Shown one piece after another: positions 1-61,722 of a stretch of 61,722 nucleotides of DNA. The notes under the pieces were generated by a model. That model had not been told where the DNA came from. It did no database searches and worked only from the letters and a program-made list of their open reading frames with translations. Source of the stretch: a virus. The position numbers and the translations under genes were made by a program. Positions within the stretch are counted from its first letter, which is position 1. Each line of letters begins with the position of its first letter. The stretch is taken from the IMG/VR virus record IMGVR_UViG_3300020578_000072, positions 1 to 61,722 of that record. One strand, given 5' to 3'.

Positions 1-138
1 AGGCTCCTAGCGATGGAGGAGAGGGGAACCGATACATTCCCCTAGCGATGGAGGAGAGGCTCCTAGCGATGGAGGAGAGGGTAACCGATACATTCCCCTA
101 GCGATGGAGGAGAGGCTTCCTAGCGATGTATTAGAGGG
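1..138. repeat. 56-bp tandem repeat, two full copies plus a decayed third
   Basis: Copies start at 1, 57 and 113. The first two are nearly identical, differing by one base near the middle; the third keeps only about 25 bases. Each unit contains the sub-repeat CCTAGCGATGGAGGAGAGG twice, so that sub-repeat occurs four times intact and once degraded. The window edge truncates the array, so the real copy number is unknown. No coding function is visible; the array could be a recombination relic or a protein-binding array. Confidence 0.9.
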
Positions 139-146
139 TTTTCAGA

Positions 147-198
147 GCGGATCTTAATTTATCTTCGGCTTCACACGCTCTCTGTATTAGGAGGATTT
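147..198. repeat. Partial duplicate of an internal piece of the downstream gene
   Basis: Bases 147-172 are identical to 818-843, inside the minus-strand gene at 613-1122, and similarity resumes at 183-198 versus 851-866 (CTGTATT, then GGAGGATTT). The copy is not in a recognisable reading frame here. It looks like a truncated gene copy that fused with the tandem repeat to its left. Confidence 0.75.
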
Positions 199-225
199 GC
201 TAAGCAGAAGCTAGTAATAGGATGC

Positions 226-624
226 ATGTACGAATATAAAATTGCGTCTATAGAAAAAGTTGTGGATGGAGACACCGTTGACTGCACCCTAGATCTGGGA
301 TTTGGCATATTTTGTAAGCAGAGAATCAGGCTATACGGGATTGACGCTCCTGAAACTCACACAAAAAATCTGAAAGAAAAGTCCATGGGCAAAGAATCCA
401 AAGAATTTCTGGAATCTTGGCTCCAAAAGAACAAAAACAACTTGGTCATCAATACATTCAAGGACGACAAATATGGCAGACTGCTTGGGGTCATAAGGGA
501 ATCGGACGGAGAGGCAATTAATGACATAATGGTGAAGCTTGGCTATGCATGGTCATATGACAGCGGAACCAAAGTCAAAGACCTGTCTGATTTGGAGGAG
601 TTGCGCAAGTCTTCAGGATCTTGA
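226..624 (+). CDS. Thermonuclease (staphylococcal-nuclease fold)
   Basis: A 132-residue protein with the full SNase signature: VDGDT near residues 13-17, IRLYGIDAPET at 34-44 and DKYGRLLG at 81-88. This supplies the expected acidic metal ligands (D16, D40), the catalytic E43 and the two arginines (R35, R85). The family is a calcium-dependent phosphodiesterase that degrades DNA and RNA. No signal peptide is visible, so it probably acts in the cytoplasm or is packaged. The start is preceded by a weak AGGA. The 3' end overlaps the convergent gene at 613-1122 by 12 bases. It is the only plus-strand gene in the left 17 kb. The fold assignment is solid; its role in the phage cycle is inference. Confidence 0.9.
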   Translation: MYEYKIASIEKVVDGDTVDCTLDLGFGIFCKQRIRLYGIDAPETHTKNLKEKSMGKESKEFLESWLQKNKNNLVINTFKDDKYGRLLGVIRESDGEAINDIMVKLGYAWSYDSGTKVKDLSDLEELRKSSGS

Positions 625-1122
625 GTTGGTGGCTCTGCGTTCGGACTCCCATTGTGCTTGTGACTGAATTCCTGCGTGTGGGTCCTTGAGTAGGTATTTT
701 AGGTGTAGAGCGGATATTTCCGTCCCGAAATCGTGTATTCCTGTCCATCGTACATACGGGTTTGGGTGGAATGCGGTGAGTACAAGCAGTCTGCCGAATC
801 GTGGTCCGTCACCCTTTGCGGATCTTAATTTATCTTCGGCTTCGGTTCCCTGTATTTGGAGGATTTCGGATATTCTTTGTGTTCCGGTCTCCTGCTCTTT
901 GCGGATCTCTTCGTGTATTTTTTGTGCGAGTTCGGAGAGGCTATCTGGGATTTCGTCACCTTCGGGAAAAAGCTTAGTTTCTGCGGCTGCTTCAGCGGGG
1001 TTTACGGGACCGTACTCCTCTAGTGCTTCTCTCTCTCCTTCGGGGTATAGATCGAGCAGAGAGATTTCCTTTCGGAGTGACGCCTCTTTGGTCCGGTTGT
1101 ACCGTGACAGGTTGAACTTCAT
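613..1122 (-). CDS. Unknown protein with a HEAT/LRV-like C-terminal segment
   Basis: A 169-residue protein. The N-terminus (FNLSRYNRTKEAS) resembles the aromatic-basic-Ala/Ser tag seen on many proteins of this window, though weakly. The middle is acidic and alanine-rich and probably helical or disordered. The end (HPNPYVRWTGI, then LKYLLKDPHAGI) reads like one or two units of a HEAT or variant-leucine-rich repeat, as in the larger solenoid proteins further right. Base composition is clearly GC-richer than most of the window. It lies 16 bases downstream of the gene at 1139-1639 and is probably co-transcribed. Part of its DNA is duplicated at 147-198. No function is recognised. Confidence 0.7.
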   Translation of the reverse strand: MKFNLSRYNRTKEASLRKEISLLDLYPEGEREALEEYGPVNPAEAAAETKLFPEGDEIPDSLSELAQKIHEEIRKEQETGTQRISEILQIQGTEAEDKLRSAKGDGPRFGRLLVLTAFHPNPYVRWTGIHDFGTEISALHLKYLLKDPHAGIQSQAQWESERRATNSRS

Positions 1123-1138
1123 GAGTTCTGGTGGTGTT

Positions 1139-1639
1139 TTAGATACCTGGGACTTCGGTGTCTCCCGTCATTCCTGGACTTCCCATTATATTTTCGCCTG
1201 ATCCTTTGGGTTTCCTGGGTTTCCTGGGGGTCTTGGGTGTCTTCATAGGGAATCCTTCGGGTGAACTTTGTTTACTACTCGGTATGTCACCGAGTGTTGA
1301 GCATTCGTGCATAATGAGTATGGAGGCCTTGCATGTATTTGCGAGTTTTTGTACAAGCTTCTTTCGTTCATCGGGTGTCATTTTGCCCAAATAATCCCTT
1401 ACTTGCCCGTAGTCATGACTGTTGACGGCATTGAAAAGTTTGCTGTACTCTGCGGGGAGTATGGGTTCTCCAATTTCAAGTAATGTTGGTAGTTTACGGG
1501 TTTGGAATGTTGGGTTGTTTAGTGGGTCTTCGCGGCGTTCCTCAAGAAGATGGGTACCGAGAAATACGGCCTGCTTGGTGAGCCATCCTGCGGAGTTTCC
1601 TATAGTGAGCCATTGATCTTTTGTAATTTTTGTTTTCAT
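1139..1639 (-). CDS. Unknown protein with a Pro/Lys/Gly-rich tail
   Basis: A 166-residue protein. It begins MKTKITKDQWLTIGNSAGWL, a start I associate with uncharacterised phage proteins but cannot assign to a named family. Residues up to about 110 look folded and helical (MTPDERKKLVQKLANTC). From about 125 the chain becomes a low-complexity basic tail (KTPKTPRKPRKPKGSG), suggesting a disordered or nucleic-acid-binding end. AAAGGA lies about 11 bases before the start. A clear terminator lies 75 bases upstream, so this is the first gene of a two-gene unit with 613-1122. No function is assigned. Confidence 0.7.
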   Translation of the reverse strand: MKTKITKDQWLTIGNSAGWLTKQAVFLGTHLLEERREDPLNNPTFQTRKLPTLLEIGEPILPAEYSKLFNAVNSHDYGQVRDYLGKMTPDERKKLVQKLANTCKASILIMHECSTLGDIPSSKQSSPEGFPMKTPKTPRKPRKPKGSGENIMGSPGMTGDTEVPGI

Positions 1640-1713
1640 GTTTAATTAGTTTCCTTTCGGTTCGGTGTCCTTTTATTACTATTGTGTTACTATTTGTACC
1701 TATGTGAATTTGT

Positions 1714-1748
1714 AAAAAAAGAGCCATTCCCTTTGGGGGTTTGGCTCT
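1714..1748 (-). terminator. Rho-independent terminator (minus strand)
   Basis: On the minus strand AGAGCCA (1748-1742) pairs with TGGCTCT (1726-1720) around a C-rich/G-rich inner stem, followed directly by a run of seven T. It closes the operon coming from the right (1874-4756) before the 1139-1639 gene. Confidence 0.8.
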
Positions 1749-1873
1749 AGGGGAGTTTGGGAGATGTTTTTTGATGCCCGAAAATTAATTGGTTCGGGGG
1801 TTTGCGGATGGTAGGGTACGGGCAGATTTTGTAAGGTTTATAAGGCTACGGTTGGGGGGATGGGGCTACCATC

Positions 1874-1912
1874 TTACTCAGAGTCGGTCTTTGCTTTCTT
1901 CTTCTTAGCCAT
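1874..1912 (-). CDS. Possible 12-residue basic peptide
   Basis: Reads MAKKKKAKTDSE then stop. Its start context, AACACCAATGGCTAAGA, is repeated exactly at the next gene upstream (1920-2063), which argues that the start is used or was duplicated. It lies between that gene and the terminator. At this length it may be a decayed gene start rather than a working gene. Confidence 0.3.
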   Translation of the reverse strand: MAKKKKAKTDSE

Positions 1913-1919
1913 TGGTGTT

Positions 1920-2063
1920 CTACTTGATATGGATTTCCCACGCAGGGAGTCCGGTTCCAGTTGAGTCATTTAGAAACTCTTCTGCCAAATGCTTGACATA
2001 ATTGCGGAGATCGTCGTCGGTAAAATCGTCGCTTGTGGTGATTTCAATTGTCATCTTAGCCAT
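1920..2063 (-). CDS. Small acidic protein, 47 residues
   Basis: Reads MAKMTIEITTSDDFTDDDLR and continues to ...LPAWEIHIK. The pattern of a beta strand, an acidic helix and a final strand suggests a small folded protein rather than a chance frame. The start is 17 bases downstream of the stop of 2081-2431, within the same run of minus-strand genes. There is no strong Shine-Dalgarno site; the upstream AACACCA is shared with the tiny frame at 1874-1912. Function unknown. Confidence 0.6.
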   Translation of the reverse strand: MAKMTIEITTSDDFTDDDLRNYVKHLAEEFLNDSTGTGLPAWEIHIK

Positions 2064-2080
2064 TGGTGTTCTCAGTTCTC

Positions 2081-2431
2081 TTAGTCATCGCTGTTAACGT
2101 AGACACTGATTTTTTCGATTCGGAACGGACTCTTTGCAAAGATGTTGGCAGTCTCCTCCATCTGTTCACGCGAACCAGTAAAGTGGAGATCGCGCAGACC
2201 GTCAAGCAAAGAGAAACCTGTTCCAGAAATAATGCTTCCGGGCCTCTTGACTGATTTGATCCCTTTAGCATTTTCTAGGAACCAGTCCTCGGGTTCGTGG
2301 ATACCATGCTTGTCCTGAAGATCAAAAGAAATAGTCATGTCAAACTTAACGTTTGGAAACTTGATGCCTTTAACTCGCTTGAGATTTCTGGCTTTTTGCT
2401 TGAGGCAGACTGATTTTGTTTTGGTGGTCAT
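2081..2431 (-). CDS. Unknown protein, 116 residues
   Basis: The start at 2431 (MTTKTKSVCLKQKARN) is chosen because AGAGGA stands at the right distance before it; an earlier in-frame start would overlap the upstream gene extensively. The N-terminus is strongly basic. The rest mixes predicted strands and helices (FDMTISFDLQDK, then SREQMEETANIF) and ends with a strand and acidic tail. The upstream gene stops 17 bases before this start, so the two are probably one transcript. I recognise no family. Confidence 0.7.
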   Translation of the reverse strand: MTTKTKSVCLKQKARNLKRVKGIKFPNVKFDMTISFDLQDKHGIHEPEDWFLENAKGIKSVKRPGSIISGTGFSLLDGLRDLHFTGSREQMEETANIFAKSPFRIEKISVYVNSDD

Positions 2432-2447
2432 TGCGGGTTCCTCTTTC

Positions 2448-2783
2448 TTAAAGTATGGTGATGCTTCTGGTCGGTCGAACGTGAATGATGAATCGCAGGA
2501 TCTCTTCTTCGCCTTGGGTAGCCTTGCCATCGGGCAGATTGCCATGTGATGTATAGTGCAAGATTTCATCGGGTGTGAAATTGTACTCGTCCACATTCAG
2601 GCATCTGATCTCGCGCCAATCAGAATTGACCATGTTTTCTTCCGTTGCAGGGACTTCCTCTCCGCTCTTGGCGCACTTCATGAAGGGAGAGAAAGGAAAG
2701 AACTGTTTCAATTGGGAGAAGGTCACGAAAGACTCTGGAACATGGTCTTCGTGTCGATCTCCGGGACGGGTGACGAGAAACAT
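2448..2783 (-). CDS. Unknown protein, about 111 residues
   Basis: An ATG at 2783 (MFLVTRPGDRHEDHVPESF) is preceded by AAGGGTGA; a GTG five codons earlier (2798) is possible but has AGAAGG directly against it. The sequence has a Thr/Ser/Phe-rich first third, two cysteines, and an ordinary mixed-charge remainder (DEYNFTPDEILHYTSHG). It is the first gene after a 270-base stretch without an obvious gene. No family recognised. Confidence 0.6.
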   Translation of the reverse strand: MFLVTRPGDRHEDHVPESFVTFSQLKQFFPFSPFMKCAKSGEEVPATEENMVNSDWREIRCLNVDEYNFTPDEILHYTSHGNLPDGKATQGEEEILRFIIHVRPTRSITIL

Positions 2784-3053
2784 GGGATGATGGCTCACCC
2801 TTCTAGTATATTCACCCGATGCAACTTTTGGATATCCTGTCCCTATAACGGGAGGCGATAGAAAGATTCAGAGCTGCAGAGAGAGATATGCTTGGATAAT
2901 TGCAGATTTTGCTTTTTAAACGGCACGGATCTGATTTTTCAACCAATTAATTTCACAGGATAGGGCTACGCTGAGGAGTGAACGCTTTACAGAGGAGTCG
3001 TTGCGCTCAGGTTTCCCACAGAGCGGGATGGAGCGTGTGGAAGCGTGAATGGA

Positions 3054-3215
3054 TCAAGTTACTTTTATGTATATCCAAATTGCGATTAGGTAAGAAGGTA
3101 TTGCCAGAGACGCTGACACCAATGCTGTGTGATCCCACACCCAATTGGCAACTCTTAGGCGACGAGAAAACAAGCTTGAGTTCCTGTACACATATTCGTA
3201 ATCTTCAGGGCTCAT
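3054..3215 (-). CDS. Small membrane protein, 53 residues
   Basis: Reads MSPEDYEYVYRNSSLF at the start and has one hydrophobic segment near residues 32-52 (ALVSASLAIPSYLIAIWIY). It begins six bases after the stop of 3222-3623, with AGGGA upstream of the ATG. Its neighbours 3222-3623 and 3639-3848 are also small membrane proteins, so the three form a membrane-protein cluster. Function unknown. Confidence 0.65.
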   Translation of the reverse strand: MSPEDYEYVYRNSSLFSRRLRVANWVWDHTALVSASLAIPSYLIAIWIYIKVT

Positions 3216-3221
3216 GGTCAA

Positions 3222-3623
3222 TTATCCCTCTCCCTGAAGTAGGGCGGCTCTCATCTCGGCTTCACCTTTGGCGCAGCCACCGTAGCACGAACTCTTGCGG
3301 TCGTTACCAAATGAAAAATCATTACTTTGCATTCTCGTCATGTCGTAACCCGGATGGGTAAGTACATCTCGTACATCTCGAAACGAGAACCACGGGCGCT
3401 GCGGCGAGACACAATACTTATGGAAATTAATCAAAAAGTACGTGGCAAGGGGCAAAGACAGAGTCAGTGCTGTTGCTACAACGTATTTGTTTTCCGATGT
3501 GAGTGCTAAGAATAAGGCAACCCACAGCAGAGATATACTCAGCTTGCAGGCATGATTCGAAAGTAACATCATGAGTGAATAATTTAGGGACGAAAAAAAC
3601 GATTTCTTATAAATGGATTTCAT
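3222..3623 (-). CDS. Membrane protein, two predicted transmembrane segments
   Basis: A 133-residue protein. Two adjoining hydrophobic stretches at about residues 30-42 (ISLLWVALFLALT) and 48-66 (VVATALTLSLPLATYFLI) suggest a hairpin in the inner membrane. The remaining 65 residues are soluble and include a Cys-rich patch (SSCYGGCAKGE). It sits between two other small membrane-protein genes on the same strand. No family recognised. Confidence 0.6.
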   Translation of the reverse strand: MKSIYKKSFFSSLNYSLMMLLSNHACKLSISLLWVALFLALTSENKYVVATALTLSLPLATYFLINFHKYCVSPQRPWFSFRDVRDVLTHPGYDMTRMQSNDFSFGNDRKSSCYGGCAKGEAEMRAALLQGEG

Positions 3624-3638
3624 TGTTTACCTTTCTTT

Positions 3639-3848
3639 TTATTTCCATAGCCAGTAAAAAATAGAGATTGAATACATTGCAAAACTTAGTATCAGTGCTC
3701 CTACAACTACCATCAGTTTAAGGGTGTTGAGCGATGCAATTCTCTGATCAGACTTGGCCCTGCTTATCACTTTCGTGATTATTTTCGGTGCTGGCCGAAT
3801 TAGGATTGATTTCTTGTTTATTTTCCTGTCATTGATTCTTGATTTCAT
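3639..3848 (-). CDS. Small basic membrane protein, one transmembrane segment
   Basis: A 69-residue protein with a strongly basic N-terminal half (MKSRINDRKINKKS...) and one C-terminal membrane helix at about residues 44-66 (LMVVVGALILSFAMYSISIF). The positive-inside rule puts the N-terminus in the cytoplasm. It overlaps the end of 3829-4170 by 20 bases. Function unknown. Confidence 0.6.
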   Translation of the reverse strand: MKSRINDRKINKKSILIRPAPKIITKVISRAKSDQRIASLNTLKLMVVVGALILSFAMYSISIFYWLWK

Positions 3849-4170
3849 GTATTCCTATTGCTCCAAGTATTTTATCTCTTGTGTTTTTATTGTATTCGTT
3901 GCAGTCGTCGATTTGCTTTTGAAGCTTTAAGATCTCTTCAGTGCTTCTCTCGCTGTTGCGAGAGTAATTTAGGAAATCTTTTTCACACTCACGAATCATG
4001 CTATTCAGTGCCACTATCTCGGTTGCTTGCCTTTCGCATAGATCAAGAAGCTTCATGAGGATACCTTCAGGATCGTTACCAAACTTAATCCTGATCTTCT
4101 CTGATGTCCACTCTTCATAAGATTCAGGAGTTGCTGGTTTTGCTGGTGTTTTTACACTTATGGTTATCAT
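3829..4170 (-). CDS. Coiled-coil protein
   Basis: About 113 residues from the ATG at 4170 (MITISVKTPAKPATPES). A TTG five codons upstream (4185), with GGCGGA before it, is an alternative start. After a Pro/Thr-rich lead comes a helical region with a heptad pattern from about residue 45 to the end (LLDLCERQATEIVALNSMI, EEILKLQKQIDDC). It probably oligomerises. It overlaps the downstream membrane-protein gene, implying coupling. No family recognised. Confidence 0.65.
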   Translation of the reverse strand: MITISVKTPAKPATPESYEEWTSEKIRIKFGNDPEGILMKLLDLCERQATEIVALNSMIRECEKDFLNYSRNSERSTEEILKLQKQIDDCNEYNKNTRDKILGAIGIHEIKNQ

Positions 4171-4235
4171 TTTTTGATGCGGCAAAATCCGCCTACTGAT
4201 TTATCGGCAGAAGGGAAAAATAAAAAACCCAACCT

Positions 4236-4388
4236 TCATTTTTTTGGTTCGGTGCTTACGCCTGGGATCATCCCCACCATGCGAAGTTCTTTGCGAATTT
4301 TTTCAATAAGCTTGGCCGCATCAACTGTGTCAAAAGGCTTTATTTTTTGCTTATTTTTCGGCTTTTTCGTTATCTTCTTCAGTGCCAT
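4236..4388 (-). CDS. Small basic protein, 50 residues
   Basis: Reads MALKKITKKPKNKQKIKPF, then a helix (DAAKLIEKIRKELRMVGMIP) and a short polar end. The lysine-rich head suggests nucleic-acid or membrane contact. It starts eight bases after the stop of 4397-4756, as in the other tight junctions of this operon. No Shine-Dalgarno site is obvious, so translation may be coupled. Function unknown. Confidence 0.6.
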   Translation of the reverse strand: MALKKITKKPKNKQKIKPFDTVDAAKLIEKIRKELRMVGMIPGVSTEPKK

Positions 4389-4396
4389 GGCTTAGG

Positions 4397-4756
4397 TCAT
4401 TTTTTTGTTGTTATTTTAACGTAACAATAGTATTCCGGTGCAGCATCATCAGGCGATATCCCCTTCAGTGCGCAAGCCTCTTCATGCCTTATAAATTTGA
4501 CGCCGTCAACGGTCTCGTTTTCAGGAATGGTTACGCCGCACTCCTTGTCTGCGCTGACATCACAGCAAGCCGCCATCGGCATGCCCACCGCAATAAATGG
4601 ACCGCCTTCAAAATCAACCATGCCCTCTGCTCCCCTTGAGAAGCGGGAAGAACCCTCAATTATGTATGTTCCTTCGCATATCTTGTGGAGGTGCCTGACT
4701 AGGCCGTACCTGGCTTTGAATGTGTGAGGTATTTTGGGACAGATTTTTTCTATCAT
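4397..4756 (-). CDS. Unknown protein, 119 residues
   Basis: A compact mixed alpha/beta sequence with five cysteines (ICEG, ACCDVSADKEC, EACAL), Gly-rich in the middle (EGGPFIAVGMPMAACC). No membrane segment. It is the first gene of the run that continues to 1874, about 110 bases downstream of a TTGACGATATA element. The cysteines could bind metal, but they do not form a pattern I recognise. Confidence 0.65.
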   Translation of the reverse strand: MIEKICPKIPHTFKARYGLVRHLHKICEGTYIIEGSSRFSRGAEGMVDFEGGPFIAVGMPMAACCDVSADKECGVTIPENETVDGVKFIRHEEACALKGISPDDAAPEYYCYVKITTKK

Positions 4757-4867
4757 TTTCTTAAGACTGCTTTTCAGTGCGAGAAGTTTCTCTTTTGAGG
4801 TAACACATTATTTAAGCCCTCTTGTTTTATAATTGACTGCAGTTTAACAACTGAATATCAACAGGAC

Positions 4868-4878
4868 TATATCGTCAA
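4868..4878 (-). promoter_or_regulatory. Putative phage promoter element TTGACGATATA
   Basis: An exact copy of an 11-mer that also occurs upstream of starts at 16555-16565 and 57225-57235. It is oriented toward 4397-4756 and lies in a 160-base gap. Between it and that gene is a 15-codon frame (4808-4761) with a fair ribosome site, perhaps a leader. Confidence 0.5.
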
Positions 4879-4916
4879 TCTTTGTTCGCTTCTCAAAAAG
4901 TAAATAATTTAATAAT

Positions 4917-6416
4917 TCATAAGCGACTGGCCCATGAATCCATTTTACCCATTTTTATTTTAGCTTGACTTATGGCAACCTTGTACATATTCAACTTGGG
5001 CATTCCTATGCTATATGCATGAGCAAAGAATTTTTTTATGTCTAAGCTTTTGACCGCATCTAGTATCTTTTTTTTGCTGTCAGTCATAAATTCTGTAAAT
5101 TCCTGTCCATGTCTTTCATACGATTGCTCGGTCACGAAGGATTTCGTTCCAGCAATACTTCTGTAGGAAGACCATATGATGCCAAGCGTGTCGAAACCAA
5201 TCAATGTCATTCCTTTACTTTCCATCACTTCTTCCATGTAGAGATTGTCTATACTAGAGATGTATATAAGTATCTTTTGCACTGATTCTTTGTCCATTTT
5301 TTCATGATTTACCACGAATGGAGAAAGCAAACGCAAAATCATAAGTGTGGCACTTTGGGGGCTATAGGCATTAAAAATATGCCTGCTTTTCAGTGGCTCC
5401 AAACTGTGTTCTTTTTTCTGTATTCCTCCCATCGCAAGGGCAAGTGAAAAAAGGTTTTGCATTGCTGTTTTGCTCTTGGTTTTCGTGCAAATTTTAATAA
5501 GATATTCCATCAGCGTAGATTTTTCTTCGTAGCTGAACTCGCCAGTTCTACCGGGATCGGGTAGGCCTTTCCCGTGAATATCATATTTTTTACTATCAAA
5601 AATTTTAAGCATATGATGACTCAATACTTCTGCAATTGAGTCATTTATTGTTGCTCCCGGTGACATGTCGAAGAACAGGGCATTCACGCCGTTTCTGCCG
5701 TAAGAGGTAAAAGTATTCTTTTTATCATTGCTAAGCATCCAATTCATGGCATCGCCACTGCCATTCGGATTTTTGATAAGCCAGTGGAAAGAATCGTTCC
5801 TGTACCCCGTAAGCTTAGCTATTTCTAGCTGAATTTTGCTTGAGGTGTTTTGGTTTTTAAATAATGTTGCGTAGGTTTCCTCTCTGATCATCCATGACAT
5901 TTCGTTTCGTGAACCACTCGCTTTCTCCCTTTCATTTCTGTCCAATTCCCAAAATGCATCTATCATCTCAGTGCTTATGTATTTGCTTGAAATTAACACG
6001 ACCTGAGAATCCCTTGATCTATTTGGGCTATCTACCGCTAATGGCATGTAGGTCTCCATGAACCAATGAGCAAGATTTGCTCTTGTCTCATCGATTATTG
6101 AATGACGAGAGTACATCGAGTCTATGCCAAGGTCATCGAGCAAAAGTTTCTCAAGTGCCCAGTATGGTCCCCAGCTTCCTTGTATTCCCCATGGCTTAGC
6201 TTCCTTTCTCATACACCTAGAGAATGCAAGAGGAGCGTATCCAGATCGAATAAGTTCAACCACTGACGGATAGTTTTTCAATATATCTTCAGGAAAAAAA
6301 TCTTGGTAACCTGATTTTTTTCTTAGGTTAATGACAAATTTTGAGTATGCGAGTAGCTCATCATTTGACATTTCACATTCGGGCGATCCAGTCTGCGCAG
6401 ATTTGTACCACGTCAT
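4917..6416 (-). CDS. WYK-tagged solenoid (LRV-like) protein 1
   Basis: A 499-residue protein. It opens with the recurrent tag (MTWYKSAQTG) and then runs as a helical repeat protein. Recognisable repeat joints are IKNPNGSGDAMNWMLSNDKK near residue 211 and looser copies around it, in the style of variant leucine-rich repeats where NPN starts a helix pair. Its start overlaps the stop of 6413-7921 as ATGA, so translation is coupled. It is the last of three tagged paralogues in a row; two more lie at 11608-14168. No enzymatic motif seen. A scaffold, packaged internal protein or host-interaction solenoid is possible; none can be proved from sequence. Confidence 0.8.
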   Translation of the reverse strand: MTWYKSAQTGSPECEMSNDELLAYSKFVINLRKKSGYQDFFPEDILKNYPSVVELIRSGYAPLAFSRCMRKEAKPWGIQGSWGPYWALEKLLLDDLGIDSMYSRHSIIDETRANLAHWFMETYMPLAVDSPNRSRDSQVVLISSKYISTEMIDAFWELDRNEREKASGSRNEMSWMIREETYATLFKNQNTSSKIQLEIAKLTGYRNDSFHWLIKNPNGSGDAMNWMLSNDKKNTFTSYGRNGVNALFFDMSPGATINDSIAEVLSHHMLKIFDSKKYDIHGKGLPDPGRTGEFSYEEKSTLMEYLIKICTKTKSKTAMQNLFSLALAMGGIQKKEHSLEPLKSRHIFNAYSPQSATLMILRLLSPFVVNHEKMDKESVQKILIYISSIDNLYMEEVMESKGMTLIGFDTLGIIWSSYRSIAGTKSFVTEQSYERHGQEFTEFMTDSKKKILDAVKSLDIKKFFAHAYSIGMPKLNMYKVAISQAKIKMGKMDSWASRL

Positions 6417-7921
6417 AAACTTGCCCCCTTGTGCATTTCCAGGCTTTTGACAATAGTAAGTCTAATTGAATACAAATTAAAGCTACCTATTGTACTGCCA
6501 CGAACATCTATGAATTCATTCGGATTATCCTTAATCTTTTTCATAAATGTTTTAAAATCAAATCTTCTTAAAGCTCCATCAAAAGACTCCTTTAGTTTTT
6601 TGTTCGTGAAATTTCCGCTTATCTCCGCTTGATGTGAACCTTCTATCCCAGCGCGTGTATCAAAACTAGTCAGGCTAAGTATAATTGGAGCTATAGGAAT
6701 TCCAGCAGAGGAACCACTAGGATCCATTCCGAACGCATGCTGCTCAAAGTGATGCTTTATCAGAATCTCCATTAACTGCTGCACGTCTTCGTCTTTCAGT
6801 GCTGACTGCCTCATGACAAAACTCATAATCAAGTTGTGGGTCAGATAAGATGCAGGAAGAATTAATCCTCCCTTGCCAATTTTTGACACTGGCGATTGTT
6901 CTTCATTAGGTCTTGCCTTTATCAACGTTGCCTTCAGGTAGGTGTCGTAATTCCTCCTTATAGTCTCTGGATTCTTACTGTAAACATTCATCCACATTAC
7001 CAATTCCATCATCGGATACAGAGGTGCTGAGTCCATTGCCCTCATGGAGTCGAACATTGACGAATGCCACTGGCTGACAATCTTGTTTATGTACTCAGAA
7101 ACAACTTGAAGAACAGATTCATTCGGAGTCACTTTCCCAGTATGCGCAGATCTCCAACTCCACATCTTGTTAAAAATTCCATTGTTGGCATTTATCATTT
7201 TTGTCAAAGTGGAGTTTAAGTGAATTATGCCACCGGATAACATGGATTTCATCACATCTTGGTTCCCATTTGGGTTGCACATTAATCCAACCGCAACTTC
7301 AGCCGAATGAGAGTCTTGTGTGCTTGTCGCCATAATCAAATTTTTATTTTTTACCATGTCATCAAATATTTTTTTCTGCAACTCATGCGGAGAGTTGGGA
7401 TTGTTCATGACACCGTAGACCCAAGACCCAGCAACTATGGCAGAATTATATTCAGAAGTTTTTGTAAATTCAAGGACCCGCTCCAAAGATTCCTTGTCAG
7501 CAAGCCAGAATGGTAACCTTTCAGCCCACATTCCGCTCCTCAGTGATTTTAAATTTTCCATTGGAAACCGCCCCTTAAATAATTTTAACACCCCAGAAAG
7601 GTAAGCCATACAAGCAGAGCCATACCATCTGGATATGTTCTGGAGAGTCTCAGGTATATCCACGACTTTTTCACCCTTAGCAATACTTATCATCAACCCT
7701 TCCATGTCTCCTGGATTTGGCACTCTATATTCGCCTGTTGTGCTTGGATCAAGGGCAGAGCGCATGCAGCGCGACCATTCAAGTAGAGATTCCTGGTATC
7801 CCTTAGTATTAAAAAGAAAACTATTTTGTCTGCCCAACTGTTCGCCCAATTGCTTAAAATGGTCAAGTGTCATTTTGCAATTCCCTTGACTCTGTGATGT
7901 CTTGTACCAGTTAATCTTCAT
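6413..7921 (-). CDS. WYK-tagged solenoid (LRV-like) protein 2
   Basis: 502 residues from the ATG at 7921 (MKINWYKTSQSQ), chosen because it overlaps the preceding stop as ATGA, exactly like the next junction. After the tag the protein is helical with NPN joints (MNNPNSPHELQKKIF near 180, CNPNGNQDVMKSMLSGG near 217) typical of variant leucine-rich repeats. The spacing is irregular, so the solenoid is degenerate. It has no catalytic motif or membrane segment. It shares architecture and length with its neighbours 4917-6416 and 7918-9399, suggesting tandem gene duplication followed by strong divergence. Confidence 0.8.
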   Translation of the reverse strand: MKINWYKTSQSQGNCKMTLDHFKQLGEQLGRQNSFLFNTKGYQESLLEWSRCMRSALDPSTTGEYRVPNPGDMEGLMISIAKGEKVVDIPETLQNISRWYGSACMAYLSGVLKLFKGRFPMENLKSLRSGMWAERLPFWLADKESLERVLEFTKTSEYNSAIVAGSWVYGVMNNPNSPHELQKKIFDDMVKNKNLIMATSTQDSHSAEVAVGLMCNPNGNQDVMKSMLSGGIIHLNSTLTKMINANNGIFNKMWSWRSAHTGKVTPNESVLQVVSEYINKIVSQWHSSMFDSMRAMDSAPLYPMMELVMWMNVYSKNPETIRRNYDTYLKATLIKARPNEEQSPVSKIGKGGLILPASYLTHNLIMSFVMRQSALKDEDVQQLMEILIKHHFEQHAFGMDPSGSSAGIPIAPIILSLTSFDTRAGIEGSHQAEISGNFTNKKLKESFDGALRRFDFKTFMKKIKDNPNEFIDVRGSTIGSFNLYSIRLTIVKSLEMHKGASL

Positions 7922-9399
7922 AATTTCATATCCCACTCTACAACCATTGCTGCCTTGGGAGTTCCTGAAAACTTACTCTTAACCCATCGTAATCTTTTTA
8001 CAATAAGGGATTCACTGTATGCCCCCCACCTTACATGCCTATCCATACCTTTTTTAAATAAATCATTAAAAATACCCATAAGCTTAGAATCATGAATAAA
8101 TTTGTTTACAAAAGGCGTTGCCACCCCTTGTACCATTACGTCGTTGGAGTAAATATAATCTCCGGATATCATTTCTTCTAACTTATACAAAATATATTCT
8201 ATTTCTTTTTTAGTTGTAAACTTAGAGTCAGCCAATAAGCGTGCCACAACATGCGGAATTTGTGTTCTAGGATTTTCAAAAATTGATTTAAGCGCCACAT
8301 CGTATAATTCACGTGTAAAATTAGGATGGCTAAAAACCAATCTTTTCAAATCTGCATTTTCTTCTATGGCATCTAATCCATTTATCACGGGGCCCCGTTC
8401 ATCAAAAGTAATTAATGATTTTAAAACTGCAGGAGAAGCACCGTTATTCATCCCAATCAATTTAGGAAAATATGTATGTGAAGTAATTATATTACGATGT
8501 AAAGAGTTTTCTATCATCATAAGAAGCACTTTTTCAGGAGTGTTTGGATTTACGGCAACTGAAGTCAATTCAGACAAATACTCTTCTCTTTCTTTGGTAT
8601 TTTCTGCCCGGACTCCCATAAGAGAATGCCTAACATTACCCCCATGCTCAGCCGTTTCATTCATCATCTTGTTGATACGGTTAAAGTCAGCATTGTCATA
8701 AGAAACCGTACCTTTACTTATCCCTTCAATGGCCCGATCTTTAATCAAAGAAAGGCAACGGTCTTTAAATTCTTTTGATTCCTCTACAAATTTTCGATCT
8801 CTATTCGTTACCACACCAAACAATACATCATAAGACATGTTTTCTAATCTAAGATGATTATCTTTAACAGCTTCAACCAGAAGGTGGACCAATTTTACTG
8901 ATCTTGCCACAAATGCCAAAAACCAAGTTGGAGCAACAGGATTCATTACTGCATACTTAATTCTCCAGTAATTTGAGTCAAAGTCCTCGGAGGTAGGACT
9001 TCTCATCCAACGATGCATTATTTTATTGAAAATTTTGTCGGTAGCCTTTGGTGAAAAGGCTGCACGAGTATAAAATACTTGATGAGGACTATCAATCAAT
9101 TTCTCGAGAAGATCTTCGTCCATGTTCGGGTTACCAAAAATAAATAACTTTATGGTTTCAGGAAGTCTACCATCTTCTAAAATAAGCTCAAGGACATCAA
9201 CGCCTGTCTGCGGGTCCTCTACCAAAGCCTTGGCTTTTTCATAAGCAACAGGATCATGCCCACCACGGAACTCGTCAAATTTACCACTAATGCTACGGAG
9301 AAATGCAATGCGCTCCTCCGAGGACATAACCCGCTTATCCCCCCGGAACAATTTGCCCCAAAAACCACTCCCAGACTTCTTGTACCAATTGGATTTCAT
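7918..9399 (-). CDS. WYK-tagged solenoid (LRV-like) protein 3, first of the coupled trio
   Basis: 493 residues beginning MKSNWYKKSGSGFWGKLF. The repeat signal is clearest here: FGNPNMDEDLLEKLIDSP, VMNPVAPTWFLAFVARS, VAVNPNTPEKVLLMMIENS and FSHPNFTRELYDVAL, each an NPN/HPN turn followed by a helix, as in the variant leucine-rich repeat family. No Shine-Dalgarno site precedes the start, but a GACGATAAA element lies about 45 bases upstream. It leads an operon of three. Function unknown. The repeats argue for protein-protein contact and the tag for a shared destination with the other tagged proteins. Confidence 0.8.
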   Translation of the reverse strand: MKSNWYKKSGSGFWGKLFRGDKRVMSSEERIAFLRSISGKFDEFRGGHDPVAYEKAKALVEDPQTGVDVLELILEDGRLPETIKLFIFGNPNMDEDLLEKLIDSPHQVFYTRAAFSPKATDKIFNKIMHRWMRSPTSEDFDSNYWRIKYAVMNPVAPTWFLAFVARSVKLVHLLVEAVKDNHLRLENMSYDVLFGVVTNRDRKFVEESKEFKDRCLSLIKDRAIEGISKGTVSYDNADFNRINKMMNETAEHGGNVRHSLMGVRAENTKEREEYLSELTSVAVNPNTPEKVLLMMIENSLHRNIITSHTYFPKLIGMNNGASPAVLKSLITFDERGPVINGLDAIEENADLKRLVFSHPNFTRELYDVALKSIFENPRTQIPHVVARLLADSKFTTKKEIEYILYKLEEMISGDYIYSNDVMVQGVATPFVNKFIHDSKLMGIFNDLFKKGMDRHVRWGAYSESLIVKRLRWVKSKFSGTPKAAMVVEWDMKL

Positions 9400-9442
9400 A
9401 GAAATAATTAAATAATTTAAAGGAACTATCCTGTAAAATATC

Positions 9443-9452
9443 TTTATCGTCT
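9443..9452 (-). promoter_or_regulatory. Putative promoter element (GACGATAAAG variant)
   Basis: A minus-strand AGACGATAAA, a one-base variant of the recurrent GACGATATA motif, about 45 bases before the start of 7918-9399. It lies just after a terminator, as expected for a new transcription unit. Confidence 0.45.
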
Positions 9453-9465
9453 ACTCAAATTGTAA

Positions 9466-9488
9466 TAAAAAACCCCTCCGGAGAGGGG
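9466..9488 (-). terminator. Rho-independent terminator (minus strand)
   Basis: A six-pair GC stem, CCCCTC/GAGGGG with a four-base loop, followed on the minus strand by six T. It ends the operon carrying the PEP-CTERM gene. Confidence 0.8.
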
Positions 9489-9542
9489 CAAAAAGAATTA
9501 ATTTTTTCGGGGGCAAGAGACAGGCCTACTTCGCACTGTTTT

Positions 9543-9567
9543 CCGGAGGGGCCGAAGGCCCCTCCGG
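9543..9567. other. Perfect 11-bp hairpin just upstream of the terminator
   Basis: CCGGAGGGGCC, loop GAA, then GGCCCCTCCGG. It has no T tract of its own and lies between the stop of 9581-9778 and the terminator at 9466-9488. It may stabilise the 3' end of the mRNA or act as part of a double terminator. Confidence 0.75.
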
Positions 9568-9580
9568 TCTAAATTCATGC

Positions 9581-9778
9581 TCAATGCGCATAAGTTGAAT
9601 CATGCCAACCATCCTCCTCAACTTCAGTTGCTGTCCGACGCATGGCCTCCCCCATCCACTTGGGCATCGTAACGTCAACCGCGTCCGCAGCGGTACGCAA
9701 ACTGCGTGCATCAAGAAGAATATGGTAAAACTCGCCTTTCGTATCGTCTTCAGAACCAGGTGTAATCTCAGTCATCAT
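9581..9778 (-). CDS. Small unknown protein, about 65 residues
   Basis: The start at 9778 (MMTEITPGSEDDTKGEFY) has AAGGAGA ten bases upstream; a more distal in-frame start lacks a ribosome site. The sequence is acidic at both ends with a central helix (RSLRTAADAVDVTMPKWMGEAM). Its GC content is higher than in the flanking operons, like the rest of the 9.5-11.4 kb cassette. It starts inside the stop of a remnant frame (9776-9831). Function unknown. Confidence 0.6.
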   Translation of the reverse strand: MMTEITPGSEDDTKGEFYHILLDARSLRTAADAVDVTMPKWMGEAMRRTATEVEEDGWHDSTYAH

Positions 9779-9831
9779 GAGAGTGTCTCCTTGAAGCAGT
9801 CCCACCCCTTGCTCTGTGCGACACCATCAGT
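9776..9831 (-). pseudogene. Remnant of a protein tail (SKGWDCFKE)
   Basis: The frame reads TDGVAQSKGWDCFKETLS then stop. Its end matches the end of the gene at 11040-11303 (ADGKGWDCFRDANS). It has no start codon and is preceded in frame by the TAG that ends 9832-9912. It appears to be the tail of a lost paralogue of 11040-11303 left in the operon. Confidence 0.55.
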
Positions 9832-9912
9832 CTACACACGACCAATGTGTTTAGATGTTTCACCGAAATTATAGAACAACTCCTCAAGTTTGTCAAGCAT
9901 CTTTCTGTCCAT
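9832..9912 (-). CDS. Mini-protein, 26 residues
   Basis: Reads MDRKMLDKLEELFYNF then nine more residues, mostly one amphipathic helix. GAGGAAGA stands immediately before the ATG, a usable ribosome site. It overlaps the stop of the mini-membrane gene 9893-10009 by 20 bases. It could equally be the front part of a gene broken by the amber stop, whose tail is 9776-9831. Confidence 0.4.
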   Translation of the reverse strand: MDRKMLDKLEELFYNFGETSKHIGRV

Positions 9913-10009
9913 TCTTCCTCAATTCGCAAAACATTTTGTAATTGTCAATTAACAACCAAACAATAACTAGAAGTTCAAACACAGAAACAAATAGTAAATA
10001 TTCGGTCAT
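9893..10009 (-). CDS. Mini membrane protein, 38 residues
   Basis: Reads MTEYLLFVSVFELLVIVWLL, a single membrane helix, then a basic tail (CELRKNGQKDA). AGGAGA stands at ideal distance and lies within the end of the PEP-CTERM gene; stop and start overlap as TAATG. The tight coupling suggests co-production with the PEP-CTERM protein. Function unknown. Confidence 0.65.
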   Translation of the reverse strand: MTEYLLFVSVFELLVIVWLLIDNYKMFCELRKNGQKDA

Positions 10010-10701
10010 TACTTTCTCCTACGACTTGTTCCAAACACAAAACTAACCATCCCAAGCGCAAATGCTCCGGGAGCAGGAACAGCTTCCATGTAGTAGAAAT
10101 TGTCCATTATGAAATGCTTGCGATCATCAAATTGACCTGAAATATTATTCCAAATCAACAGAGTATCAATTTCATACCCTGCTCCATAACTTAGCCAAGA
10201 ACGATACTCGCTTGAAATGCTTTGTGAATAATCAAATACAGTTTGACCGTCCTTGATTCCTTGAACACGAATGTTTCCCGGATTCCACATGGCTGTGAAC
10301 CAAGCACCAAAGAAATGCCAATCTCCACCATTAACTCTACTGATTGACCATCTGGTATTCACTGGATTGTGCCACCAGTTAGAGTAAAAGGGAGTAAATG
10401 CTGCTCTATCTCCAATCACACCAACACCCGCTCCGGGGATAGGACCACCGGGAATAGACCCCCATGCCCCCCGTTCATAGTAACCCCACCCAGAACTATT
10501 CCATTGTGAGGGGGAATGAACATCAGGTACACCATTTTCCAAACATTGAAATCGAAGACCTTGATAATCCTCAAGAAATCCTACATCATCATAATATGGA
10601 GCGTCTGCATTAGGATCAATTTCAAAATCAACAAGAGTGACGCTTGCGTTTGCAAAGCACGAAGAAACACATAGAGTTAAAATTCCATTGTAAATATTCA
10701 T
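10009..10701 (-). CDS. Secreted PEP-CTERM-type surface protein
   Basis: A 230-residue protein. The N-terminus is a signal peptide (about residues 1-19, NGILTLCVSSCFANASV). The body is Gly/Trp/Asn-rich beta-sandwich-like sequence (SSGWGYYERGAWGSIPGG). The C-terminus ends with a short VPAPGA motif, a hydrophobic segment (FALGMVSFVFG) and a basic tail (TSRRRK): the tripartite PEP-CTERM sorting signal that exosortase recognises. The VPAPGA form is common in Planctomycetota of the Phycisphaerae type. Such proteins are exported and processed at the host envelope, so a phage copy probably alters the host surface or was recently captured. It overlaps 10698-10991 (ATGA) and couples to 9893-10009. Confidence 0.8.
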   Translation of the reverse strand: MNIYNGILTLCVSSCFANASVTLVDFEIDPNADAPYYDDVGFLEDYQGLRFQCLENGVPDVHSPSQWNSSGWGYYERGAWGSIPGGPIPGAGVGVIGDRAAFTPFYSNWWHNPVNTRWSISRVNGGDWHFFGAWFTAMWNPGNIRVQGIKDGQTVFDYSQSISSEYRSWLSYGAGYEIDTLLIWNNISGQFDDRKHFIMDNFYYMEAVPAPGAFALGMVSFVFGTSRRRK

Positions 10702-10991
10702 AGTAGTCCCATCTCTCTCAATTCATCCAGTCTGGCCATCTTTGCTTTCTTTGAAAACAGATTACGAATTGCTTCAAGATGACGGTTACTATCTGCACCA
10801 TGTTCGATACGACAATCAATTTCATTCATAATGCGACCCTTCTCCAACAATGCTTCGTCACGCTCCTTGCGAAGCCGTTCGATCTCCTTGATGGCACGAC
10901 CAATCAAAATCTGATGAAATGTATCTCGGTTACCGCTGTTGAGGTAGTTGTTCAGTACATCAACAATTTCACCTTCTGTTGGTTCAATCAT
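10698..10991 (-). CDS. Coiled-coil protein, 97 residues
   Basis: Mostly alpha-helical with a charged heptad pattern (IKEIERLRKERDEALLEKG at about 34-52). The middle phrase ERDEA is also found in the neighbouring gene 11040-11303 (LRERDEARREY), suggesting distant relationship. Its stop overlaps the start of the PEP-CTERM gene by four bases. No membrane segment. Function unknown. Confidence 0.65.
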   Translation of the reverse strand: MIEPTEGEIVDVLNNYLNSGNRDTFHQILIGRAIKEIERLRKERDEALLEKGRIMNEIDCRIEHGADSNRHLEAIRNLFSKKAKMARLDELREMGLL

Positions 10992-11043
10992 TCGTAGTTT
11001 CCTTCATATTGTCGCCCACAAAAGGAATCGGATCGTGGCTCAT
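10984..11043 (-). CDS. Possible 19-residue peptide
   Basis: Reads MSHDPIPFVGDNMKETTND. Its ATG overlaps the stop of 11040-11303 as ATGA and its end overlaps the next start by eight bases, the coupling style used throughout the operon. Too short to judge further; it may only serve to hand on ribosomes. Confidence 0.35.
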   Translation of the reverse strand: MSHDPIPFVGDNMKETTND

Positions 11044-11303
11044 GAATTGGCATCCCTAAAACAGTCCCAACCCTTGCCGTCCGCAACCTCACGGGGATGG
11101 GGCGGCTCACCCTCACCACGGTAAAAGTCCGAGTACAACGCACAGTACTCACGCCTAGCCTCGTCACGCTCACGTAACGCCCTCCACATCCCCTCGCTCA
11201 GCACGTCAACACGAGACTCCAAAGAACGCATACGGTCAGCCCACGCGCAGTGACTCCTATCCACGCAACCCCTGCCACCGCATACATCGCACTCTCCACT
11301 CAT
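11040..11303 (-). CDS. Unknown Cys-containing coiled-coil protein
   Basis: The start at 11303 (MSGECDVCGGRGCVDRSH) has GAGGAG upstream; an earlier in-frame ATG has no ribosome site. The first 18 residues carry CxxCxxxxC plus a His, a possible zinc knuckle. A helical segment follows (SLESRVDVLSEGMWRALRE) and the protein ends GKGWDCFRDANS. That ending recurs as a remnant at 9776-9831. The gene is GC-rich compared with the surrounding DNA, suggesting transfer. No function recognised. Confidence 0.6.
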   Translation of the reverse strand: MSGECDVCGGRGCVDRSHCAWADRMRSLESRVDVLSEGMWRALRERDEARREYCALYSDFYRGEGEPPHPREVADGKGWDCFRDANS

Positions 11304-11528
11304 GGATCGACACTCCTCAGGTACAGGTACACCCCGAAAACACCATACAACCACAACAACACTCTATCGACAAAAAAGCGCAGACACCCGTACTAGTCTA
11401 TTCCCGGGATGCAACTTCTACACGCCCTCAAAACAAAAGATCCGTCAAAATGAGGGGAGACACACCTAGGGGGGGGAGAGGCAGGGGGAGAGGACCAAAA
11501 ACGGCCCCATACGACATACGGCATGACA

Positions 11529-11585
11529 ATATAATAATATAATAATATAATAATATAATATGGTAATATGGTAATTATTATTATG
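11529..11585. repeat. AT microsatellite (ATAATAAT array)
   Basis: A run of TAATA and GGTAATAT units in the 250-base gap between 11303 and 11608. A G-run (11470-11490) lies just left of it. The gap separates the GC-rich cassette from AT-rich genes and holds no convincing gene. Confidence 0.85.
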
Positions 11586-11607
11586 GTTTATCCATGAATG
11601 GAGAGTG

Positions 11608-12576
11608 CTAATAAGGATCATTGTACTTGTGCACAAGTGGCATGCCAAGAATATTCTTCACATCATATAATCGATGCCTATACATCGAAAAAGTAGAGGA
11701 ATTATCAATAATACCAGCGGACGCCATTTTTCTGGTTAACTCAGCGCACTTTTTAGTAGTTTTATAATTAATTCCATAACCATAAGCAGTACCACTCTCA
11801 GCCCTAGCATGCATCATAAACATAATTTCCCATATTTGGGAAACAAAAGCTTTTGAAGAATAATCCTCTCCCGCACCCAAAATAGCAATATTATATAATT
11901 CTTTTTGAATTTCCTTATCGTGTGAAATAAAAGTTCTTTCAAAAAAATCAACAAAATTTTTAATTATATTTAATTGTTTGTCTTTAACATATTCGATAAA
12001 AGTGTTAACCGGTTCCCAATCATACATTCTGTCTACTGCGTCTGTGCGAGAATAATATGTCGTTCTATGCATGATCATTCTAATTACATTTAATGCGTAA
12101 ATAGAATCATGAATATAAGCAGTAAAATTTGATTTTTCATCATAACTACTCAATTTTTTATTAGCATTTTCAAAAATTTTTACTAAATTTTCGTATGAAT
12201 TTGTATTAATAAGTTCGCGAGTAATTTTCTTCCATTCCATGTTTTGACATCTAAACTTGAAAGCTTGCCAGTTAATTTCTGTCATTTCAAAGATGATATC
12301 TTCGGGAGTGTTGGGATTAATAGTAATACTAATAATAGTATCTTCTATGCTCTTGCAACGACTGCCAAGTTCGCCATCAGCAGCTATACTGGCCATATTG
12401 ATTTTAATATCTTCCATTCCTGACTTAACATCTTCCCACGCGGCGGTAAGCATAGGAGGAGGACAGTCTGGATTTTTTATGTACTTCTTGTAGTCATCAG
12501 GATTTGCACTAAAAAACTCAAAAGGCACAAAACGATTTGCCCTTTTGATCCAGTTAGTGGGTTTGGGCTTTCTCAT
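11608..12576 (-). CDS. Tagged solenoid (LRV-like) protein 4
   Basis: 322 residues from the ATG at 12576 (MRKPKPTNWIKRANRFVPF), chosen because it overlaps the previous stop as ATGA and has AAGGA upstream; an ATG six codons earlier is also open. NWIKRA is a variant of the WYK tag. A variant-leucine-rich-repeat joint is visible at TINPNTPEDIIFEMTE (about residues 85-100), and a weaker one at KNPDCPPPMLTAAWEDV. The rest is helical with no catalytic motif. It is coupled to 12573-14168, forming a second pair of solenoid genes after the trio at 4917-9399. Confidence 0.75.
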   Translation of the reverse strand: MRKPKPTNWIKRANRFVPFEFFSANPDDYKKYIKNPDCPPPMLTAAWEDVKSGMEDIKINMASIAADGELGSRCKSIEDTIISITINPNTPEDIIFEMTEINWQAFKFRCQNMEWKKITRELINTNSYENLVKIFENANKKLSSYDEKSNFTAYIHDSIYALNVIRMIMHRTTYYSRTDAVDRMYDWEPVNTFIEYVKDKQLNIIKNFVDFFERTFISHDKEIQKELYNIAILGAGEDYSSKAFVSQIWEIMFMMHARAESGTAYGYGINYKTTKKCAELTRKMASAGIIDNSSTFSMYRHRLYDVKNILGMPLVHKYNDPY

Positions 12577-14168
12577 AAAGAATCCTTTTGCCATGTGCCA
12601 CGAGAAATCATTGATCTCACTTCACTCAGTCTTTTAATAATGAATCTATTTCTAAAAGAGCCTCCACCAATTGAAATTATTTTTCTAACTACTTCAGGAC
12701 ATTTTTTATTTTTTGAATCAAGAAACAAAAGCGGATAATTGTTGTCTGAAGGAAAAAACAAAATATTCTGAATATTCCAACTACGGGACTCATTATTAAG
12801 TAATTCTCTGTGCTTCAATATCCAGGAATCTAAAAGAGAAGACTGGGATTCACAGTTTATTCCTCTATCTATGCAACATTTAATCCACCTATTAATGTTC
12901 ATAGAAAGTGTTGATGTTTCAAATATTTCTTCTTTAATAACATATTTATCAAATACGTATTTAAATAAATGAAAATTGTTGCTGCATGCTGTATGCAAAT
13001 GCTGAAACGCACTTAATTTACCCATACTTTTAAAAAGCAAATCCACAAACTCTTCTGATATTCTCCCTGTATCCATGACTAATTTTAAAAGATCGTGAAT
13101 TAAACGGTATTTATAAATATTATCACCTGCATCATTTAAAATAATTTTGAAAAAATTAACTCTTGCTTCCTCGGTTTTGGCTCTTTTTGCCATTGCGTTT
13201 AAAACATAATATTTATACCCTTGAAATTCTTCATAATCCCTGTGTCCAGGAGAACTATGGTATTGACGAAGAGAATTTATTTTATTAAAAAAATCAATAA
13301 ATTGTTGAGAGAAAAAAAGCTTTTCTATCTTTTCGTCCTCAAAATTTACCGATTCAACCATTCCTATCATTGCTTTTAAGCGATTATCAATTTGAGCATC
13401 ATTGATACCATCGGTTTTTGAAATACTTCCTGAAATAATACCAGCAACATGACTGGCTCCAACACCCTCACTTTTGACAAAACTTGATACAACCTGAGGA
13501 TTCAAGTGCTGGTTTGTAATTTCAAGTCTTTCATCAACATTTATAAAACGATTACTTACTAAAGAAGACATCAAATCATCACCAATAGTAGCAATTTCCT
13601 TTCTCTGATAATCATATCCGTAATAATGTTGTGAGCCTGAAATTTGACTAAAGGAAGATGCAATATTTATTATTTTATTTTGTGATTTTTTTGTAACATT
13701 ATGCTTGGAGGAAGCATTTTTTAAAAATTCACCATATTTTGAATAAATTTTCAATATTAAATCATGCCTGTCATAGTTATATGATCTTAGGGGAGTTTTA
13801 TTTACCTCATCAAATATCAACTCCAAATCATCAACCAATTTAGAAATAATTTCTTTAGACATAATGGGATTATCTGACATGGCAGTTAAAATGCCAATAC
13901 TGCTTTCTTCCTTACAAGAAACAGTGTAACCTGAGTAAGTGTCGCTTTTGATGTAAGGCTTAGTTATTTCGTACACATACTCCTGAACTTCTTCATGAAG
14001 GTATGGATTCTGTGCCGCCAACACAAGACCAACTTCTTTGCCTATGTGCTTGTCGCCATGAATAATCATCATTTGATGATCTTTGTCTTTGACTGTTTTT
14101 GCGTATGCCTCCATACTCAATTGTCCAGCCATAGCTCTTTTTAGCCAGTTGTGAACCATTAAATTCAT
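12573..14168 (-). CDS. Tagged solenoid-like protein 5
   Basis: About 531 residues. ATGs at 14168 and 14159 both put the tag variant VHNWLKRAMAG at the front; a longer frame upstream is not supported by a ribosome site. The protein is helical with repeat-like joints (AQNPYLHEEVQEYVYE, MSDNPIMSKEIISKL, NQHLNPQVVSSFV) in the same NP/NPN style as the other members. No membrane or active-site motif. Located first in its operon. The assignment to the solenoid group is by pattern, not by overall similarity. Confidence 0.75.
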   Translation of the reverse strand: MNLMVHNWLKRAMAGQLSMEAYAKTVKDKDHQMMIIHGDKHIGKEVGLVLAAQNPYLHEEVQEYVYEITKPYIKSDTYSGYTVSCKEESSIGILTAMSDNPIMSKEIISKLVDDLELIFDEVNKTPLRSYNYDRHDLILKIYSKYGEFLKNASSKHNVTKKSQNKIINIASSFSQISGSQHYYGYDYQRKEIATIGDDLMSSLVSNRFINVDERLEITNQHLNPQVVSSFVKSEGVGASHVAGIISGSISKTDGINDAQIDNRLKAMIGMVESVNFEDEKIEKLFFSQQFIDFFNKINSLRQYHSSPGHRDYEEFQGYKYYVLNAMAKRAKTEEARVNFFKIILNDAGDNIYKYRLIHDLLKLVMDTGRISEEFVDLLFKSMGKLSAFQHLHTACSNNFHLFKYVFDKYVIKEEIFETSTLSMNINRWIKCCIDRGINCESQSSLLDSWILKHRELLNNESRSWNIQNILFFPSDNNYPLLFLDSKNKKCPEVVRKIISIGGGSFRNRFIIKRLSEVRSMISRGTWQKDSL

Positions 14169-14275
14169 AATAATAAATACTGTAAATAAATAAAACTTAC
14201 CTTTATAAAAAATAATTGGGCTAACTATTCGTCGCCCAATTTCAAACAATAAATTATAAAATAATTATTTTAATT

Positions 14276-14680
14276 TTAATTGTCTTTTTTCCCTACATCC
14301 GAAATGAAATCCATAAAATTTTTAAAACAATCCGAATCCATCATGGATTCTATTTTTTCAAACTTTAACATATCTTCCTTTGAAAGAATTCTATTGTGAA
14401 TTTCAAAATAACCTGAATACATACCTAGTCCATATGCGTCCATATCGAATCCAAAAATATCATATATGACACCCCTGTAAGAACGATTCTCCAAGCAATC
14501 ACCCTGGTGTATCTTCTTTGTAACAGCAAAAAAGCACATTAACTTTTGTTCATACGTAAGAGAATTCCAATAATTATCAGCGTCATTGGCATATTGCTCC
14601 ATTACACCCTGCTGAATTTCACCTATTTCCGTAAGAATTTTTAATAAATTGTCTTTTTTATTATTTTCTTCTTCTGACAT
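14276..14680 (-). CDS. Unknown protein, 134 residues
   Basis: A helical, acidic protein beginning MSEEENNKKDNLLKILTEIG, with a central aromatic/Gly patch (FDMDAYGLGMYSGYFEIHN). It overlaps the end of 14661-15152 by 20 bases and is the last gene of the run 14276-16538. No family recognised. Confidence 0.65.
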   Translation of the reverse strand: MSEEENNKKDNLLKILTEIGEIQQGVMEQYANDADNYWNSLTYEQKLMCFFAVTKKIHQGDCLENRSYRGVIYDIFGFDMDAYGLGMYSGYFEIHNRILSKEDMLKFEKIESMMDSDCFKNFMDFISDVGKKDN

Positions 14681-15152
14681 TTTTCTTAGCTCTCAATCTT
14701 TTTACAAGCTTATCGTAATCAAGAACATACTTTTCGTCTGTGGCCATAGAAAGTGCAGATATTGTGTTTCTTATTCCTAAAAATGAATCAGATTCAATAT
14801 TTACTGGAGACTCAGTAAAATTAGTTATTGTACTGTCATCACCGACTTCATCGTAGTATACCTCGTGTATTGAATACACTTCTTCATCACCTACTTTTCT
14901 TTTCATAATTCTATAATTCCATCCGCTCTTTTTAAATTCGGATGGAGACTCAAGAAGGCATTTTAAATTTGATGCAATTTCATTCATTAGAGAAGCAAGG
15001 CCCTGTATGCTGCCCTTACCTGTTTTTTCGTTGTAATGACCGTCATAATCAAACATTAGGACTACTGCGTTGGCAATAGACTCCCTCATCCTCTGATTCT
15101 CTTTAATAAGAGAAGTAAACTCTTTGCTTTTTTTTATATCATCAGAATTCAT
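14661..15152 (-). CDS. Unknown protein, 163 residues
   Basis: An N-terminal helix (SLIKENQRMRESIANAVVLM) is followed by a mixed segment containing a long strand pair (WNYRIMKRKVGDEEVYSIHE) and a basic C-terminus (KLVKRLRAKKNVRRRK). It overlaps its neighbours on both sides, so translation is probably coupled. The basic tail may touch nucleic acid. No family recognised. Confidence 0.65.
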   Translation of the reverse strand: MNSDDIKKSKEFTSLIKENQRMRESIANAVVLMFDYDGHYNEKTGKGSIQGLASLMNEIASNLKCLLESPSEFKKSGWNYRIMKRKVGDEEVYSIHEVYYDEVGDDSTITNFTESPVNIESDSFLGIRNTISALSMATDEKYVLDYDKLVKRLRAKKNVRRRK

Positions 15153-15334
15153 TTGGAATCCTGATCAAAATTAGGCGTAATTTTTGCCATTCTATATTTT
15201 ACCATCCAGGTCTTGGTGTGATATTCGTATTCGTAAAACCTTCCGACAGTAAATGAAAGGAAAACCAATGAAGCAATTAAAAAAGCAAGAACAAAACCGT
15301 TGACCTTATCTTCTTTTTTGGATATCTTTTTCAA
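15149..15334 (-). CDS. Small single-pass membrane protein
   Basis: 61 residues: a basic N-terminus (MKKISKKEDK), one membrane helix (GFVLAFLIASLVFLSFTVG, about 13-31), then a polar tail. The charge pattern places the tail outside the cytoplasm. ATGA-type overlaps with 15331-15690 and 14661-15152. Could be a spanin-like or inhibitor protein, but nothing specific supports that. Confidence 0.6.
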   Translation of the reverse strand: MKKISKKEDKVNGFVLAFLIASLVFLSFTVGRFYEYEYHTKTWMVKYRMAKITPNFDQDSK

Positions 15335-15690
15335 TTAACAACCTCCTTTTCTATAATTTTCACATACACTTTTAGATTTCTTTTTTTTGCCTCGTCTATC
15401 ATGTGACGAGTTCCTCTTGACTTTCCATCCCATATGGCCACAAGAGCATCTGCATTGTTCGCCATAGCAACATTTCTTATAATACCAGCAGCATTACCAA
15501 ACTTTCCCCAGTCGGCGGGAAACTCGAGCACTGGTATGCCTTTTGATTTTGCATAGTTTCTACCAAGAATGTCAGCACCCTTTGCTCCACCGCACAGGAC
15601 CTTTGAAATAGTAAAACCGGATTCGCTAACAGCCTGATCTATAAGATCTCCATCCTTGATTGTTCTTGATCCAGCTATTATTGTTTTCAT
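15331..15690 (-). CDS. SLOG/YspA-like nucleotide-binding protein (DUF2493 type)
   Basis: 119 residues with a Rossmann-like arrangement. It starts MKTIIAGSRTIKDGDLI, then CGGAKGADILGRNYAKSKG (the Gly-rich motif of the SLOG/DprA-YspA family at about 33-51), then a strand-helix with ADALVAIWDGKSRGTRHMI (about 83-101). The family binds nucleotides or nucleotide-derived signals; in several systems SLOG domains act as sensors. Phage copies are common and of unknown role. It overlaps 15149-15334 by four bases. Confidence 0.75.
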   Translation of the reverse strand: MKTIIAGSRTIKDGDLIDQAVSESGFTISKVLCGGAKGADILGRNYAKSKGIPVLEFPADWGKFGNAAGIIRNVAMANNADALVAIWDGKSRGTRHMIDEAKKRNLKVYVKIIEKEVVN

Positions 15691-15873
15691 TTAAATGCTT
15701 TTTTTTATTATTTGAGAAAATTCTGAAATTACAGACTCTCTATCTTTGCATAGTCTTTCATACTTTTTCATGTTGCCTTCTTTGCCGTCAGTCTCTATTC
15801 TTCCAATATTTTTAGAGACATCTCCAAAAATATAGAAAAGCTCTTCTATTTTTTTTATATCTTGTTTTTCCAT
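15691..15873 (-). CDS. Small helical protein, 60 residues
   Basis: Charged, almost all alpha-helix (MEKQDIKKIEELFYIFGDVS..., KKYERLCKDRESVISEFSQ). It abuts the next gene (15331-15690) without a gap and overlaps 15855-16040 by 19 bases. Possibly a dimeric helical hairpin. Function unknown. Confidence 0.55.
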   Translation of the reverse strand: MEKQDIKKIEELFYIFGDVSKNIGRIETDGKEGNMKKYERLCKDRESVISEFSQIIKKSI

Positions 15874-16040
15874 ATTTTGCTATTAAAATTATCGTTTTCG
15901 TTTATTGTTTCATTTTTTCTAATTATTTCTCTAATTTGAAATTCTCTAGATATAGCAAATAGCTGATCTCTTGTGAGAATTCTTGGTGTCTTCTTAACTC
16001 TTGGTCCAAGATTAATTTTTTTCCAAAAAGATTCAAGCAT
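15855..16040 (-). CDS. Small basic protein, 61 residues
   Basis: Begins MLESFWKKINLGPRVKKTP, then a helix (DQLFAISREFQIREIIRK) and an Asn-rich end. AAGGAG lies just before the ATG within the end of the preceding operon segment. FWKKINLG is weakly reminiscent of the tag seen on other proteins. No family recognised. Confidence 0.5.
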   Translation of the reverse strand: MLESFWKKINLGPRVKKTPRILTRDQLFAISREFQIREIIRKNETINENDNFNSKIWKNKI

Positions 16041-16049
16041 TTTTGCTCC

Positions 16050-16538
16050 TTATGGCAAAATTTCTTCTTTAGATGTCTTTTCCATTTCCAAAACCTGGTT
16101 GTAAACAAAATCAATCTCTTCCTGAGTGGCTTTTCTTTTCATGTTATCAAAAGAAGTACAAGACAGCCATGTACTTCCTCTAATTACACCAAAGTTTCCA
16201 GTATATTCACATGTGTTTTTACTAATAGATTCAGCCATAGCAATAAGACCATTAACATAATCATCACCTCCACGAATGTAAAATCGTAAAGAACCATATT
16301 TTTCCTTAACTTGTTCTGCGACGACAGAGAGATTGCTTTGATCTTCTCCTGGTTTCGCAATTCTTTTTTTCCAGTCAACATATTTTTTTATTGACTTGCA
16401 AAGATTGTTAATCAAAAAATACCAACCGTCTCCACAGCAGATGCCCCAACACATAAGAGTATCTTTCATGTCCCCATCCCTATCCTGAAATATTTCAGGA
16501 TAATTTACGTAAAGACGATCTTGAAGTTCTTTTCTCAT
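16050..16538 (-). CDS. Conserved phage protein of unknown function (KEKYGSLRFY type)
   Basis: 162 residues with the features of a family I know only as hypothetical phage proteins: GWYFLINNLCKSI near residue 40, then QVKEKYGSLRFYI (about 82-94), then AMAESISKNTCEYTG. In relatives the last element is normally a Cys pair (TCExCG) followed by a second Cys pair, which suggests a zinc knob. Here the second Cys of the first pair is replaced (TCEYTG) and only one later Cys remains, so metal binding may be lost. A TTGACGATATA element lies 16 bases upstream of the start. Confidence 0.65.
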   Translation of the reverse strand: MRKELQDRLYVNYPEIFQDRDGDMKDTLMCWGICCGDGWYFLINNLCKSIKKYVDWKKRIAKPGEDQSNLSVVAEQVKEKYGSLRFYIRGGDDYVNGLIAMAESISKNTCEYTGNFGVIRGSTWLSCTSFDNMKRKATQEEIDFVYNQVLEMEKTSKEEILP

Positions 16539-16554
16539 GTGTTTTATCCCAGAC

Positions 16555-16565
16555 TATATCGTCAA
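16555..16565 (-). promoter_or_regulatory. Putative phage promoter element TTGACGATATA
   Basis: An exact copy of the recurrent 11-mer, 16 bases before the start of 16050-16538 and pointing at it. This is the head of the 14276-16538 gene run, a sensible promoter site. Confidence 0.55.
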
Positions 16566-16591
16566 GAACAAAACAGAATACCATTGCTGGT

Positions 16592-17293
16592 TCACAAATT
16601 AGACATTTTACTGTCCCATATTTTGAATATTTTATTTTTCAGTATATTTTTTATAAAATTTTCAAAAGACTTATCGCTAGAATTAATTTTTTCAATCTCA
16701 TTTATCAAATCATAAATTTTGTTTTCGTCTAAATTTTTTAATTCTTCCAAAACTTCTTCTAGACCTTTTTGTCCACCAAGTTTGAATTTATGATAACAAA
16801 TTAAGGCAAAATCAAACACAGGATATATCTGTATGTTTATCTTTTGTTTTTTATCTTTTTTGTTTTCATACCAAGGTGTCCTGTCAAACAAAGACAAAAG
16901 TTGAGGATTTTTTTCTCCGTTTTTATCAACGCAAAAATTTGGAATATTGGCCAGAGAAGGAAGAGCCTTGTTGTACTCTGCATGAGTTGGGAAGCATCTG
17001 TAAATATACATTACGATGTCTTCATTTTCTTTGCACTGAAAATACATCACTCTTGGCTTATTGAGATATGAAACTTCTAACTTGTGAAGATTTTTTGTCA
17101 GAGTAAATGAACCTACATTGTGAGGCCAGTTTTTAATAGAATCCATAATAGCTTGTTTTCTTGTTTTATCCATAGATTCCAAATCTTTGTTGGCTTTATG
17201 TGAAAAAAATATTCTAACAGGAAAATCTGCCGGATCCAAAGAATGAATCATTGTAGACTTTATCTGTGCAGTCTTATACCAATTGAAAAACAT
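16592..17293 (-). CDS. WYK-tagged protein with a RelE/ParE-like domain
   Basis: 233 residues. The tag is MFFNWYKTAQIKS. Residues about 25-110 fit a RelE/ParE toxin fold: a strand and two helices (VRIFFSHKANKDLESMDKT), then HKLEVSYLNKPRVMYFQC, then a strand with IVMYIYRCFPTHAEY. Many RelE-like proteins cleave mRNA at the ribosome and ParE-like ones target gyrase; which applies here is not visible. No adjacent antitoxin gene stands out. The C-terminal 120 residues are helical and unassigned. The start lacks a Shine-Dalgarno site (AATATAAATTAAT precedes ATG). Moderately sure of the fold. Confidence 0.6.
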   Translation of the reverse strand: MFFNWYKTAQIKSTMIHSLDPADFPVRIFFSHKANKDLESMDKTRKQAIMDSIKNWPHNVGSFTLTKNLHKLEVSYLNKPRVMYFQCKENEDIVMYIYRCFPTHAEYNKALPSLANIPNFCVDKNGEKNPQLLSLFDRTPWYENKKDKKQKINIQIYPVFDFALICYHKFKLGGQKGLEEVLEELKNLDENKIYDLINEIEKINSSDKSFENFIKNILKNKIFKIWDSKMSNL

Positions 17294-17326
17294 ATTAATT
17301 TATATTATGAAAAAAAAGTCAAACCT

Positions 17327-17632
17327 TTATTGAATATCATCAAAAATAATACCATCAAAAGAATTTGTAATAAAAAAATTCTTAAGTCCTGCAATGGAAA
17401 TCTCTTCAATAATGCGCTTTCTTTTTTCAGAACCACAACATCTAAAATGAAGATGCGAATAATTATCGTCGGAAACAAAAGATTTCATGCAGTTTCTTCT
17501 ACTATGATGTATTTTTTTAACAATAGATTCAAGTTCACTTGATCTTTCAAGTGAAACCGATACACGGAAGGCAAAAATATTAAAGGGAAGCTTCTTGCCC
17601 ACTTCATAAGTTGATCCTTTTGGATTTGGCAT
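17327..17632 (-). CDS. Unknown protein, 101 residues
   Basis: Begins MPNPKGSTYEVGKKLPFNIF. The pattern of strands and a helix (RVSVSLERSSELESIVKKI) followed by HLHFRCCGSEKRKRIIEEIS suggests a small alpha/beta fold with a Cys pair. It is first in its direction after the divergent plus-strand lysis genes. No family recognised. Confidence 0.6.
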   Translation of the reverse strand: MPNPKGSTYEVGKKLPFNIFAFRVSVSLERSSELESIVKKIHHSRRNCMKSFVSDDNYSHLHFRCCGSEKRKRIIEEISIAGLKNFFITNSFDGIIFDDIQ

Positions 17633-17773
17633 ATCCGTATTGTATGCTCAAAAACGCCAAAAACAAGCCAGTATTGTTAAAAAAATATTAAAAACATGAT
17701 TATTTTTATAAAAAGGTATTTCATGTCTTTAAGATTAATTAAATTAAGGTCCAAAAGACAAAGCGAGGTTACA

Positions 17774-18211
17774 ATGATACCAACAGAACTAATTAGCATG
17801 ATCGGTGGAGGAGTGACTGGGTTTCTTTTTAAGTACATGGCTCAAAAAAGCCAAGACCAAAAAGAAATGTTTCAGCAACTCATACAGGCAAACAAACAGA
17901 CCACTGACAATCAAGACAAAGCTGTACAAAGAGTTTCTATAGATTCAGGAAGAACAGTTAGACAGGTAATTGTTTTAACTGTTTTGTTTGGTGCTTTTGC
18001 TGCACCATTTATACTTCCATTCTTTGGAGTACCAACTTTTATAGAAGTAGATGTGAAAAATCCAGAGGGAATTTTTGGATTAATACCAGAGACTAGCAAG
18101 AAAGCTTTCGTTGAAATTAACGGATTTTTCTGGGCATCTGAAAACAGACAAATACTACTCAGTATAGTAGGCTTCTACTTCGGAACAGCAGCAGCCAGCA
18201 ACAAGTCATAA
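17774..18211 (+). CDS. Probable holin (three transmembrane segments)
   Basis: 145 residues from the ATG at 17774, which has GAGGTT upstream. It starts MIPTELISMIGGGVTGFLF, a beginning typical of three-segment holins of marine phages and gene transfer agents. Membrane segments lie at about 5-20, 66-87 (VIVLTVLFGAFAAPFILPFF) and 128-142. A charged linker between segments one and two (QKSQDQKEMFQQLIQANK) is cytoplasmic or periplasmic. Holins permeabilise the inner membrane to time lysis. The next gene is a lipoprotein and a muramidase lies nearby on the other strand, which supports the call. Confidence 0.65.
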   Translation: MIPTELISMIGGGVTGFLFKYMAQKSQDQKEMFQQLIQANKQTTDNQDKAVQRVSIDSGRTVRQVIVLTVLFGAFAAPFILPFFGVPTFIEVDVKNPEGIFGLIPETSKKAFVEINGFFWASENRQILLSIVGFYFGTAAASNKS

Positions 18212-18224
18212 TGAGGAGCGAAAA

Positions 18225-18545
18225 ATGAAAGCAAAATTATTTATAATGTCCCTTCTACTTATTGCTGGATGCAATACTACCGAGCCAATAATAGTTCCGG
18301 ACAATACTAGCGACAATGTTGTAATGCTACAATTAAAGGACCACATATCTCAACCTGGACCAATGCAGCCATCATACGGATGGGTAATATGGTATATTCC
18401 AATTGCCATCATAGCAATGATGGCAGCCTGGAGGCATCTGGTGAAAAAACCAGCTGAATGCGAAGAGGACAAAGATGATGATGGTTACGATGACGACGGA
18501 ACGCTAGAGCCTCAAAAACCAAAAAAAGAAACACCAAATAATTGA
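18225..18545 (+). CDS. Lipoprotein with a transmembrane segment, possible spanin
   Basis: 106 residues. A type-II signal peptide ends in LLIAGC (Cys near 16), so the mature N-terminus would be lipid-modified. A second hydrophobic segment lies at about 52-68 (WVIWYIPIAIIAMMAAW), followed by an acidic tail (CEEDKDDDGYDDDG). An N-terminal lipid plus a membrane helix is the layout of a one-protein spanin, which links outer and inner membranes. The stretch between is short for that job, so the call is tentative. GGAG precedes the ATG; the gene follows the holin by 13 bases and is closed by a terminator. Confidence 0.55.
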   Translation: MKAKLFIMSLLLIAGCNTTEPIIVPDNTSDNVVMLQLKDHISQPGPMQPSYGWVIWYIPIAIIAMMAAWRHLVKKPAECEEDKDDDGYDDDGTLEPQKPKKETPNN

Positions 18546-18552
18546 CAAATAA

Positions 18553-18583
18553 AAAAGACCGGATAAACCGGTCTTTTTTATTA
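18553..18583 (+). terminator. Rho-independent terminator after the lysis genes
   Basis: AAAAGACCGG, loop ATAAA, CCGGTCTTTT and further T. The flanking A run makes it work on the minus strand too, so it can also end transcripts coming from 18581-18694. Confidence 0.9.
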
Positions 18584-18694
18584 TTTTTTTTGCTTCCTCT
18601 TCATATCCATTACTCTTCTTGATTTTTTTATCATAGCTTCGTATTTTTTGTGTCTCTTTGTTTTAGAATTAAAACCCTTGCTTGTGCTTGCCAT
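18581..18694 (-). CDS. Small basic protein, 37 residues
   Basis: Reads MASTSKGFNSKTKRHKKYEA then a lysine/arginine-rich helix to MKRKQKK. AAAGGAG stands at ideal distance before the ATG, which is why I accept so short a frame. It resembles the basic mini-protein at 57959-58120 in composition and could bind RNA or ribosomes. Its stop overlaps the terminator shared with the plus-strand lysis genes. Confidence 0.6.
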   Translation of the reverse strand: MASTSKGFNSKTKRHKKYEAMIKKSRRVMDMKRKQKK

Positions 18695-18829
18695 ATTTTT
18701 CTCCTTTAAAAACCAAATATTTATCGGTTTTATTTTCTTGATCTAGATTTTTTTTAAATGACATAGCACACACTTGCATGGCAAAATATATTTACTTAAA
18801 TGGAGGATCTATTGCTATATTTTTATAAG

Positions 18830-19072
18830 TTATTCAAAATTTTCTTTTTTAACTTCTGTTATTTTTTCAGATACTATATTTTCTATTACCTGAAAAGCAA
18901 TAACATCTCCGTAAGTGTCTTCGGGATTTTTTTCTGCTCTTGATTTTGCGTTCAAAAATTCTTTTTCGGTAAGGAGCAACTTGGTAACGCAGTTAGAATC
19001 GTTCAAATAAGGCACATATATGTATTTTTCAGACTGCCTGCCTCTTCTATTTTTATTTGGTCTTGCCTGCAT
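18830..19072 (-). CDS. Unknown protein, 80 residues
   Basis: The start at 19072 (MQARPNKNRRGRQSEKYIYV) is preceded by GGAGGT, better than the ATG three codons earlier. A basic head is followed by an alpha/beta body (TKLLLTEKEFLNAKSRAEK, DVIAFQVIENIVSEKI). It overlaps the end of the endolysin gene by 20 bases, so it is probably translated with it. No family recognised. Confidence 0.6.
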   Translation of the reverse strand: MQARPNKNRRGRQSEKYIYVPYLNDSNCVTKLLLTEKEFLNAKSRAEKNPEDTYGDVIAFQVIENIVSEKITEVKKENFE

Positions 19073-19835
19073 TCTGTACACCTCCAGAACTAGATAAAGA
19101 TGACCTTAAATTTTTTAATATTTCTTTTATTTTATCTACTCTTTCTTTACCACCAGATGCCTTATTGCCAGCACTGTCTCCATCATAGTAACCTTTTCCT
19201 GAAGTTGTGGGTAGAGAAGCGAATTCTTTAGCCAAATCGTTCACTGCGGCATCAATATCGTCGCTTTTGCCTTCAATATAAGACATCAGAGAGGGTCTCT
19301 TGTACAGCAAATACATGAATAGCTTTTCTTGGTTTTGAGGACTAAATACATCGCTTTCTTTTAGTCCTATTTTTTTATTATTTATGGCTTCTTTTAAGGT
19401 AGCAGGTATCATCTGATATTTTCCCACAGCGAACATTTTTCGATTTGCCTGCATTTGCATAATTTGACCAATTGTAAGTTTAGTTATGTCTATTTGGGGG
19501 ACAGTTGTGTCTCCAGCTTTGCCCCTGTTATAAGCACCATAGTTACCCTCTGTTCTTGATATTTCTTTTTTAAGAGCCTCAAGGACCCCAGATTGAGAAA
19601 CAATTGGGGTTTTCTGAACGGGCTTTGATATCTCTTCCAAATTGACGGAAGGTATTTTTAGTATTTGACCAGGTTTAATTATGCTGGGATCTTTAATGTT
19701 GTTTAAAGCCTGTATCTCTGGCCACCTGTTAACATTATTTAATAATTTTTTAGAAATACCAGATAGAGTATCTCCCTTTTGAACAACATATGTTATTTCA
19801 GATTGTTGTGATTGAGATATTTTAAACCAATTCAT
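19053..19835 (-). CDS. Endolysin: tag, LysM domain, lysozyme-like muramidase domain
   Basis: 260 residues from the ATG at 19835 (MNWFKISQSQQS). After the tag, residues about 13-62 form a LysM peptidoglycan-binding domain (YVVQKGDTLSGISKKLL, then IIKPGQILKIP). Residues about 85-240 form a lysozyme-like domain: SRTEGNYGAYNRGKAGD with a likely catalytic Glu, and MFAVGKYQMIPATLKEAI, the pattern of phage muramidases of the lysozyme superfamily. It would cut the glycan backbone during lysis or entry. No signal peptide, so release depends on a holin such as 17774-18211. The shared tag with structural-type proteins leaves open that it is virion-borne. No Shine-Dalgarno site. Confidence 0.8.
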   Translation of the reverse strand: MNWFKISQSQQSEITYVVQKGDTLSGISKKLLNNVNRWPEIQALNNIKDPSIIKPGQILKIPSVNLEEISKPVQKTPIVSQSGVLEALKKEISRTEGNYGAYNRGKAGDTTVPQIDITKLTIGQIMQMQANRKMFAVGKYQMIPATLKEAINNKKIGLKESDVFSPQNQEKLFMYLLYKRPSLMSYIEGKSDDIDAAVNDLAKEFASLPTTSGKGYYDGDSAGNKASGGKERVDKIKEILKNLRSSLSSSGGVQNAGKTK

Positions 19836-19953
19836 ACTATATTTATCTACCAATATTATTTTATATATCCTTAATAAATAAAGATTTATATTATTCACAA
19901 TTTTAAAAGGGGAAAGTCATCATGCCGAGAAATATGTAGTTGGAGGGTGATGA

Positions 19954-20433
19954 ATGGCAAAAGTAAACTACAGATTAACCAGTAAAGAATCAATAAAAAA
20001 ATTCGTAAATCATATAAGAGATCACTGCTCCGAATATGGAGTAACGGTGACATTTACTTCAGGAAAAAAATTAAATGCTAATGATGGAGAGAGATGCTTT
20101 GGATATTTTTGGGAACCATGGAGAAAAAAAACAAAGGGAAGCGGCTACAGTTTTAGAGATGGAGAAATAAAAGTAGCAAAAGGATCAGGAGAAACTGTAT
20201 GGGTGCACACACTAGCACACGAATACGCTCATTTCCTTCAATGGTTAAAAAGAAGAAAATTTTGGTTACATGCATCGGAATATCAGCACGAAAAAGCAGC
20301 TGAATATACAGCAGTAAGATTACTTAAAAAACATAATGTCGAAGTTGACCTAAGAACAATAAAAGCTTCAAGCAGAAAATACATGAATCAATACTATGGT
20401 GAACAACAGCATAAAAAAATGGCTAAAAATTAA
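19954..20433 (+). CDS. Zinc-metallopeptidase-like protein (HEYAH)
   Basis: 159 residues. VHTLAHEYAHFLQWLK near 88-103 holds the HExxH zinc site, and the following HEKAAEYTAVRLLKKH gives a likely third ligand Glu one helix later. This is the layout of many small gluzincin-like peptidases (ImmA/IrrE- or SprT-like) found in phages. Targets are unknown; such proteins may cleave repressors or host regulators. GGAGGG before the ATG is a strong ribosome site. The next plus-strand gene follows after 70 bases. Confidence 0.7.
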   Translation: MAKVNYRLTSKESIKKFVNHIRDHCSEYGVTVTFTSGKKLNANDGERCFGYFWEPWRKKTKGSGYSFRDGEIKVAKGSGETVWVHTLAHEYAHFLQWLKRRKFWLHASEYQHEKAAEYTAVRLLKKHNVEVDLRTIKASSRKYMNQYYGEQQHKKMAKN

Positions 20434-20502
20434 AAAATTTTATTTGACTAGGAAGATATACAATATAAAGTTGCTGATGTCAAAAATCTGGAGACTACCA
20501 AC

Positions 20503-20721
20503 ATGACCATGCCACATGAAGAGTATAACAGCATAAACTCGGCAAGAAGATTTCTTTATGATCTTATGGACCCAAAGAAATCTCCTAGAGTTCCAAAGAA
20601 AATACGCCTAGAAGCTAGGCGCATTGTTAAGCACTTTCCAACAGTTTTTTCCGCAAATCAAAAATATGAAAAAGATTTGAAAAAATGGGGAATAAAACCC
20701 AATAGTTACGACTCTATTTAA
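20503..20721 (+). CDS. BPSL0761-like small protein
   Basis: 72 residues reading MTMPHEEYNSINSARRFLYD, then PRVPKKIRLEARRIVKHFP. The order acidic-Arg helix, Leu-Asp, Pro-x-VP, then Arg/Ala helix ending HFP matches a small bacterial family annotated BPSL0761, of unknown function. GGAGA precedes the start. Its end overlaps the convergent gene 20714-21070 by eight bases. Confidence 0.55.
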   Translation: MTMPHEEYNSINSARRFLYDLMDPKKSPRVPKKIRLEARRIVKHFPTVFSANQKYEKDLKKWGIKPNSYDSI

Positions 20722-21070
20722 GCTCAAGAAGATATCTAGTTTTTCTCATAGCAGCAATCATTTCATCCAGTATGTTCTTCAATTCTGTATCTTCTTCTGA
20801 TACAGAATTATATATCTGTTTAAGAACTGATATGCCTTCTTCTATGCATTTTTTAGGATTGCATTTTTCTATGTTTTCCATAGAAATACTAAAATTATTT
20901 TTAGCTTTACTTATTCCATATTGCCCACTTCTGACCTCTACAAAATTATCAATAAGGTCATCCATGTCCCCGTAAAGATTTCCAAGAGCTTTATGCTCTG
21001 CATAAGAAGATGTCTGCCAGTGAAGTATCTTTATTTGATTGTGTATTTGTAACAATTGTGTAATATACAT
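20714..21070 (-). CDS. DUF5856-type protein (ferritin/Dps-like helical bundle)
   Basis: 118 residues. The opening LLQIHNQIKILHWQTSSYAEHKALG is typical of DUF5856 proteins, followed by DMDDLIDNFVEVRSGQYG. The family is common in large phages and giant viruses and resembles the four-helix Dps/ferritin bundle, with the His/Asp/Glu positions (H17, D37, E44 region) where ferritin-like proteins hold metal. Whether this one binds iron is unknown. Same strand as 21089-21899, separated by a short gap. Confidence 0.7.
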   Translation of the reverse strand: MYITQLLQIHNQIKILHWQTSSYAEHKALGNLYGDMDDLIDNFVEVRSGQYGISKAKNNFSISMENIEKCNPKKCIEEGISVLKQIYNSVSEEDTELKNILDEMIAAMRKTRYLLELK

Positions 21071-21088
21071 TGTATAAATAATTACGAA

Positions 21089-21259
21089 TTAAGATAACTG
21101 GTATCCTGCAGCCAAAATACCAATATATAATAAAAACAATATCCCAACAAAATACATAAATAGTATAAAATATTTTAAAATTTTACTACCATCAAAGCTG
21201 CGCTTTTCTTCATAATAAAAATTATAAAAATCATCGTCATCAAAATCTTCATAGTTCAT
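21089..21259 (-). CDS. Small membrane protein, 56 residues
   Basis: An acidic, Tyr/Phe-rich head (MNYEDFDDDDFYNFYYEEK) is followed by one long membrane helix at about 29-52 (KYFILFMYFVGILFLLYIGI). The start overlaps the end of 21249-21899 by 11 bases. Acidic cytoplasmic heads of this kind occur in small phage inhibitors, but no function can be assigned. Confidence 0.6.
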   Translation of the reverse strand: MNYEDFDDDDFYNFYYEEKRSFDGSKILKYFILFMYFVGILFLLYIGILAAGYQLS

Positions 21260-21899
21260 GATCATTACCGTCCTTATTTATATGAAATATATCTCTCACA
21301 CCCCTACATATTTCGTCTGAAACTTTTATTTTGCGCAAAAATGCAGCGCTCAGACCATATCTCTTTCCCTCACGATTTGCAATTTTACAAAATATTTTCT
21401 TAGCTTTTTCTTGATCTCCAATTTTATAAAAAGCATTTGCTTTCCAATAAAGTGATGAGTCTAAAAATTTTAAATACCTCTTATCATATGGGAAAAGCTT
21501 CAATGAAATATCATAAGAAGTATCATATCCAAGAATCCACTTATTTCTATATTCACTCATACCAAGATGAAAATCAAAATCAAACCATCTGTGAGCGATA
21601 GTCTCAGAGCTAATTACACGAGCCCACGGACTACCATAATACATGCAAGCATCATGTATCTTTTCTATCTTTATAAATCTATCTTCCCATAATGATGGTT
21701 TAGCAAATTTGCCATCCTTGTCAGCATCCAATGCATTTCTATAAAGAGCACAATAAGGCTCAAATCTTTTTAATTTGGGATTGCTTAGCCATGTTACTAT
21801 GTCCATAATATATGAATCAACGTCAAATCTTTCATTTTTAATTAGATTGACAAATTTTTGAAGATGTAATTTCCATTCTTCTGATTCATAAACTGACAT
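21249..21899 (-). CDS. Unknown protein with a TPR-like C-terminus
   Basis: 216 residues from the ATG at 21899, which has GGAGGT at ideal distance; the open frame continues upstream only because it runs into the tRNA-Ser gene. Residues about 164-186 (SLYWKANAFYKIGDQEKAKK) match one tetratricopeptide unit. The rest is aromatic-rich and helical (ETIAHRWFDFDFHLGMSEYR). Probably a protein-interaction module. It follows the tRNA genes on the same strand. No family recognised. Confidence 0.65.
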   Translation of the reverse strand: MSVYESEEWKLHLQKFVNLIKNERFDVDSYIMDIVTWLSNPKLKRFEPYCALYRNALDADKDGKFAKPSLWEDRFIKIEKIHDACMYYGSPWARVISSETIAHRWFDFDFHLGMSEYRNKWILGYDTSYDISLKLFPYDKRYLKFLDSSLYWKANAFYKIGDQEKAKKIFCKIANREGKRYGLSAAFLRKIKVSDEICRGVRDIFHINKDGNDHEL

Positions 21900-21917
21900 A
21901 TCAAACCTCCAATAAAC

Positions 21918-22003
21918 GGACAAGGTGGGATTCGAACCCACGTTACGGTTTCCCGTAAACAGCATTTCCAATGCTGCTCCTTCAACCACTCGGACACCTG
22001 TCC
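21918..22003 (-). tRNA. tRNA-Ser (anticodon GGA)
   Basis: 86 bases, class II with a long variable arm. The anticodon loop is TTGGAAA between CAGCA and TGCTG, giving GGA, which reads TCC and TCT. Acceptor GGACAGG pairs with CTTGTCC with one wobble; the T arm carries TTCGAAT. CCA is not encoded. Confidence 0.9.
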
Positions 22004-22009
22004 ATTAAC

Positions 22010-22098
22010 GGATAGAGAGGGATTCGAACCCCCGGTAAGCTTCTGGAGCCTACGGCGGTTTAGTAAACCGCAGCCTTAAACCACTCGGCCATCTATCC
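22010..22098 (-). tRNA. tRNA-Ser with unusual anticodon ACT
   Basis: 89 bases, class II, long variable arm, acceptor GGATAGA/TCTATCC. The anticodon arm is GCGGT-TTACTAA-ACCGC, so the anticodon reads ACT (codon AGT). Bacterial AGY-reading serine tRNAs normally have GCT; A34 is very rare. The fold is otherwise clean, so this is probably not a pseudogene. Confidence 0.85.
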
Positions 22099-22101
22099 TT
22101 T

Positions 22102-22554
22102 TTAACTGTTTACAATCTTATGTTTCTCAAGCGAATTTATCTTGTCAAGAAGCTCATTAATTTTAAGTGTTTTTGTTGCACGCTCAAGCCTCAATTCAAT
22201 ATCTATGCTTTTCATGCTTTTTTCAAGATACTCAATTCTTTTTTTCAATGACTTATTCTCTTCTATTACATCTTTTCCTATTTCTCTTATCAAATGATCA
22301 CAAGACTTATCGACAGAACCGTCACATGACAAAAATATTCTACATTTATCTTCGTCAAATTTTGGTTTTATTGAAAAAGAATACTGATTTGTATTTGCAG
22401 AATCAGCAAGAACCATATCTATCTGTTGATCTGAAACAAAATGCATATGAAGAAAGCATCCGTCACCGATTATCTCCTCTACATCGTTGACGGATGCTCC
22501 TTCACATGCATCCTCAGATCTTATCGTAAGACCTTCAGAAATGATTTCTTCCAT
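22102..22554 (-). CDS. Unknown protein with a C-terminal coiled coil
   Basis: 150 residues. The first 85 form an acidic mixed fold with five Cys (SEDACEGASVNDVEEIIGDG). From about 95 a helical heptad region runs to the end (EENKSLKKRIEYLEKSMKSI, KINELLDKINSLEKHK), so it probably dimerises. It lies four bases from the tRNA-Ser(ACT) gene and three bases from 22558-22923, in one transcript with the tRNAs. Confidence 0.65.
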   Translation of the reverse strand: MEEIISEGLTIRSEDACEGASVNDVEEIIGDGCFLHMHFVSDQQIDMVLADSANTNQYSFSIKPKFDEDKCRIFLSCDGSVDKSCDHLIREIGKDVIEENKSLKKRIEYLEKSMKSIDIELRLERATKTLKINELLDKINSLEKHKIVNS

Positions 22555-22557
22555 TTT

Positions 22558-22923
22558 TCAGAAATCTGCCTTGCTTGTGATAGTAACTTTCTCTCTAGTC
22601 TCCATGCATTTACTGCCTGAGCACTTTTCGTACTTATCTTCAAGATCCCATAACCTATTAATTACTTCGGAATGATCTCTGTGATTGGAATCCTTGACAC
22701 TATCCATTGAAACCTTCCAAGCGTGAGCCATAGAAAGAAAATAGGCAAGTCCAAAAATAGTTAAAAATACCTCAGCATTACCAGTTGAAAACCAAGCAAC
22801 AAGCGAAATAACCGCAAGACCAACAGACAGCTCAATATAATTTAAAGATCTAAACATTTTTATTCTCCTTGGCCTTATGGCCGTTAAAAGATCCCAATTG
22901 TAAAGTTTAATTCTATCACTCAT
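22558..22923 (-). CDS. Small membrane protein, two segments
   Basis: 121 residues from the ATG at 22923 (GAGGA upstream); an internal ATG at 22857 also has a strong AAGGAGA, so a 99-residue form is possible. Two hydrophobic segments, about 33-46 (VGLAVISLVAWFS) and 51-68 (EVFLTIFGLAYFLSMAHAW), are followed by a charged helix and a Cys pair (CSGSKC). A GCCGATATA element lies about 30 bases upstream. Function unknown. Confidence 0.6.
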   Translation of the reverse strand: MSDRIKLYNWDLLTAIRPRRIKMFRSLNYIELSVGLAVISLVAWFSTGNAEVFLTIFGLAYFLSMAHAWKVSMDSVKDSNHRDHSEVINRLWDLEDKYEKCSGSKCMETREKVTITSKADF

Positions 22924-22950
22924 ATTGTCCTCAACACGTTATACACCAAT

Positions 22951-22960
22951 CTATATCGGC
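22951..22960 (-). promoter_or_regulatory. Putative promoter element (GCCGATATAG variant)
   Basis: A minus-strand GCCGATATAG, 28 bases before the start of 22558-22923, sits between that gene and the tRNA cluster. It differs by one base from the GACGATATA core. Confidence 0.45.
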
Positions 22961-22967
22961 ATTTTAG

Positions 22968-23040
22968 TAGCACTGGTCGGACTCGAACCGACACTATTTT
23001 GATTTTGAATCAAACGCCTCTGCCATTGGGCTACAGTGCC
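22968..23040 (-). tRNA. tRNA with anticodon CAA on a short (class I) body
   Basis: 73 bases. Acceptor GGCACTG/CAGTGCT, anticodon arm TTTGA-TTCAAAA-TCAAA, variable loop of five bases, T arm GTCGG-TTCGAGT-CCGAC. The anticodon CAA reads TTG (Leu), but leucine tRNAs normally have a long variable arm. The identity is therefore uncertain. Confidence 0.75.
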
Positions 23041-23044
23041 AAAA

Positions 23045-23117
23045 CTCCTCCGACTGGATTTGAACCAGTGACCCGGGAGTTAACAGCTCCCTGCTCTACC
23101 AGCTGAGCTACAGAGGA
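23045..23117 (-). tRNA. tRNA-Asn (GTT)
   Basis: 73 bases, class I. Anticodon arm GGGAG-CTGTTAA-CTCCC gives GTT. Acceptor TCCTCTG pairs with CGGAGGA, T loop TTCAAAT, discriminator G as usual for Asn. A TTGCCGATATA element lies nine bases before its 5' end. Confidence 0.92.
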
Positions 23118-23125
23118 ATCTATCA

Positions 23126-23136
23126 TATATCGGCAA
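23126..23136 (-). promoter_or_regulatory. Putative promoter element TTGCCGATATA inside the tRNA cluster
   Basis: It differs from TTGACGATATA at one base and lies directly between tRNA-Tyr and tRNA-Asn, pointing at tRNA-Asn. This suggests an internal start that raises expression of the last tRNAs. Confidence 0.45.
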
Positions 23137-23219
<83 letters not shown>

Positions 23220-23223
23220 CTAA

Positions 23224-23296
23224 AGATCGGGACTGGATTCGAACCAGCACATAATGGATTTGCAATCCATTCTCTTAGCCATTTGAGTACCCGACC
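23224..23296 (-). tRNA. tRNA-Cys (GCA)
   Basis: 73 bases. Anticodon arm ATGGA-TTGCAAA-TCCAT gives GCA. Acceptor GGTCGGG pairs with CCCGATC with one wobble. The discriminator is U, the identity base for cysteine. Confidence 0.92.
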
Positions 23297-23299
23297 AAA

Positions 23300-23371
23300 A
23301 GCCACTTACTGGATTCGAACCCGCAACCTGTGCTTTACAAAAGCACTGCTCTGCCGTTGAGCTAAAGTGGC
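23300..23371 (-). tRNA. tRNA-Thr (TGT)
   Basis: 72 bases. Anticodon arm GTGCT-TTTGTAA-AGCAC gives TGT, reading ACA. Acceptor GCCACTT/AAGTGGC is perfect; the T stem has one mismatch. Confidence 0.9.
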
Positions 23372-23373
23372 AA

Positions 23374-23446
23374 TGCACCCTACTGGATTCGAACCAGTGA
23401 CTTCCGCCGTGTAAAGGCGACACTCTAGCCGCTGAGTTAAGGGAGC
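23374..23446 (-). tRNA. tRNA-Val (TAC)
   Basis: 73 bases. Anticodon arm TCGCC-TTTACAC-GGCGG gives TAC, reading GTA. The acceptor GCTCCCT/AGGGTGC has one T-T mismatch; the T loop is TTCGAAT and the discriminator A. Confidence 0.88.
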
Positions 23447-23450
23447 GAAA

Positions 23451-23547
23451 AGCGTAGCGAGGGACTTGCACCCATTCTCAATTCCAGCCTCTAGAAAGCC
23501 TAATCCATATAAGTCTTCACGGAAGTAGACGTGATACTTAACTACGC
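23451..23547 (-). ncRNA. tRNA-like element, identity unclear
   Basis: 97 bases between tRNA-Val and tRNA-Gly. GCGTAGT and GCTACGC form a seven-pair acceptor-like stem. The 3' part has a T-arm-like GGG-TGCAAGT-CCC. A long hairpin (AAGT..CACG / CGTG..ACTT) stands where a D arm would be. I find no normal anticodon stem. It could be a decayed class II tRNA, a tRNA with an insertion, or a tRNA mimic. Confidence 0.45.
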
Positions 23548-23550
23548 AAA

Positions 23551-23622
23551 AGAGGATGACGGGAGTCGAACCCGCAACATCTACCTTGGAAGGGTAGAAC
23601 TCTGCCATTGAGTTACATCCTC
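23551..23622 (-). tRNA. tRNA-Gly (TCC)
   Basis: 72 bases. Anticodon arm CTACC-CTTCCAA-GGTAG gives TCC, reading GGA. Acceptor GAGGATG/CATCCTC is perfect and the discriminator is U, as usual for glycine. It starts four bases after the tmRNA 3' end. Confidence 0.92.
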
Positions 23623-23625
23623 ATG

Positions 23626-23991
23626 TGGACTCGGGGGGAGTCGAACCCCCGTGTTGTTAGGCATACGCTCAGATGTCTACACGCTTATCCTGTGATTAAT
23701 GCAACCCGATACTCACAAGCAAGATACGGGCAGCTCTTACGAATATTTCTTCAAACTCGCTCGTAACACACTCGTTTGAATATCCTGCTATTATGTGCAT
23801 CTGCCACCAGCAGGAGTCAGGAGATGCTTTGCAGCGAATTAGGCTGCGAGACGGAACTGGGTAAACCCAATTCTGTATGAATTGAACTGATAGTTGTCAG
23901 TTACTTTTTGATCGATTTTTTTCGTGGCCATTCGACCAACCACGGCGTGCAATCTTAAGTTTCAACCTCCAATCGATACCTTTTCGAGCCC
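23626..23991 (-). ncRNA. ssrA: tmRNA (ssrA)
   Basis: The 5' GGGCTCG (23991-23985) pairs with the 3' CGAGTCC, and the T arm is GGGGG-TTCGACT-CCCCC, forming the tRNA-like end. The conserved 5' region is clear (GAGGTTGAAACTTAAG, TTGCACGCCGTGG). A tag frame ends at 23839-23841 with TAA and encodes ...TDNYQFNSYRIGFTQFRLAA, closing with the LAA degradation signal. Downstream, GCATCT/AGATGC and CCTGCT/AGCAGG interleave as a pseudoknot. tmRNA with SmpB rescues stalled ribosomes and tags their products. The resume codon is uncertain (ACT or GTA). CCA is not encoded. A GACGATATA element lies about 60 bases upstream. Confidence 0.92.
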
Positions 23992-24050
23992 TTGTATTAA
24001 CTTGTCAATTTGAAAATCATTCACATTCATCATACGAACAAGATCCGAGT

Positions 24051-24061
24051 CTATATCGTCT
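24051..24061 (-). promoter_or_regulatory. Putative promoter element for the tmRNA/tRNA transcript
   Basis: A minus-strand AGACGATATAG about 60 bases before the tmRNA 5' end, in the 183-base gap between the tmRNA and the plus-strand gene at 24175. It is the only copy upstream of the whole RNA cluster. Confidence 0.5.
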
Positions 24062-24174
24062 ATATTCCAAACTACTCTAATGTTTTGATTATTTTATTTT
24101 AGCCAGCATATCCTCTCTTTAAAAAATAAAAATAGCAATACAGGATATTTCCCTAGGATTAATAATTAAATATT

Positions 24175-24471
24175 ATGAACTGGTACAAAACAGCATCTTT
24201 AAATGAATGGTTTGGCAAGGGAAAAAAAGGAGACTGGGTGAACATATGCCGCAAAAACAAAGACGGCTCATTCCCTCCGTGTGGAAGATCTAACGCTGAC
24301 TCAGGAGCTTACCCAAAATGCAGACCGAGATCCAGTGCAAAGTCCATGTCGGAAAGCCAAAGGCAATCTGCATGCTCCAGAAAAAGAAAAGTCGAAAATA
24401 AATCAGATAATTCCGGTAAGGCAAGATCTCCTAATTTTGTCAGAACGTTTACAAAGAAAAAGAAAAAATAA
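24175..24471 (+). CDS. WYK-tagged basic protein, DUF5872-like
   Basis: 98 residues. The tag MNWYKTASLNEWF is followed by GKKGDWVNICRKNKDG, then PPCGRSNADSGAYPKCRP, then an SxSQR helix and a lysine/arginine-rich end. The order WV-(I)C, CGR, YPKC matches a short family of basic proteins (DUF5872-like) found in phages and giant viruses. The Cys pairs may hold zinc and the basic tail may bind DNA. No Shine-Dalgarno site precedes the ATG. Followed ten bases later by another basic protein gene. Confidence 0.7.
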   Translation: MNWYKTASLNEWFGKGKKGDWVNICRKNKDGSFPPCGRSNADSGAYPKCRPRSSAKSMSESQRQSACSRKRKVENKSDNSGKARSPNFVRTFTKKKKK

Positions 24472-24480
24472 AAGGAAAAA

Positions 24481-25017
24481 ATGCAAAATAACACACCAAA
24501 CCTAATAAATTGGAAATCTTTTATGGAAAAAATGGGCGGAATGAAAAAGACCGCCCAAACTGAAGACCCCAAAAAAGAAATGGGACAATTTGACTCACAA
24601 GGAAATCCGAAACTTGTAATTGATTCCAAAGGCCAAGAATTCAGACCAAGGTCAGGACTTGAGGGCCCATTCGTGGGAAAAAGCGGAATGGCTTATTACT
24701 ATGATCCTAAACAAGGAGAGTACTACTGTCCATACCATGACATGTATACAAAAACTCCTATGCACGATGTAGAGAAATACGCTCTTAATTACGAGTCCTT
24801 TATGGAAAAAGAAGCAGCAAAAAAGGGATCAAAAAAACCAAGGGGTAAGCAAAAAGCAAAACCAACAAATCCATCTTTGTGGTCAAGAGCAAAGTCTCTT
24901 GCCAGAAAAAAGTTTGATGTATATCCTAGTGCCTACGCAAATGGCTGGGCTGCAAGATGGTACAAGCAGCATGGCGGAGGATGGAGAACAACATCAAGTA
25001 AGAAAAAGAAAAAGTAA
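24481..25017 (+). CDS. Basic protein with an SLWSRAK...YPSAYANGWAARWY C-terminus
   Basis: 178 residues. The N-terminus (LINWKSFMEKMGGMKKTAQ) contains a stretched version of the tag: NW-K then KTAQ. The middle is Gly/Tyr-rich with a Cys-Pro-Tyr-His element (YYCPYHDMYTKTP). The C-terminal 45 residues (SRAKSLARKKFDVYPSAYAN, then GWAARWYKQHGGGW) are a motif seen in many phage and giant-virus proteins, linked to the DUF5872-like group of the previous gene. The lysine-rich linker suggests nucleic-acid binding. AAGGA precedes the start, and the stop overlaps the next start. Confidence 0.7.
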   Translation: MQNNTPNLINWKSFMEKMGGMKKTAQTEDPKKEMGQFDSQGNPKLVIDSKGQEFRPRSGLEGPFVGKSGMAYYYDPKQGEYYCPYHDMYTKTPMHDVEKYALNYESFMEKEAAKKGSKKPRGKQKAKPTNPSLWSRAKSLARKKFDVYPSAYANGWAARWYKQHGGGWRTTSSKKKKK

Positions 25018-26156
25018 TGCCAACTGCTCCTAATCTTTATGCCTATGATGATGCCTTTTTAGATGGACTTGCTATTGCACCGGTAGGAAATACTTCCATT
25101 ACTTTACTCGTAGGATATGGTTTTAATAAGGGTTCTACCACTTACAGAAGACCATTTTTCAAATTTGATATAAGTTCTGTGCCAAAATATGCAACTGTAA
25201 CATCGGCTTCATTAAATGTAACAACTTCTGGAACAGGCACACAAATGACAACTGATTTGTACATATGGGAGTACAATCAGGCAGAATTAAGCTACACATC
25301 AATGACATCTGTGTGTACGCTGGCGGACCCTGAAATAATAGGAGAATGTGCTGGAGTAGGATGGTCTGGAGGTATTGGCAACGCCGATCAACTTCTAAAT
25401 GGAACAGACATAGGAGATTTAATATTATCTGCTGTGACAAACACTACAACATCTTCATCTGTACTTTCAAAATTCAATGAATACTGTCAAAACAGAGAAG
25501 TTTACGGCAACTACATACAGTTTTTTTTAGTAAAAAGATCAGAAGTGCAATCGACAAATCTAAGAAGCATACACTCATTGGAATCCGCATCGTCAACCTT
25601 GAGTCCATACATATCCTATAGCTATGAAATAAACAATACACTAGATGGAGCAACAGAAGAGATATCGAATTTTGGAGGACTAGGACAAATAAAGTTTGCC
25701 AAAAATCAAGAAGACAACCATATGCCTATAATAAGGACTGTAAGTGGAAGCCCAACAGAGGATGCGCCAACTTTTATCTCGGGAGTGCCAATACTTACTT
25801 CAATGTACAATAATTTTAGGGCTATACATGTGTATAAAAATTCACAAAGCAATGATATATCAAGACAAGGGATAAGAACTACATATAAAGGCATACCCAT
25901 ACAAACAAGCACAACAAACAACACTGACTATTATTTAAATACAGCAAAAGAACCAACAACATTCAATTCAGCTTCTCCAGACACTGAAAAAAAGATTCTT
26001 TTTGGAAATCTTTTTATAGATCTAGACAACTCAAATAGAATATTAGTTTTAGAAAAATCTGGATCTCCATTGGAAACCGCAAAAATATACATAGGTGGAA
26101 ATCCAATCACAGCTGGAAGGTTTAGCGATGGATGGGCAATTGGAATCGACTACTAG
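25017..26156 (+). CDS. Beta-sandwich adhesin-like protein (DNRLRE-type domain)
   Basis: 379 residues, Ser/Thr/Asn-rich, with no membrane segment. Residues about 40-200 read as a DNRLRE-type carbohydrate-binding sandwich: RRPFFKFDISSVPKYATVTS, then SLNVTTSG and later LSPYISYSY. The C-terminal part has repeating short strands (GIPIQTSTTNNTDYYL). This suits a tail fibre, tail-tip or head-decoration protein that contacts glycans. Its ATG shares one base with the stop of the preceding gene. The fold call is moderate; the virion role is inference. Confidence 0.6.
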   Translation: MPTAPNLYAYDDAFLDGLAIAPVGNTSITLLVGYGFNKGSTTYRRPFFKFDISSVPKYATVTSASLNVTTSGTGTQMTTDLYIWEYNQAELSYTSMTSVCTLADPEIIGECAGVGWSGGIGNADQLLNGTDIGDLILSAVTNTTTSSSVLSKFNEYCQNREVYGNYIQFFLVKRSEVQSTNLRSIHSLESASSTLSPYISYSYEINNTLDGATEEISNFGGLGQIKFAKNQEDNHMPIIRTVSGSPTEDAPTFISGVPILTSMYNNFRAIHVYKNSQSNDISRQGIRTTYKGIPIQTSTTNNTDYYLNTAKEPTTFNSASPDTEKKILFGNLFIDLDNSNRILVLEKSGSPLETAKIYIGGNPITAGRFSDGWAIGIDY

Positions 26157-26231
26157 CTTTTCAGTTATTCTTAGTGGCACGATAACATTATTTGCCAAAC
26201 TATCGTATAAATATTCTAGGTAGATGAATAA

Positions 26232-27887
26232 TCACTTATATATAAAATGATCCACTATCTCTCGAAGAGTAGATTCTTTATCATCTCTAAAAAGCAATTC
26301 TTCCTCTTCTGCTGGAAGTATCTTTTGAGTAATCAAAGATCTAAAATTTTGAGTAATCTTGTCTTTTGCAGACGACATTGAACCAAGACCTGGAAAAATA
26401 TTACTTAATATATCTTTAAAAATACCATGAAGTTTTGGGTCAATGTCCTCGATATAAGACTCAACTCTAGCTGCATAATCTTCTTTTGCACCAGGTTTTT
26501 TTAGAATTTCTGGAATTATACCAATAGTTGCAGCTGACTCCATTCCACTTTTACTTCTAACAATATCTTCTTTAAATCCTCCAGATGTTACTGAAGAAGC
26601 AAGATCTACTATATTGTCAAATGAGTCAATCTTCTTTTTAACTGCATCTAAAACAAAATCTACTTTGGGAAATATTTCTCCAGGGCTTTTATCTTTGTTG
26701 TCTCTATACCATTGGAAAGGCGCATCTCCATTTACACCGCCGCTGTATCCAAACTTTGATCCTGGTTCAACTTTTATGTTATCTTTGCTCATAATATCAA
26801 TAATTTGAGATAAATAACCCCATGGAGGAGAATTTTGATGACCCACACATTCTTGATAAGAACCGTTTGGTTTCTGAACTATAGCAACAACTGCCTGATT
26901 CACACGACCAGACTGATCTAAAGCTTGGCCCTGAGGAAAATACAAATAAAATTTTATTGATAAAGATAAATAGTGTTCTGCTGATGTGTTACCCGTGCAC
27001 CATCCAGTACTTTGACTGGCAGCAAACAGAAGTGCATGATTTTTAGAAGACTGGTTTTCAGCTCCCTGAAAAGGCCCATTTTCTTTTGTAAATTTTTCGT
27101 TGCACCAACGATTACTTGCTTTGCCATACAAATAAAACCAGCCAGGGGACGAAGTTTTCACAAAACCACAAATACCACCGGATTCATTTTGAATCTCATC
27201 AGAATGCACAACTCCTTCTACCGCTTGAGCACCGGACTGCTCATAATTAGAGAATTTATTAAGTTTAGATGTGTCATTTTCACACTCATGGAAAAAAAGC
27301 TCAACTCTGCCCATATCAAATTTTCTAACATCCTTAATATACCACTGTTCTTTTCCTTTTACGGCTCCAATCATTGACCTAACAAGCAAATAAACAAAGT
27401 CTCCTCTTCCTGCAAAGCCACCACCTCGCATACCCTCAGTAAGACCATTCTTCCATTCTAAAATAGCTGAATTTTGTTGCTGAGAAGACCAATTATTGTC
27501 AAACTTCATTTTCATAGCGCCATTTTCAAAATCAACAAAATATTTTTCCATAGCCATGGAAAATAATTTATTATTTATGTCCTGTATGTGTCTATAGATA
27601 TTTCCAGACTGACCTTTTAACTCTTGTTCCGCTACAGTCAAAGCTCTTATAAATATTTTGTTATTCTTTATAACTGAGACATTATTTTTAAGCCCATCCA
27701 TCCTGAGGTTTCTTTGTTCCTCTGTTTCATTAGGTACTTTTTCCTGAAAAAGTTCTTTAAATGTCTTGCCAGTACCGGGAACCTCTAAATTTTTTATAAA
27801 ATAATCTTCAACAGCAGCGACTTTAATAAGTGAATTTTCCTGTTGAGAAACGAAACTAGAATATTTTTTAAAATTAAATTTGCCCAT
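26232..27887 (-). CDS. Tagged protein with an STGWCTGN core, unknown function
   Basis: 551 residues. The start MGKFNFKKYSSFVSQQENS is a loose form of the tag (aromatic, Lys, Ser/Ala, Gln). The central part (AASQSTGWCTGNTSAEHYL, then KFYLYFPQG, VAIVQKPNG and CVGHQN) resembles a pattern found in uncharacterised phage proteins: W-C-T, an aromatic strand, then a polar strand and Cys/His. An invariant-looking Cys in WCT invites a catalytic role, but none is proved. The C-terminal third is helical. AGGAG precedes the ATG; a GACGATAAA element lies about 60 bases upstream and faces a plus-strand copy. Confidence 0.6.
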   Translation of the reverse strand: MGKFNFKKYSSFVSQQENSLIKVAAVEDYFIKNLEVPGTGKTFKELFQEKVPNETEEQRNLRMDGLKNNVSVIKNNKIFIRALTVAEQELKGQSGNIYRHIQDINNKLFSMAMEKYFVDFENGAMKMKFDNNWSSQQQNSAILEWKNGLTEGMRGGGFAGRGDFVYLLVRSMIGAVKGKEQWYIKDVRKFDMGRVELFFHECENDTSKLNKFSNYEQSGAQAVEGVVHSDEIQNESGGICGFVKTSSPGWFYLYGKASNRWCNEKFTKENGPFQGAENQSSKNHALLFAASQSTGWCTGNTSAEHYLSLSIKFYLYFPQGQALDQSGRVNQAVVAIVQKPNGSYQECVGHQNSPPWGYLSQIIDIMSKDNIKVEPGSKFGYSGGVNGDAPFQWYRDNKDKSPGEIFPKVDFVLDAVKKKIDSFDNIVDLASSVTSGGFKEDIVRSKSGMESAATIGIIPEILKKPGAKEDYAARVESYIEDIDPKLHGIFKDILSNIFPGLGSMSSAKDKITQNFRSLITQKILPAEEEELLFRDDKESTLREIVDHFIYK

Positions 27888-27946
27888 TATGGATATCTCC
27901 TAAATTACAATGTATATTATTGAATATTGATAATTAATCCTGCGGA

Positions 27947-27959
27947 TTTTTATCGTCAA
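27947..27959 (-). promoter_or_regulatory. Putative promoter element (TTTGACGATAAAA), left arm of a divergent pair
   Basis: Minus-strand TTTGACGATAAAA about 60 bases upstream of 26232-27887. Together with the plus-strand copy 17 bases to the right it makes a back-to-back promoter. Confidence 0.5.
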
Positions 27960-27975
27960 ATATCATAAGATCAAA

Positions 27976-27984
27976 GACGATATA
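27976..27984 (+). promoter_or_regulatory. Putative promoter element (GACGATATA), right arm of a divergent pair
   Basis: Plus-strand GACGATATA only five bases before the ATG of 27990-28241. No Shine-Dalgarno site fits between, so transcription from it may give a leaderless mRNA. Confidence 0.5.
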
Positions 27985-27989
27985 TATTT

Positions 27990-28241
27990 ATGAACACTGA
28001 AATAATAAACAAATTAAACAAAAAACATAAAATGATATCAAATATAATTAAAGAAAATTCAGAAATCGAAAGAGAATATCCGACAATATACAGTGAGGCA
28101 GCGGATATAATCATAAGAAAAGAAGCGGCAATAAAAAAAATAAACAAAAAATTATATATATATAAATTCTTATGCATATTTCTTTTGTCCCTTCTTTCAA
28201 TAACAACACTATTACTTATTAATAAATGGAGAAATCAATGA
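27990..28241 (+). CDS. Small protein with a C-terminal membrane anchor
   Basis: 83 residues: a charged helical region (EIINKLNKKHKMISNIIKEN) and one membrane segment at about 57-77 (YKFLCIFLLSLLSITTLLLI). A tail-anchored topology is likely. The gene starts five bases after the promoter-like element and couples by ATGA to the next gene. Function unknown. Confidence 0.6.
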   Translation: MNTEIINKLNKKHKMISNIIKENSEIEREYPTIYSEAADIIIRKEAAIKKINKKLYIYKFLCIFLLSLLSITTLLLINKWRNQ

Positions 28242-28459
28242 GAGATCAGTCACTACCAGAAGGTATAAGCAACTTATTTAGCAATGAGGTAAGAAACCTA
28301 TTAAAAAAATATTCCATTATAGAATCAAATAAATTTAATGATGAAGATGAACACAAAATGACTCCAGGAGACACCGTATATGGAAAAGCTCTCCAAGAAC
28401 TAGACGAGATAAAACATGCCATGATTTTTATCAAAAAAGAAATGGAAATTTCAGAATGA
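28238..28459 (+). CDS. Unknown helical protein, 73 residues
   Basis: The ATG at 28238 is preferred because it overlaps the previous stop (ATGA) and has GGAGA upstream. Reads MRDQSLPEGISNLFSNEVRN and ends in a helix (ALQELDEIKHAMIFIKKEME). Couples by ATGA to 28456-28791. No family recognised. Confidence 0.6.
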   Translation: MRDQSLPEGISNLFSNEVRNLLKKYSIIESNKFNDEDEHKMTPGDTVYGKALQELDEIKHAMIFIKKEMEISE

Positions 28460-28791
28460 AGAAGACAAAAAAAGATTCCGTAAAAAGCGAATTAGAAAAA
28501 CTTATAGAAAATTCATGGAGCGGCATAAATGACAATTGTCGCAAACTGCTGACTGAATCCCTAGACAAAATAAACAAACTAGAAAAAGAGCTACAAGAAA
28601 CAAAAGATAGTGCGAGACAAGCATTGGAAAAAGAATATGGAGAAAAGATAAAAGATCTTGAGAACAGTAATGATTCTTTAAGGATGCAAATTAAAGAAAT
28701 AGAAAAGAATTTTTCTTCTGTACGTGAAGTTATGTCAACTCCATGGTTCTACCGAACAAGAATACAAAGAGATCTTATAGACAAATTTTAA
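28456..28791 (+). CDS. Coiled-coil protein, 111 residues
   Basis: Residues about 35-85 are a long charged coiled coil (ESLDKINKLEKELQETKDSA, then GEKIKDLENSNDSLRMQIKE), flanked by a short N-terminal helix and a C-terminal aromatic/basic stretch (PWFYRTRIQRDL). Last of three coupled plus-strand genes; its end overlaps the convergent 28788-31841 by four bases. No function recognised. Confidence 0.65.
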   Translation: MKKTKKDSVKSELEKLIENSWSGINDNCRKLLTESLDKINKLEKELQETKDSARQALEKEYGEKIKDLENSNDSLRMQIKEIEKNFSSVREVMSTPWFYRTRIQRDLIDKF

Positions 28792-31700
28792 TCTATAAGC
28801 TCATCTAGCTCTAAATCATAATTATAATTTTGGATAAGGAATCTATGGAGTATTGACTTGAATGGCTCCTTTAGTTCCTCTCCGTTTTCATCCATATATT
28901 CTTTTCCCGTCGTGCTCATAAAAGCAGATATTGCAGATCTAATTCTCTCCAACTTAGAGTATTCACCATCTGCAGAGTCATCATCTGCAGAGTCAAATTC
29001 TTCAGATCCTCCCATAATTTGGGAGTGTGTCTTAAAAAAAGCCTTCAGCTTTTCAACATATATATTTTTGTTAACAGGCCCGCTTTTTATAAATTCAGCA
29101 TACCTCTCTCTTATCTTTTGTTCAAGATCACTTTGACTTATTGCTCCTCTTCTGAACTGATCAAGTAAATCAGATATATTGACATTAGAAAAGTCATTTT
29201 GAGCAAGTTTTATTGTTTTATACCATGATTTTGCGTATTTTGGCATTCTATTTCCTAAATCTAATTTCCACCATACACTATTGTTAAATTTTACTTTCTC
29301 CATTTGATGTTTCAAAGCCTGATCGTCATAAACCTTCTTAAACATCTCAAAAGTTTCTTGAGTTGACCACCCTGTCCACAACTTATGCAAAGTTGAAGCA
29401 CCTACCAGATAAAGAGCTTTGATCTCAAGGTTATTGCAATATCTAAATATCTCATTGTAAAATATTTCTAGCCAGTCTTCGAATCTATTTTCTATTCTTG
29501 ACTTAAACTGAGACAAATGAGGCCTATTTAATTGAGGAGATTTGTCTTCTGATTTTCTATCCGATATTGAAGAAATCTGCTTTTCTATTTCAGCAAGATT
29601 TGCCTTAAGCTTTTCTAATTTTTGTTTATCTTGCTGATTCGGGTCTATCCCGCTAACCATTTGATTACGTATTGCATCTATTGCGACCCTTAATCTTTGC
29701 TTCATTTGCTCGTCTGAGGAAGAGTTTATTTTATTTTCTAATTCTTTTATTTTATTTTCAAAATAACTTTTATTATCAAAAGATTCAATCTTTGAGCTTA
29801 AAGAAGATATTTCATCAATCAATTTATTTTTTTCCTGTTCAAGCCCAGACATACTAGCTTGAAAATCTCTCATTCTATAAGTCTTTTGAACAACATCACT
29901 CTGTATTTCCGTGACATACATAGTTTTATTTAACCAGTCTATTCCTCCGCCAACCCAACCAAGAAAATTATAATATCCTTCTGGCGTCTGGTCTCTAGTG
30001 AGACCTCTATGATGATAATTTATGCCGCCGTCACTATCCCCATTATCAAAAACAACATTCATTCCCTTGGGATCTTTTTCACTATGTTTAGGATGTATGA
30101 CTATATTAAATGGCTCTAAAATTTCCGAATAATGCCTTATTTTAGATGAGTGATTTGCAGCATCTGAAACAACAACGTTTGTAGCGTGCTGACCAGGGAA
30201 GGATCTACCAAGATTAATAAAAGACTTAAAATTAAAACCTTTATCAAAAAGACCCATTTCCTTGGCTATACGGACACCATCATCTCCAAAATCTTTATAA
30301 ATCAATTCTGGATTAGAAAGATATTTTTGCTTTTCTTCTGTTATTTTTTTTCTTAAAGATTCTTTTTCAACTATTGCTTTAGATTCTTCTTCAAATTCTC
30401 TCTGTCTTTGTTCCTCGGCCCTTTGTCTAAGGATTCTGTCTTGTTCGTCCTGTGCTCTCCTTCTCTCTCTGGCCTCCTCTATTAACCTAATTCTTTCTGG
30501 AGAGTTGCCAGCAACATCTCTCATAAATTTTTGTGAATCTTCAGGACTCATGTAATGAGAAGCTTCTGCAAATATTTCATCTTGCTGAACTATTGCGCTT
30601 TCATCAAGAGAAGAAGTGTAAGCAGATGATTCTTCAGAGAAAACTTCTTTTAAAACTGGATCTGAAGATATTACAAACTTGATGGCATCTGAATATTTTT
30701 TTATAGTTTCAATAAATTCACTATGCTTTTCATCTATATAAAAGCTATCTGCATGCTCCCTCAATTCTTCTGCTATATCAGTCCATTCGTCAATACCAAT
30801 CTTGGAAACAGGCTGAGATTCATCTACGGATATTGTGCCTGAATCTTCTCCTGTAAAATAAATCCACCTGTCTTTGACAATTCTTTTAGTAATAGGTTGA
30901 AAATGATGATGAGCAAATCCAGTCAAATTAGCATCACTACCAAGATACAACCTTGACAATCTTGCATTGTAACTATGGAACTCTTGAGCACTACTGTCTG
31001 CGTGGTTTTCAGCTTCGCTCCTAAGCCAATCTCTTTTATTGTCATCTATCCACCTCTTTTTTGCGCTATCTTCATAATTTGATTTTAAAACATCTATAAT
31101 TTCACTATCTGAATTCATATGTTCTACTTCATCAGCATATATACCGGCAAGATAATCAATTAAATGTTCAAAAAATGTTTCCAGCTCTTCCTGAGAAAGA
31201 GATGGCCTGCTATTGAATGGCATGCCTATTTTTTCATAGAATTTTTGAGAAAAAAAACTAGATGGATTTATGTTATGCTTTTTTGCCCTATTAGATGGAT
31301 GACGGTGATCAGGGATTATTTTAACGTATTCTATGTCAGAAATTAAAGCATTCAGAAAATTGTCTTCCAGGATGCCTTGTATTATTGTTTGTACTGGTAT
31401 AATATCAGGATTGTAATTTTCAGCGTAGGATCCAGAACAACTTTCCAAAAGAGAAGACATACTTGCACTAAAGTTGCCATCATAGAAATTTGATATTATA
31501 GTTTGTTTAATTTCATCCTCATTGGCTACAGAGCCTATATAATGAAAGAAATTATCACTTTCATCCCAGTAATCATCATATGATTCCATCCAGTAGTCAT
31601 CATTATCTAGCCATTCATAAATTTTATCATAATCAACTTCAAAATCCCAATTTTCGTCCTCAAGAGCATTACGCATGCCACCAAATGCAGATAGAATAAA

Positions 31701-31841
31701 TGAAAGTTTATATTTTTTTTCACCTATCCTTCTTATGATATCTTCAATAACATGCTGATATTCACCTAAATTTATATTATTAGCATTCCCCGTATTGGAA
31801 GCGTTCAAAAGCTTATAAACATTAGCTGGGCTGCACTTCAT
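28788..31841 (-). CDS. Large polyvalent-type protein with an internal WYK tag
   Basis: 1017 residues in several parts. Residues 1-430 are helical and acidic with no known domain. About 455-520 is a charged helix rich in Arg and Glu (EEARERRRAQDEQDRILRQR). About 560-650 contains a Gly/His-rich segment (NYHHRGLTRDQTPEGYYNFL) and MYVTEIQSDVVQKTYRMRD, the EIQSD motif shared by phage polyvalent proteins. A long coiled coil (about 665-760) and a small domain follow (IKALYLVGASTLHKLWTG). At 873-881 comes WYKTIKLAQ, the tag normally found at N-termini, and then 136 more residues. The tag suggests a gene fusion or a processing site. No Shine-Dalgarno site. Confidence 0.75.
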   Translation of the reverse strand: MKCSPANVYKLLNASNTGNANNINLGEYQHVIEDIIRRIGEKKYKLSFILSAFGGMRNALEDENWDFEVDYDKIYEWLDNDDYWMESYDDYWDESDNFFHYIGSVANEDEIKQTIISNFYDGNFSASMSSLLESCSGSYAENYNPDIIPVQTIIQGILEDNFLNALISDIEYVKIIPDHRHPSNRAKKHNINPSSFFSQKFYEKIGMPFNSRPSLSQEELETFFEHLIDYLAGIYADEVEHMNSDSEIIDVLKSNYEDSAKKRWIDDNKRDWLRSEAENHADSSAQEFHSYNARLSRLYLGSDANLTGFAHHHFQPITKRIVKDRWIYFTGEDSGTISVDESQPVSKIGIDEWTDIAEELREHADSFYIDEKHSEFIETIKKYSDAIKFVISSDPVLKEVFSEESSAYTSSLDESAIVQQDEIFAEASHYMSPEDSQKFMRDVAGNSPERIRLIEEARERRRAQDEQDRILRQRAEEQRQREFEEESKAIVEKESLRKKITEEKQKYLSNPELIYKDFGDDGVRIAKEMGLFDKGFNFKSFINLGRSFPGQHATNVVVSDAANHSSKIRHYSEILEPFNIVIHPKHSEKDPKGMNVVFDNGDSDGGINYHHRGLTRDQTPEGYYNFLGWVGGGIDWLNKTMYVTEIQSDVVQKTYRMRDFQASMSGLEQEKNKLIDEISSLSSKIESFDNKSYFENKIKELENKINSSSDEQMKQRLRVAIDAIRNQMVSGIDPNQQDKQKLEKLKANLAEIEKQISSISDRKSEDKSPQLNRPHLSQFKSRIENRFEDWLEIFYNEIFRYCNNLEIKALYLVGASTLHKLWTGWSTQETFEMFKKVYDDQALKHQMEKVKFNNSVWWKLDLGNRMPKYAKSWYKTIKLAQNDFSNVNISDLLDQFRRGAISQSDLEQKIRERYAEFIKSGPVNKNIYVEKLKAFFKTHSQIMGGSEEFDSADDDSADGEYSKLERIRSAISAFMSTTGKEYMDENGEELKEPFKSILHRFLIQNYNYDLELDELID

Positions 31842-31842
31842 A

Positions 31843-32106
31843 TTATTTAAATGATTTTATGCTATTTTGAAGGTTTCTAACCTGAGTAATTATTGCTCTT
31901 GCTTGTGTTGACCTTGGATCTTTTATTTGTTCAAGCTGACCAGCCAATTGATCAAAACCATTACCAATATTTTCTAGATTATTAAGATTTTGAAGACCCA
32001 TTTGCTGAATAAATTTAGGAACATCTATATTTATAGAAACAGCGTCCCCCATAGAACCAGGCATGCCTTTTAAATCAACCTGTGATAATTTAAATAAATT
32101 TTTCAT
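31843..32106 (-). CDS. Tagged small helical protein, 87 residues
   Basis: Begins MKNLFKLSQVDLKGMPGSMG, where NLFKLSQ is a tag variant. Then come a strand (AVSINIDVPKFIQQMG) and two helices (NLENIGNGFDQLAGQLEQI, QARAIITQVRNLQNSI). It is one base from the start of the 1017-residue gene and precedes it in the transcript, so the two products may work together, for example as a small partner or scaffold. No Shine-Dalgarno site. Confidence 0.6.
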   Translation of the reverse strand: MKNLFKLSQVDLKGMPGSMGDAVSINIDVPKFIQQMGLQNLNNLENIGNGFDQLAGQLEQIKDPRSTQARAIITQVRNLQNSIKSFK

Positions 32107-32174
32107 AATTATATTTTAATAAAAAATACATAAGTTACCTTTATTTGTCGATCTAAAATAACAAAAGGAGATAT

Positions 32175-32510
32175 ATGAAATCTGAATATTTATGGATAAT
32201 AAAAGAGTATTTTGAGAGTTTTTCAAGTCAAAACATAGAAGATCTTAGAAACTTGTATTCTGAAGATGTAGTTCTAAAGGACTGGAATATATATGTTGAA
32301 GGTAAAGAAAATGTAATAGAAGCAAATATGAATATATTTAAACAGTTCCCCCAATTACGCATACACATAGAAAATATAATAAAAGATGAACATGACTACT
32401 ATGCATGCCAAATAAATATATCACTAGAGGAAAATAATACAATAGAAGTATGCGATATAATCAAAGTAAAAAATGGAAAAATTCTTAGCATCCATGCCTA
32501 CAAATGCTAA
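32175..32510 (+). CDS. SnoaL/NTF2-like protein
   Basis: 111 residues with the NTF2-like layout: a first helix (WIIKEYFESFSSQNIEDLRN), the strand LYSEDVVLKDWNIYVEG, a helix (ENVIEANMNIFKQFP) and a four-strand sheet ending GKILSIHAYKC. The fold forms a small cone that in SnoaL-type proteins holds a ligand or catalyses isomerisation. In bacterial and phage glycan loci such proteins are often of unknown role. AAAGGAG precedes the ATG. It faces the convergent glycosyltransferase gene, overlapping by four bases. Confidence 0.75.
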   Translation: MKSEYLWIIKEYFESFSSQNIEDLRNLYSEDVVLKDWNIYVEGKENVIEANMNIFKQFPQLRIHIENIIKDEHDYYACQINISLEENNTIEVCDIIKVKNGKILSIHAYKC

Positions 32511-33358
32511 ATATAACCTTTATTTTTTAATTGAGTGACTAAATTTTTTACTCTTACATCGTAAGTATGGTTTTTTGATAATTCATAACCATTTTGTGAA
32601 ATTTGATCTATGTTATATTTATCAATATTTTTTATTATTTCATACAAGTGATCAAAAGAATCATAGATTAAGCAATTTTCATTATGCACAAAACCCAACT
32701 CATCATATTGGTAATTTTTGTTTGTTATTAATAATGTTTTACATCCTATAGTTTCAAAGGATCTGTAGTTTATATCATTAGCTATATTCATATTAAAATG
32801 ACATACATATGAATTTATTGCATTAACCATATCTTCACCTATTACAAATATATCTGTGTGCAAACCATATGAATTTTTTAGAATTTCTAATATATGACCC
32901 CTATTAACTATGTTGCCACAAAATCCAAATTTATGTTTTTTAGCTGTTTCATTTGGTTTAATTAGGCTATTATCAAATGAATTAGGAAACCACATATGAT
33001 AGGAATGTTTTACGTAATCTTTAGTAGAATGAAGCATTAAATCATATTTACCATTAGAAAATATATTTTCATAAGGAGATACTCCTCTACAGTGAGCGTC
33101 TATACTCCACAAAATCTTCAATGGACCATCTACATTACTTAGATTGGGCATCCACCCATCCCCATAATTTTCTAAGTTAAATATCATATCATATTCATTA
33201 AAGTTGATATTTGAATTATAATTAGCATGACCTAATCCCCATACCACAACCTCATTATCGCATTTTATAAACGCTCTTTCAAGAGAAAAACATTCTCTAA
33301 ATGACCTATTTGCTTCGTGTCTACCATTTTCTTGTATTAGAAGTATTTTGATTGTCAT
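32507..33358 (-). CDS. Glycosyltransferase, GT-B type (CgeB-like)
   Basis: 283 residues. The C-terminal half matches the Glyco_trans_1_2/CgeB pattern: HFNMNIANDINYRSFETIG, then CKTLLITNKNYQYDELGF and NCLIYDSFDHLYEIIKN. The N-terminal half (ENGRHEANRSFRECFSLERA, then FNEYDMIFNLENYGDG) is the usual acceptor-side Rossmann domain. It would transfer a sugar from a nucleotide donor. Part of its N-terminal coding sequence is duplicated as a decayed copy at 33960-34052. It overlaps the FkbM gene 33355-33930 by four bases. Confidence 0.8.
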   Translation of the reverse strand: MTIKILLIQENGRHEANRSFRECFSLERAFIKCDNEVVVWGLGHANYNSNINFNEYDMIFNLENYGDGWMPNLSNVDGPLKILWSIDAHCRGVSPYENIFSNGKYDLMLHSTKDYVKHSYHMWFPNSFDNSLIKPNETAKKHKFGFCGNIVNRGHILEILKNSYGLHTDIFVIGEDMVNAINSYVCHFNMNIANDINYRSFETIGCKTLLITNKNYQYDELGFVHNENCLIYDSFDHLYEIIKNIDKYNIDQISQNGYELSKNHTYDVRVKNLVTQLKNKGYI

Positions 33359-33930
33359 CTCGTATTATTTTTCTTTGCTAAAGAACTCCACCCATTCATA
33401 CCTACTTTTTCAATAATGAAATAGCCAAGTTTGTTCAAATATTCATAAATATCTTGATTTTTTAAATGCAAGTTTTCAAAGTAAATCTCATTAATTTTAA
33501 ACTTTGAAAAATCTATAGACTTGATGATCTGATCGTCAAGTCCCTCTGCATCTATAAATAAAATATTTATTTGTTGAAGATTATATTTTTCAAAAAGAGC
33601 ATTAATAGTTTTACATTCAACCCTAATTTCCACTATTCCTTCTGGATGATAACCATGTTTCAAGATATGGTATCGGTCTATAGATGCAACCTCATATAAT
33701 GGGCCATCGTTTTTGTGATAAAAGAATGAAGTTTCTTGTTCACTACTGCTTTCTGTAGTTATGGCTATGTTTTCTATAACTTTGTTCTTGACCCATTTAT
33801 ATTGGTCTTCAATTTTTTCATTATGAATTTTCATTGGTTCTACAAGAAGTAACAAGTCTGGCTGATTATCTTGAATCAACTTACTCAAATCATCATTACC
33901 CGTATTAGTACCTATCTGTACTATTTTCAT
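33355..33930 (-). CDS. FkbM-family methyltransferase
   Basis: 191 residues. Motifs: VQIGTNTGNDDLSKLI (SAM-binding Gly loop) near 4-19, and INILFIDAEGLDDQIIKSID, the IDAEG element typical of FkbM-type methyltransferases, near 120-139. The family O-methylates sugars or lipids. Its place between glycosyltransferases suggests it caps a glycan. Shorter than many members, which have 240-280 residues; the N-terminal YSQ-GED extension is missing. A decayed N-terminus of that kind lies just upstream at 34052-34116. Confidence 0.8.
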   Translation of the reverse strand: MKIVQIGTNTGNDDLSKLIQDNQPDLLLLVEPMKIHNEKIEDQYKWVKNKVIENIAITTESSSEQETSFFYHKNDGPLYEVASIDRYHILKHGYHPEGIVEIRVECKTINALFEKYNLQQINILFIDAEGLDDQIIKSIDFSKFKINEIYFENLHLKNQDIYEYLNKLGYFIIEKVGMNGWSSLAKKNNTR

Positions 33931-33959
33931 ATTAGCATATCTCCATGTTTTGGTTCAAA

Positions 33960-34116
33960 TTAGCTATCTTCATAATTAAAAGCTTGACCTAAGCCCCATA
34001 CCACAATCTCATTATCGCATTTTATAAACGCTCTTTCAACACAAAAACCATCTTTTTTATTATTAAAATATGATTGTAAAAAATAATTCTTCTCCGTATT
34101 GACTATAATATTTCAT
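33960..34116 (-). pseudogene. Chimeric remnant: FkbM-type N-terminus joined to a glycosyltransferase fragment
   Basis: From the ATG at 34116 (GGAGA upstream) the frame reads MKYYSQYGEELF and soon stops. One frame over, it continues FLQSYFNNKKDGFCVE, a good match to the start of FkbM proteins. The text then changes to RAFIKCDNEIVVWGLGQ, nearly the same as RAFIKCDNEVVVWGLGH in 32507-33358; the DNA at 33984-34040 is about 90% identical to 33225-33280. So a frameshifted FkbM start is spliced to a fragment of the neighbouring glycosyltransferase. Confidence 0.7.
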
Positions 34117-34150
34117 ATTATCTCCATATATTTGACTAAAAATAAAATCT

Positions 34151-34792
34151 TTATTTTTCTTTGCATATGCTATTAATTTCTTTCATCATTTTTTCATTCA
34201 TATAATGATAACTTATATTATGTTTAATTTGATGTAAATCATGTTTCAAGTGTAAATAATTATTTTGATTAAATCTATTAGAGCTATACAGCTTTTCTCC
34301 CTTAAGATAATATCCTAATGTAACATCTCCGTAATTAGTCTTGGGAATATTTATTTTACTATTAATTCGATTTATCAAGTCTTTTCTTAATGCAAATCCA
34401 GAACCACCAGAATAGTACCTATGCCCCTTTTCAACGTAAGGCCATATAGGATTATCAGGATGAGTTTCTTCAGAAAAAACAAGACCACAACTATTGCAAC
34501 TATTATCTAAACATCCGATATGACTAATAAGATTTTTAGTATTAACATATGTATCATCATCACAAAAAAAATACCAATCATAATTATTTGACTTATTTGC
34601 GTAATCAATACCCATAATTTGTTTTTCCTCACCGCTAATATGACCCTTTGTCCTAGTTACACAAACATTGTCAGTACTATCAATGTCAGATAAAAAAATA
34701 TAGTCCAAATTATTAAGCCACGTGTTTTTTAACCAATTTTGTCTGGTATTAATGTGATTTTCACATGAAATGATTAAGAATAATATTTTCAT
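34151..34792 (-). CDS. Fringe/galactosyltransferase-like glycosyltransferase (GT31 type)
   Basis: 213 residues with GT31 landmarks: YDWYFFCDDDTYVNTKNLI (DxD metal site) near 71-89, then HRYYSGGSGFALRKDLI near 125-141, and YGDVTLGYYLKGEKLY near 153-168. These match Fringe and core-1 beta-1,3-galactosyltransferases, which use UDP-sugars and are best known from animals. No signal anchor is present, as expected in a phage. It overlaps 34789-35685 by four bases. Substrate unknown; the Glf enzyme in the same island suggests galactose chemistry. Confidence 0.8.
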   Translation of the reverse strand: MKILFLIISCENHINTRQNWLKNTWLNNLDYIFLSDIDSTDNVCVTRTKGHISGEEKQIMGIDYANKSNNYDWYFFCDDDTYVNTKNLISHIGCLDNSCNSCGLVFSEETHPDNPIWPYVEKGHRYYSGGSGFALRKDLINRINSKINIPKTNYGDVTLGYYLKGEKLYSSNRFNQNNYLHLKHDLHQIKHNISYHYMNEKMMKEINSICKEK

Positions 34793-35685
34793 TTTAATCT
34801 TTTTAACATATATTCACTAGGACTAATTAAATTATCTTTAATAGAAAATGCTTTAATTAAAACTTTTTTATACCTATCAACTGCATTCGATTTTCTTAAG
34901 TTTTTATCAGCATAATCAAATGCATTTTTGGATATTTCTTTACATTTATTTTCATTTTTATGTGCCCAGTTTAATTTATCTTCAAAATCAGAGAAATCTT
35001 CATTTACAGGGATATAATGTTCAAAAGGCCTCAAATCATAAAACCAATATTCATTGCATTTTCTCAATTGATAAAACAATGGCCTATTAGAATGCAAAAG
35101 TAGTTTAGTTCTACCTGAATAACCAGCACCCTGTATATCTATCAAAAATTTATAATTAGTATGATCAGGAAGAGAAATAAAATTGCCATTTTCTGTTTTC
35201 AGTTCAATTGTTCCAGACTGTTTTACCCACTGAATTATATCTATGCATTTGACTTTTAAATTTTTATTAAAATTTTCATAAAATTTTCTTCTAGTATGAT
35301 GTGTATTTATATTTCCTATCCAAAATAAACGATCATCAATATAATTTTCAATAGATTTTAAACGAATTCTTTTGCACATATCATCATAATCATGAATTCC
35401 TGTCTCTGGCCAACCCGCAAAGATATAATCAGGTATCATAAAATCATTATATGAAGGACCAGAAAAAGATAATGGATAATCTAAATAATCGCCCATAAAC
35501 AAAAATACAGATCCTACATTCATTCTGTTTTTTTCATCATTATTTAAATTGCTAAAAGCCTCATTTATCAAATAAGAACTCATTCTACCCCTACTCTCGT
35601 AACACCAATACTCATGACAATAAATGCTGTTCCCGTCAAAGTACACTTCTAATTTGTTGTGATGTTGTTCAATTGCAAATGCCAT
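34789..35685 (-). CDS. GT90-family (CAP10/POGLUT-like) glycosyltransferase
   Basis: 298 residues. The C-terminal half matches CAP10 proteins: LPDHTNYKFLIDIQGAGYSG, then KLLLHSNRPLFYQLRKCNEY, then FEHYIPVNEDFSDFEDKLNW. The family transfers xylose or glucose in fungi and animals and occurs in some bacteria and giant viruses. The first half is divergent (MGDYLDYPLSFSGPSYNDFM). No signal peptide. Next to the GT31-type gene (overlap 4) and eight bases from 35693-36343. Donor and acceptor unknown. Confidence 0.8.
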   Translation of the reverse strand: MAFAIEQHHNKLEVYFDGNSIYCHEYWCYESRGRMSSYLINEAFSNLNNDEKNRMNVGSVFLFMGDYLDYPLSFSGPSYNDFMIPDYIFAGWPETGIHDYDDMCKRIRLKSIENYIDDRLFWIGNINTHHTRRKFYENFNKNLKVKCIDIIQWVKQSGTIELKTENGNFISLPDHTNYKFLIDIQGAGYSGRTKLLLHSNRPLFYQLRKCNEYWFYDLRPFEHYIPVNEDFSDFEDKLNWAHKNENKCKEISKNAFDYADKNLRKSNAVDRYKKVLIKAFSIKDNLISPSEYMLKRLK

Positions 35686-35692
35686 ATAAAAA

Positions 35693-36343
35693 CTACCTTC
35701 CTACTACTAAATCTCCATGTATTCTGTCACATTCTGTATCATCAGCATTAAAGGGTTGTCCCACAAACTCTCTTCCTTTTCTTTTTGAAGGAAAATGATT
35801 AATATTAAAAAATTCATCATGTATTTTACAATTATTTAATGTTAAATGGTGAACATGAGAGCGCAAAAAGTTTTGATCAACTTGATAAAAATTACCTTTT
35901 TGATATTTTTCAATCGTATTAGAAATTCCTTTTAATACCCCATTTCTGCATCCCCACATGCCTCCTAAAATCTCAGTCTGGTGCCAAGGATGATCTCTCA
36001 TAACATGAAAATCATATTCAGAATTTAACCAGTCGTCAACAGCTTCTTTCTCTCTAGTATTTAACCTGGAATCTGTATCCCTAAATATAACTATATCATT
36101 ACTATCTCCTGCAAAAAACCTCCAAAACATTCCAGACCAATCTCCATCCTCATTAACTGGTATTAATTCTACATTTTCTTTATTTCTCAAAACACCTATA
36201 CAATCTTGATCTGTTTTTTTACCATAATAGAATCTACATATCCAATCACTATATATAGACTTAGCTAATTCTAAATTTTTAATAGCGCCTACACAATACT
36301 TGGGATCATAGCCCCACAAGCTAAAAGATATTATTTTTTTCAT
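35693..36343 (-). CDS. Probable glycosyltransferase (GT-A type)
   Basis: 216 residues beginning MKKIISFSLWGYDPKYCVGA, a start shared with a group of uncharacterised phage, bacterial and giant-virus glycosyltransferases. NDIVIFRDTDSRLNTREKEAV (about 81-101) supplies the DxD, and DDWLNSEYDFHVMRDHPWH and GGMWGCRNGVL follow. Its ATG is separated by eight bases from the GT90 gene, and its upstream neighbour overlaps by four bases. Donor unknown. Confidence 0.7.
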   Translation of the reverse strand: MKKIISFSLWGYDPKYCVGAIKNLELAKSIYSDWICRFYYGKKTDQDCIGVLRNKENVELIPVNEDGDWSGMFWRFFAGDSNDIVIFRDTDSRLNTREKEAVDDWLNSEYDFHVMRDHPWHQTEILGGMWGCRNGVLKGISNTIEKYQKGNFYQVDQNFLRSHVHHLTLNNCKIHDEFFNINHFPSKRKGREFVGQPFNADDTECDRIHGDLVVGR

Positions 36344-37029
36344 ATTTTTAACTCTTTTTTTAATTTCTCTATTTCATGAGGATAAATATTTTGAGACCAA
36401 TTGTGCCAAGCCTCTCTATCCTTTTTATTCATATTTTCTGAATTAACAGTTCTGTACAGATCATCCCACTGACTCTTACCAGAAAAAGGATGCAAATGCT
36501 CTATAACAACATTTTCCAAATATTTGATTCTATTAAGTCCGTGTCCTATGCTCATTATTGAATTGTCACTACACAAATGCGTAAAAATAGGATTATAAAA
36601 ATGACCTAAAATTTTTACTATATTGGAAGAAATTAAATGTGAACTTGCTAACATAGACCCATGCATTAGGTCATTGGGATATATCACTCCAATATTGTCC
36701 ATTGCATTCATGTTTTCAACAAAAATATTATCCCAATCCTTAGTCCTAAATCTATGATCGTCTCCCATGAAATATAAATATTCATACTGTTTTGACAATT
36801 TACATGCAGCATAATTCATGGGCGCAACTACTCCTCTAGAATCATTATTTTTTTCATATTTTATTATACCAATATTGCTTGTGTATTTTTCATAATTACT
36901 AGTATCATCACTATCAATAACAAAATAAATATCCGACAAAGAACTTTTACAATCATTAAAACTAATAATGACTTCTTTTATGTTATTAGGTCTTGACCTA
37001 GAAGGACAAATTACAGCTATTTTTTTCAT
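36340..37029 (-). CDS. Glycosyltransferase family 2-like (GT-A)
   Basis: 229 residues. MKKIAVICPSRSRPNNIKEV begins like family-2 enzymes, followed by SLSDIYFVIDSDDTSNYEKY (a first acidic patch) and EYLYFMGDDHRFRTKDWD (a GDD metal site, about 84-101). The later SSHLISSNIVKILGHFYNP and HGLNRIKYLENVVIEHLHP fit the acceptor region. It overlaps 35693-36343 by four bases. Substrate unknown. Confidence 0.75.
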   Translation of the reverse strand: MKKIAVICPSRSRPNNIKEVIISFNDCKSSLSDIYFVIDSDDTSNYEKYTSNIGIIKYEKNNDSRGVVAPMNYAACKLSKQYEYLYFMGDDHRFRTKDWDNIFVENMNAMDNIGVIYPNDLMHGSMLASSHLISSNIVKILGHFYNPIFTHLCSDNSIMSIGHGLNRIKYLENVVIEHLHPFSGKSQWDDLYRTVNSENMNKKDREAWHNWSQNIYPHEIEKLKKELKI

Positions 37030-37093
37030 AATTTATCCTCATTAAATCTTACTAAATATATTTCAATTGACATTGTTATAACTTTCTATAAAA

Positions 37094-37840
37094 TTAACAT
37101 GACCAATCACCTTCATATAAACTATCATGCGTAAAATCATCAAAAAAATATCTCCTACCACTCATCACATATATAGGATTTTTGGATAAATTTAATCCTT
37201 TTCCATGATTATCAGGATGTCTGGAGGTGTTAGCATCATAATATCCGTCAATCATAAAAGAGCTACTCATGCCCAATTGATCTGTTATATTTTTTAGATC
37301 ATGAAAACTTCCATTAGGTTCATGATATTCAATAGATTTTATAAATTTACTAAATACATCATTACTTTTATCATTGTTTATCCAGTGTATTGCGTCAGGA
37401 ACTCTGTTGGGAGTAACTGGATATTCAGCCCACTGATAAACAATATTGCTATTCATGTCATTTATAAAACAATTTATATTTTTTTTATATATTAAATCAA
37501 ATCTAGATATAAAAATTTTATCATAAATAATTTCACTTTGATAGATATTATGCAAACCATTTAACATATTCAATCTTTGTGCAGACCAATCATAGTGAAC
37601 ACATAAAGAGTATTTGCAATTAGGGAAATTACTTTTGATTAAATCTATATTATAATCATCAGAAACAGAAAAATAACAATCCACATCATACATATTACTG
37701 AAAGGCATATAGACAGAATCTATAAAAGATTTTAGAGCGCCTCTAGAAAAATCAAAATTTATAGGATCCTCAAAAATCACATTAGATCCTCTTATTCTTT
37801 TTGTGTGACCCCTTAATAATATTGCACATTTTTTATTCAT
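37094..37840 (-). CDS. Putative glycosyltransferase-like protein (SRFDL type)
   Basis: 248 residues. It starts MNKKCAILLRGHTKRIRGSN and contains IYDKIFISRFDLIYKKNI, matching the FDWIFKSRFDMHFLHSI of the gene at 52794-53726. The two proteins are therefore distant paralogues. The R-x-D element after a hydrophobic strand resembles the metal site of GT-A enzymes in eukaryote-like DUF families. Its position in the glycan island supports a sugar-transfer role; the reaction is unknown. An AT-rich promoter-like stretch (CATATATATG) precedes the start. Confidence 0.6.
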   Translation of the reverse strand: MNKKCAILLRGHTKRIRGSNVIFEDPINFDFSRGALKSFIDSVYMPFSNMYDVDCYFSVSDDYNIDLIKSNFPNCKYSLCVHYDWSAQRLNMLNGLHNIYQSEIIYDKIFISRFDLIYKKNINCFINDMNSNIVYQWAEYPVTPNRVPDAIHWINNDKSNDVFSKFIKSIEYHEPNGSFHDLKNITDQLGMSSSFMIDGYYDANTSRHPDNHGKGLNLSKNPIYVMSGRRYFFDDFTHDSLYEGDWSC

Positions 37841-37875
37841 ATATATGAATTATTTCAATATAAACAATCTATATT

Positions 37876-39024
37876 TTAATTTTCAAAAATCCTTAAAAAG
37901 TTTTTATATTCTATATCATAAGTATTTGATAAAGCCCATTTTTTTCCCTTATCTCTTAAGGTGTTTTTAAGAGATGTATTGATATCTATTTCTTTAATTT
38001 TTTCTGCAAATTTTAGATACTCAAATGGATCTATCAGTTTTTTTATAGTATGAAGGCCTACGCCCAAAGACTTTGGATCAAAAGGAAAATCTAGTATAGG
38101 AAAATCTAGTATAACAATATTATCTCCATACACATCTTTAAAACAAGAAATGTCCCAGGTTAAAACAATTACTCCACAAGCTAAGGCCTCGTGAACTGCA
38201 TTACAATAAGTGTCTGTTGGAAAATTTCCCTCCATATCAGATGCTGTATACACAAAATAATCTGATTCACATAAATTTTTAATTAATTCTTTTTTCCCTA
38301 CAGATCCACTGCCATGAGGACCAGGTAAATAAGAAAAATTTACATAATTTTTGCCTAAATGACTAGCTATTAAGCTTGCCATTTCACCGCCTCTTTGAAA
38401 AGAAGATGTAAAAATAATTTGATTTTTTCTTTCTAAATTTTCATGCTTGTTTATTTCTTCATAAAATAATGGTTTTGATATACTATTATTTACATGAATA
38501 TACTTTACCTCAGAGGGGTTAGATATAAAATGTTTTTTTGAAGTTTTAGAATTTACTATATAATAAAAATTTAATTTTTTTGATTTGCAATAATTATGTA
38601 TATCAAAAATAGCACTATGAGACCAGTACATATGAGAAAAGGCACAAACTATTGTACCCTCTTTTAGTTTAGATAATATATCATAGGAATCTTTACAAAA
38701 AAAACCAAAAGAAAAAACAAATACATCGCAATCTTTTAATAAATCCTCGTCAGGCGTCACATAAGTATAATTAAGATATCCGTTAAACTCAGAATTTCCT
38801 GGTATAAATGTGTTTTTTAAACCATAATCAGGATGAGAAATATATACTGTATTTTTACTTTCAGCTAATTTCCTAGCTAACTCTAAAGTAACAGCACAAG
38901 TGCCGCTGAATCCACATACATCTGTATAATTTTCATAATTAAAACGACACGCTCTAGGACTTGTTCCATCAAACCAAAAAACTATTTTCTTACCTGTTAT
39001 GTATTTTACTTTTATTTCTTTCAT
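37876..39024 (-). CDS. Glycosyltransferase, GT-B group 1-like
   Basis: 382 residues in two Rossmann halves. N-terminal: CGFSGTCAVTLELARKLAES (Gly-rich start of family-4 enzymes, about 38-57). C-terminal: NQIIFTSSFQRGGEMASLIA and DTYCNAVHEALACGVIVLTW (about 285-304), the E-x7-E-type sugar-nucleotide site. FSYLPGPHGSGSVGKKELI lies between. It overlaps 39021-39686 by four bases. It would add one sugar from a nucleotide donor; the specificity cannot be read. Confidence 0.8.
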   Translation of the reverse strand: MKEIKVKYITGKKIVFWFDGTSPRACRFNYENYTDVCGFSGTCAVTLELARKLAESKNTVYISHPDYGLKNTFIPGNSEFNGYLNYTYVTPDEDLLKDCDVFVFSFGFFCKDSYDILSKLKEGTIVCAFSHMYWSHSAIFDIHNYCKSKKLNFYYIVNSKTSKKHFISNPSEVKYIHVNNSISKPLFYEEINKHENLERKNQIIFTSSFQRGGEMASLIASHLGKNYVNFSYLPGPHGSGSVGKKELIKNLCESDYFVYTASDMEGNFPTDTYCNAVHEALACGVIVLTWDISCFKDVYGDNIVILDFPILDFPFDPKSLGVGLHTIKKLIDPFEYLKFAEKIKEIDINTSLKNTLRDKGKKWALSNTYDIEYKNFLRIFEN

Positions 39025-39686
39025 TTTTTATATGTTGGATTATTTATTATCTTTACAGCAACCCTTTCATGACCACACCCCACATCTCCCATCTTGCCGT
39101 TCATTCCTATATATTCAAATTCTACTTTATTATTTTTAATAAATTCGTAAAAAGCCTTTAATTCTCCATTTCTCTGATAACCCTCATAGTTGACTAATTC
39201 ATCGAATACAACTACACAACCATTTTTTATATTAAATTTTAAGTTGTCAAATACATCTTTTGTAGAGCTATATATATCACAATCAACGTGCATAAATTTT
39301 ATTGGTTTGTTATGATTAGATATAAAATTAGGCAAAGTTTCAGAAAACCACCCGTCTATCAAAATCACGTTTTCTGATACATTTGGGTATTTGCCATTTG
39401 TGGAAAAAGAACCCTTGTCAAAAAGCATATCATTTCTATCCCATTTCTCAGGCAACCCTTGCCAACTATCAAATCCATAAATTTTATGATTTTTGAATCC
39501 ATTTGCAATCATATTGATTGTCATCCCGCTAAAAACTCCCAGTTCCATGACAATGGAATCCTTATTCACCTCTAAAATATCTTTATTTTCTAGTACATAA
39601 TTTAAGGGGTTCATCTTTATATCTGGAATATTGACTAAATCTTTTATGAACTCATTATAATTCATTAGGTATCTTTTATTTTTCAA
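39021..39686 (-). CDS. TylF/MycF-like sugar O-methyltransferase
   Basis: 221 residues. Motif I VMELGVFSGMTINMIANGF, motif II HKIYGFDSWQGLPEKWDR, then KPIKFMHVDCDIYSSTKDVF (metal-binding D-x-D) and GCVVVFDELVNYEGYQRNGE. This is the order of macrocin-type O-methyltransferases (TylF, MycF), which methylate sugar hydroxyls in a metal-dependent way. It is the second methyltransferase of the island besides FkbM. It overlaps the Glf gene by 11 bases; a start a few codons later is possible. Confidence 0.85.
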   Translation of the reverse strand: MKNKRYLMNYNEFIKDLVNIPDIKMNPLNYVLENKDILEVNKDSIVMELGVFSGMTINMIANGFKNHKIYGFDSWQGLPEKWDRNDMLFDKGSFSTNGKYPNVSENVILIDGWFSETLPNFISNHNKPIKFMHVDCDIYSSTKDVFDNLKFNIKNGCVVVFDELVNYEGYQRNGELKAFYEFIKNNKVEFEYIGMNGKMGDVGCGHERVAVKIINNPTYKK

Positions 39687-40785
39687 TTATTTCTCCTTTA
39701 GCTCTTACCATAGCAGAGCCTATTACCTGATGCATGTCATAATATTTATAATCAGCAAGTCTGCCTCCAAATATTACATTATTTTCCTTTAAGCATAAAT
39801 CCTTATACATGGAATAGATATTATTATTTTTTTCATCATTAACAGGGTAATATGCCTCATCACCAGGCTTCCAATTTGAAGGATATTCTTTAGTGACAAC
39901 TGTTTTGTCTTGCTTGCCGAAATCAAAATGTTTATGTTCACATATTCTAGTGTAGGGAATATTTTCTTCTGTAAAATTAATAAGAGCATTACCCTGATAG
40001 TCCCTACAATTTAAAATATCAGTTTCAAATTTTAAACCCCTGTACTCAAGACTGCCATAACAGTCTTCAAAGTATCTATCTATCATGCCCGTATAAACAA
40101 CCTTATTTGCTTTTTTTGACAAATAATCACGATCAGATAAAAAATCTACTTCTAACTCCACTGGAACATTACCTATTATATTTTCAATCATCTTTGTATA
40201 TCCACCAATTGGTATACCCTGATATTTGTCTGTATAATAATTGTCATCAAAATTAAGTCTTATTGGCAGTCTTTTTATTATAAAAGATGGCAAATTTTTA
40301 GGATCTCTTCCCCATTGCTTCTTAGTGTATCCGTAAACAAATGTTTGGTAAATTTCTTCTCCAACCTGGGACAGAACCCACTCTTCCAAATTGGAAGGAT
40401 TAGCTATATTAATCTTTACACTATCTATTTTCTTTTGCGCCTCTTCAGGATTTTTGACGCCCCACATTTGATATAAAGTCATAAGATTTATTGGAAAAGA
40501 ATATATCTTGCCCTTGTAACAAACTTTTGGCCTGTTTACAAAAGAATTAAACTTTGAGTATGAATTAACAAAATTCCATATTTTGTCATCATTACAATGA
40601 AAAATATGAGGACCATAAGAATGAACATGTATACCCTCTACTTCATCTGTTCTAGCATTACCGCCAAGTTTTTTTCTTTTATCTATTATAAGACAGGATT
40701 TGCCATTTTTGGTTAATTGATTTGCAAAAACAGCGCCGAATAAACCAGATCCAACTATTAAATAATCATATTTTGTAGTACTCAT
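39676..40785 (-). CDS. glf: UDP-galactopyranose mutase
   Basis: 369 residues, full family length. FAD site: DYLIVGSGLFGAVFANQLTK (about 7-26), then KKLGGNARTDEVEG. Later family landmarks are HVHSYGPHIFHCNDDKIWNF, GYTKKQWGRDPKNLP, GIPIGGYTKMIENII and NVIFGGRLADYKYYDMHQVI. The enzyme interconverts UDP-galactopyranose and UDP-galactofuranose. Galactofuranose occurs in bacterial surface glycans but not in the host's own sugar pools unless the pathway is present, so the phage supplies a donor for a transferase in this island. Confidence 0.95.
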   Translation of the reverse strand: MSTTKYDYLIVGSGLFGAVFANQLTKNGKSCLIIDKRKKLGGNARTDEVEGIHVHSYGPHIFHCNDDKIWNFVNSYSKFNSFVNRPKVCYKGKIYSFPINLMTLYQMWGVKNPEEAQKKIDSVKINIANPSNLEEWVLSQVGEEIYQTFVYGYTKKQWGRDPKNLPSFIIKRLPIRLNFDDNYYTDKYQGIPIGGYTKMIENIIGNVPVELEVDFLSDRDYLSKKANKVVYTGMIDRYFEDCYGSLEYRGLKFETDILNCRDYQGNALINFTEENIPYTRICEHKHFDFGKQDKTVVTKEYPSNWKPGDEAYYPVNDEKNNNIYSMYKDLCLKENNVIFGGRLADYKYYDMHQVIGSAMVRAKGEIIEK

Positions 40786-41656
40786 CAGTTTCTTTCTTGC
40801 ATATTTTTATATAATTATCATAAATTTTCTGACCTTCAGAGGTTCTATCAAGATCTGGTCTTTGAAATCCAAAAGCCCAATGAACAAACAATCCACCGCC
40901 ACAAGTTAAACAAAGTTTTCTAGAATATTTAGGCCAATGGTAGCTAACGCCGACTTCATCACCACCAGGTGCATTTAAACAGAACTTGAAGTTATTTAAG
41001 TATGACGAATTCCAACAAATTACATTTATACTCCACCTGGTATCAGGCAAAACAAATTTATCAAAACAATAAGATGATAATAACTTTTTATCATATAGTC
41101 TTAAAAAATTATTATGCACATAGGAATTATAATTTGAACGCGGGAGAGGACCGGCAGCGTAATCTTTTTCTGGATGAAATTGCAAATCTCTAACCGGCAA
41201 AGCACCTATTCTTTCATGTATAAAATTACAATGAGAGCTGTTTACTACGTTTCCAGAGCAAAATGTTTTATGTTTTGCGGTAAAATTTACTAAATTTTCT
41301 AAAGATCCGTTTTTTATATAAACAATATCGTCATCTATTTTTACTATAAACCAATCTTTTCCACATTTGTTATTGACCCAGTCAAAACTTTCTGAATAAC
41401 CAGATACACCCATTCTTACTCCTGATATAATTTCTATGTATTTACCAAATTTACCCTTTTGCAAAGAAGATAAAAAGTCCAAATCAGATTGGTCATAAGT
41501 GTTCCTAAAAATAAATATTTTATCTACAATTCCCCCATTGCACCTCAGATCTCTAAAAATGTATCTAAATAGCATTTTAGAGTACTTTTTTCTACCATAA
41601 AACACCAATAAGGCAACTTTGTTTTCACTTTTGTTTTTAATAGATTTTCTTTCCAT
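40766..41656 (-). CDS. Putative GT-A-fold glycosyltransferase
   Basis: 296 residues. After a basic start (MERKSIKNKSENKVALLVFY) comes GKDWFIVKIDDDIVYIKNGS (about 104-123), a DDD metal site after a hydrophobic strand, typical of GT-A enzymes. NSSHCNFIHERIGALPVRDL and a late Cys-rich part (RKLCLTCGGGLFVHWAFGFQ) follow. A variant of the promoter motif (TTTGACGAAAAAT) precedes its start by about 20 bases. It overlaps Glf by 20 bases. Substrate unknown. Confidence 0.7.
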   Translation of the reverse strand: MERKSIKNKSENKVALLVFYGRKKYSKMLFRYIFRDLRCNGGIVDKIFIFRNTYDQSDLDFLSSLQKGKFGKYIEIISGVRMGVSGYSESFDWVNNKCGKDWFIVKIDDDIVYIKNGSLENLVNFTAKHKTFCSGNVVNSSHCNFIHERIGALPVRDLQFHPEKDYAAGPLPRSNYNSYVHNNFLRLYDKKLLSSYCFDKFVLPDTRWSINVICWNSSYLNNFKFCLNAPGGDEVGVSYHWPKYSRKLCLTCGGGLFVHWAFGFQRPDLDRTSEGQKIYDNYIKICKKETDEYYKI

Positions 41657-41696
41657 GGGAATTTAATTTTTCGTCAAAATACGAAATATATAATAT

Positions 41697-42395
41697 ATGC
41701 AAAAAGAAAAATTATTAATTATTGTTCCATATAGAAATAGAAAAGAAAACCTTTCTTTATTCATACCGCATATGGAGAAATGGATTAAAGAACAAAATAT
41801 AAATTTTTCTATACTTATATCTGAACAGTCAGATGACGGAGAGTGGTTCAACAAAGGATCCATAATAAATTGCGGGTTTACTGAAATAAAAGAGAAATCA
41901 GACTACGTGTGTATCCACGACGTTGACATGATTCCTTCGTCAAAAAAAGATTGCAATTATTCTTATAGTAAAAGCCCAATACATCTTGCCTCACGAGTTC
42001 AGCAGTTCGGATACAAACTACACTCCAAAAACTACTGGGGAGGAGTAATAATGTGCACAAACCAAATGTTTGAAAAAGCAAATGGATTCTCTAATCTGTA
42101 CACTGGCTGGGGCAAAGAAGATATAGATTTCGGTGTCAGATTGCAAAAATGCAAATACAAAATATACAGAAGAAACGGGAGATATGACTCATTAAAACAC
42201 GAAAAGCACAAATGGCATACCAGTAAGCCTTTTGACAAATCCCTACTTGATAAAAACAGAAAACTAATGCACATGATGAGAAACGGAGAACATGATTTCA
42301 GAAAAGACGGACTAAACACCGTAAAATATAAAATAATAAAAAATGAAAAAATTTCTGAACACTCTGAAAAAATAACTTTTTTACTTATAAAATGA
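41697..42395 (+). CDS. GT7-type (beta-1,4-galactosyltransferase-like) glycosyltransferase
   Basis: 232 residues. LIIVPYRNRKENLSLFIPHM (first strand, R-R), WFNKGSIINCGFTE (about 60-73), YVCIHDVDMIPSS (D-V-D metal site), then NYWGGVIMCTNQMFEKANGF and TGWGKEDIDFGVRLQ. This order is that of animal-type beta-4-galactosyltransferases (GT7), where the last motif is W-G-x-E-D-D/I-D. No membrane anchor. It is divergent from 40766-41656 and overlaps 42392-43075. The donor may be UDP-Gal or UDP-GalNAc by family, not by proof. Confidence 0.85.
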   Translation: MQKEKLLIIVPYRNRKENLSLFIPHMEKWIKEQNINFSILISEQSDDGEWFNKGSIINCGFTEIKEKSDYVCIHDVDMIPSSKKDCNYSYSKSPIHLASRVQQFGYKLHSKNYWGGVIMCTNQMFEKANGFSNLYTGWGKEDIDFGVRLQKCKYKIYRRNGRYDSLKHEKHKWHTSKPFDKSLLDKNRKLMHMMRNGEHDFRKDGLNTVKYKIIKNEKISEHSEKITFLLIK

Positions 42396-43075
42396 AAGAC
42401 TTTATTTTTACATCATGGTTTTCTGGAGACAACGGCTTTGCTCAGCACGACCATACGGAAAAATGCAAAAAAGACGATTTTAGTTTAATAGAAAAATTCT
42501 ATAATTCAATAAAAAAAAACAATTTAAATTGCATAATATTTCATAATGAATTGTCTGATCAATTTGTAAATAAATACTCAAATGAAAAAATAAAGTTTCA
42601 ACACCAAATTATAAGTAATAGAAAAAGTTACAATGACGAGAGATTTTTTTGTTATTTGCAATATTTAAAAATACATGAAAAAGAAATAGATAAAGTAATA
42701 TGCACGGATTGTTTTGATGTGCAAATACACAAAAATCCATTTCATTTAATAGATAAAAAATTTGACATATGCGCTGGTGAAGACAACGAAAAAGGCAAGA
42801 AATGGATTGAGGAGAAGATGACAAAATGCAATTTAAAAATAAAAATAAAAAAACCATACAATGCTGGCATAATTGGTGGATATAGAATTAAACTTGTGAA
42901 TTTTTTTGAAGAAATGACAAGAATGATGTCAAACTGTCCAGAAGAAATAAATTCAAATATGGCAGTTTTCAATTATATGCTCAATTCAAAAAAGTGGAAA
43001 ATACTTAGTGGCTTTCCTTTGCACAATAAATTTAGAAGTTTTAATAATCAAGGGGCATACATACAGCACAAATGA
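42392..43075 (+). CDS. Putative glycosyltransferase (GT-A-like)
   Basis: 227 residues starting MKDFIFTSWFSGDNGFAQHD. IDKVICTDCFDVQIHKNPFH (about 100-119) supplies a D-x-x-D-V acidic site after a strand. KKPYNAGIIGGYRIKLVNFF and NSNMAVFNYMLNSKKW follow, the order seen in small GT-8/GT-77-like transferases (a strand with N-A-G, then N-x-D/M-A). ATGA overlap on both sides. Lower certainty than its neighbours; the sugar is unknown. Confidence 0.6.
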   Translation: MKDFIFTSWFSGDNGFAQHDHTEKCKKDDFSLIEKFYNSIKKNNLNCIIFHNELSDQFVNKYSNEKIKFQHQIISNRKSYNDERFFCYLQYLKIHEKEIDKVICTDCFDVQIHKNPFHLIDKKFDICAGEDNEKGKKWIEEKMTKCNLKIKIKKPYNAGIIGGYRIKLVNFFEEMTRMMSNCPEEINSNMAVFNYMLNSKKWKILSGFPLHNKFRSFNNQGAYIQHK

Positions 43076-43896
43076 TTTACAAAATACTACCAGAAAATTA
43101 TTTTGAACATGATTTTTTTGATGAAATGATAAAAATTATTAAAAGCGACAAGGATTGCGATAATTATAATTTTTATTTTACTAATAATTATAAAAATCTA
43201 CCGGAATATGGAAATAAAGTAGTGGCGGTACTCACAGCAGGAGACGAAAGAGGTAAGCTGCCATCCTACAGCAAAAACGTCAGATATGTATTTAAACACC
43301 ATTTAGATTACGAGGAGGTAGAAAATGCCACTCATATACCATTGCCTGTCATGAAGGGCTACAAGCCAAAGCAAGACAATACATGGGAGCAGAGAGACAT
43401 AGATGTGTTTTTTTCTGGGCACTGTCTTGATGCAAATAATAAGCCCATAGCAACAAGAAAAAATTTTGTAGAATCGGCAAGAAAAATAGAAAAAGAACTT
43501 AAAAGTTACAATATAGAAATATCTTTAACAAAAAAATGGAATACTGGACTTTCAATAGAAGAATATTCTGAAAAAATGTCAAGAACAAAAATAGTACTTT
43601 CTCCACATGGACACCATAGGTCAGAATGTATACGTTTTTCAGAGGGAGTTGCCAGCGGGTCAGCGATTGTATCTTGCGAACAACCAAATACAATATGCTA
43701 TGAACAAGCACCAGCAATATATATAAATAATAAAAAATGGGACACATCAATTTATCAAATTAAAAAAATACTTGACGATAAAAAAAGGTGGCAAGAAATA
43801 AATAAAAAAATGAAAAAATGCTGGTCTGATGTATTTTCACCTAAAGCTCAAGCTTTAAAAATAATAAAAAAGATTAAAAATAATGGAAATTTATAA
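43072..43896 (+). CDS. Exostosin-like (GT47-type) glycosyltransferase
   Basis: 274 residues. The C-terminal half matches exostosin-type proteins: RDIDVFFSGHCLDANNKPIA, then KWNTGLSIEEYSEKMSRTKI and VLSPHGHHRSECIRFSEGVA, with the E near residue 200 in the donor site. The first half (YFTNNYKNLPEYGNKVVAVL) is the other Rossmann domain. Exostosins build heparan and xylan chains in eukaryotes; small bacterial relatives act in capsule synthesis. Overlaps neighbours at both ends. Confidence 0.75.
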   Translation: MIYKILPENYFEHDFFDEMIKIIKSDKDCDNYNFYFTNNYKNLPEYGNKVVAVLTAGDERGKLPSYSKNVRYVFKHHLDYEEVENATHIPLPVMKGYKPKQDNTWEQRDIDVFFSGHCLDANNKPIATRKNFVESARKIEKELKSYNIEISLTKKWNTGLSIEEYSEKMSRTKIVLSPHGHHRSECIRFSEGVASGSAIVSCEQPNTICYEQAPAIYINNKKWDTSIYQIKKILDDKKRWQEINKKMKKCWSDVFSPKAQALKIIKKIKNNGNL

Positions 43897-45331
43897 ATAT
43901 AAATCTTATGAAGAGTATGTAGAGGCTCAGACTAAAGCAAACAAAAGAAAAATAGGACATGTATGGGTAAGAGAGAATGTAATTAAAGAAATTATTAAAA
44001 ACTACTGTGGGACACCCAGTAACATTATTTGCCACGGCACAAGAAATGCCACTGAACAAAAATTCTTTAAGGAAAACTGTGAAGAATGCAATGTAATTGG
44101 TACAGAAATATCCGAAACAGCAAAAGATTTTCCCATGACAGTTCAATGGGATTTTCACGAAGTAAACAAGGACTGGATAGGAAAATTTGATATAGTCTAT
44201 TCTAATTCATTTGATCACTCATACGATCCAAATAAAAGCATATCAGCATGGAGAGATCAACTTTCAGAAAAAGGAACTATGTACATTGAGTGGTGTCCAG
44301 ATGAAAACATAAATATATGCATAGAATCAGATCCTTTAAGAGTTACAGAAAAAGAGCTAGAAAAAATTTTTACTGATAATGGTATAAGCATAGATGGGAT
44401 ACTTGGGATAAATGGGAAATCTGGTTCAAAAATTTTTATACTAAAAAAGGAAAAAATGAAAAACAAAAATAGCATAGGTGTATTGGGTCACGGTTTTGTT
44501 GGAGGCGCTGTACTAAGTGCATTCTGCAATGACTGGGAAGTAAAAGTATACGACAAAAATAAAATGAGATCTCTTAACGAAGAAAAAGAGACCATAAATC
44601 AAGATATAGTATTTGTTTGTGTTCCAACTCCCATGGTAGATGCAGAAGGCGGAGAATGCAATCTATCAATAATTGAAGAAACCCTAGAGTCTATAACCCA
44701 AAAAAATACAAGAAGCGACAATATATTCGTAATAAAATCAACAGTACCGATTGGTACGACAAAAAAGTTAAAAAATAAGTATAGCAATTTAAATATTGTT
44801 CATTCTCCAGAATTTTTAACAGCAAGAAGTGCAAGAGTTGATTTTATAAGTGCATCTAGACATATTATAGGAATACCAAATAAAAAAGAACAAAATGATA
44901 CAATTTATAAAAATCTATACTCTTTATACGAAAATAGGTTCCCAGGATCACAAATAATAATTATGGACTCAGATGAGTCTGAATTTGTAAAATACGCTTG
45001 CAACTGTTTTTTTGCAACAAAGGTAATGTACTTTAATGAAATAAAGTTATTAGCGGATAAAATGAATCTGGAATGGGAAATAATAATGCAAGGAATACTT
45101 AGCGACGGAAGAATATCTCAGTCTCATGCAAATGTACCAGGGCATGATGGAGACAAAGGATTTGGAGGAACATGTTTCCCCAAAGACATAAATGCATTTA
45201 TTAAAACTATGGAAAATAATGAAATAGAACCAATTGTAATGAAATCCGTTTGGCAGCAGAACAAGAAAGTAAGAAAAAACTGGGATTGGGCAAAAAGCGA
45301 ATCTGCTGTCAAAAAACAAGAAAATAATTGA
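43883..45331 (+). CDS. Fusion: N-terminal methyltransferase-like domain and UDP-sugar 6-dehydrogenase
   Basis: 482 residues. Residues 1-190 look like a SAM-dependent methyltransferase (CGTPSNIICHGTRNATEQKF, NVIGTEISETAKDFPMTVQW, GKFDIVYSNSFDHSYDP). From residue 192 a complete UDP-glucose/UDP-GlcA-type dehydrogenase follows: IGVLGHGFVGGAV (NAD site), VFVCVPTPMVDAEGGEC, KSTVPIGTTKKL, SPEFLTARSARVDF and GDKGFGGTCFPKDINAFI with the catalytic Cys. It would oxidise UDP-glucose or a similar donor to the uronate. AAGGA before the internal ATG at 44456 would allow the dehydrogenase to be made alone. Function of the first domain is inferred. Confidence 0.85.
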   Translation: MEIYKYKSYEEYVEAQTKANKRKIGHVWVRENVIKEIIKNYCGTPSNIICHGTRNATEQKFFKENCEECNVIGTEISETAKDFPMTVQWDFHEVNKDWIGKFDIVYSNSFDHSYDPNKSISAWRDQLSEKGTMYIEWCPDENINICIESDPLRVTEKELEKIFTDNGISIDGILGINGKSGSKIFILKKEKMKNKNSIGVLGHGFVGGAVLSAFCNDWEVKVYDKNKMRSLNEEKETINQDIVFVCVPTPMVDAEGGECNLSIIEETLESITQKNTRSDNIFVIKSTVPIGTTKKLKNKYSNLNIVHSPEFLTARSARVDFISASRHIIGIPNKKEQNDTIYKNLYSLYENRFPGSQIIIMDSDESEFVKYACNCFFATKVMYFNEIKLLADKMNLEWEIIMQGILSDGRISQSHANVPGHDGDKGFGGTCFPKDINAFIKTMENNEIEPIVMKSVWQQNKKVRKNWDWAKSESAVKKQENN

Positions 45332-45389
45332 TATATATAGCCCTTGTAAAATAAAGGTTGATTTGCTGTTTATTTAGTAATTTTTTATT

Positions 45390-46295
45390 ATGGAAAAAAT
45401 ATCTATAGCCATAAATAATGATAAAAAAGTCCCCATAAAGGACAATGAAATATCAGACATGGCTTTAAAATTAAAAAATTACACCATGCGTATGTCTACT
45501 CTTTTGCTCAATACTTTTGACACAGTTTCTAAAAAATATGAAGACCACGACATAAAATCATCTATTATCATAGCAAATGAATGCATAATATCAACACAAA
45601 AAATAATTAATGTAATGGATGAAATAATTAAACACGAATATACAAAAATAAATATAAAAGATGCGTATCACTCAGGTGAACATTTCGTTGACTCATGGAA
45701 AAAACTTAATCAGTATATAAACATGTATTTTGATGAATATTATAATTTATTTGAAAAAAGTATGATTGTAAACGGATATGAAAAATTTTATAATAAAATA
45801 TATGTAGTATATAATAAAATTATAGAAGAATTAAAATTTAAAATATCTTCATCTGTAAATTCAAAATTTATTAAACACTATACAAATGACACAAGCGTAA
45901 GAGACTATCTTGTGTTTATGTTTGAATCAGAATTGGCATACATATCATCATTAATAAAGATATTAACAGACAAGTACAGCCAGATGATAGACAAAAATGT
46001 AATGGATAATTTTAATAAAATAAATAAAAACATTATTTACTTAGAAGAAATGAAAAAAGAGTATGGTTCTTTGATTTCTCCAATAACAGACGAAAAACAA
46101 AAAAATAGAACCATAAATATAATAAAAAGTTTTTATGATCTGTGCATATCAACAGAGCAAGCTATGATATACTTCATAAACAAAAAACCACTTGTTAATA
46201 TAACTGGTACAGTTGAAAATAAAGCTCTTTTAGATTTAGTAGAAAATAAATACAATATAGCAAAACTTGTAATAACAGACCTTAAAGATAATTAA
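45390..46295 (+). CDS. Unknown all-helical protein, 301 residues
   Basis: Long helices with a tyrosine/asparagine-rich, low-GC composition (MEKISIAINNDKKVPIKDNE, then YHSGEHFVDSWKKLNQYINM and NVMDNFNKINKNIIYLEEMK). No signal, membrane or catalytic motif. It lies between the dehydrogenase fusion and a tagged flavodoxin-like protein (one base downstream), probably one transcript. Could be structural. No family recognised. Confidence 0.6.
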   Translation: MEKISIAINNDKKVPIKDNEISDMALKLKNYTMRMSTLLLNTFDTVSKKYEDHDIKSSIIIANECIISTQKIINVMDEIIKHEYTKINIKDAYHSGEHFVDSWKKLNQYINMYFDEYYNLFEKSMIVNGYEKFYNKIYVVYNKIIEELKFKISSSVNSKFIKHYTNDTSVRDYLVFMFESELAYISSLIKILTDKYSQMIDKNVMDNFNKINKNIIYLEEMKKEYGSLISPITDEKQKNRTINIIKSFYDLCISTEQAMIYFINKKPLVNITGTVENKALLDLVENKYNIAKLVITDLKDN

Positions 46296-46296
46296 A

Positions 46297-47055
46297 ATGT
46301 ACAATAGAATATTATTCAACAAATATGCTTCAGAATCCATGGTAATACCAGGAATAGAAGAAACATGCGCTTTTTTAGACAGATTTAAAAAATGCCTTTT
46401 TATTACTACAAGTAATAGGGTTGTTCATAATGATGTTGATACGGAAATGCCCAAATCATCTCAACTTGCGCATGTAATATCACATAAACTAAAAAGATGC
46501 GAAGCATCAATAATAGATGTATCTAAGCTAAAAATATATATATGCGAGGGCAATATATCTAAAGCAGAGGGAAATAATTGCGGGGTAAAAGAAGCATCCT
46601 TAAAAGATAAAGACAAAAATCCAGATGGAAATTTAAGATGCTGGTGCTCATTCAACCATAAAGATGATGAACTTTGGAAAATACATAAGCCCATGATGGA
46701 TAGTGATGCAATAGTATTTTTTACATCCATAAGATGGGGGCAAACCAATAGTGTATACCAAAAATTACTTGAGAGATTAAGTTGGATAGAAAATAGACAT
46801 ACAAGTTTAAAAGAAGAAAATATAGTTTCTGAAAAATACGCTGGAGTAATAAGTTGTGGGCACAACTTTAATGGGAAAGAAACAATAGAACTTCAAAAGA
46901 AAAATATGAAATATTTTGGTTTTAAAATAGATGATAGGCTTTTTTGGTCATATCAATACACAAATGATTCCAAGGATGAAAGACTAGAAGGTTACATAGA
47001 CGATGCAAATAAATTTGAAAAACTAGTTCAAATTTCTGTTAAAAAAACAGATTAA
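46297..47055 (+). CDS. Tagged flavodoxin-like protein (NADPH-dependent FMN reductase fold)
   Basis: 252 residues. The start MYNRILFNKYASESMV holds a tag variant (LFNKYAS). Then come the flavodoxin-like steps: CLFITTSNRVVHNDVDTEMP (phosphate loop), LAHVISHKLKRCEASIIDVS, the strand DAIVFFTSIRWGQTNSVYQK (about 133-152, the flavin-binding W-G loop) and LLERLSWIENRH. The fold reduces FMN or quinones using NAD(P)H. A Cys-rich insertion (GNNCGVKEASLKDKDK, RCWCSF) is unusual. It starts one base after the previous stop. Confidence 0.7.
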   Translation: MYNRILFNKYASESMVIPGIEETCAFLDRFKKCLFITTSNRVVHNDVDTEMPKSSQLAHVISHKLKRCEASIIDVSKLKIYICEGNISKAEGNNCGVKEASLKDKDKNPDGNLRCWCSFNHKDDELWKIHKPMMDSDAIVFFTSIRWGQTNSVYQKLLERLSWIENRHTSLKEENIVSEKYAGVISCGHNFNGKETIELQKKNMKYFGFKIDDRLFWSYQYTNDSKDERLEGYIDDANKFEKLVQISVKKTD

Positions 47056-47092
47056 AAAATATCCTCAATTTTTTAAAAAAGTAACATATGTT

Positions 47093-47626
47093 ATGAGCGA
47101 AGTTCTTCTTAGAAGAAATGTAATTAATCCTTTCAAATACTGGGAAGAAGATGCCATAAAGGCATATCTTGATGAAAGAAGGCATAACTTTTCTGTAGTC
47201 TGCCAAAACCTACAGCATGATTTCAATATCGGCTCTGTTATAAGAAACGCAAATGCATTTCTAGCAAAAAATGTCATTATTCATGGTAGTAGAAGGTGGG
47301 ACAGAAGAGGGGCCGTAGGGACGCACCATTATGAAAGAATGAAATACACAAAATCAATTGATGAACTTAAAAAAGAACTTGATGGATGCTGTGTAATATC
47401 CATAGATAACACTCCTGATGCAAGCCCAATAGAAGAATTCTCTTTCCAAAAAGAAATGCACTATGCATTCGTTTTTGGAGAAGAGAATCTTGGAGTTGAC
47501 GAAGAGCTCAGAAAAATAAGCTCAAAAGTTCTTTACATAAAGCAGTACGGATCAGTTAGAAGCCTAAATGTCGGATGCGCATCTGCTATAGTTATGTACG
47601 ACTATGTGAGCAAGCTTAACAAGTAG
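47093..47626 (+). CDS. SpoU/TrmH-family RNA ribose methyltransferase
   Basis: 177 residues with all three SPOUT motifs: HDFNIGSVIRNANAFLAK (motif 1, about 43-60), YAFVFGEENLGVDEEL (motif 2, about 123-138) and YGSVRSLNVGCASAIVMYDY (motif 3, about 152-171). The family 2'-O-methylates tRNA or rRNA with SAM in a trefoil-knot dimer. A phage enzyme beside a tRNA set, tmRNA and TilS fits control of translation; the target position is unknown. Start ATGAGC follows AACATATGTT with no strong ribosome site. Confidence 0.9.
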   Translation: MSEVLLRRNVINPFKYWEEDAIKAYLDERRHNFSVVCQNLQHDFNIGSVIRNANAFLAKNVIIHGSRRWDRRGAVGTHHYERMKYTKSIDELKKELDGCCVISIDNTPDASPIEEFSFQKEMHYAFVFGEENLGVDEELRKISSKVLYIKQYGSVRSLNVGCASAIVMYDYVSKLNK

Positions 47627-47632
47627 TATTTA

Positions 47633-49303
47633 TTATCCATTATGATAATTGCTCCAAGAATCAACTGCTGGCCTGTCGTCTCCTATAAGCCAATACCAAG
47701 TGTTAGTGCCCGATGAGTTATTTATAGAAGTAAAACTCAATAATTTTACACCATTTGCCTGAGTTAATGCTGGAGAAAACAAAATTTTATCCACATTTAT
47801 GCCTTTGGGGCTTATGGAATCGGATTGCAGGTTTAAACCACCTCCATCCAATAAAAGTGACTTTATTGTTGTTTCGTACTCTCTAGAAATATTAAGAGTT
47901 GGATATCCAACCATAGGATAATCCTTAAGAGCCCCGCCTAACAAATGAATAGAATCTACTGTTGCTCTTGTGGTAAATTCAAATCCACCATCACGTTCCC
48001 AAGGATATGCGCTGGTGTCATATAAATGGTGATGAGATTCCCAATAAATTTTGTCCACTTTAATTTGATTAGAAAATCCCAACAAACCATTTATTTGACT
48101 ATTACCAATTTGATATCTGTGATTGAGTCCCACAGCAAAAATATTGTAAAAGTGACCACATAAATAGCATTCTGGAAGATGGGTACTCTGAAAATTATGT
48201 GACACAAATTGTGTTTTATTAGTTCCAAGCATATAGCCCACTGAATTACCATTATCAGTTAGCTCATTATTGCTTTCTAAAATCTCATTTAAAACACAAC
48301 CTGTACCATATGCATCATATGGATCCGAGTCACTGACTGGCTGAGTTGAATTAACAGACATATTTCTCAAACTTAAAATCAATTGAGTTTCATAGTTAGA
48401 TTGAGTTGGGTGCCAAATAGCAGAAGGATCCGGATCGTGAAGAATATTAAATACCTCACAATTATTAATATTTATAAAACCAGCATATTTTGATGTATTT
48501 AGATAAAATATATCTCCCTCAAAATTGACAAGTGTATTCCATAACAAACCGGAAGGTGCATGTTCTCCCAGTCCCAATCCTCTGATAGTAACATAATTTA
48601 AAGACTTTATACTCCTATTCTTACAATTCCAGTAGCCATTACCAACACTATCCAATACCTTTATATAGATTTTTCTTTCCCTATTGATCGGAAAAGAAGA
48701 AGAAGAAGAAGAAGAAGAAGAAGGTAATGTTGCTAATGTCGGACTACCCTGACCAGAAGTAACGCCCGGGTAATCAAAGTGAGGATTTCCAATATCTATA
48801 TCAACACTTGCTAAATAGTATTTATACAAACTTGATATCTGATCATCTACAAGAGCATTCTTCCAAAATTCATAATAAATAATTGAGTCAAAATCATTAG
48901 TGTTAGCATAATCATAACTTTCCTGGTTTGTTTGAACAAATGTTTTAAAATCAGGTATTTCAAATATTGAGTTACTGCAACTAGTTGCATATTCTGAACC
49001 AGGTGGCATGGTTGTACCGGTAAGATTGACAATAAGAGGCTGTCCCACGTAACCTAAATCTCCTCTAAAAGTTCTTTTAATTTCAAGTTTTCTTATGGGA
49101 ACTGACAATTGGCCATAAATATTTAAATCTAAATAATTTGGCGCATGAAAGCCTTCATACTCTCCTATTATTAAAGTATCTCCCCATGTGTCTCCGTAAT
49201 AACACACGTTGCCGCTACTGTCGCTAGAAGAAGTCCAATTATCTGGATCGTTTATATTTCCGTTGTATCCTAAACCTGTCCAATTTCTTGTTATATTTGA
49301 CAT
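47633..49303 (-). CDS. Virion adhesin-like beta-rich protein with a short Ser run
   Basis: 556 residues. It opens MSNITRNWTGLGYNGNINDP and DNWTSSSDSSGNV, the W-x-G..N-W start of passenger-type beta-helix or adhesin proteins. The middle is strand-rich with GDT-x-x-IGEYEG and later SHHHLYDTSAYPWERDG. A run of nine Ser (TCT codons) sits near residue 200. No membrane segment or signal peptide. It is 20 bases from the paralogous 49324-51153; both probably form fibres or baseplate-wrapping proteins. Role is inferred from composition. Confidence 0.65.
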   Translation of the reverse strand: MSNITRNWTGLGYNGNINDPDNWTSSSDSSGNVCYYGDTWGDTLIIGEYEGFHAPNYLDLNIYGQLSVPIRKLEIKRTFRGDLGYVGQPLIVNLTGTTMPPGSEYATSCSNSIFEIPDFKTFVQTNQESYDYANTNDFDSIIYYEFWKNALVDDQISSLYKYYLASVDIDIGNPHFDYPGVTSGQGSPTLATLPSSSSSSSSSFPINRERKIYIKVLDSVGNGYWNCKNRSIKSLNYVTIRGLGLGEHAPSGLLWNTLVNFEGDIFYLNTSKYAGFININNCEVFNILHDPDPSAIWHPTQSNYETQLILSLRNMSVNSTQPVSDSDPYDAYGTGCVLNEILESNNELTDNGNSVGYMLGTNKTQFVSHNFQSTHLPECYLCGHFYNIFAVGLNHRYQIGNSQINGLLGFSNQIKVDKIYWESHHHLYDTSAYPWERDGGFEFTTRATVDSIHLLGGALKDYPMVGYPTLNISREYETTIKSLLLDGGGLNLQSDSISPKGINVDKILFSPALTQANGVKLLSFTSINNSSGTNTWYWLIGDDRPAVDSWSNYHNG

Positions 49304-49323
49304 TTTTTCTCCTTAATTAAACA

Positions 49324-51153
49324 TTATCCATTACTTGAACTACTTGACATGCTGCTACTGCTGGAATGACTACTACTGCTACTACTACTGCTGGACTGAC
49401 TACTACTGCTGGAATTGCTACTACTGCTACTACTACTGCTGGACTGACTACTACTGCTACTGGAAGACGAGCTACTACTTCTCCTGAATGGCGGAGCGAT
49501 ATCTACGGTTTCTCCAGGAATAAATGTGACACTACTACTACTACTGGAACGGCTGCTGCTGCTGCTGCTGCTAGCTCTACTGCTTGAGCTACTACTACTG
49601 CTTGATAAGCTACTGCTGCTTGATCCAGAACTACTACTACTGCTAGAAGAACTACGGCTACTTGAAGAACTAGAACTACTTGACCAGAGACACGGCGATA
49701 TAGAAGAACTTGAACTATAATCTGATACTCCGTCTGAATATGTTCCAGTAGTTTCGTTGTATATAGATCCGTGTGGAGCCAAATCTTGCAGGGTATCACC
49801 CTGCACTGGAGTATGGTGCCACAATTTAAATTGAGATGTTGCCGGAACGTTTATGTCTAAATACCTGCCATTATATTGTATATCAGGAGTAGTAACCTGA
49901 AAATAAATCTGATCAATTATTGCGCCCACTCCATTTACACCTACAAAATTCATAGTCTGCCTGGAATTAGTCATATTAAACTGACTAGATGATCCAAAAT
50001 TTAAATTGCTCCTGATAAACTGCAACCTGCCAATTCTGAAACCAACAGGTTTGGAGTAGCTTTCAGCACTAATCCTTCCAACAGGATGATAGGACATGAT
50101 CATTTTGATCGCCTTAATGCCACTGCGTAACTCAATACCGTGTGTCCACTCCCAATTTTCTGGCTTTGTCCAATCCCAACCCTGAGTCGCTGGATTTCCT
50201 ATTAAAGAAGCACCCCCAGTAGGTTTGCCAATATTTATATTACCTACAAAAAGTTCCTTACTATATGCTACGGTTATATCTCCAGGAGTTAAAGCAGAAT
50301 CAACCTGTTCTGGTATGCCATCAAGCTGCAAATAACTAGTAAATGGCTTTCTGTCTTTAACCCCCCATGAAGCATGCGACGACCCCAAAAGCCAAATTTG
50401 CTCTATATAAGAAGCTCTTACATTAGCATAGGAAAGAGTATTAAAACTAAGGTTTCCTATGTAATCTGCGGTAACAGAAATTTTGTTTCTATGGCGAGTA
50501 TTGTTAACTACTGGTTCCGGACCAGTAGAGCTTATGCTATAAGCAGTAGAAATTTGACTAACCCTACCGTTTGGGTCATCATATACAAAAGTTTTATTTG
50601 ACAAATTTTTATTATCTTTACAAACAAAGAGAATCAATCTAGAATGCCCAGAAAAATAATAAGAACTTACATTATCTTCATTCTCATCGTAAACATAGAT
50701 TCTTCCTCCAGTTATTGGGCCATACAAATTTGGTGGGTTATTGCTACCTCCAGGGTAATCAGAAGGAACACTAGAACACAGCCTATCAATAACTATTGGA
50801 GCAGATATCTGCTTAGCTTCGCTTGCATTTGGCCTATATATTATAAGATCACCGAAGTTAACCTGCAAAGCAGTTAAACTCAATGGTTCGTTAGGACTTT
50901 TTAGCTGACCTATTGGCCTATTAAAACCTTTTTGAATTGTTATGGTTTTAAAAGGACGATCATCGCCTGGTCCTCCCACGCAAGGATAATTGTAATTAGG
51001 AGAAAAAACTATATCATCACCCTGCTGAGGTACAGAACCATCACTCCAGTTGGATGCTTCTTGCCATTGAAAATTAGTACATCCAGATGTGTTTCCGCTG
51101 TAGCTAGAACTTGAAGTAACTGCATTGCAAGGTTTCCAAATTTTTGTGGCCAT
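49324..51153 (-). CDS. Virion adhesin-like protein with a very long poly-Ser tail
   Basis: 609 residues. The head has the same layout as its neighbour: FQWQEASNWSDGSVPQQGDD, then IVFSPNYNYPCVGGPGDDRP and KTITIQKGFNRPIGQLKSP. From about residue 470 to the end the chain is nearly all serine, broken by single Arg, Gln, Asn, Gly, Leu, His or Met, apart from one short normal segment (VTFIPGETVDIAPPFRR). The Ser codons are mostly AGT and AGC, with some TCC/TCT/TCA. Poly-Ser tracts act as flexible linkers and could be glycosylation sites for the island at 32.5-45.3 kb (inference). Confidence 0.65.
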   Translation of the reverse strand: MATKIWKPCNAVTSSSSYSGNTSGCTNFQWQEASNWSDGSVPQQGDDIVFSPNYNYPCVGGPGDDRPFKTITIQKGFNRPIGQLKSPNEPLSLTALQVNFGDLIIYRPNASEAKQISAPIVIDRLCSSVPSDYPGGSNNPPNLYGPITGGRIYVYDENEDNVSSYYFSGHSRLILFVCKDNKNLSNKTFVYDDPNGRVSQISTAYSISSTGPEPVVNNTRHRNKISVTADYIGNLSFNTLSYANVRASYIEQIWLLGSSHASWGVKDRKPFTSYLQLDGIPEQVDSALTPGDITVAYSKELFVGNINIGKPTGGASLIGNPATQGWDWTKPENWEWTHGIELRSGIKAIKMIMSYHPVGRISAESYSKPVGFRIGRLQFIRSNLNFGSSSQFNMTNSRQTMNFVGVNGVGAIIDQIYFQVTTPDIQYNGRYLDINVPATSQFKLWHHTPVQGDTLQDLAPHGSIYNETTGTYSDGVSDYSSSSSISPCLWSSSSSSSSSRSSSSSSSSSGSSSSSLSSSSSSSSSRASSSSSSSRSSSSSSVTFIPGETVDIAPPFRRSSSSSSSSSSSQSSSSSSSSSNSSSSSQSSSSSSSSSHSSSSSMSSSSSNG

Positions 51154-51197
51154 TTTTAATCTCCAAAATTTATTATTTATATTATATATAAAAACTT

Positions 51198-52757
51198 TTA
51201 CATAATACCCTGTTTTGACATCCTGATTTTTATTTTTTCTATTATTTCGTTTGCTTCATTTCTTACACTTTTAAGAGAGTTAACAACCTCTTCTTTTTCC
51301 ATTTTTGACCACATCCTCATATAAAGAATGCAAGACTGCTCAAAATCAAAAGGAATTTTAAAATATTTCAAAACCATATAAGATATACCCTCTGCCTGTA
51401 TCTCACCAGCTGCATATGATTTTATGTCTCTTTTTTTTCTGTATTCTTGAGTATGCACTATTTCATGTGTCATTTCATGTATTATTGTTGAAAGAGCCCT
51501 TACTCCAGAAGAGTTTGAATTTATATTTATGTTGCCATCAGAATGAGAAGTACCCATAGACTTACCCTGACCAGCAAAATTAACTTTTATTTTGTAATCT
51601 TCCTCTGCCACATCAATCACTGCCTCTGTCATTTTATCTACATACTCAGAAGTATCATTAGTTCCGTAAATTTCTTGATTTTTAGAAGGATCGTAGTGGT
51701 CCCTTCCAGGTATTGGCTCAGTGAAACGAACGTCATATACAACATAATCTGTAAATTTAGATACATTTATAACTCTATTGTCTTTTCTTTTTATTACAGG
51801 CTCAGGAACACCCTGAGCTCGTAAAGAAGCCTTTTCTTTATCTGTTAGCTTAATTACAGTACCAACAGGCCTAATAAGCACAACAGGAATAGCACCTGGC
51901 TTTAGCTTTCTTCCAAAATCAGAATCCCATTGAGATGCCGTTGCAACCTCACTAGCTTCAGGATCCTGAAGATACATAAGTATTTGATTATTGAAACTAA
52001 AGTGATTAAAAACAGCTTGAAAATTTAGGAATTTTTTCAATGCCTCTACTTTTGCATCAGTATCTTTTGAGAAAATCTTTTCTGATATTTCATTGACAAA
52101 ATTTTCTATCATAGAAGAAATGCCAAAAGTAGTATTATTTGAAAGTATTTCACCTCTTATTTGAGATGCCTGCTTGACATCAGTGTCCTCATTAACTTCC
52201 TCAATAACTTCATTTATAAAATTTACACCAAGACCAACTAATTTTTCAAACTCTTCTTTATTTAATTTAAATCTTTTAGCCCAAACAGGTGAATACTTTT
52301 TGTTGTCAGGACCAGGATAAATTGTTTTTTTAAATCCAAAACCCATGGCAGAAAGTGTATCTTTTATTGGCTTAGTTTCTCCTGAAATAACAGTAGAATT
52401 TGAGGATGAATCAAAGAATCCGGTTATGCCATCATTTGATAAAGCTATAGACTCAATTTTATGAGTGTTGACCAAGTTTACATCAACTGAAATATCTGAA
52501 AGAGATTTTTTTATTAAATCTATAGAAGATATTCTGCTTGCGCCCTGAATCCATCCACCAGAAACATCTTCTCCATCAACAGAAACTTGAAGGTTCCCAG
52601 ACCAAGAGAAACCCAAAGATTTTATTTTTTCTTTTATAGAAAATGTTTGACCAATTACTGCGTATGTGTCAACTTTTATTGGCGAAAGATTCGCAGGTAA
52701 AAATATAAGACTTGGCTTTATTGCAGAAAATTTGAATAAATTAAACTTGCGAAACAT
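51198..52757 (-). CDS. Tagged ArdC-like antirestriction protein with tandem N-terminal modules
   Basis: 519 residues. The start MFRKFNLFKFSAIKP holds a tag variant. Two short modules follow, each with I/V-G-x-T, a helix with IKxxLxxxGF and an aromatic end (about 32-75 and 125-175). About 205-320 match the ArdC N-terminal DNA-binding domain (FNNQILMYLQDPEASEVATA, then WDSDFGRKLKPGAIPVVLI). HEMTHEIVH near 427-435 and the later EIQAE give a zinc metalloprotease site. ArdC proteins bind single-stranded DNA and protect incoming DNA from restriction. A tagged form could be packaged and injected. No Shine-Dalgarno site. Confidence 0.8.
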   Translation of the reverse strand: MFRKFNLFKFSAIKPSLIFLPANLSPIKVDTYAVIGQTFSIKEKIKSLGFSWSGNLQVSVDGEDVSGGWIQGASRISSIDLIKKSLSDISVDVNLVNTHKIESIALSNDGITGFFDSSSNSTVISGETKPIKDTLSAMGFGFKKTIYPGPDNKKYSPVWAKRFKLNKEEFEKLVGLGVNFINEVIEEVNEDTDVKQASQIRGEILSNNTTFGISSMIENFVNEISEKIFSKDTDAKVEALKKFLNFQAVFNHFSFNNQILMYLQDPEASEVATASQWDSDFGRKLKPGAIPVVLIRPVGTVIKLTDKEKASLRAQGVPEPVIKRKDNRVINVSKFTDYVVYDVRFTEPIPGRDHYDPSKNQEIYGTNDTSEYVDKMTEAVIDVAEEDYKIKVNFAGQGKSMGTSHSDGNININSNSSGVRALSTIIHEMTHEIVHTQEYRKKRDIKSYAAGEIQAEGISYMVLKYFKIPFDFEQSCILYMRMWSKMEKEEVVNSLKSVRNEANEIIEKIKIRMSKQGIM

Positions 52758-52793
52758 ATAAATTTATACCATAAATAAACCATAAAACCTTCA

Positions 52794-53726
52794 CTATTTA
52801 AGCTCCCATGTATGGTTACTTGGATTTTTTGCATTATACGGCTTGGGCTCGTGTTCTATACCTCTACATAAATGGCATGTATCTGATCTTTTAGTAGCGT
52901 GAAAATTCCATTCTGAATGTGGAACTATTTTTATTCCATTTAACTCCCAGTTTTTACTCCAAAGAGATTCTTGATTAAAAGCAGCATCGTGTTTTGTGTA
53001 TATTTTTTTAATATTTACAATAGACTTTCCCCACAAATGCATGGCTTTTGATGTTCCAAAAAAAGCAAAATCTTGAAACATCCACGGATATGGATTTGGC
53101 CTTGCATGAATTTCTTCAATTTTATTATTATTTTTTTCATAATTTTTCATTATAATAGAATGAAGAAAATGCATATCAAATCTACTCTTAAATATCCAAT
53201 CGAATTTATTATTGGATTTTTCATATTTTTTTATTAGATTCATTACCCTGTTTGCGCTGTCAAATTGCCCAAACACGTTTGGAGGAAAAGAAAGAGGACC
53301 TGTTTTTCTTTTGTTATACCAGCATCCCTTTACAAAAGAAGTATCATATATTTCTCTATTTTGAGGCTGCATGTGATAAATCGCTTTTACAGATTTTAAC
53401 AAACTTTCAACCTTAGGTAATTTAGCTTCATATCCGTTAGTCCAAATATGTGCGAAAACGACAGCCTTATTGGGTTTTATTATATTTTCATATATAGAGT
53501 CAAAAGAGGAACAGGCATATTCCGGAAAGCCTATCAAACAAACAGCATTTGCCCTTGATTTTTCACTTTTTGTAAATAAATTATTTTTTTTGTTTATGCT
53601 TTTATTTTTAACTGGCTTATTTTTTTTTATATTTTTTCTTAAATTATCAAAATAAGCAGAAGCATCTTTTTTCTTCTTGCTATCAATTTTTGATTTATTT
53701 ATTTTTATTCTTTTATTGAATTTCAT
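52794..53726 (-). CDS. Putative glycosyltransferase-like protein (SRFDM type)
   Basis: 310 residues. A long basic head (FNKRIKINKSKIDSKKKKD) is followed by VCLIGFPEYACSSFDSIYEN, then KFDWIFKSRFDMHFLHSI (about 183-200), matching the SRFDL element of 37094-37840. HARPNPYPWMFQDFAFFGTS follows. It ends with a His/Cys cluster (SDTCHLCRGIEHEP). It probably belongs to the same transferase-like family as 37094-37840 with an added N-terminus. No membrane segment. Reaction unknown. Confidence 0.6.
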   Translation of the reverse strand: MKFNKRIKINKSKIDSKKKKDASAYFDNLRKNIKKNKPVKNKSINKKNNLFTKSEKSRANAVCLIGFPEYACSSFDSIYENIIKPNKAVVFAHIWTNGYEAKLPKVESLLKSVKAIYHMQPQNREIYDTSFVKGCWYNKRKTGPLSFPPNVFGQFDSANRVMNLIKKYEKSNNKFDWIFKSRFDMHFLHSIIMKNYEKNNNKIEEIHARPNPYPWMFQDFAFFGTSKAMHLWGKSIVNIKKIYTKHDAAFNQESLWSKNWELNGIKIVPHSEWNFHATKRSDTCHLCRGIEHEPKPYNAKNPSNHTWELK

Positions 53727-53739
53727 TTTAAAAATCTAT

Positions 53740-53749
53740 GACGATAAAT
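53740..53749 (+). promoter_or_regulatory. Putative promoter element (GACGATAAAT), four bases from the start codon
   Basis: Plus-strand GACGATAAAT ends four bases before the ATG of 53754-54890, with TTTATATG following. No room for a Shine-Dalgarno site, as at 27976-27984. Confidence 0.5.
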
Positions 53750-53753
53750 TTAT

Positions 53754-54890
53754 ATGAATTTTATCGGAAAGTTATTTAATATGAATGAGAATATATTTGA
53801 TTTTACACTATGTATTGTTGCTTGTACAAAAAAAGAAAAATATGCAGCAAGGCTTAGGGAATACGTATCTTCCTATGGATATAAGCAAAAGGACAAATTA
53901 ATAAAGACAAGATTCGTTTATCTTGTAGAAGACGAGCCAAGACCGGATTTTATACCACAAAAAGACATATGGTATAATTGTCCTGGCATACCCATGAGTA
54001 TGAGGTTTTTAAAATATCTAAAAGATTTTGACAATAACTCAAGCTGGGTAATGCAGGTTGATGACGACTCAAGTACGGATATAGACAAAACAGTTGAGAT
54101 ACTAAATCAATATTACGACTTTAATGATCCAATGATGCTTATGGGTGGAAGAAATACAGATTTAGAAAGTGGACAACAAAGAATTTTGAAATCTATGAAA
54201 ATAGATAATTTCTTTTTTGAGTCAAATGATATAACAAATTTTGAAGGAATACCATACTTTACACATGCATGGGAGCCAACAATAATATCAAAATCTGGGA
54301 TAAAAAGAATAAAAAATTGGAAAAGAATAGAAGAGTATTACAAACTTTGCAAAAACACTAAACCAATTTTTACTGATCAGACACCATATGTGGCAGCAAG
54401 ACTAGCAAAAGTACCAATTGTAGAGGCTTATTTTTTATGTCCTTTTGAATGGGCTCAATCATACAGCTGTATAAATAAAAACGGTAGATATTCCCATATA
54501 CACTATGTAACTGACAAGTGGAAAAATTTTGAGCCATTCAAAAAAGCTATGAAAGAAAATATTGTTTTTAGCAATGAAGAGGAAACAAAAAAATATCTTT
54601 CTGGTAATATAAACACAAACAGGGAAGAAAGCGCAGAAAGTCTATCCGGCAACACATGGAAGTTCTCTGGAAATGGAAAGACATACGGCATGATGAGATT
54701 GAATGCAGACGGGACAATAGGGATATACTCAAATGATAATGAAAGATTTTGGGAATACAAAGAAAATTCCATCTACATATATAATAAAGAAAAGAAACCA
54801 ACAAGTATACTCAAAAAGGTAAATGACAATAAGTTTGAAGGAAAGTTTCTTTTATCTGACAACATGATGCACAGACTTATAAGAACATAA
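53754..54890 (+). CDS. Putative glycosyltransferase with an extra C-terminal module
   Basis: 378 residues. The N-terminal part begins FDFTLCIVACTKKEKYAARL and has NSSWVMQVDDDSSTDIDKTV (about 95-114), a DDD metal site of GT-A type, then GIPYFTHAWEPTIISKSGI. From about residue 285 comes a separate module, SGNTWKFSGNGKTYGMMRLN, then GTIGIYSNDNERFWEYKEN, a small beta barrel like those appended to some bacterial transferases. The gene is divergent from 52794-53726. Donor and acceptor unknown. A long hairpin terminator follows. Confidence 0.65.
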   Translation: MNFIGKLFNMNENIFDFTLCIVACTKKEKYAARLREYVSSYGYKQKDKLIKTRFVYLVEDEPRPDFIPQKDIWYNCPGIPMSMRFLKYLKDFDNNSSWVMQVDDDSSTDIDKTVEILNQYYDFNDPMMLMGGRNTDLESGQQRILKSMKIDNFFFESNDITNFEGIPYFTHAWEPTIISKSGIKRIKNWKRIEEYYKLCKNTKPIFTDQTPYVAARLAKVPIVEAYFLCPFEWAQSYSCINKNGRYSHIHYVTDKWKNFEPFKKAMKENIVFSNEEETKKYLSGNINTNREESAESLSGNTWKFSGNGKTYGMMRLNADGTIGIYSNDNERFWEYKENSIYIYNKEKKPTSILKKVNDNKFEGKFLLSDNMMHRLIRT

Positions 54891-54957
54891 TTACCAAATG
54901 TTCATTGGGCATTTGCTATCATACTGATGAACAAATTTAATCAATACTTGTTTGTTT

Positions 54958-55008
54958 AAAGAACAAACGCCCCTGTCGTTTAAGCGACAAAGGGCGCATT
55001 TGTTCTTT
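54958..55008. terminator. Long bidirectional hairpin terminator
   Basis: AAAGAACAAA...TTTGTTCTTT encloses CGCCC/GGGCG and a TGTCG/CGACA core. It lies between the convergent genes ending at 54890 (+) and 55037 (-), with A and T runs on both sides. Confidence 0.85.
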
Positions 55009-55036
55009 CTATATGAGATATTTTCTTGACTAAGCG

Positions 55037-56161
55037 TTAAACTACGCTGTTGGCCATTTTTTTTTCTGTCATAGCTGGAGACACTATAGGATCAACTACG
55101 ACCCCTTCTACTGGGATAGACTCATGCATACTTTGCAGTGAATCACTCACAACAACATCAGTATTAGCTGCAGAAACCTCTTGGTTCTTAAACTTATTTG
55201 AAGACTTCTTCTTCCTGCCACAACCGCAGTCCTTAGAGGAACTACTAGATGGCTTCTTTGTTTGATCTTCTATTACTACAGAACCAGCAGGAACATTAGA
55301 CCTCATAGCAACATTAGAATTTACCATAGATTTTATTTCCTCCCATGTCATAAACTTTCTTTCATCTTTGGTTTTTTCAAAAATTTGCCTTCCATTTTGA
55401 ACCAAAGCGTTTTTGCTTCTCATTGCATGGACAATAGATGGGTTGACCATAAATTTCTTACCAGTCATGTATTCATTAAATTCCCATTGATTTCCATCGG
55501 GCAATCTATCTTTTAATGCACCAGTCCATTCGCTTGCCCATATGTCATATAAATTTTGATGAAGTCTCTTGTTATAATCCATACTAAACATATGAGAAAG
55601 AACACCGATAGGAACTTCTTCTGGTAAATTTAAACCCTTTTTTGACTGCATATCTCTGAAAAGATAAACAGTGTCCTTAGCCTGTCTTGCAAATTCTCTT
55701 TTGCAAACCCAGAAACCTCCATTTGTGTTATAAACTGTCTTTTGATGAACTCCGAAATCTCTCCACATTTTAACCATGTCTTCGTTTTTAACCTGCCACC
55801 AATCAGCCCTTGAAGTAATTGGACTGTTAAGGGGAGACTCAAGGAAAGAATGCCAAGGATCTCCTGCCAGCATTTCGTGGAAATCCAGTCTTGGCTTACG
55901 CACAAAATAATGATCGCTGTCTATGAAAACAAGAACATCGTAATCCAATTGAGCTACCTTATTAAGATATTCAAACTTCCAATACTGAGTGCCGTCAAGA
56001 TGAATGCTCTTGTCCATTTCGCAAGATATTACCTGAGAAAGCGGCTGATCAGAAAAAGTCAATATATCATGCTCAATACCAACAGATCTTATAGATGACA
56101 TAAGACTCTGCAGCATATACCTATATTCACCCCAAGCTACCGACCAAATCAATGTTTTCAT
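55037..56161 (-). CDS. Glycosyltransferase (GT8-like) with a disordered tail
   Basis: 374 residues. The start MKTLIWSVAWGEYRYMLQSL and YDVLVFIDSDHYFVRKPRLD (D-x-D, about 74-93), then the TVYNTNGGFWVCKREFARQA acceptor segment, fit a GT8-like GT-A transferase to about residue 270. The tail is low-complexity and includes SSSSSKDCGCGRKKKSSNK with a CxC pair, then a Val/Ser-rich end. AAAGGAG precedes the ATG. It is 12 bases from the GT-B gene 56174-57217, one transcript. Sugar unknown. Confidence 0.75.
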   Translation of the reverse strand: MKTLIWSVAWGEYRYMLQSLMSSIRSVGIEHDILTFSDQPLSQVISCEMDKSIHLDGTQYWKFEYLNKVAQLDYDVLVFIDSDHYFVRKPRLDFHEMLAGDPWHSFLESPLNSPITSRADWWQVKNEDMVKMWRDFGVHQKTVYNTNGGFWVCKREFARQAKDTVYLFRDMQSKKGLNLPEEVPIGVLSHMFSMDYNKRLHQNLYDIWASEWTGALKDRLPDGNQWEFNEYMTGKKFMVNPSIVHAMRSKNALVQNGRQIFEKTKDERKFMTWEEIKSMVNSNVAMRSNVPAGSVVIEDQTKKPSSSSSKDCGCGRKKKSSNKFKNQEVSAANTDVVVSDSLQSMHESIPVEGVVVDPIVSPAMTEKKMANSVV

Positions 56162-56173
56162 TTATTTTCTCCT

Positions 56174-57217
56174 TTAATTCAACACGTAGTCCAAAACTTT
56201 ATACCATTTTCTCTTGGCTGCGCCTACATCACACCAGAGATCCCTAGTGCACTCGCTAGCAAGCTTACCATATTTATTCCTAAAATCGTAATCCATGAGG
56301 TCTTTCATTATATCTCTAAGTTCTGATGAATTTCTCCATAAGAAACCGGTTCTTTGATCCCAAATCATATTTGGAAAATTCCATTTATCAGGAGCGACCA
56401 CAGGACAACCTGTCAACTGAGCCTCTATAATTGCCCTGCTCTGATTCTCTATAAACCTAAAGTTGCAATTATAAAGGAATATATCAAGAAAACTAAACCA
56501 ATTTTGAGTTGGTATACTATTGGAATTCAATAGCTTCCATTTATCTGGAGAGAAATTAAACCAATTATATTTCTCTTTTAATTCGTCACTCCATCCCATT
56601 ACATGGAAATGTACAGGCATACCCTGTGTGACACTTTCATAGAAAACTGGGAAATCCTCGGAGAATTTCATTATATCTGGTCTGCTTACTTTTCCACATG
56701 CAACAAAATCTCGCTTTTGTCTTTTTACGTAGGGCCAAGTAGAAGAGTCAAAGAAGTTCTCAAGAATTGCCATTTTTTGAGAGACATTAGCACGCAGAAT
56801 AGAGTTCTCTAAAACACTCTGATGGAAAGGGGAAGTAAATAGCACGCAATCAACCTTACCTGCTGATATAGCAGCCAACTCCTCCCTGTCAGTCCACATC
56901 ATGTCATTAGACCATAAAAATTTCAAACCAGATTTATTTATAAAATCTATCCTATGCTTTTCTGAAAATAATCTAAAATTACAATTTGCGTAAGCAAAGC
57001 CCTCTAGCTTTGCAGGTAAATCAGACATCAAGGAATACTTAACGCCATGAGAGTCAAGAAAATCAGTGTTTTCTTTTTCCTTTAACCTAAAATCATCGTT
57101 TGGAACACAAGTTATACTAAAATCATTCTTCAAGAGAACAATTAATTCTTTTAGTCTTGTATCCGCACCACCTAAATCCGATATCCATTGAAACATGTAT
57201 AAGTTTGGTTTAATCAT
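56174..57217 (-). CDS. Glycosyltransferase, GT-B group 1-like
   Basis: 347 residues. It starts MIKPNLYMFQWISDLGGADT, the G-G loop of family-4 enzymes, and continues LKELIVLLKNDFSITCVPN. The C-terminal half has RDFVACGKVSRPDIMKFSED and NQSRAIIEAQLTGCPVVAPD, the E-x-x-L-x-G-C-P donor site (about 266-281). A TTGACGATATA copy lies seven bases before its ATG, with no Shine-Dalgarno site. Coupled to the GT8-like gene downstream. Confidence 0.8.
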   Translation of the reverse strand: MIKPNLYMFQWISDLGGADTRLKELIVLLKNDFSITCVPNDDFRLKEKENTDFLDSHGVKYSLMSDLPAKLEGFAYANCNFRLFSEKHRIDFINKSGLKFLWSNDMMWTDREELAAISAGKVDCVLFTSPFHQSVLENSILRANVSQKMAILENFFDSSTWPYVKRQKRDFVACGKVSRPDIMKFSEDFPVFYESVTQGMPVHFHVMGWSDELKEKYNWFNFSPDKWKLLNSNSIPTQNWFSFLDIFLYNCNFRFIENQSRAIIEAQLTGCPVVAPDKWNFPNMIWDQRTGFLWRNSSELRDIMKDLMDYDFRNKYGKLASECTRDLWCDVGAAKRKWYKVLDYVLN

Positions 57218-57224
57218 AATAATT

Positions 57225-57235
57225 TATATCGTCAA
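57225..57235 (-). promoter_or_regulatory. Putative phage promoter element TTGACGATATA
   Basis: An exact third copy of the 11-mer, seven bases from the ATG of 56174-57217 and overlapping the end of 57232-57462. Confidence 0.55.
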
Positions 57236-57462
57236 TGTGTATTTTTTTTATTCATGGAATTCCACAATTTGAGAGAACTAATTGGAACTTTTTCAAGCCT
57301 CCCGCCATGCTTGATTGGTTTGATAAGAGCCTCGTGTTCCGATACTACATCAATTAGCCTACAACGAGCCCAATGAGTAAAGCTAGAGTCCTTCCTTTTG
57401 TGCCTAACCCAAACCTGACCACTGGATCTTAGCATTTGCTTTAGAGTATTTGAATTTTCCAT
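57232..57462 (-). CDS. Small basic beta-rich protein, 76 residues
   Basis: MENSNTLKQMLRSSGQVWVR, then HWARCRLIDVVSEHEALIKP and KHGGRLEKVPISSLKLW. The alternation of charged strands suggests a small barrel (SH3- or Tudor-like). It is divergent from 57481-57990, and its start overlaps the flanking AT-rich promoter-like TATATAC. No family recognised. Confidence 0.55.
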   Translation of the reverse strand: MENSNTLKQMLRSSGQVWVRHKRKDSSFTHWARCRLIDVVSEHEALIKPIKHGGRLEKVPISSLKLWNSMNKKNTH

Positions 57463-57480
57463 ATGTGTCGAAGTATATAC

Positions 57481-57990
57481 ATGGAAAATAAAAAAAACAC
57501 AGAAAATACCAAAAAGATAAGAATTTTTTTAGAAAATAAAGAAATAGAAAAATGCATACAAATGGCAAAAAAAAGAAACAGTCAATCAAGAGAAATGGGA
57601 CTTAAACACAAATACGGTTTGGAAGAAAAAGATGGACTGACCATGGACATTATAGGATGCAAGGGAGAATTTGCAGTTATAAAATATCTAGGCATAAAAC
57701 AAGAAATAACAATTAATACTTTTAAAAATATACCAGATGTAGGAGAATATGAAGTTAGGTCTGTCACGAAACCCGGCTACAGATTGATAATAAGAGAAAA
57801 AGATGATAAAGAAAAGATATACATTCTTGTAGAGGTGGGATTTAATTATTGCGACATTGTTGGATACACAAAAGGAGAAGAAGCGCTTAAGTACAATAAA
57901 GAAAACCAGGCAGGTAGAGAGCCTGCCTGGTTCATACCACAAAAATATTTAAGACCAGTTACTGAATTGAAGTCGGAGAATTCTGTTTAA
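57481..57990 (+). CDS. Possible PD-(D/E)XK-like nuclease-fold protein
   Basis: 169 residues from the ATG at 57481, which directly follows TATATAC; an ATG six codons upstream is open too. TMDIIGCKGEFAVIKYLGI, then KNIPDVGEYEVRSVTKPGYR, then IYILVEVGFNYCDIVGYTKG form the order E, then D...ExR, of restriction-endonuclease-like folds, with the usual Lys replaced by Arg. That may be a nuclease or a dead relative. It could resolve or trim DNA. Overlaps the convergent gene 57959-58120 by 32 bases. Confidence 0.55.
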   Translation: MENKKNTENTKKIRIFLENKEIEKCIQMAKKRNSQSREMGLKHKYGLEEKDGLTMDIIGCKGEFAVIKYLGIKQEITINTFKNIPDVGEYEVRSVTKPGYRLIIREKDDKEKIYILVEVGFNYCDIVGYTKGEEALKYNKENQAGREPAWFIPQKYLRPVTELKSENSV

Positions 57991-58120
57991 TACCCATTCT
58001 CCTTCTTCTCCTAGCTTCTTTTGCAGCTAAGGCTTCTGTGATAGCCGCATTTTTCTTGGCCTTTATTCTTTTTTTTCTTTTTCTGTGCTTTATCTTAACT
58101 AATCTGCCTGCCTTATTCAT
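57959..58120 (-). CDS. Small very basic protein, 53 residues
   Basis: The start at 58120 (MNKAGRLVKIKHRKRKKRIK) has AAGGAGA upstream, better than an earlier in-frame ATG. The rest is a basic Ala-rich helix (NAAITEALAAKEARRRRRMG). Likely binds nucleic acid, perhaps like small phage histone-like or ribosome-binding peptides. It resembles 18581-18694 in composition. Confidence 0.65.
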   Translation of the reverse strand: MNKAGRLVKIKHRKRKKRIKAKKNAAITEALAAKEARRRRRMGIKQNSPTSIQ

Positions 58121-58134
58121 TTTTTCAATCTCCT

Positions 58135-58509
58135 TTAAAATGATGAAACAAAACACCTTACATTGCTTTCACTTACATCTTTGTAAATGAAAAAACTGAC
58201 AAGATCTTTTAGCTTTTTTCTGTTTATAGTTTTGGGGGCACTCATCATGCTATTATCAATAAAAAAACTGGCATGAGTAACTGGATCTATAAAGTCAAGC
58301 ATAAAATACCAGACATTGTTGCCAGAAGATGAAATTTTTATTTCACATTTAGTGCCAATTTTTTTGAGAGAAAAATTCTGATAAAACCCATTGTCTTTGA
58401 AATTTGAAGAACAAGTTCTTCTGATTTTTTCAACATCATATTCTTCAAGACCGCACAATTCGCCTATTTTTTCGGCGCTGTTATCTATTGTCTTGATCAT
58501 GACGGACAT
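58135..58509 (-). CDS. Unknown protein, 124 residues
   Basis: ATG at 58509 overlaps the stop of 58509-58889 (TAATG); a second Met is three codons later. A helical head (DNSAEKIGELCGLEEYDVEK) leads to a beta-rich centre (KCEIKISSSGNNVWYFMLDF) and a basic helix (INRKKLKDLVSFFIYKD). It reads like a small ligand-binding fold. No family recognised. Confidence 0.6.
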   Translation of the reverse strand: MSVMIKTIDNSAEKIGELCGLEEYDVEKIRRTCSSNFKDNGFYQNFSLKKIGTKCEIKISSSGNNVWYFMLDFIDPVTHASFFIDNSMMSAPKTINRKKLKDLVSFFIYKDVSESNVRCFVSSF

Positions 58510-58889
58510 TAAACAGAAAGTTTTGCCCTGATATAGTCCTTGACATCCTTTTCAAGACGAAGCCTCACAGCTGTTTCTGCCCTTCTTGCCTCTTTAATTG
58601 TAGGATAGATGCCAACAGACATGTATATGGAGTCAACTACGACATAAACGTCGTAGCCATAGACCGTTTCTATGCCCGACATGTCTCCACCATTTTTTTC
58701 CATCATCTCGTTATAATCATTTCTTGATTCAACGTAAGTTTTAAAAAGATATGATGAAGGAGTAAAGCTTTTGGCCTTTTCCCTTTTTTGATCTTCTTCG
58801 TAAATGAAATTTAAAAAATCAACATCTGAATTAAAAATATTATCTGGAATAATGTCTTCTCCAAAAAACTCTTCTTCTCTTTTATCCAT
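58509..58889 (-). CDS. Unknown protein, 126 residues
   Basis: AAAGGAG precedes the ATG. The acidic head (MDKREEEFFGEDIIPDNIFN) is followed by a two-strand segment, YGYDVYVVVDSIYMSVGIYP, and a helix, TIKEARRAETAVRLRLEKDV. Coupled to the next gene by TAATG. No family recognised. Confidence 0.6.
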   Translation of the reverse strand: MDKREEEFFGEDIIPDNIFNSDVDFLNFIYEEDQKREKAKSFTPSSYLFKTYVESRNDYNEMMEKNGGDMSGIETVYGYDVYVVVDSIYMSVGIYPTIKEARRAETAVRLRLEKDVKDYIRAKLSV

Positions 58890-58932
58890 AAAATTCTCCT
58901 TTTACAAATTTTACGAGCCCCCAATCACATAT

Positions 58933-59241
58933 TCATCGACCAATCTCAATTTTGCCAGTCCTGTCCTCCAAAGACTTAATAAAACCATCAATCATTTTTT
59001 CTTTTAATTGTAAATTTAAGAACTCTTGTGATTTTTTCTTTATTAAATCGTTAGATATCTCATCTTCTTCAACAGAATCACAGTAATTTTTAAAAATACT
59101 TTTTTTTATTTTAATATCAAGAGATATATCTTTTAGGGTATCAAATATCTGCTTAGTTTTATTAATTAAATCATTCCTAGACGGATTTTCCAAACCATCA
59201 TCTGGAATACTAATCACAAAACTCATTTTAACTTTATACAT
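58933..59241 (-). CDS. Unknown helical protein, 102 residues
   Basis: Reads MYKVKMSFVISIPDDGLENP and then a strongly helical, charged sequence (IFDTLKDISLDIKIKKSIFK, QEFLNLQLKEKMIDGFIKSL). The start immediately follows the GMP reductase stop; a later Met is five codons in. Function unknown. Confidence 0.6.
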   Translation of the reverse strand: MYKVKMSFVISIPDDGLENPSRNDLINKTKQIFDTLKDISLDIKIKKSIFKNYCDSVEEDEISNDLIKKKSQEFLNLQLKEKMIDGFIKSLEDRTGKIEIGR

Positions 59242-60291
59242 TTATGAAAACATTCCGTTTAGCTGTCTATTAACAACAACAAATTTAGCATTTTGAGGCA
59301 TTTTTTCAATTTCTTCGCAGTTTAAATAAGTACAGCAACTACGTATTCCACCCATTATCTCTTTTACTGTCTCTACAACACTACCCCTAGACTGAACCTT
59401 TACAACCTTGCCTTCAGAGGCCCTATATTCTGCTATTTGACCATAGTGATTCCTCATGGCATGTTCACTACTCATTCCATAAAAAGTCATATGACAATCT
59501 TCTTCGGAATGGACACATTCCTCATGACCTGCAAGCATACCCCCAAGCATAACAAAATCCGCACCAGCAGAAAAAGCCTTACATATATCACCAGGAACCT
59601 GACAGCCACCATCACTCATTAAAAATCCACCTATTGAGTGAACCTTATTTTGAATTTCCATAATTGCAGAAAATTGAGGATAGCCTATTCCTGTTATTTT
59701 TCTGGTTGTGCAAACTGATCCAGATCCTATGCCTATTTTTACAATATCAGCACCGGCATCTATTATTTTGCATGCTTCGTCAGCGGTTACCACATTCCCC
59801 GCGATTATCACTTTATCCTTAAAATCTTTTCTGAAATCGTTTATAAACTTCTTAAAAGATCTACAATAGCCGTTCGCAACATCAATACATATTGTGTTAA
59901 CTTGTGGAAAATTTTTCATTAAAGAAAAAACTCTATCAATGTCCTCTCCGCGTGTGCCTAAAGAAAATCCTATTGAACTCATGAATTTACATAATCTACT
60001 AGAGTCATTAAAGTCTTCTATGGAATCTAAAAACCTGTTAATCCTATCGGTGTCTATGTGCTTAGACAAACAGGTCATCATGTTTAATTCATACATTTTA
60101 TGAGCTAATTTAAGAGTACCCACCTTGTGCATGTTTGCAGCAACAATAGGAGTAGTAGTAATTTTATAAGGAGACCAACGAAAAGAAAAAGACCTCGAGA
60201 GTGAAACCTGTTTCCTGCTCTCGAGGTCCGATTCCGTTGGAACTATCAAAACGTCACAGAAATCTAATTTTGGATTTGTATCGACTATCAT
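59242..60291 (-). CDS. guaC: GMP reductase
   Basis: 349 residues, normal family length. It begins PKLDFCDVLIVPTESDLESR as in IMP dehydrogenase/GMP reductases. VKIGIGSGSVCTTRKITGIG (about 186-205) holds the catalytic Cys loop, and DGGCQVPGDICKAFSAGADF with MLGGMLAGHEE completes the phosphate-binding site. There is no CBS insertion and the late SRGSVVETVKEIMGGIRSCC fits GMP reductase rather than IMP dehydrogenase. It converts GMP to IMP with NADPH, so the phage can shift purine pools toward adenine nucleotides, sensible for an AT-rich genome. No Shine-Dalgarno site is evident. Confidence 0.93.
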   Translation of the reverse strand: MIVDTNPKLDFCDVLIVPTESDLESRKQVSLSRSFSFRWSPYKITTTPIVAANMHKVGTLKLAHKMYELNMMTCLSKHIDTDRINRFLDSIEDFNDSSRLCKFMSSIGFSLGTRGEDIDRVFSLMKNFPQVNTICIDVANGYCRSFKKFINDFRKDFKDKVIIAGNVVTADEACKIIDAGADIVKIGIGSGSVCTTRKITGIGYPQFSAIMEIQNKVHSIGGFLMSDGGCQVPGDICKAFSAGADFVMLGGMLAGHEECVHSEEDCHMTFYGMSSEHAMRNHYGQIAEYRASEGKVVKVQSRGSVVETVKEIMGGIRSCCTYLNCEEIEKMPQNAKFVVVNRQLNGMFS

Positions 60292-60403
60292 GGCTAATCA
60301 TGATCGACCAAAAACAAAATCAAAAATTACTCTATTGTCAATTCTTTTAACTTTTCTTCTTCTGGAAGAATCTTCATTAAAGTTATTTTCAATAAGACAT
60401 CAA

Positions 60404-61099
60404 TTAATCTACAGAAAAAATCCTTCTCATAGTTGCATGAACACTAGGATTAATTGATTTTAAAACAGGAAGAATTTCTCTTCTAATTTTTGATCTAGCT
60501 CTATCTGAATAATTAGAAGGATCAACAACAAAAGGGATGTTATGATTTTTTAAAATACTTTCAATTTCAATTTTTGTAAAATCAAACATGGGTCTAATTA
60601 AAGGAAGACCCTTCCAGTTGGAAATTTCCTTAATACCAATTTTTGATTTATCTACACCCCTTAAAGACTGTAAAATAACAGTTTCAACAAAATCATCACC
60701 ATGATGAGCGGTCAAAATACAGTCACATCTGTTTAAATTTGCAAAGTCAAACAAGGCGTCGTATCTTGCCTGACGTGCCCTGTGATATATATTCTCTAAA
60801 GAAGAAAAATTAAGTTTAGCGGTACCAATAGGAACGTTAATTTTTTTGCAGAAATCAACACAAAAATCTTCGTCGTGTTTTGCCGATTCTCTTAAATTGT
60901 GATTGACATGAAAAGCAAAAAAAGAAAAATCTGCTGGAGTTGATTTTCTTTTTGAAAGAACACTAAGACCGGAAAGCAAAAGGCATGAATCTGGTCCACC
61001 AGAAAATGCTACAAGAGGACTCTTAAAGCCTTTTTTGACAACCGATTCATGCAGGCAAGAGATCAGCTTTGATCTTCTTAATTTTAATAGGTCTTTCAT
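60404..61099 (-). CDS. tilS: tRNA(Ile)-lysidine synthetase, short form
   Basis: 231 residues with the PP-loop PLVAFSGGPDSCLLLSGL (about 28-45) and the TilS-specific HVNHNLRESAKHDEDF, RARQARYDALFDFA and TAHHGDDFVETVILQSLRG, then PFVVDPSNYSDRARSKIRRE. The enzyme adds lysine to C34 of tRNA-Ile(CAU) so it reads AUA. Full-length bacterial enzymes have 400 or more residues; this one stops after the catalytic domain and lacks the tRNA-binding C-terminal domains. No tRNA-Ile(CAT) lies in this window, so it may act on the host's tRNA. Overlaps 61047-61619 by 53 bases. Confidence 0.9.
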   Translation of the reverse strand: MKDLLKLRRSKLISCLHESVVKKGFKSPLVAFSGGPDSCLLLSGLSVLSKRKSTPADFSFFAFHVNHNLRESAKHDEDFCVDFCKKINVPIGTAKLNFSSLENIYHRARQARYDALFDFANLNRCDCILTAHHGDDFVETVILQSLRGVDKSKIGIKEISNWKGLPLIRPMFDFTKIEIESILKNHNIPFVVDPSNYSDRARSKIRREILPVLKSINPSVHATMRRIFSVD

Positions 61100-61619
61100 T
61101 TTTAAGAATGTCCCTAGACTTGAACATAGACATTATCTCATTTCGGAAACCATTGTCAACCGACATAAGCTCAAATTCGGGTATAAAATTTCTAGCATGA
61201 TCATCAATGTTGTATGAATCAAGATCAAGCTCATACATCATAGAGCAATTTTCATGAGAATAAACTATCCTATCAAAATAAGACTTGCACCACCTCATGC
61301 ACTTGATGCATGGCCTCGCCATCCTTATTTCACCCATTCTGTTAAATCTAAAATTTATTAAAGTTAGCTCTCTGTACGAACTTCTTTTGCTCATTTTAAT
61401 TATAGCATCAAGCTCAGAATGATACTCTCCGAATTGATATCCATACTTAGTGGCTATGGGCTTAGTGTGATGAGTATTTGCACCTATTGATACTACTTGA
61501 TTTTTTTCTAAAACAACAGATATATGCTTTTTGGGATGAGATATTTCAGAAACAATGCACCTAATATCATCCCAGGTTCTTTTGGAAAAACCAAGGTCTA
61601 TAGAAAAGGTCTTTTTCAT
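61047..61619 (-). CDS. Cytidine/deoxycytidylate-deaminase-fold zinc protein
   Basis: 190 residues. GEYHSELDAIIKMSKRS (about 67-83) gives the H-x-E zinc and proton site and ARPCIKCMRWCKSYFDRI (about 98-115) the PCxxC pair. These are the signature of the cytidine deaminase superfamily, which includes dCMP deaminases. The substrate could be dCMP, a nucleoside or a base in RNA. The preceding NTHHTKPIATKYGYQ is a substrate-loop-like stretch. A TACGAT element stands close to the start, and the gene overlaps tilS downstream. Confidence 0.8.
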   Translation of the reverse strand: MKKTFSIDLGFSKRTWDDIRCIVSEISHPKKHISVVLEKNQVVSIGANTHHTKPIATKYGYQFGEYHSELDAIIKMSKRSSYRELTLINFRFNRMGEIRMARPCIKCMRWCKSYFDRIVYSHENCSMMYELDLDSYNIDDHARNFIPEFELMSVDNGFRNEIMSMFKSRDILKNERPIKIKKIKADLLPA

Positions 61620-61664
61620 GTTAAATCGTAAAAATATACGATAGAAAAAATAGAAAGATAATTT

Positions 61665-61722
61665 ATGTATAACGAACTAGAAAATGCAAATCTTTATTTT
61701 GAAATAATATCATCTATTTGTG
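61665..61722 (+). CDS. Start of a plus-strand gene cut by the window edge
   Basis: Reads MYNELENANLYFEIISSIC and continues past the end. Upstream is TACGATAGAAAAAATAG, close to the recurrent promoter motif, with AGAAAGATAATTT before the ATG. It is divergent from 61047-61619. Too short to identify. Confidence 0.45.
   Translation, partial: MYNELENANLYFEIISSIC

What the first reader, a model, noticed from the sequence alone, without database searches (positions are those of the whole stretch)
4917..52757. A shared N-terminal tag (about N-W-Y-K-T-A-Q) on many unrelated proteins
Seen: starts MTWYKSAQ (4917-6416), INWYKTSQSQ (6413-7921), SNWYKKSGSG (7918-9399), NWIKRA (11608-12576), HNWLKRAMAG (12573-14168), FNWYKTAQ (16592-17293), NWFKISQSQ (19053-19835), NWYKTAS (24175-24471), NLFKLSQ (31843-32106), NLFKFSA (51198-52757); looser forms at 24481, 26232 and 46297. 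The proteins include a muramidase, a RelE-like fold, an ArdC-like protease, a flavodoxin-like fold and solenoids, so shared descent of the whole proteins is excluded. Known: T4 internal proteins carry a short N-terminal capsid-targeting sequence cut by the prohead protease. Inference: this tag is a similar sorting, packaging or processing signal, perhaps marking proteins injected with the DNA.
Basis: partly seen in the sequence, partly recalled or inferred. Interest (0 to 1): 0.92.

Follow-up and report, generated by a model that had tools for sequence, protein, structure and literature searches.

The report
Cargo tag on huge-phage effector proteins
Many unrelated proteins of this huge bacterial virus carry the same short end-tag, which most likely loads them into the virus head for injection into the host cell, so that a motif search could reveal the set of proteins such viruses deliver on infection.

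Summary
The tag is real. All ten listed N-termini are at the stated places, and N-W-x-K is the top N-terminal pattern of the window, above 20 internal controls. It recurs in other large phage contigs: in 1639 proteins of 13 records NW[YFL][KR] occurs 103 times near N-termini against 1.3 expected, and 9 times at C-termini against 0.8. Codons vary synonymously, so selection acts on the peptide. 181 loosely defined tagged proteins fall into 131 BLAST clusters. They include Tad6 (anti-Thoeris), Acb1-like, cREC, ART-PolyVal, HicA, kinases, GNATs and SNF2 helicases; 93 matched untagged proteins showed another mix. One tagged contig is a relative of Bacillus phage G, which has its own tag, KRLxKx[AS]; neither tag exceeds background in the other group. 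The head maturation protease of NWYK phages starts with a tag-like peptide and in G018 is rich in hydrophobic-K-x-[AS] sites. Best reading: a lineage-specific head-loading signal, perhaps also a protease site, marking proteins to be injected. T4 and P1 have analogues on one or two proteins. No virion data here. New variant of a known kind.

The parts
6393..6416 (-). N-terminal tag MTWYKSAQ of ORF 4917-6416 (499 aa)
7892..7921 (-). N-terminal tag MKINWYKTSQ of ORF 6413-7921
9370..9399 (-). N-terminal tag MKSNWYKKSG of ORF 7918-9399
12538..12576 (-). N-terminal tag MRKPKPTNWIKRA of ORF 11608-12576
14127..14168 (-). N-terminal tag MNLMVHNWLKRAMA of ORF 12573-14168
17264..17293 (-). N-terminal tag MFFNWYKTAQ of ORF 16592-17293 (weakly RelE-like)
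19812..19835 (-). N-terminal tag MNWFKISQ of ORF 19053-19835 (LysM/endolysin); homolog in G003 has MTWYKMSQ
24175..24198 (+). N-terminal tag MNWYKTAS of ORF 24175-24471
32080..32106 (-). N-terminal tag, NL form: MKNLFKLSQ of ORF 31843-32106
52722..52757 (-). N-terminal tag, FNLxKx[AS] form: MFRKFNLFKFSA of ORF 51198-52757 (anti-restriction-like; M78/MPTase-PolyVal weak)
24481..24558 (+). split tag LINW...MKKTAQ of ORF 24481-25017; homologs in G002 and G003 keep both elements
27804..27887 (-). tag-like FNFKKYSS ... LIKVAAVED of ORF 26232-27887
46297..46338 (+). tag-like LFNKYASE of ORF 46297-47055 (FMN_red); homologs in G002 and G003 have KYAQ / SLAQ within the first 17 residues
29199..29228 (-). 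internal tag SWYKTIKLAQ at residue 872 of the 1017-aa ORF 28788-31841; its G003 homolog (904 aa) ends soon after NWYKHTK and also starts MQWYKFAQ
1078..1122 (-). tag-like MKFNLSRYNRTKEAS of ORF 613-1122 (weak, by eye)

Best explanation
The peptide N-[W/L]-[Y/F/L]-[K/R]-x-[A/S]-[Q/S] is a head-loading signal of a group of huge tailed phages. During assembly it docks a protein to a component of the prohead core (scaffold or maturation protease). The protein is thereby packaged with the DNA and delivered to the next host, where it acts early against host defence or physiology. Because the signal is short, lies outside the fold and can sit at either end, the phage can recruit almost any domain by adding it. 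The hydrophobic-K-x-[AS] core also resembles candidate sites in the phage's own head maturation protease, so N-terminal tags may be cut off. Shown: a conserved, position-restricted, lineage-specific peptide on unrelated bodies, and the protease match. Inferred: docking, packaging, cutting, injection.
For: (1) Enrichment at N-termini, 103 against 1.3 expected in 1639 proteins; up to 22 of the 103 are matches by which 12 of the 13 records were chosen. (2) Peptide-level selection: 13 different 12-mers encode 90 NW[YF]K tags; 35 KRL tags use both Arg and both Leu codon families. (3) Unrelated bodies: 131 clusters, 105 singletons, among 181 loosely defined tagged proteins; in an alignment of 93 proteins chosen by the tag, MNWYKxA is the only conserved block. 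(4) Four kinases share an invariant MNWYK followed by a linker of very different length; in the one good AlphaFold model residues 1-10 average pLDDT 49 while the kinase fold is about 90. (5) Lineage lock: 24 KRL-type N-termini (expected 0.1) in 919 proteins of phage G, G028 and G029 (the latter two chosen by this pattern), none in 1882 proteins of 14 NWYK records; NWYK is at background in the KRL records. One homologous family carries NWYK in G021 and KRL/SRL in phage G, G028 and G029. (6) The head maturation protease (phrog_2774) of 12 of 23 NWYK contigs starts MAFYKTAT, MAMYKRAT, MTMYKKSS and the like; scored with the tag profile it ranks first among proteins without the tag's W in 3 of 10 records and in the top 7 in 9 of 10. 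In G018 it has the strongest excess of hydrophobic-K-x-[AS]-[SQATN] sites of 749 proteins (9 against 1.1) while the rest of the proteome is at chance. (7) Cargo: Tad6, Acb1, cREC, ART-PolyVal, HicA and others against another mix in 93 matched untagged proteins, of whose 50 families 25 were shown. (8) C-terminal tags in two homologous SNF2 helicases of different phages, 29% identical.
Against: No virion or cleavage data. Phage G's own protease gp19 does not start with KRL, so the match of protease and tag holds only in the NWYK group; in G009 the protease ranks 25 of 82, and in G018 its best-scoring window was a second site (NQIKTAS), not the start. The excess of K-x-[AS] sites in the protease is clear in G018 but not in G001 (5 against 2.1) or G010 (3 against 1.25). 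The same narrow site pattern is barely enriched at N-termini of G018 (14 against 9.2) and phage G (14 against 9.8). Some tagged proteins (G6PDH, CCA-adding enzyme, LysM/endolysin, a DNA primase match) are not obvious injected effectors. The pattern test is not significant in G003, G009 or G029 alone, nor in Tunturi_5. Further SNF2 homologs in G002 and G003 do not end in the canonical tag, and those of phage G and Tunturi_5 show none. Phage G was reported to show no phiKZ-like inner body (PMC5646251, passages).
Confidence: 0.7

Rival explanations
1. Propeptide only: the tag is chiefly a cut site of the head maturation protease, and packaging is determined elsewhere in each protein.
For: In G018 hydrophobic-K-x-[AS] sites are concentrated in the protease and in one neighbouring head-module protein; a second such site precedes the catalytic domain in 11 of the 12 NWYK proteases read.
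Against: The N-W-Y part upstream of the K-x-A core is the most conserved part of the tag (the tags were chosen by W and K, so this is partly by construction), more than a bare cut site needs; C-terminal tags would survive a cut.
Confidence: 0.12
2. The tag sorts proteins to a different phage-made site in the infected cell (replication compartment, membrane, phage nucleus), not to the head.
For: Some tagged proteins are enzymes of metabolism or RNA repair that could act late.
Against: The head maturation protease shares the tag-like start; cargo resembles proteins proposed to be injected: ART, PcfJ, SNF2, anti-restriction.
Confidence: 0.1
3. The conservation is at nucleic-acid level: a start-region, promoter or recombination sequence that happens to encode NWYK.
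For: Tagged genes often lie head to tail with overlapping starts; purine-rich upstream stretch in the KRL group.
Against: Synonymous variation, both six-fold codon families in KRL tags, no common upstream sequence in NWYK genes beyond A-richness; C-terminal and internal copies; tag-to-ATG distance varies.
Confidence: 0.03
4. The tag is a degradation, stability or translation-enhancing N-terminus favoured for highly expressed late proteins.
For: Mostly N-terminal and short.
Against: C-terminal copies; group-specific sequences; the major capsid proteins of G018, phage G and Tunturi_5, presumably also highly expressed, lack it.
Confidence: 0.05

Closest known systems
T4 capsid-targeting sequence (IPII, IPIII) with gp21 prohead protease
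   Same: About 10 N-terminal residues that target core proteins, and foreign proteins, into the head; the head protease then digests the core (PMC9958956, passages read).
   Different: Different sequence; [quoted passage not shown] no S77 protease found (no positive control); tags also at C-termini.
P1 DarB N-terminal packaging signal (Dar system)
   Same: N-terminal 30 residues load a large anti-restriction protein, and a reporter, into the head (PMC9024508, abstract and passages); here SNF2 helicases and an anti-restriction-like protein carry tags.
   Different: BLAST shows no consensus among the P1 Dar proteins (same passages); here one peptide is shared widely.
SPN3US head propeptides cut by gp245
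   Same: Nine head proteins share a protease motif; multiple sites lie within propeptides (PMC10052503, passages).
   Different: Motif ending in E (partly recalled); most propeptides 111-254 residues, two of 20 and 24; here K-x-[AS] in a tag of about 8 residues, and a different protease profile.
Polyvalent proteins (ART-PolyVal, PcfJ, MPTase, SNF2 fusions)
   Same: Overlapping domain repertoire, proposed to be injected (PMC9503650, passages; the list of domains is partly recalled).
   Different: Tunturi_5 has ART-PolyVal in ORFs of 1279-1501 aa; here many are single domains, each with a tag.
Encapsulation peptides of microcompartments and encapsulins (recalled)
   Same: Short peptide outside the fold, at N-terminus, C-terminus or between domains.
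   Different: Phage head, not a metabolic shell; no shell gene tested.

Membership tests
T4-type capsid-targeting sequence | Short N-terminal peptide shared by otherwise unrelated proteins | tested here: met
T4-type capsid-targeting sequence | Sequence like T4's MKTYQEFI start | tested here: not met
   two T4 starts read (that this is the targeting sequence is recalled); NWYK/KRL differ
T4-type capsid-targeting sequence | Head protease of the gp21 (S77) family | tested here: inconclusive
   0 of 28 records, but the control genomes also gave nothing; phrog_2774/18299 protease found instead; Iyer et al. 2021 also found no S77 in the group with phage G (PMC7824862, passages)
T4-type capsid-targeting sequence | Tagged proteins are in the head | not testable with these tools
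   no virion proteome of these phages found
T4-type capsid-targeting sequence | Tag suffices to package a foreign protein | not testable with these tools
   needs an experiment
T4-type capsid-targeting sequence | Tag is cut by the prohead protease | tested here: inconclusive
   shared hydrophobic-K-x-[AS] sites in protease and a head-module protein of G018, not clear in G001 and G010; no cleavage data
T4-type capsid-targeting sequence | N-terminal position only | tested here: not met
   9 C-terminal copies against 0.8 expected; two homologous SNF2 helicases
Phage-G-like huge tailed phages | Homologous major capsid protein | tested here: met
   only for G018: MCP 55% identical to phage G gp27; the window gave no Gp23 match (control silent), and neither it nor G030 was searched with this MCP
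Polyvalent proteins | Large fusions of defence- and host-acting domains | tested here: inconclusive
   shared domains but mostly short proteins; long ORFs in Tunturi_5
Encapsulation peptides | Peptide outside the fold, at either terminus or between domains | tested here: met
   positions; outside the fold: one good model only
Encapsulation peptides | Microcompartment or encapsulin shell | not tested
   no shell gene was searched for

The most novel reading that the evidence does not exclude
Huge phages of several lineages run an addressing system: each lineage has its own short peptide code, usable at the N-terminus, the C-terminus or between domains, that loads dozens of otherwise unrelated effectors, including counter-defence proteins, into one head for injection. 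Homologous effectors change code when they move between lineages. The code alone then lists the injected arsenal of a phage from sequence.
Probability: 0.5. Interest if true: 0.92.

Novelty: new variant of a known kind. Interest (0 to 1): 0.85.

Why it matters
How giant phages choose what to pack and inject is open, and most of their genes have no known function. A readable tag would turn this into a list: 166 candidates by the stricter pattern here, some of them chance; of the 147 scanned outside the window at least 82 have no Pfam hit (my reckoning from the tallies), next to recognisable anti-Thoeris, anti-CBASS-like and ADP-ribosylating proteins. Bacillus phage G, long in culture, has its own version and makes the idea directly testable. 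Such tags could also be used to load chosen proteins into very large capsids. Searches of the held PubMed Central subset (listings seen) gave no paper title or abstract that describes either tag, and the literal words MNWYK, NWYKKAQ, NWYKTAQ and MKRLIKK occur in no phage paper there; subscription journals are mostly missing.

Tried and rejected
Gp23 MCP and S77 profiles gave nothing in 28 records, but neither did the control genomes, so absence is not shown. Pfam found no protease family in the proteins that PHROGs calls head maturation protease. The same MNWYKxAQ DNA pattern in 84,980 cellular genomes gave 4 places. For one of these genomes the looser NWYK pattern was rarer than its reversed control (4 against 16), so I treat them as chance; the other three were not tested. 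Tunturi_5 was tried as a third lineage (300,000 of 308,711 bases): no pattern beats its control; only single cases such as KSRLLKKAT on a 1494-aa ORF. T4 as a positive control: K.Y...I, the recalled targeting start, is found but does not beat the null (10.7 against 15.4), and only 2 of the 7 proteins then listed begin MKTYQEFI, so the method is not sensitive to codes on few proteins. AlphaFold of the window's endolysin was poor (mean pLDDT 53.5). Tblastn of the 46297 protein in 'phages' found nothing; that of the 51198 protein found two weak partial matches. A search for relatives of the endolysin returned one locus only, the window's own phage. In one search the tenth protein was a wrong locus (my slip); the intended one was scanned, without a hit. 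Gene starts in the contigs come from my own simple caller, so start positions are uncertain; the N-terminal zone was therefore taken as 45 residues of the longest frame. G003 was fetched to base 60000 of 60251, G005 in two of its parts, G011 and G022 in part. The list of 181 tagged proteins uses a loose pattern and holds chance entries; 166 pass a stricter pattern with a 700-aa limit, 156 remain after thinning one paralog family of G012, 147 of these went to the Pfam tallies, the other 9 being the window's.
Full report
WHAT WAS CHECKED. The window is a 61.7-kb linear virus record with nine tRNAs and a tmRNA. An unsupervised search for gapped three-residue patterns puts NW.K first in the window (5 proteins, 0.08 expected; score 15.7 against at most 12.4 in 20 internal controls). 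A near-identical longer contig, G030 (146.7 kb), contains the whole window except its first 37 bases; beyond the window it has six further N-terminal tags (0.12 expected) and one C-terminal tag (0.03 expected).

HOW WIDE IT IS. The exact DNA pattern for M-N-W-Y-K-x-A-Q finds 27 stretches with 33 matches in 23 other viral contigs. In these 23, the looser pattern for NW[YF]K occurs 149 times against 15 for the reversed pattern (my sums; 33 of the 149 are the matches by which the contigs were chosen). In 13 records searched protein by protein, including the window and some held only in part, 1639 proteins hold 103 NW[YFL][KR] near the N-terminus (1.3 expected; up to 22 of the 103 are matches), 9 in the last 25 residues (0.8) and 9 elsewhere (4.7). 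Tested singly against internal controls, a part of the tag is the best pattern and beats the controls in G001, G002, G004, G005, G008, G021 and the window, but not in G003 or G009; in G010, G012 and G018 it ranks first without that control. A second form, FNLxKx[AS], has 10 N-terminal cases against 0.4, and 7 internal against 1.05, in 14 records. Similar stretches (FNLKKAQ, FNLKKTAQ, FNWKEAQ) lie inside one protein encoded between the terminase and the protease of G018.

IT IS THE PEPTIDE THAT IS KEPT. Ninety NW[YF]K tags use 13 different 12-mers; 35 KRL tags use 15 different 9-mers with AGR and CGN, TTR and CTN codons. The distance from the ATG varies. Four homologous kinases share an invariant MNWYK followed by a linker of very different length. 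In the AlphaFold model of one, residues 1-10 average pLDDT 49 and the rest about 90; the closest solved structures are polynucleotide kinases.

PHAGE G HAS ITS OWN CODE. The 548-kb contig G018 has a terminase and tail genes and a major capsid protein 55% identical to gp27 of Bacillus phage G. In phage G the top N-terminal pattern is RL.K/KRL (30 proteins against 3.2; score 40 against a control maximum of 19.6), with starts such as MKRLIKKAS, on at least seven proteins with an ART-like HGTS-type start (by eye; Iyer and colleagues count at least ten ARTs in phage G, PMC9503650, passages). The strict KRL pattern is at 24 N-termini of 919 proteins in phage G, G028 and G029 (0.1 expected; G028 and G029 were chosen by such a pattern) and at none of 1882 in 14 NWYK records; NWYK is at background in the KRL records (1 against 0.85). 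One homologous family carries MNWYKQTQ in G021 and MKRLMKKS in phage G or MSRLKKVA in G028 (E 4e-4 and 4e-5, over 46-61 residues), with MKRLIKKA/S in G029 joined through these. Tested alone, KRL is not above control in G029 and barely in G028.

WHICH PROTEINS ARE TAGGED. The 181 loosely defined tagged proteins form 131 BLAST clusters, 105 of them singletons. Among 93 NWYK proteins outside the window, Pfam finds AAA_33 (4), GNAT (4), cREC (2), ART-PolyVal (2), G6PDH, Tad6 (4.5e-35), polyA polymerase/CCA-adding, LysM, HicA, 2'-5' RNA ligase and Acb1 (2e-5) among others (25 of 32 families shown); PHROGs adds endolysins, RNA ligase and one DNA primase match (25 of 70 shown). Among 54 KRL-type proteins there are ParB_N, nucleoside deoxyribosyltransferase, SLOG, PARP and others. 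In 93 untagged proteins matched by record and roughly by length the hits shown are LAGLIDADG, phosphoesterases, glycosyltransferase, helicase, IF3, HNH, one NADAR and others (25 of 50 families shown). So this is a contrast of kind, not a statistic, and ART or similar among the unseen control families is not excluded. Tad6 is the tagged G010 protein MNWYKQAQ...; the frame of the G020 copy holds VWFKEAL near its start, start codon not checked. In Tunturi_5, a distant relative, ART-PolyVal domains occur in ORFs of 1279-1501 aa, two of which also hold relatives of separate tagged proteins of G005.

THE LINK TO THE HEAD. Phage G gp19, Tunturi_5 gp331 and an 1868-aa protein of G018 match head maturation protease profiles. 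The profile phrog_2774 hits 12 of the 23 NWYK contigs; the other 11, the window and G030 gave none; all are classed as linear, often fragments. The protease N-termini read MAMYKRAT (G018), MAMYKIAR (G005, with an ATG further upstream), MAFYKTAT (G010), MTMYKKSS (G020), MGFTKRAS (G022), MSFMKKAK (G008), MAIDKKAN (G004), MIYKFAL (G001), MLYKHAL (G011), MLIKVAL (G006 and G013, identical in the part read), MLRKIAL (G009). A second hydrophobic-[KR]-x-[AS] site precedes the catalytic domain in 11 of these 12; G020 has EKFAS there. Scored with the tag profile, the protease ranks 1 of 38 (G005), 1 of 121 (G010), 1 of 149 (G020), 4 of 671 (G018, by its second site), 3 of 37 (G001), 4 of 14 (G011), 5 of 62 (G022), 7 of 47 (G004), 7 of 237 (G008) and 25 of 82 (G009) among proteins without the tag's W; these are homologs, so the ranks are not independent. 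In G018 it also has the strongest excess of hydrophobic-K-x-[AS]-[SQATN] sites of 749 proteins (9 against 1.1), the next being a head-module neighbour (3 against 0.15); outside N-termini the proteome is at chance (89 against 84). Against: the excess is not clear in G001 (5 against 2.1) and G010 (3 against 1.25), phage G gp19 starts MIKYTFPVKIAG, not KRL, and the narrow site pattern is barely enriched at N-termini of G018 and phage G.

C-TERMINAL AND INTERNAL TAGS. SNF2 helicases of G030 (993 aa...NTNWYKISR) and G008 (1041 aa...NNWYKQARSQ), 29% identical, both end in a tag. Further homologs in G003 (...INGWYNFIKNT) and G002 (start MINLFKLAD) do not end in the canonical tag, and those of phage G and Tunturi_5 show none. 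A PcfJ protein of G018 ends in a tag, as does a 1056-aa G010 protein with an ART-like start (by eye, no Pfam hit). The window's 1017-aa ORF has SWYKTIKLAQ at residue 872, where its G003 homolog ends with NWYKHTKCGAAR. A cut after the A/S would leave such tags largely in place, which favours docking over removal as the main role.

READING. Shown: a short peptide, fixed in place and in group, on many unrelated proteins, absent from the three capsid proteins read, and echoed at the start of the head protease. Inferred: that it docks cargo in the prohead, that cargo is packaged and injected, and that N-terminal tags may be cut. [quoted passage not shown] P1 DarB has a 30-residue signal with no consensus among Dar proteins (PMC9024508, abstract and passages). 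SPN3US has nine protease substrates (PMC10052503, passages). By function this would work like those; by sequence, number of cargoes and use of both ends, and as far as tested by protease, it is not a member of any of them.

LIMITS. Gene starts are from a simple caller. Records were partly chosen by the tag itself. Functions of most tagged proteins are unknown. Phage G was reported to show no phiKZ-like inner body (PMC5646251, passages), which does not exclude dispersed cargo.

Noticed in passing
window 21916-23991: Nine tRNAs and a tmRNA gene (Rfam RF00023, 122 bits) in a phage contig, with a predicted tag peptide DNYQFNSYRIGFTQFRLAA.
   Followed up: partly
G018 114878-117581, G003 45742-51205: C-terminal tags lie next to the N-terminal tag of the following gene: in G018 the two copies are about 30-40 nt apart (my reckoning), as if a tag had been duplicated at the gene border; in G003 the end of one tagged ORF overlaps the start of the next. 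Unexplained.
   Followed up: no
G012 69505-76808: Array of tagged small paralogs (NWYKxIKLALPV...DIGH), 11 in one BLAST cluster, many of them head to tail.
   Followed up: no
window 10009-10701: Protein with a PEP-CTERM-like C-terminus (by eye: PAPGAFALGMVSFVFGTSRRRK), more typical of bacterial surface proteins.
   Followed up: no
G030 about 60000-104000 (window end 1-12000): GC content rises from about 0.31 to 0.45-0.55 in the middle of this phage contig; possibly a different genome module, or an assembly joint.
   Followed up: partly
window 32507-45331 and 52794-57217: Many glycosyltransferase-, methyltransferase- and sugar-nucleotide-like genes (by eye), suggesting a surface-sugar programme.
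   Followed up: no
window 33200-33296 and 33957-34053: 97-nt repeat, 82% identical, the second copy outside the listed ORFs; looks like the remnant of a duplicated gene.
   Followed up: no
window 49324-51153: C-terminal part is a long serine-rich low-complexity stretch with short DNA repeats.
   Followed up: no
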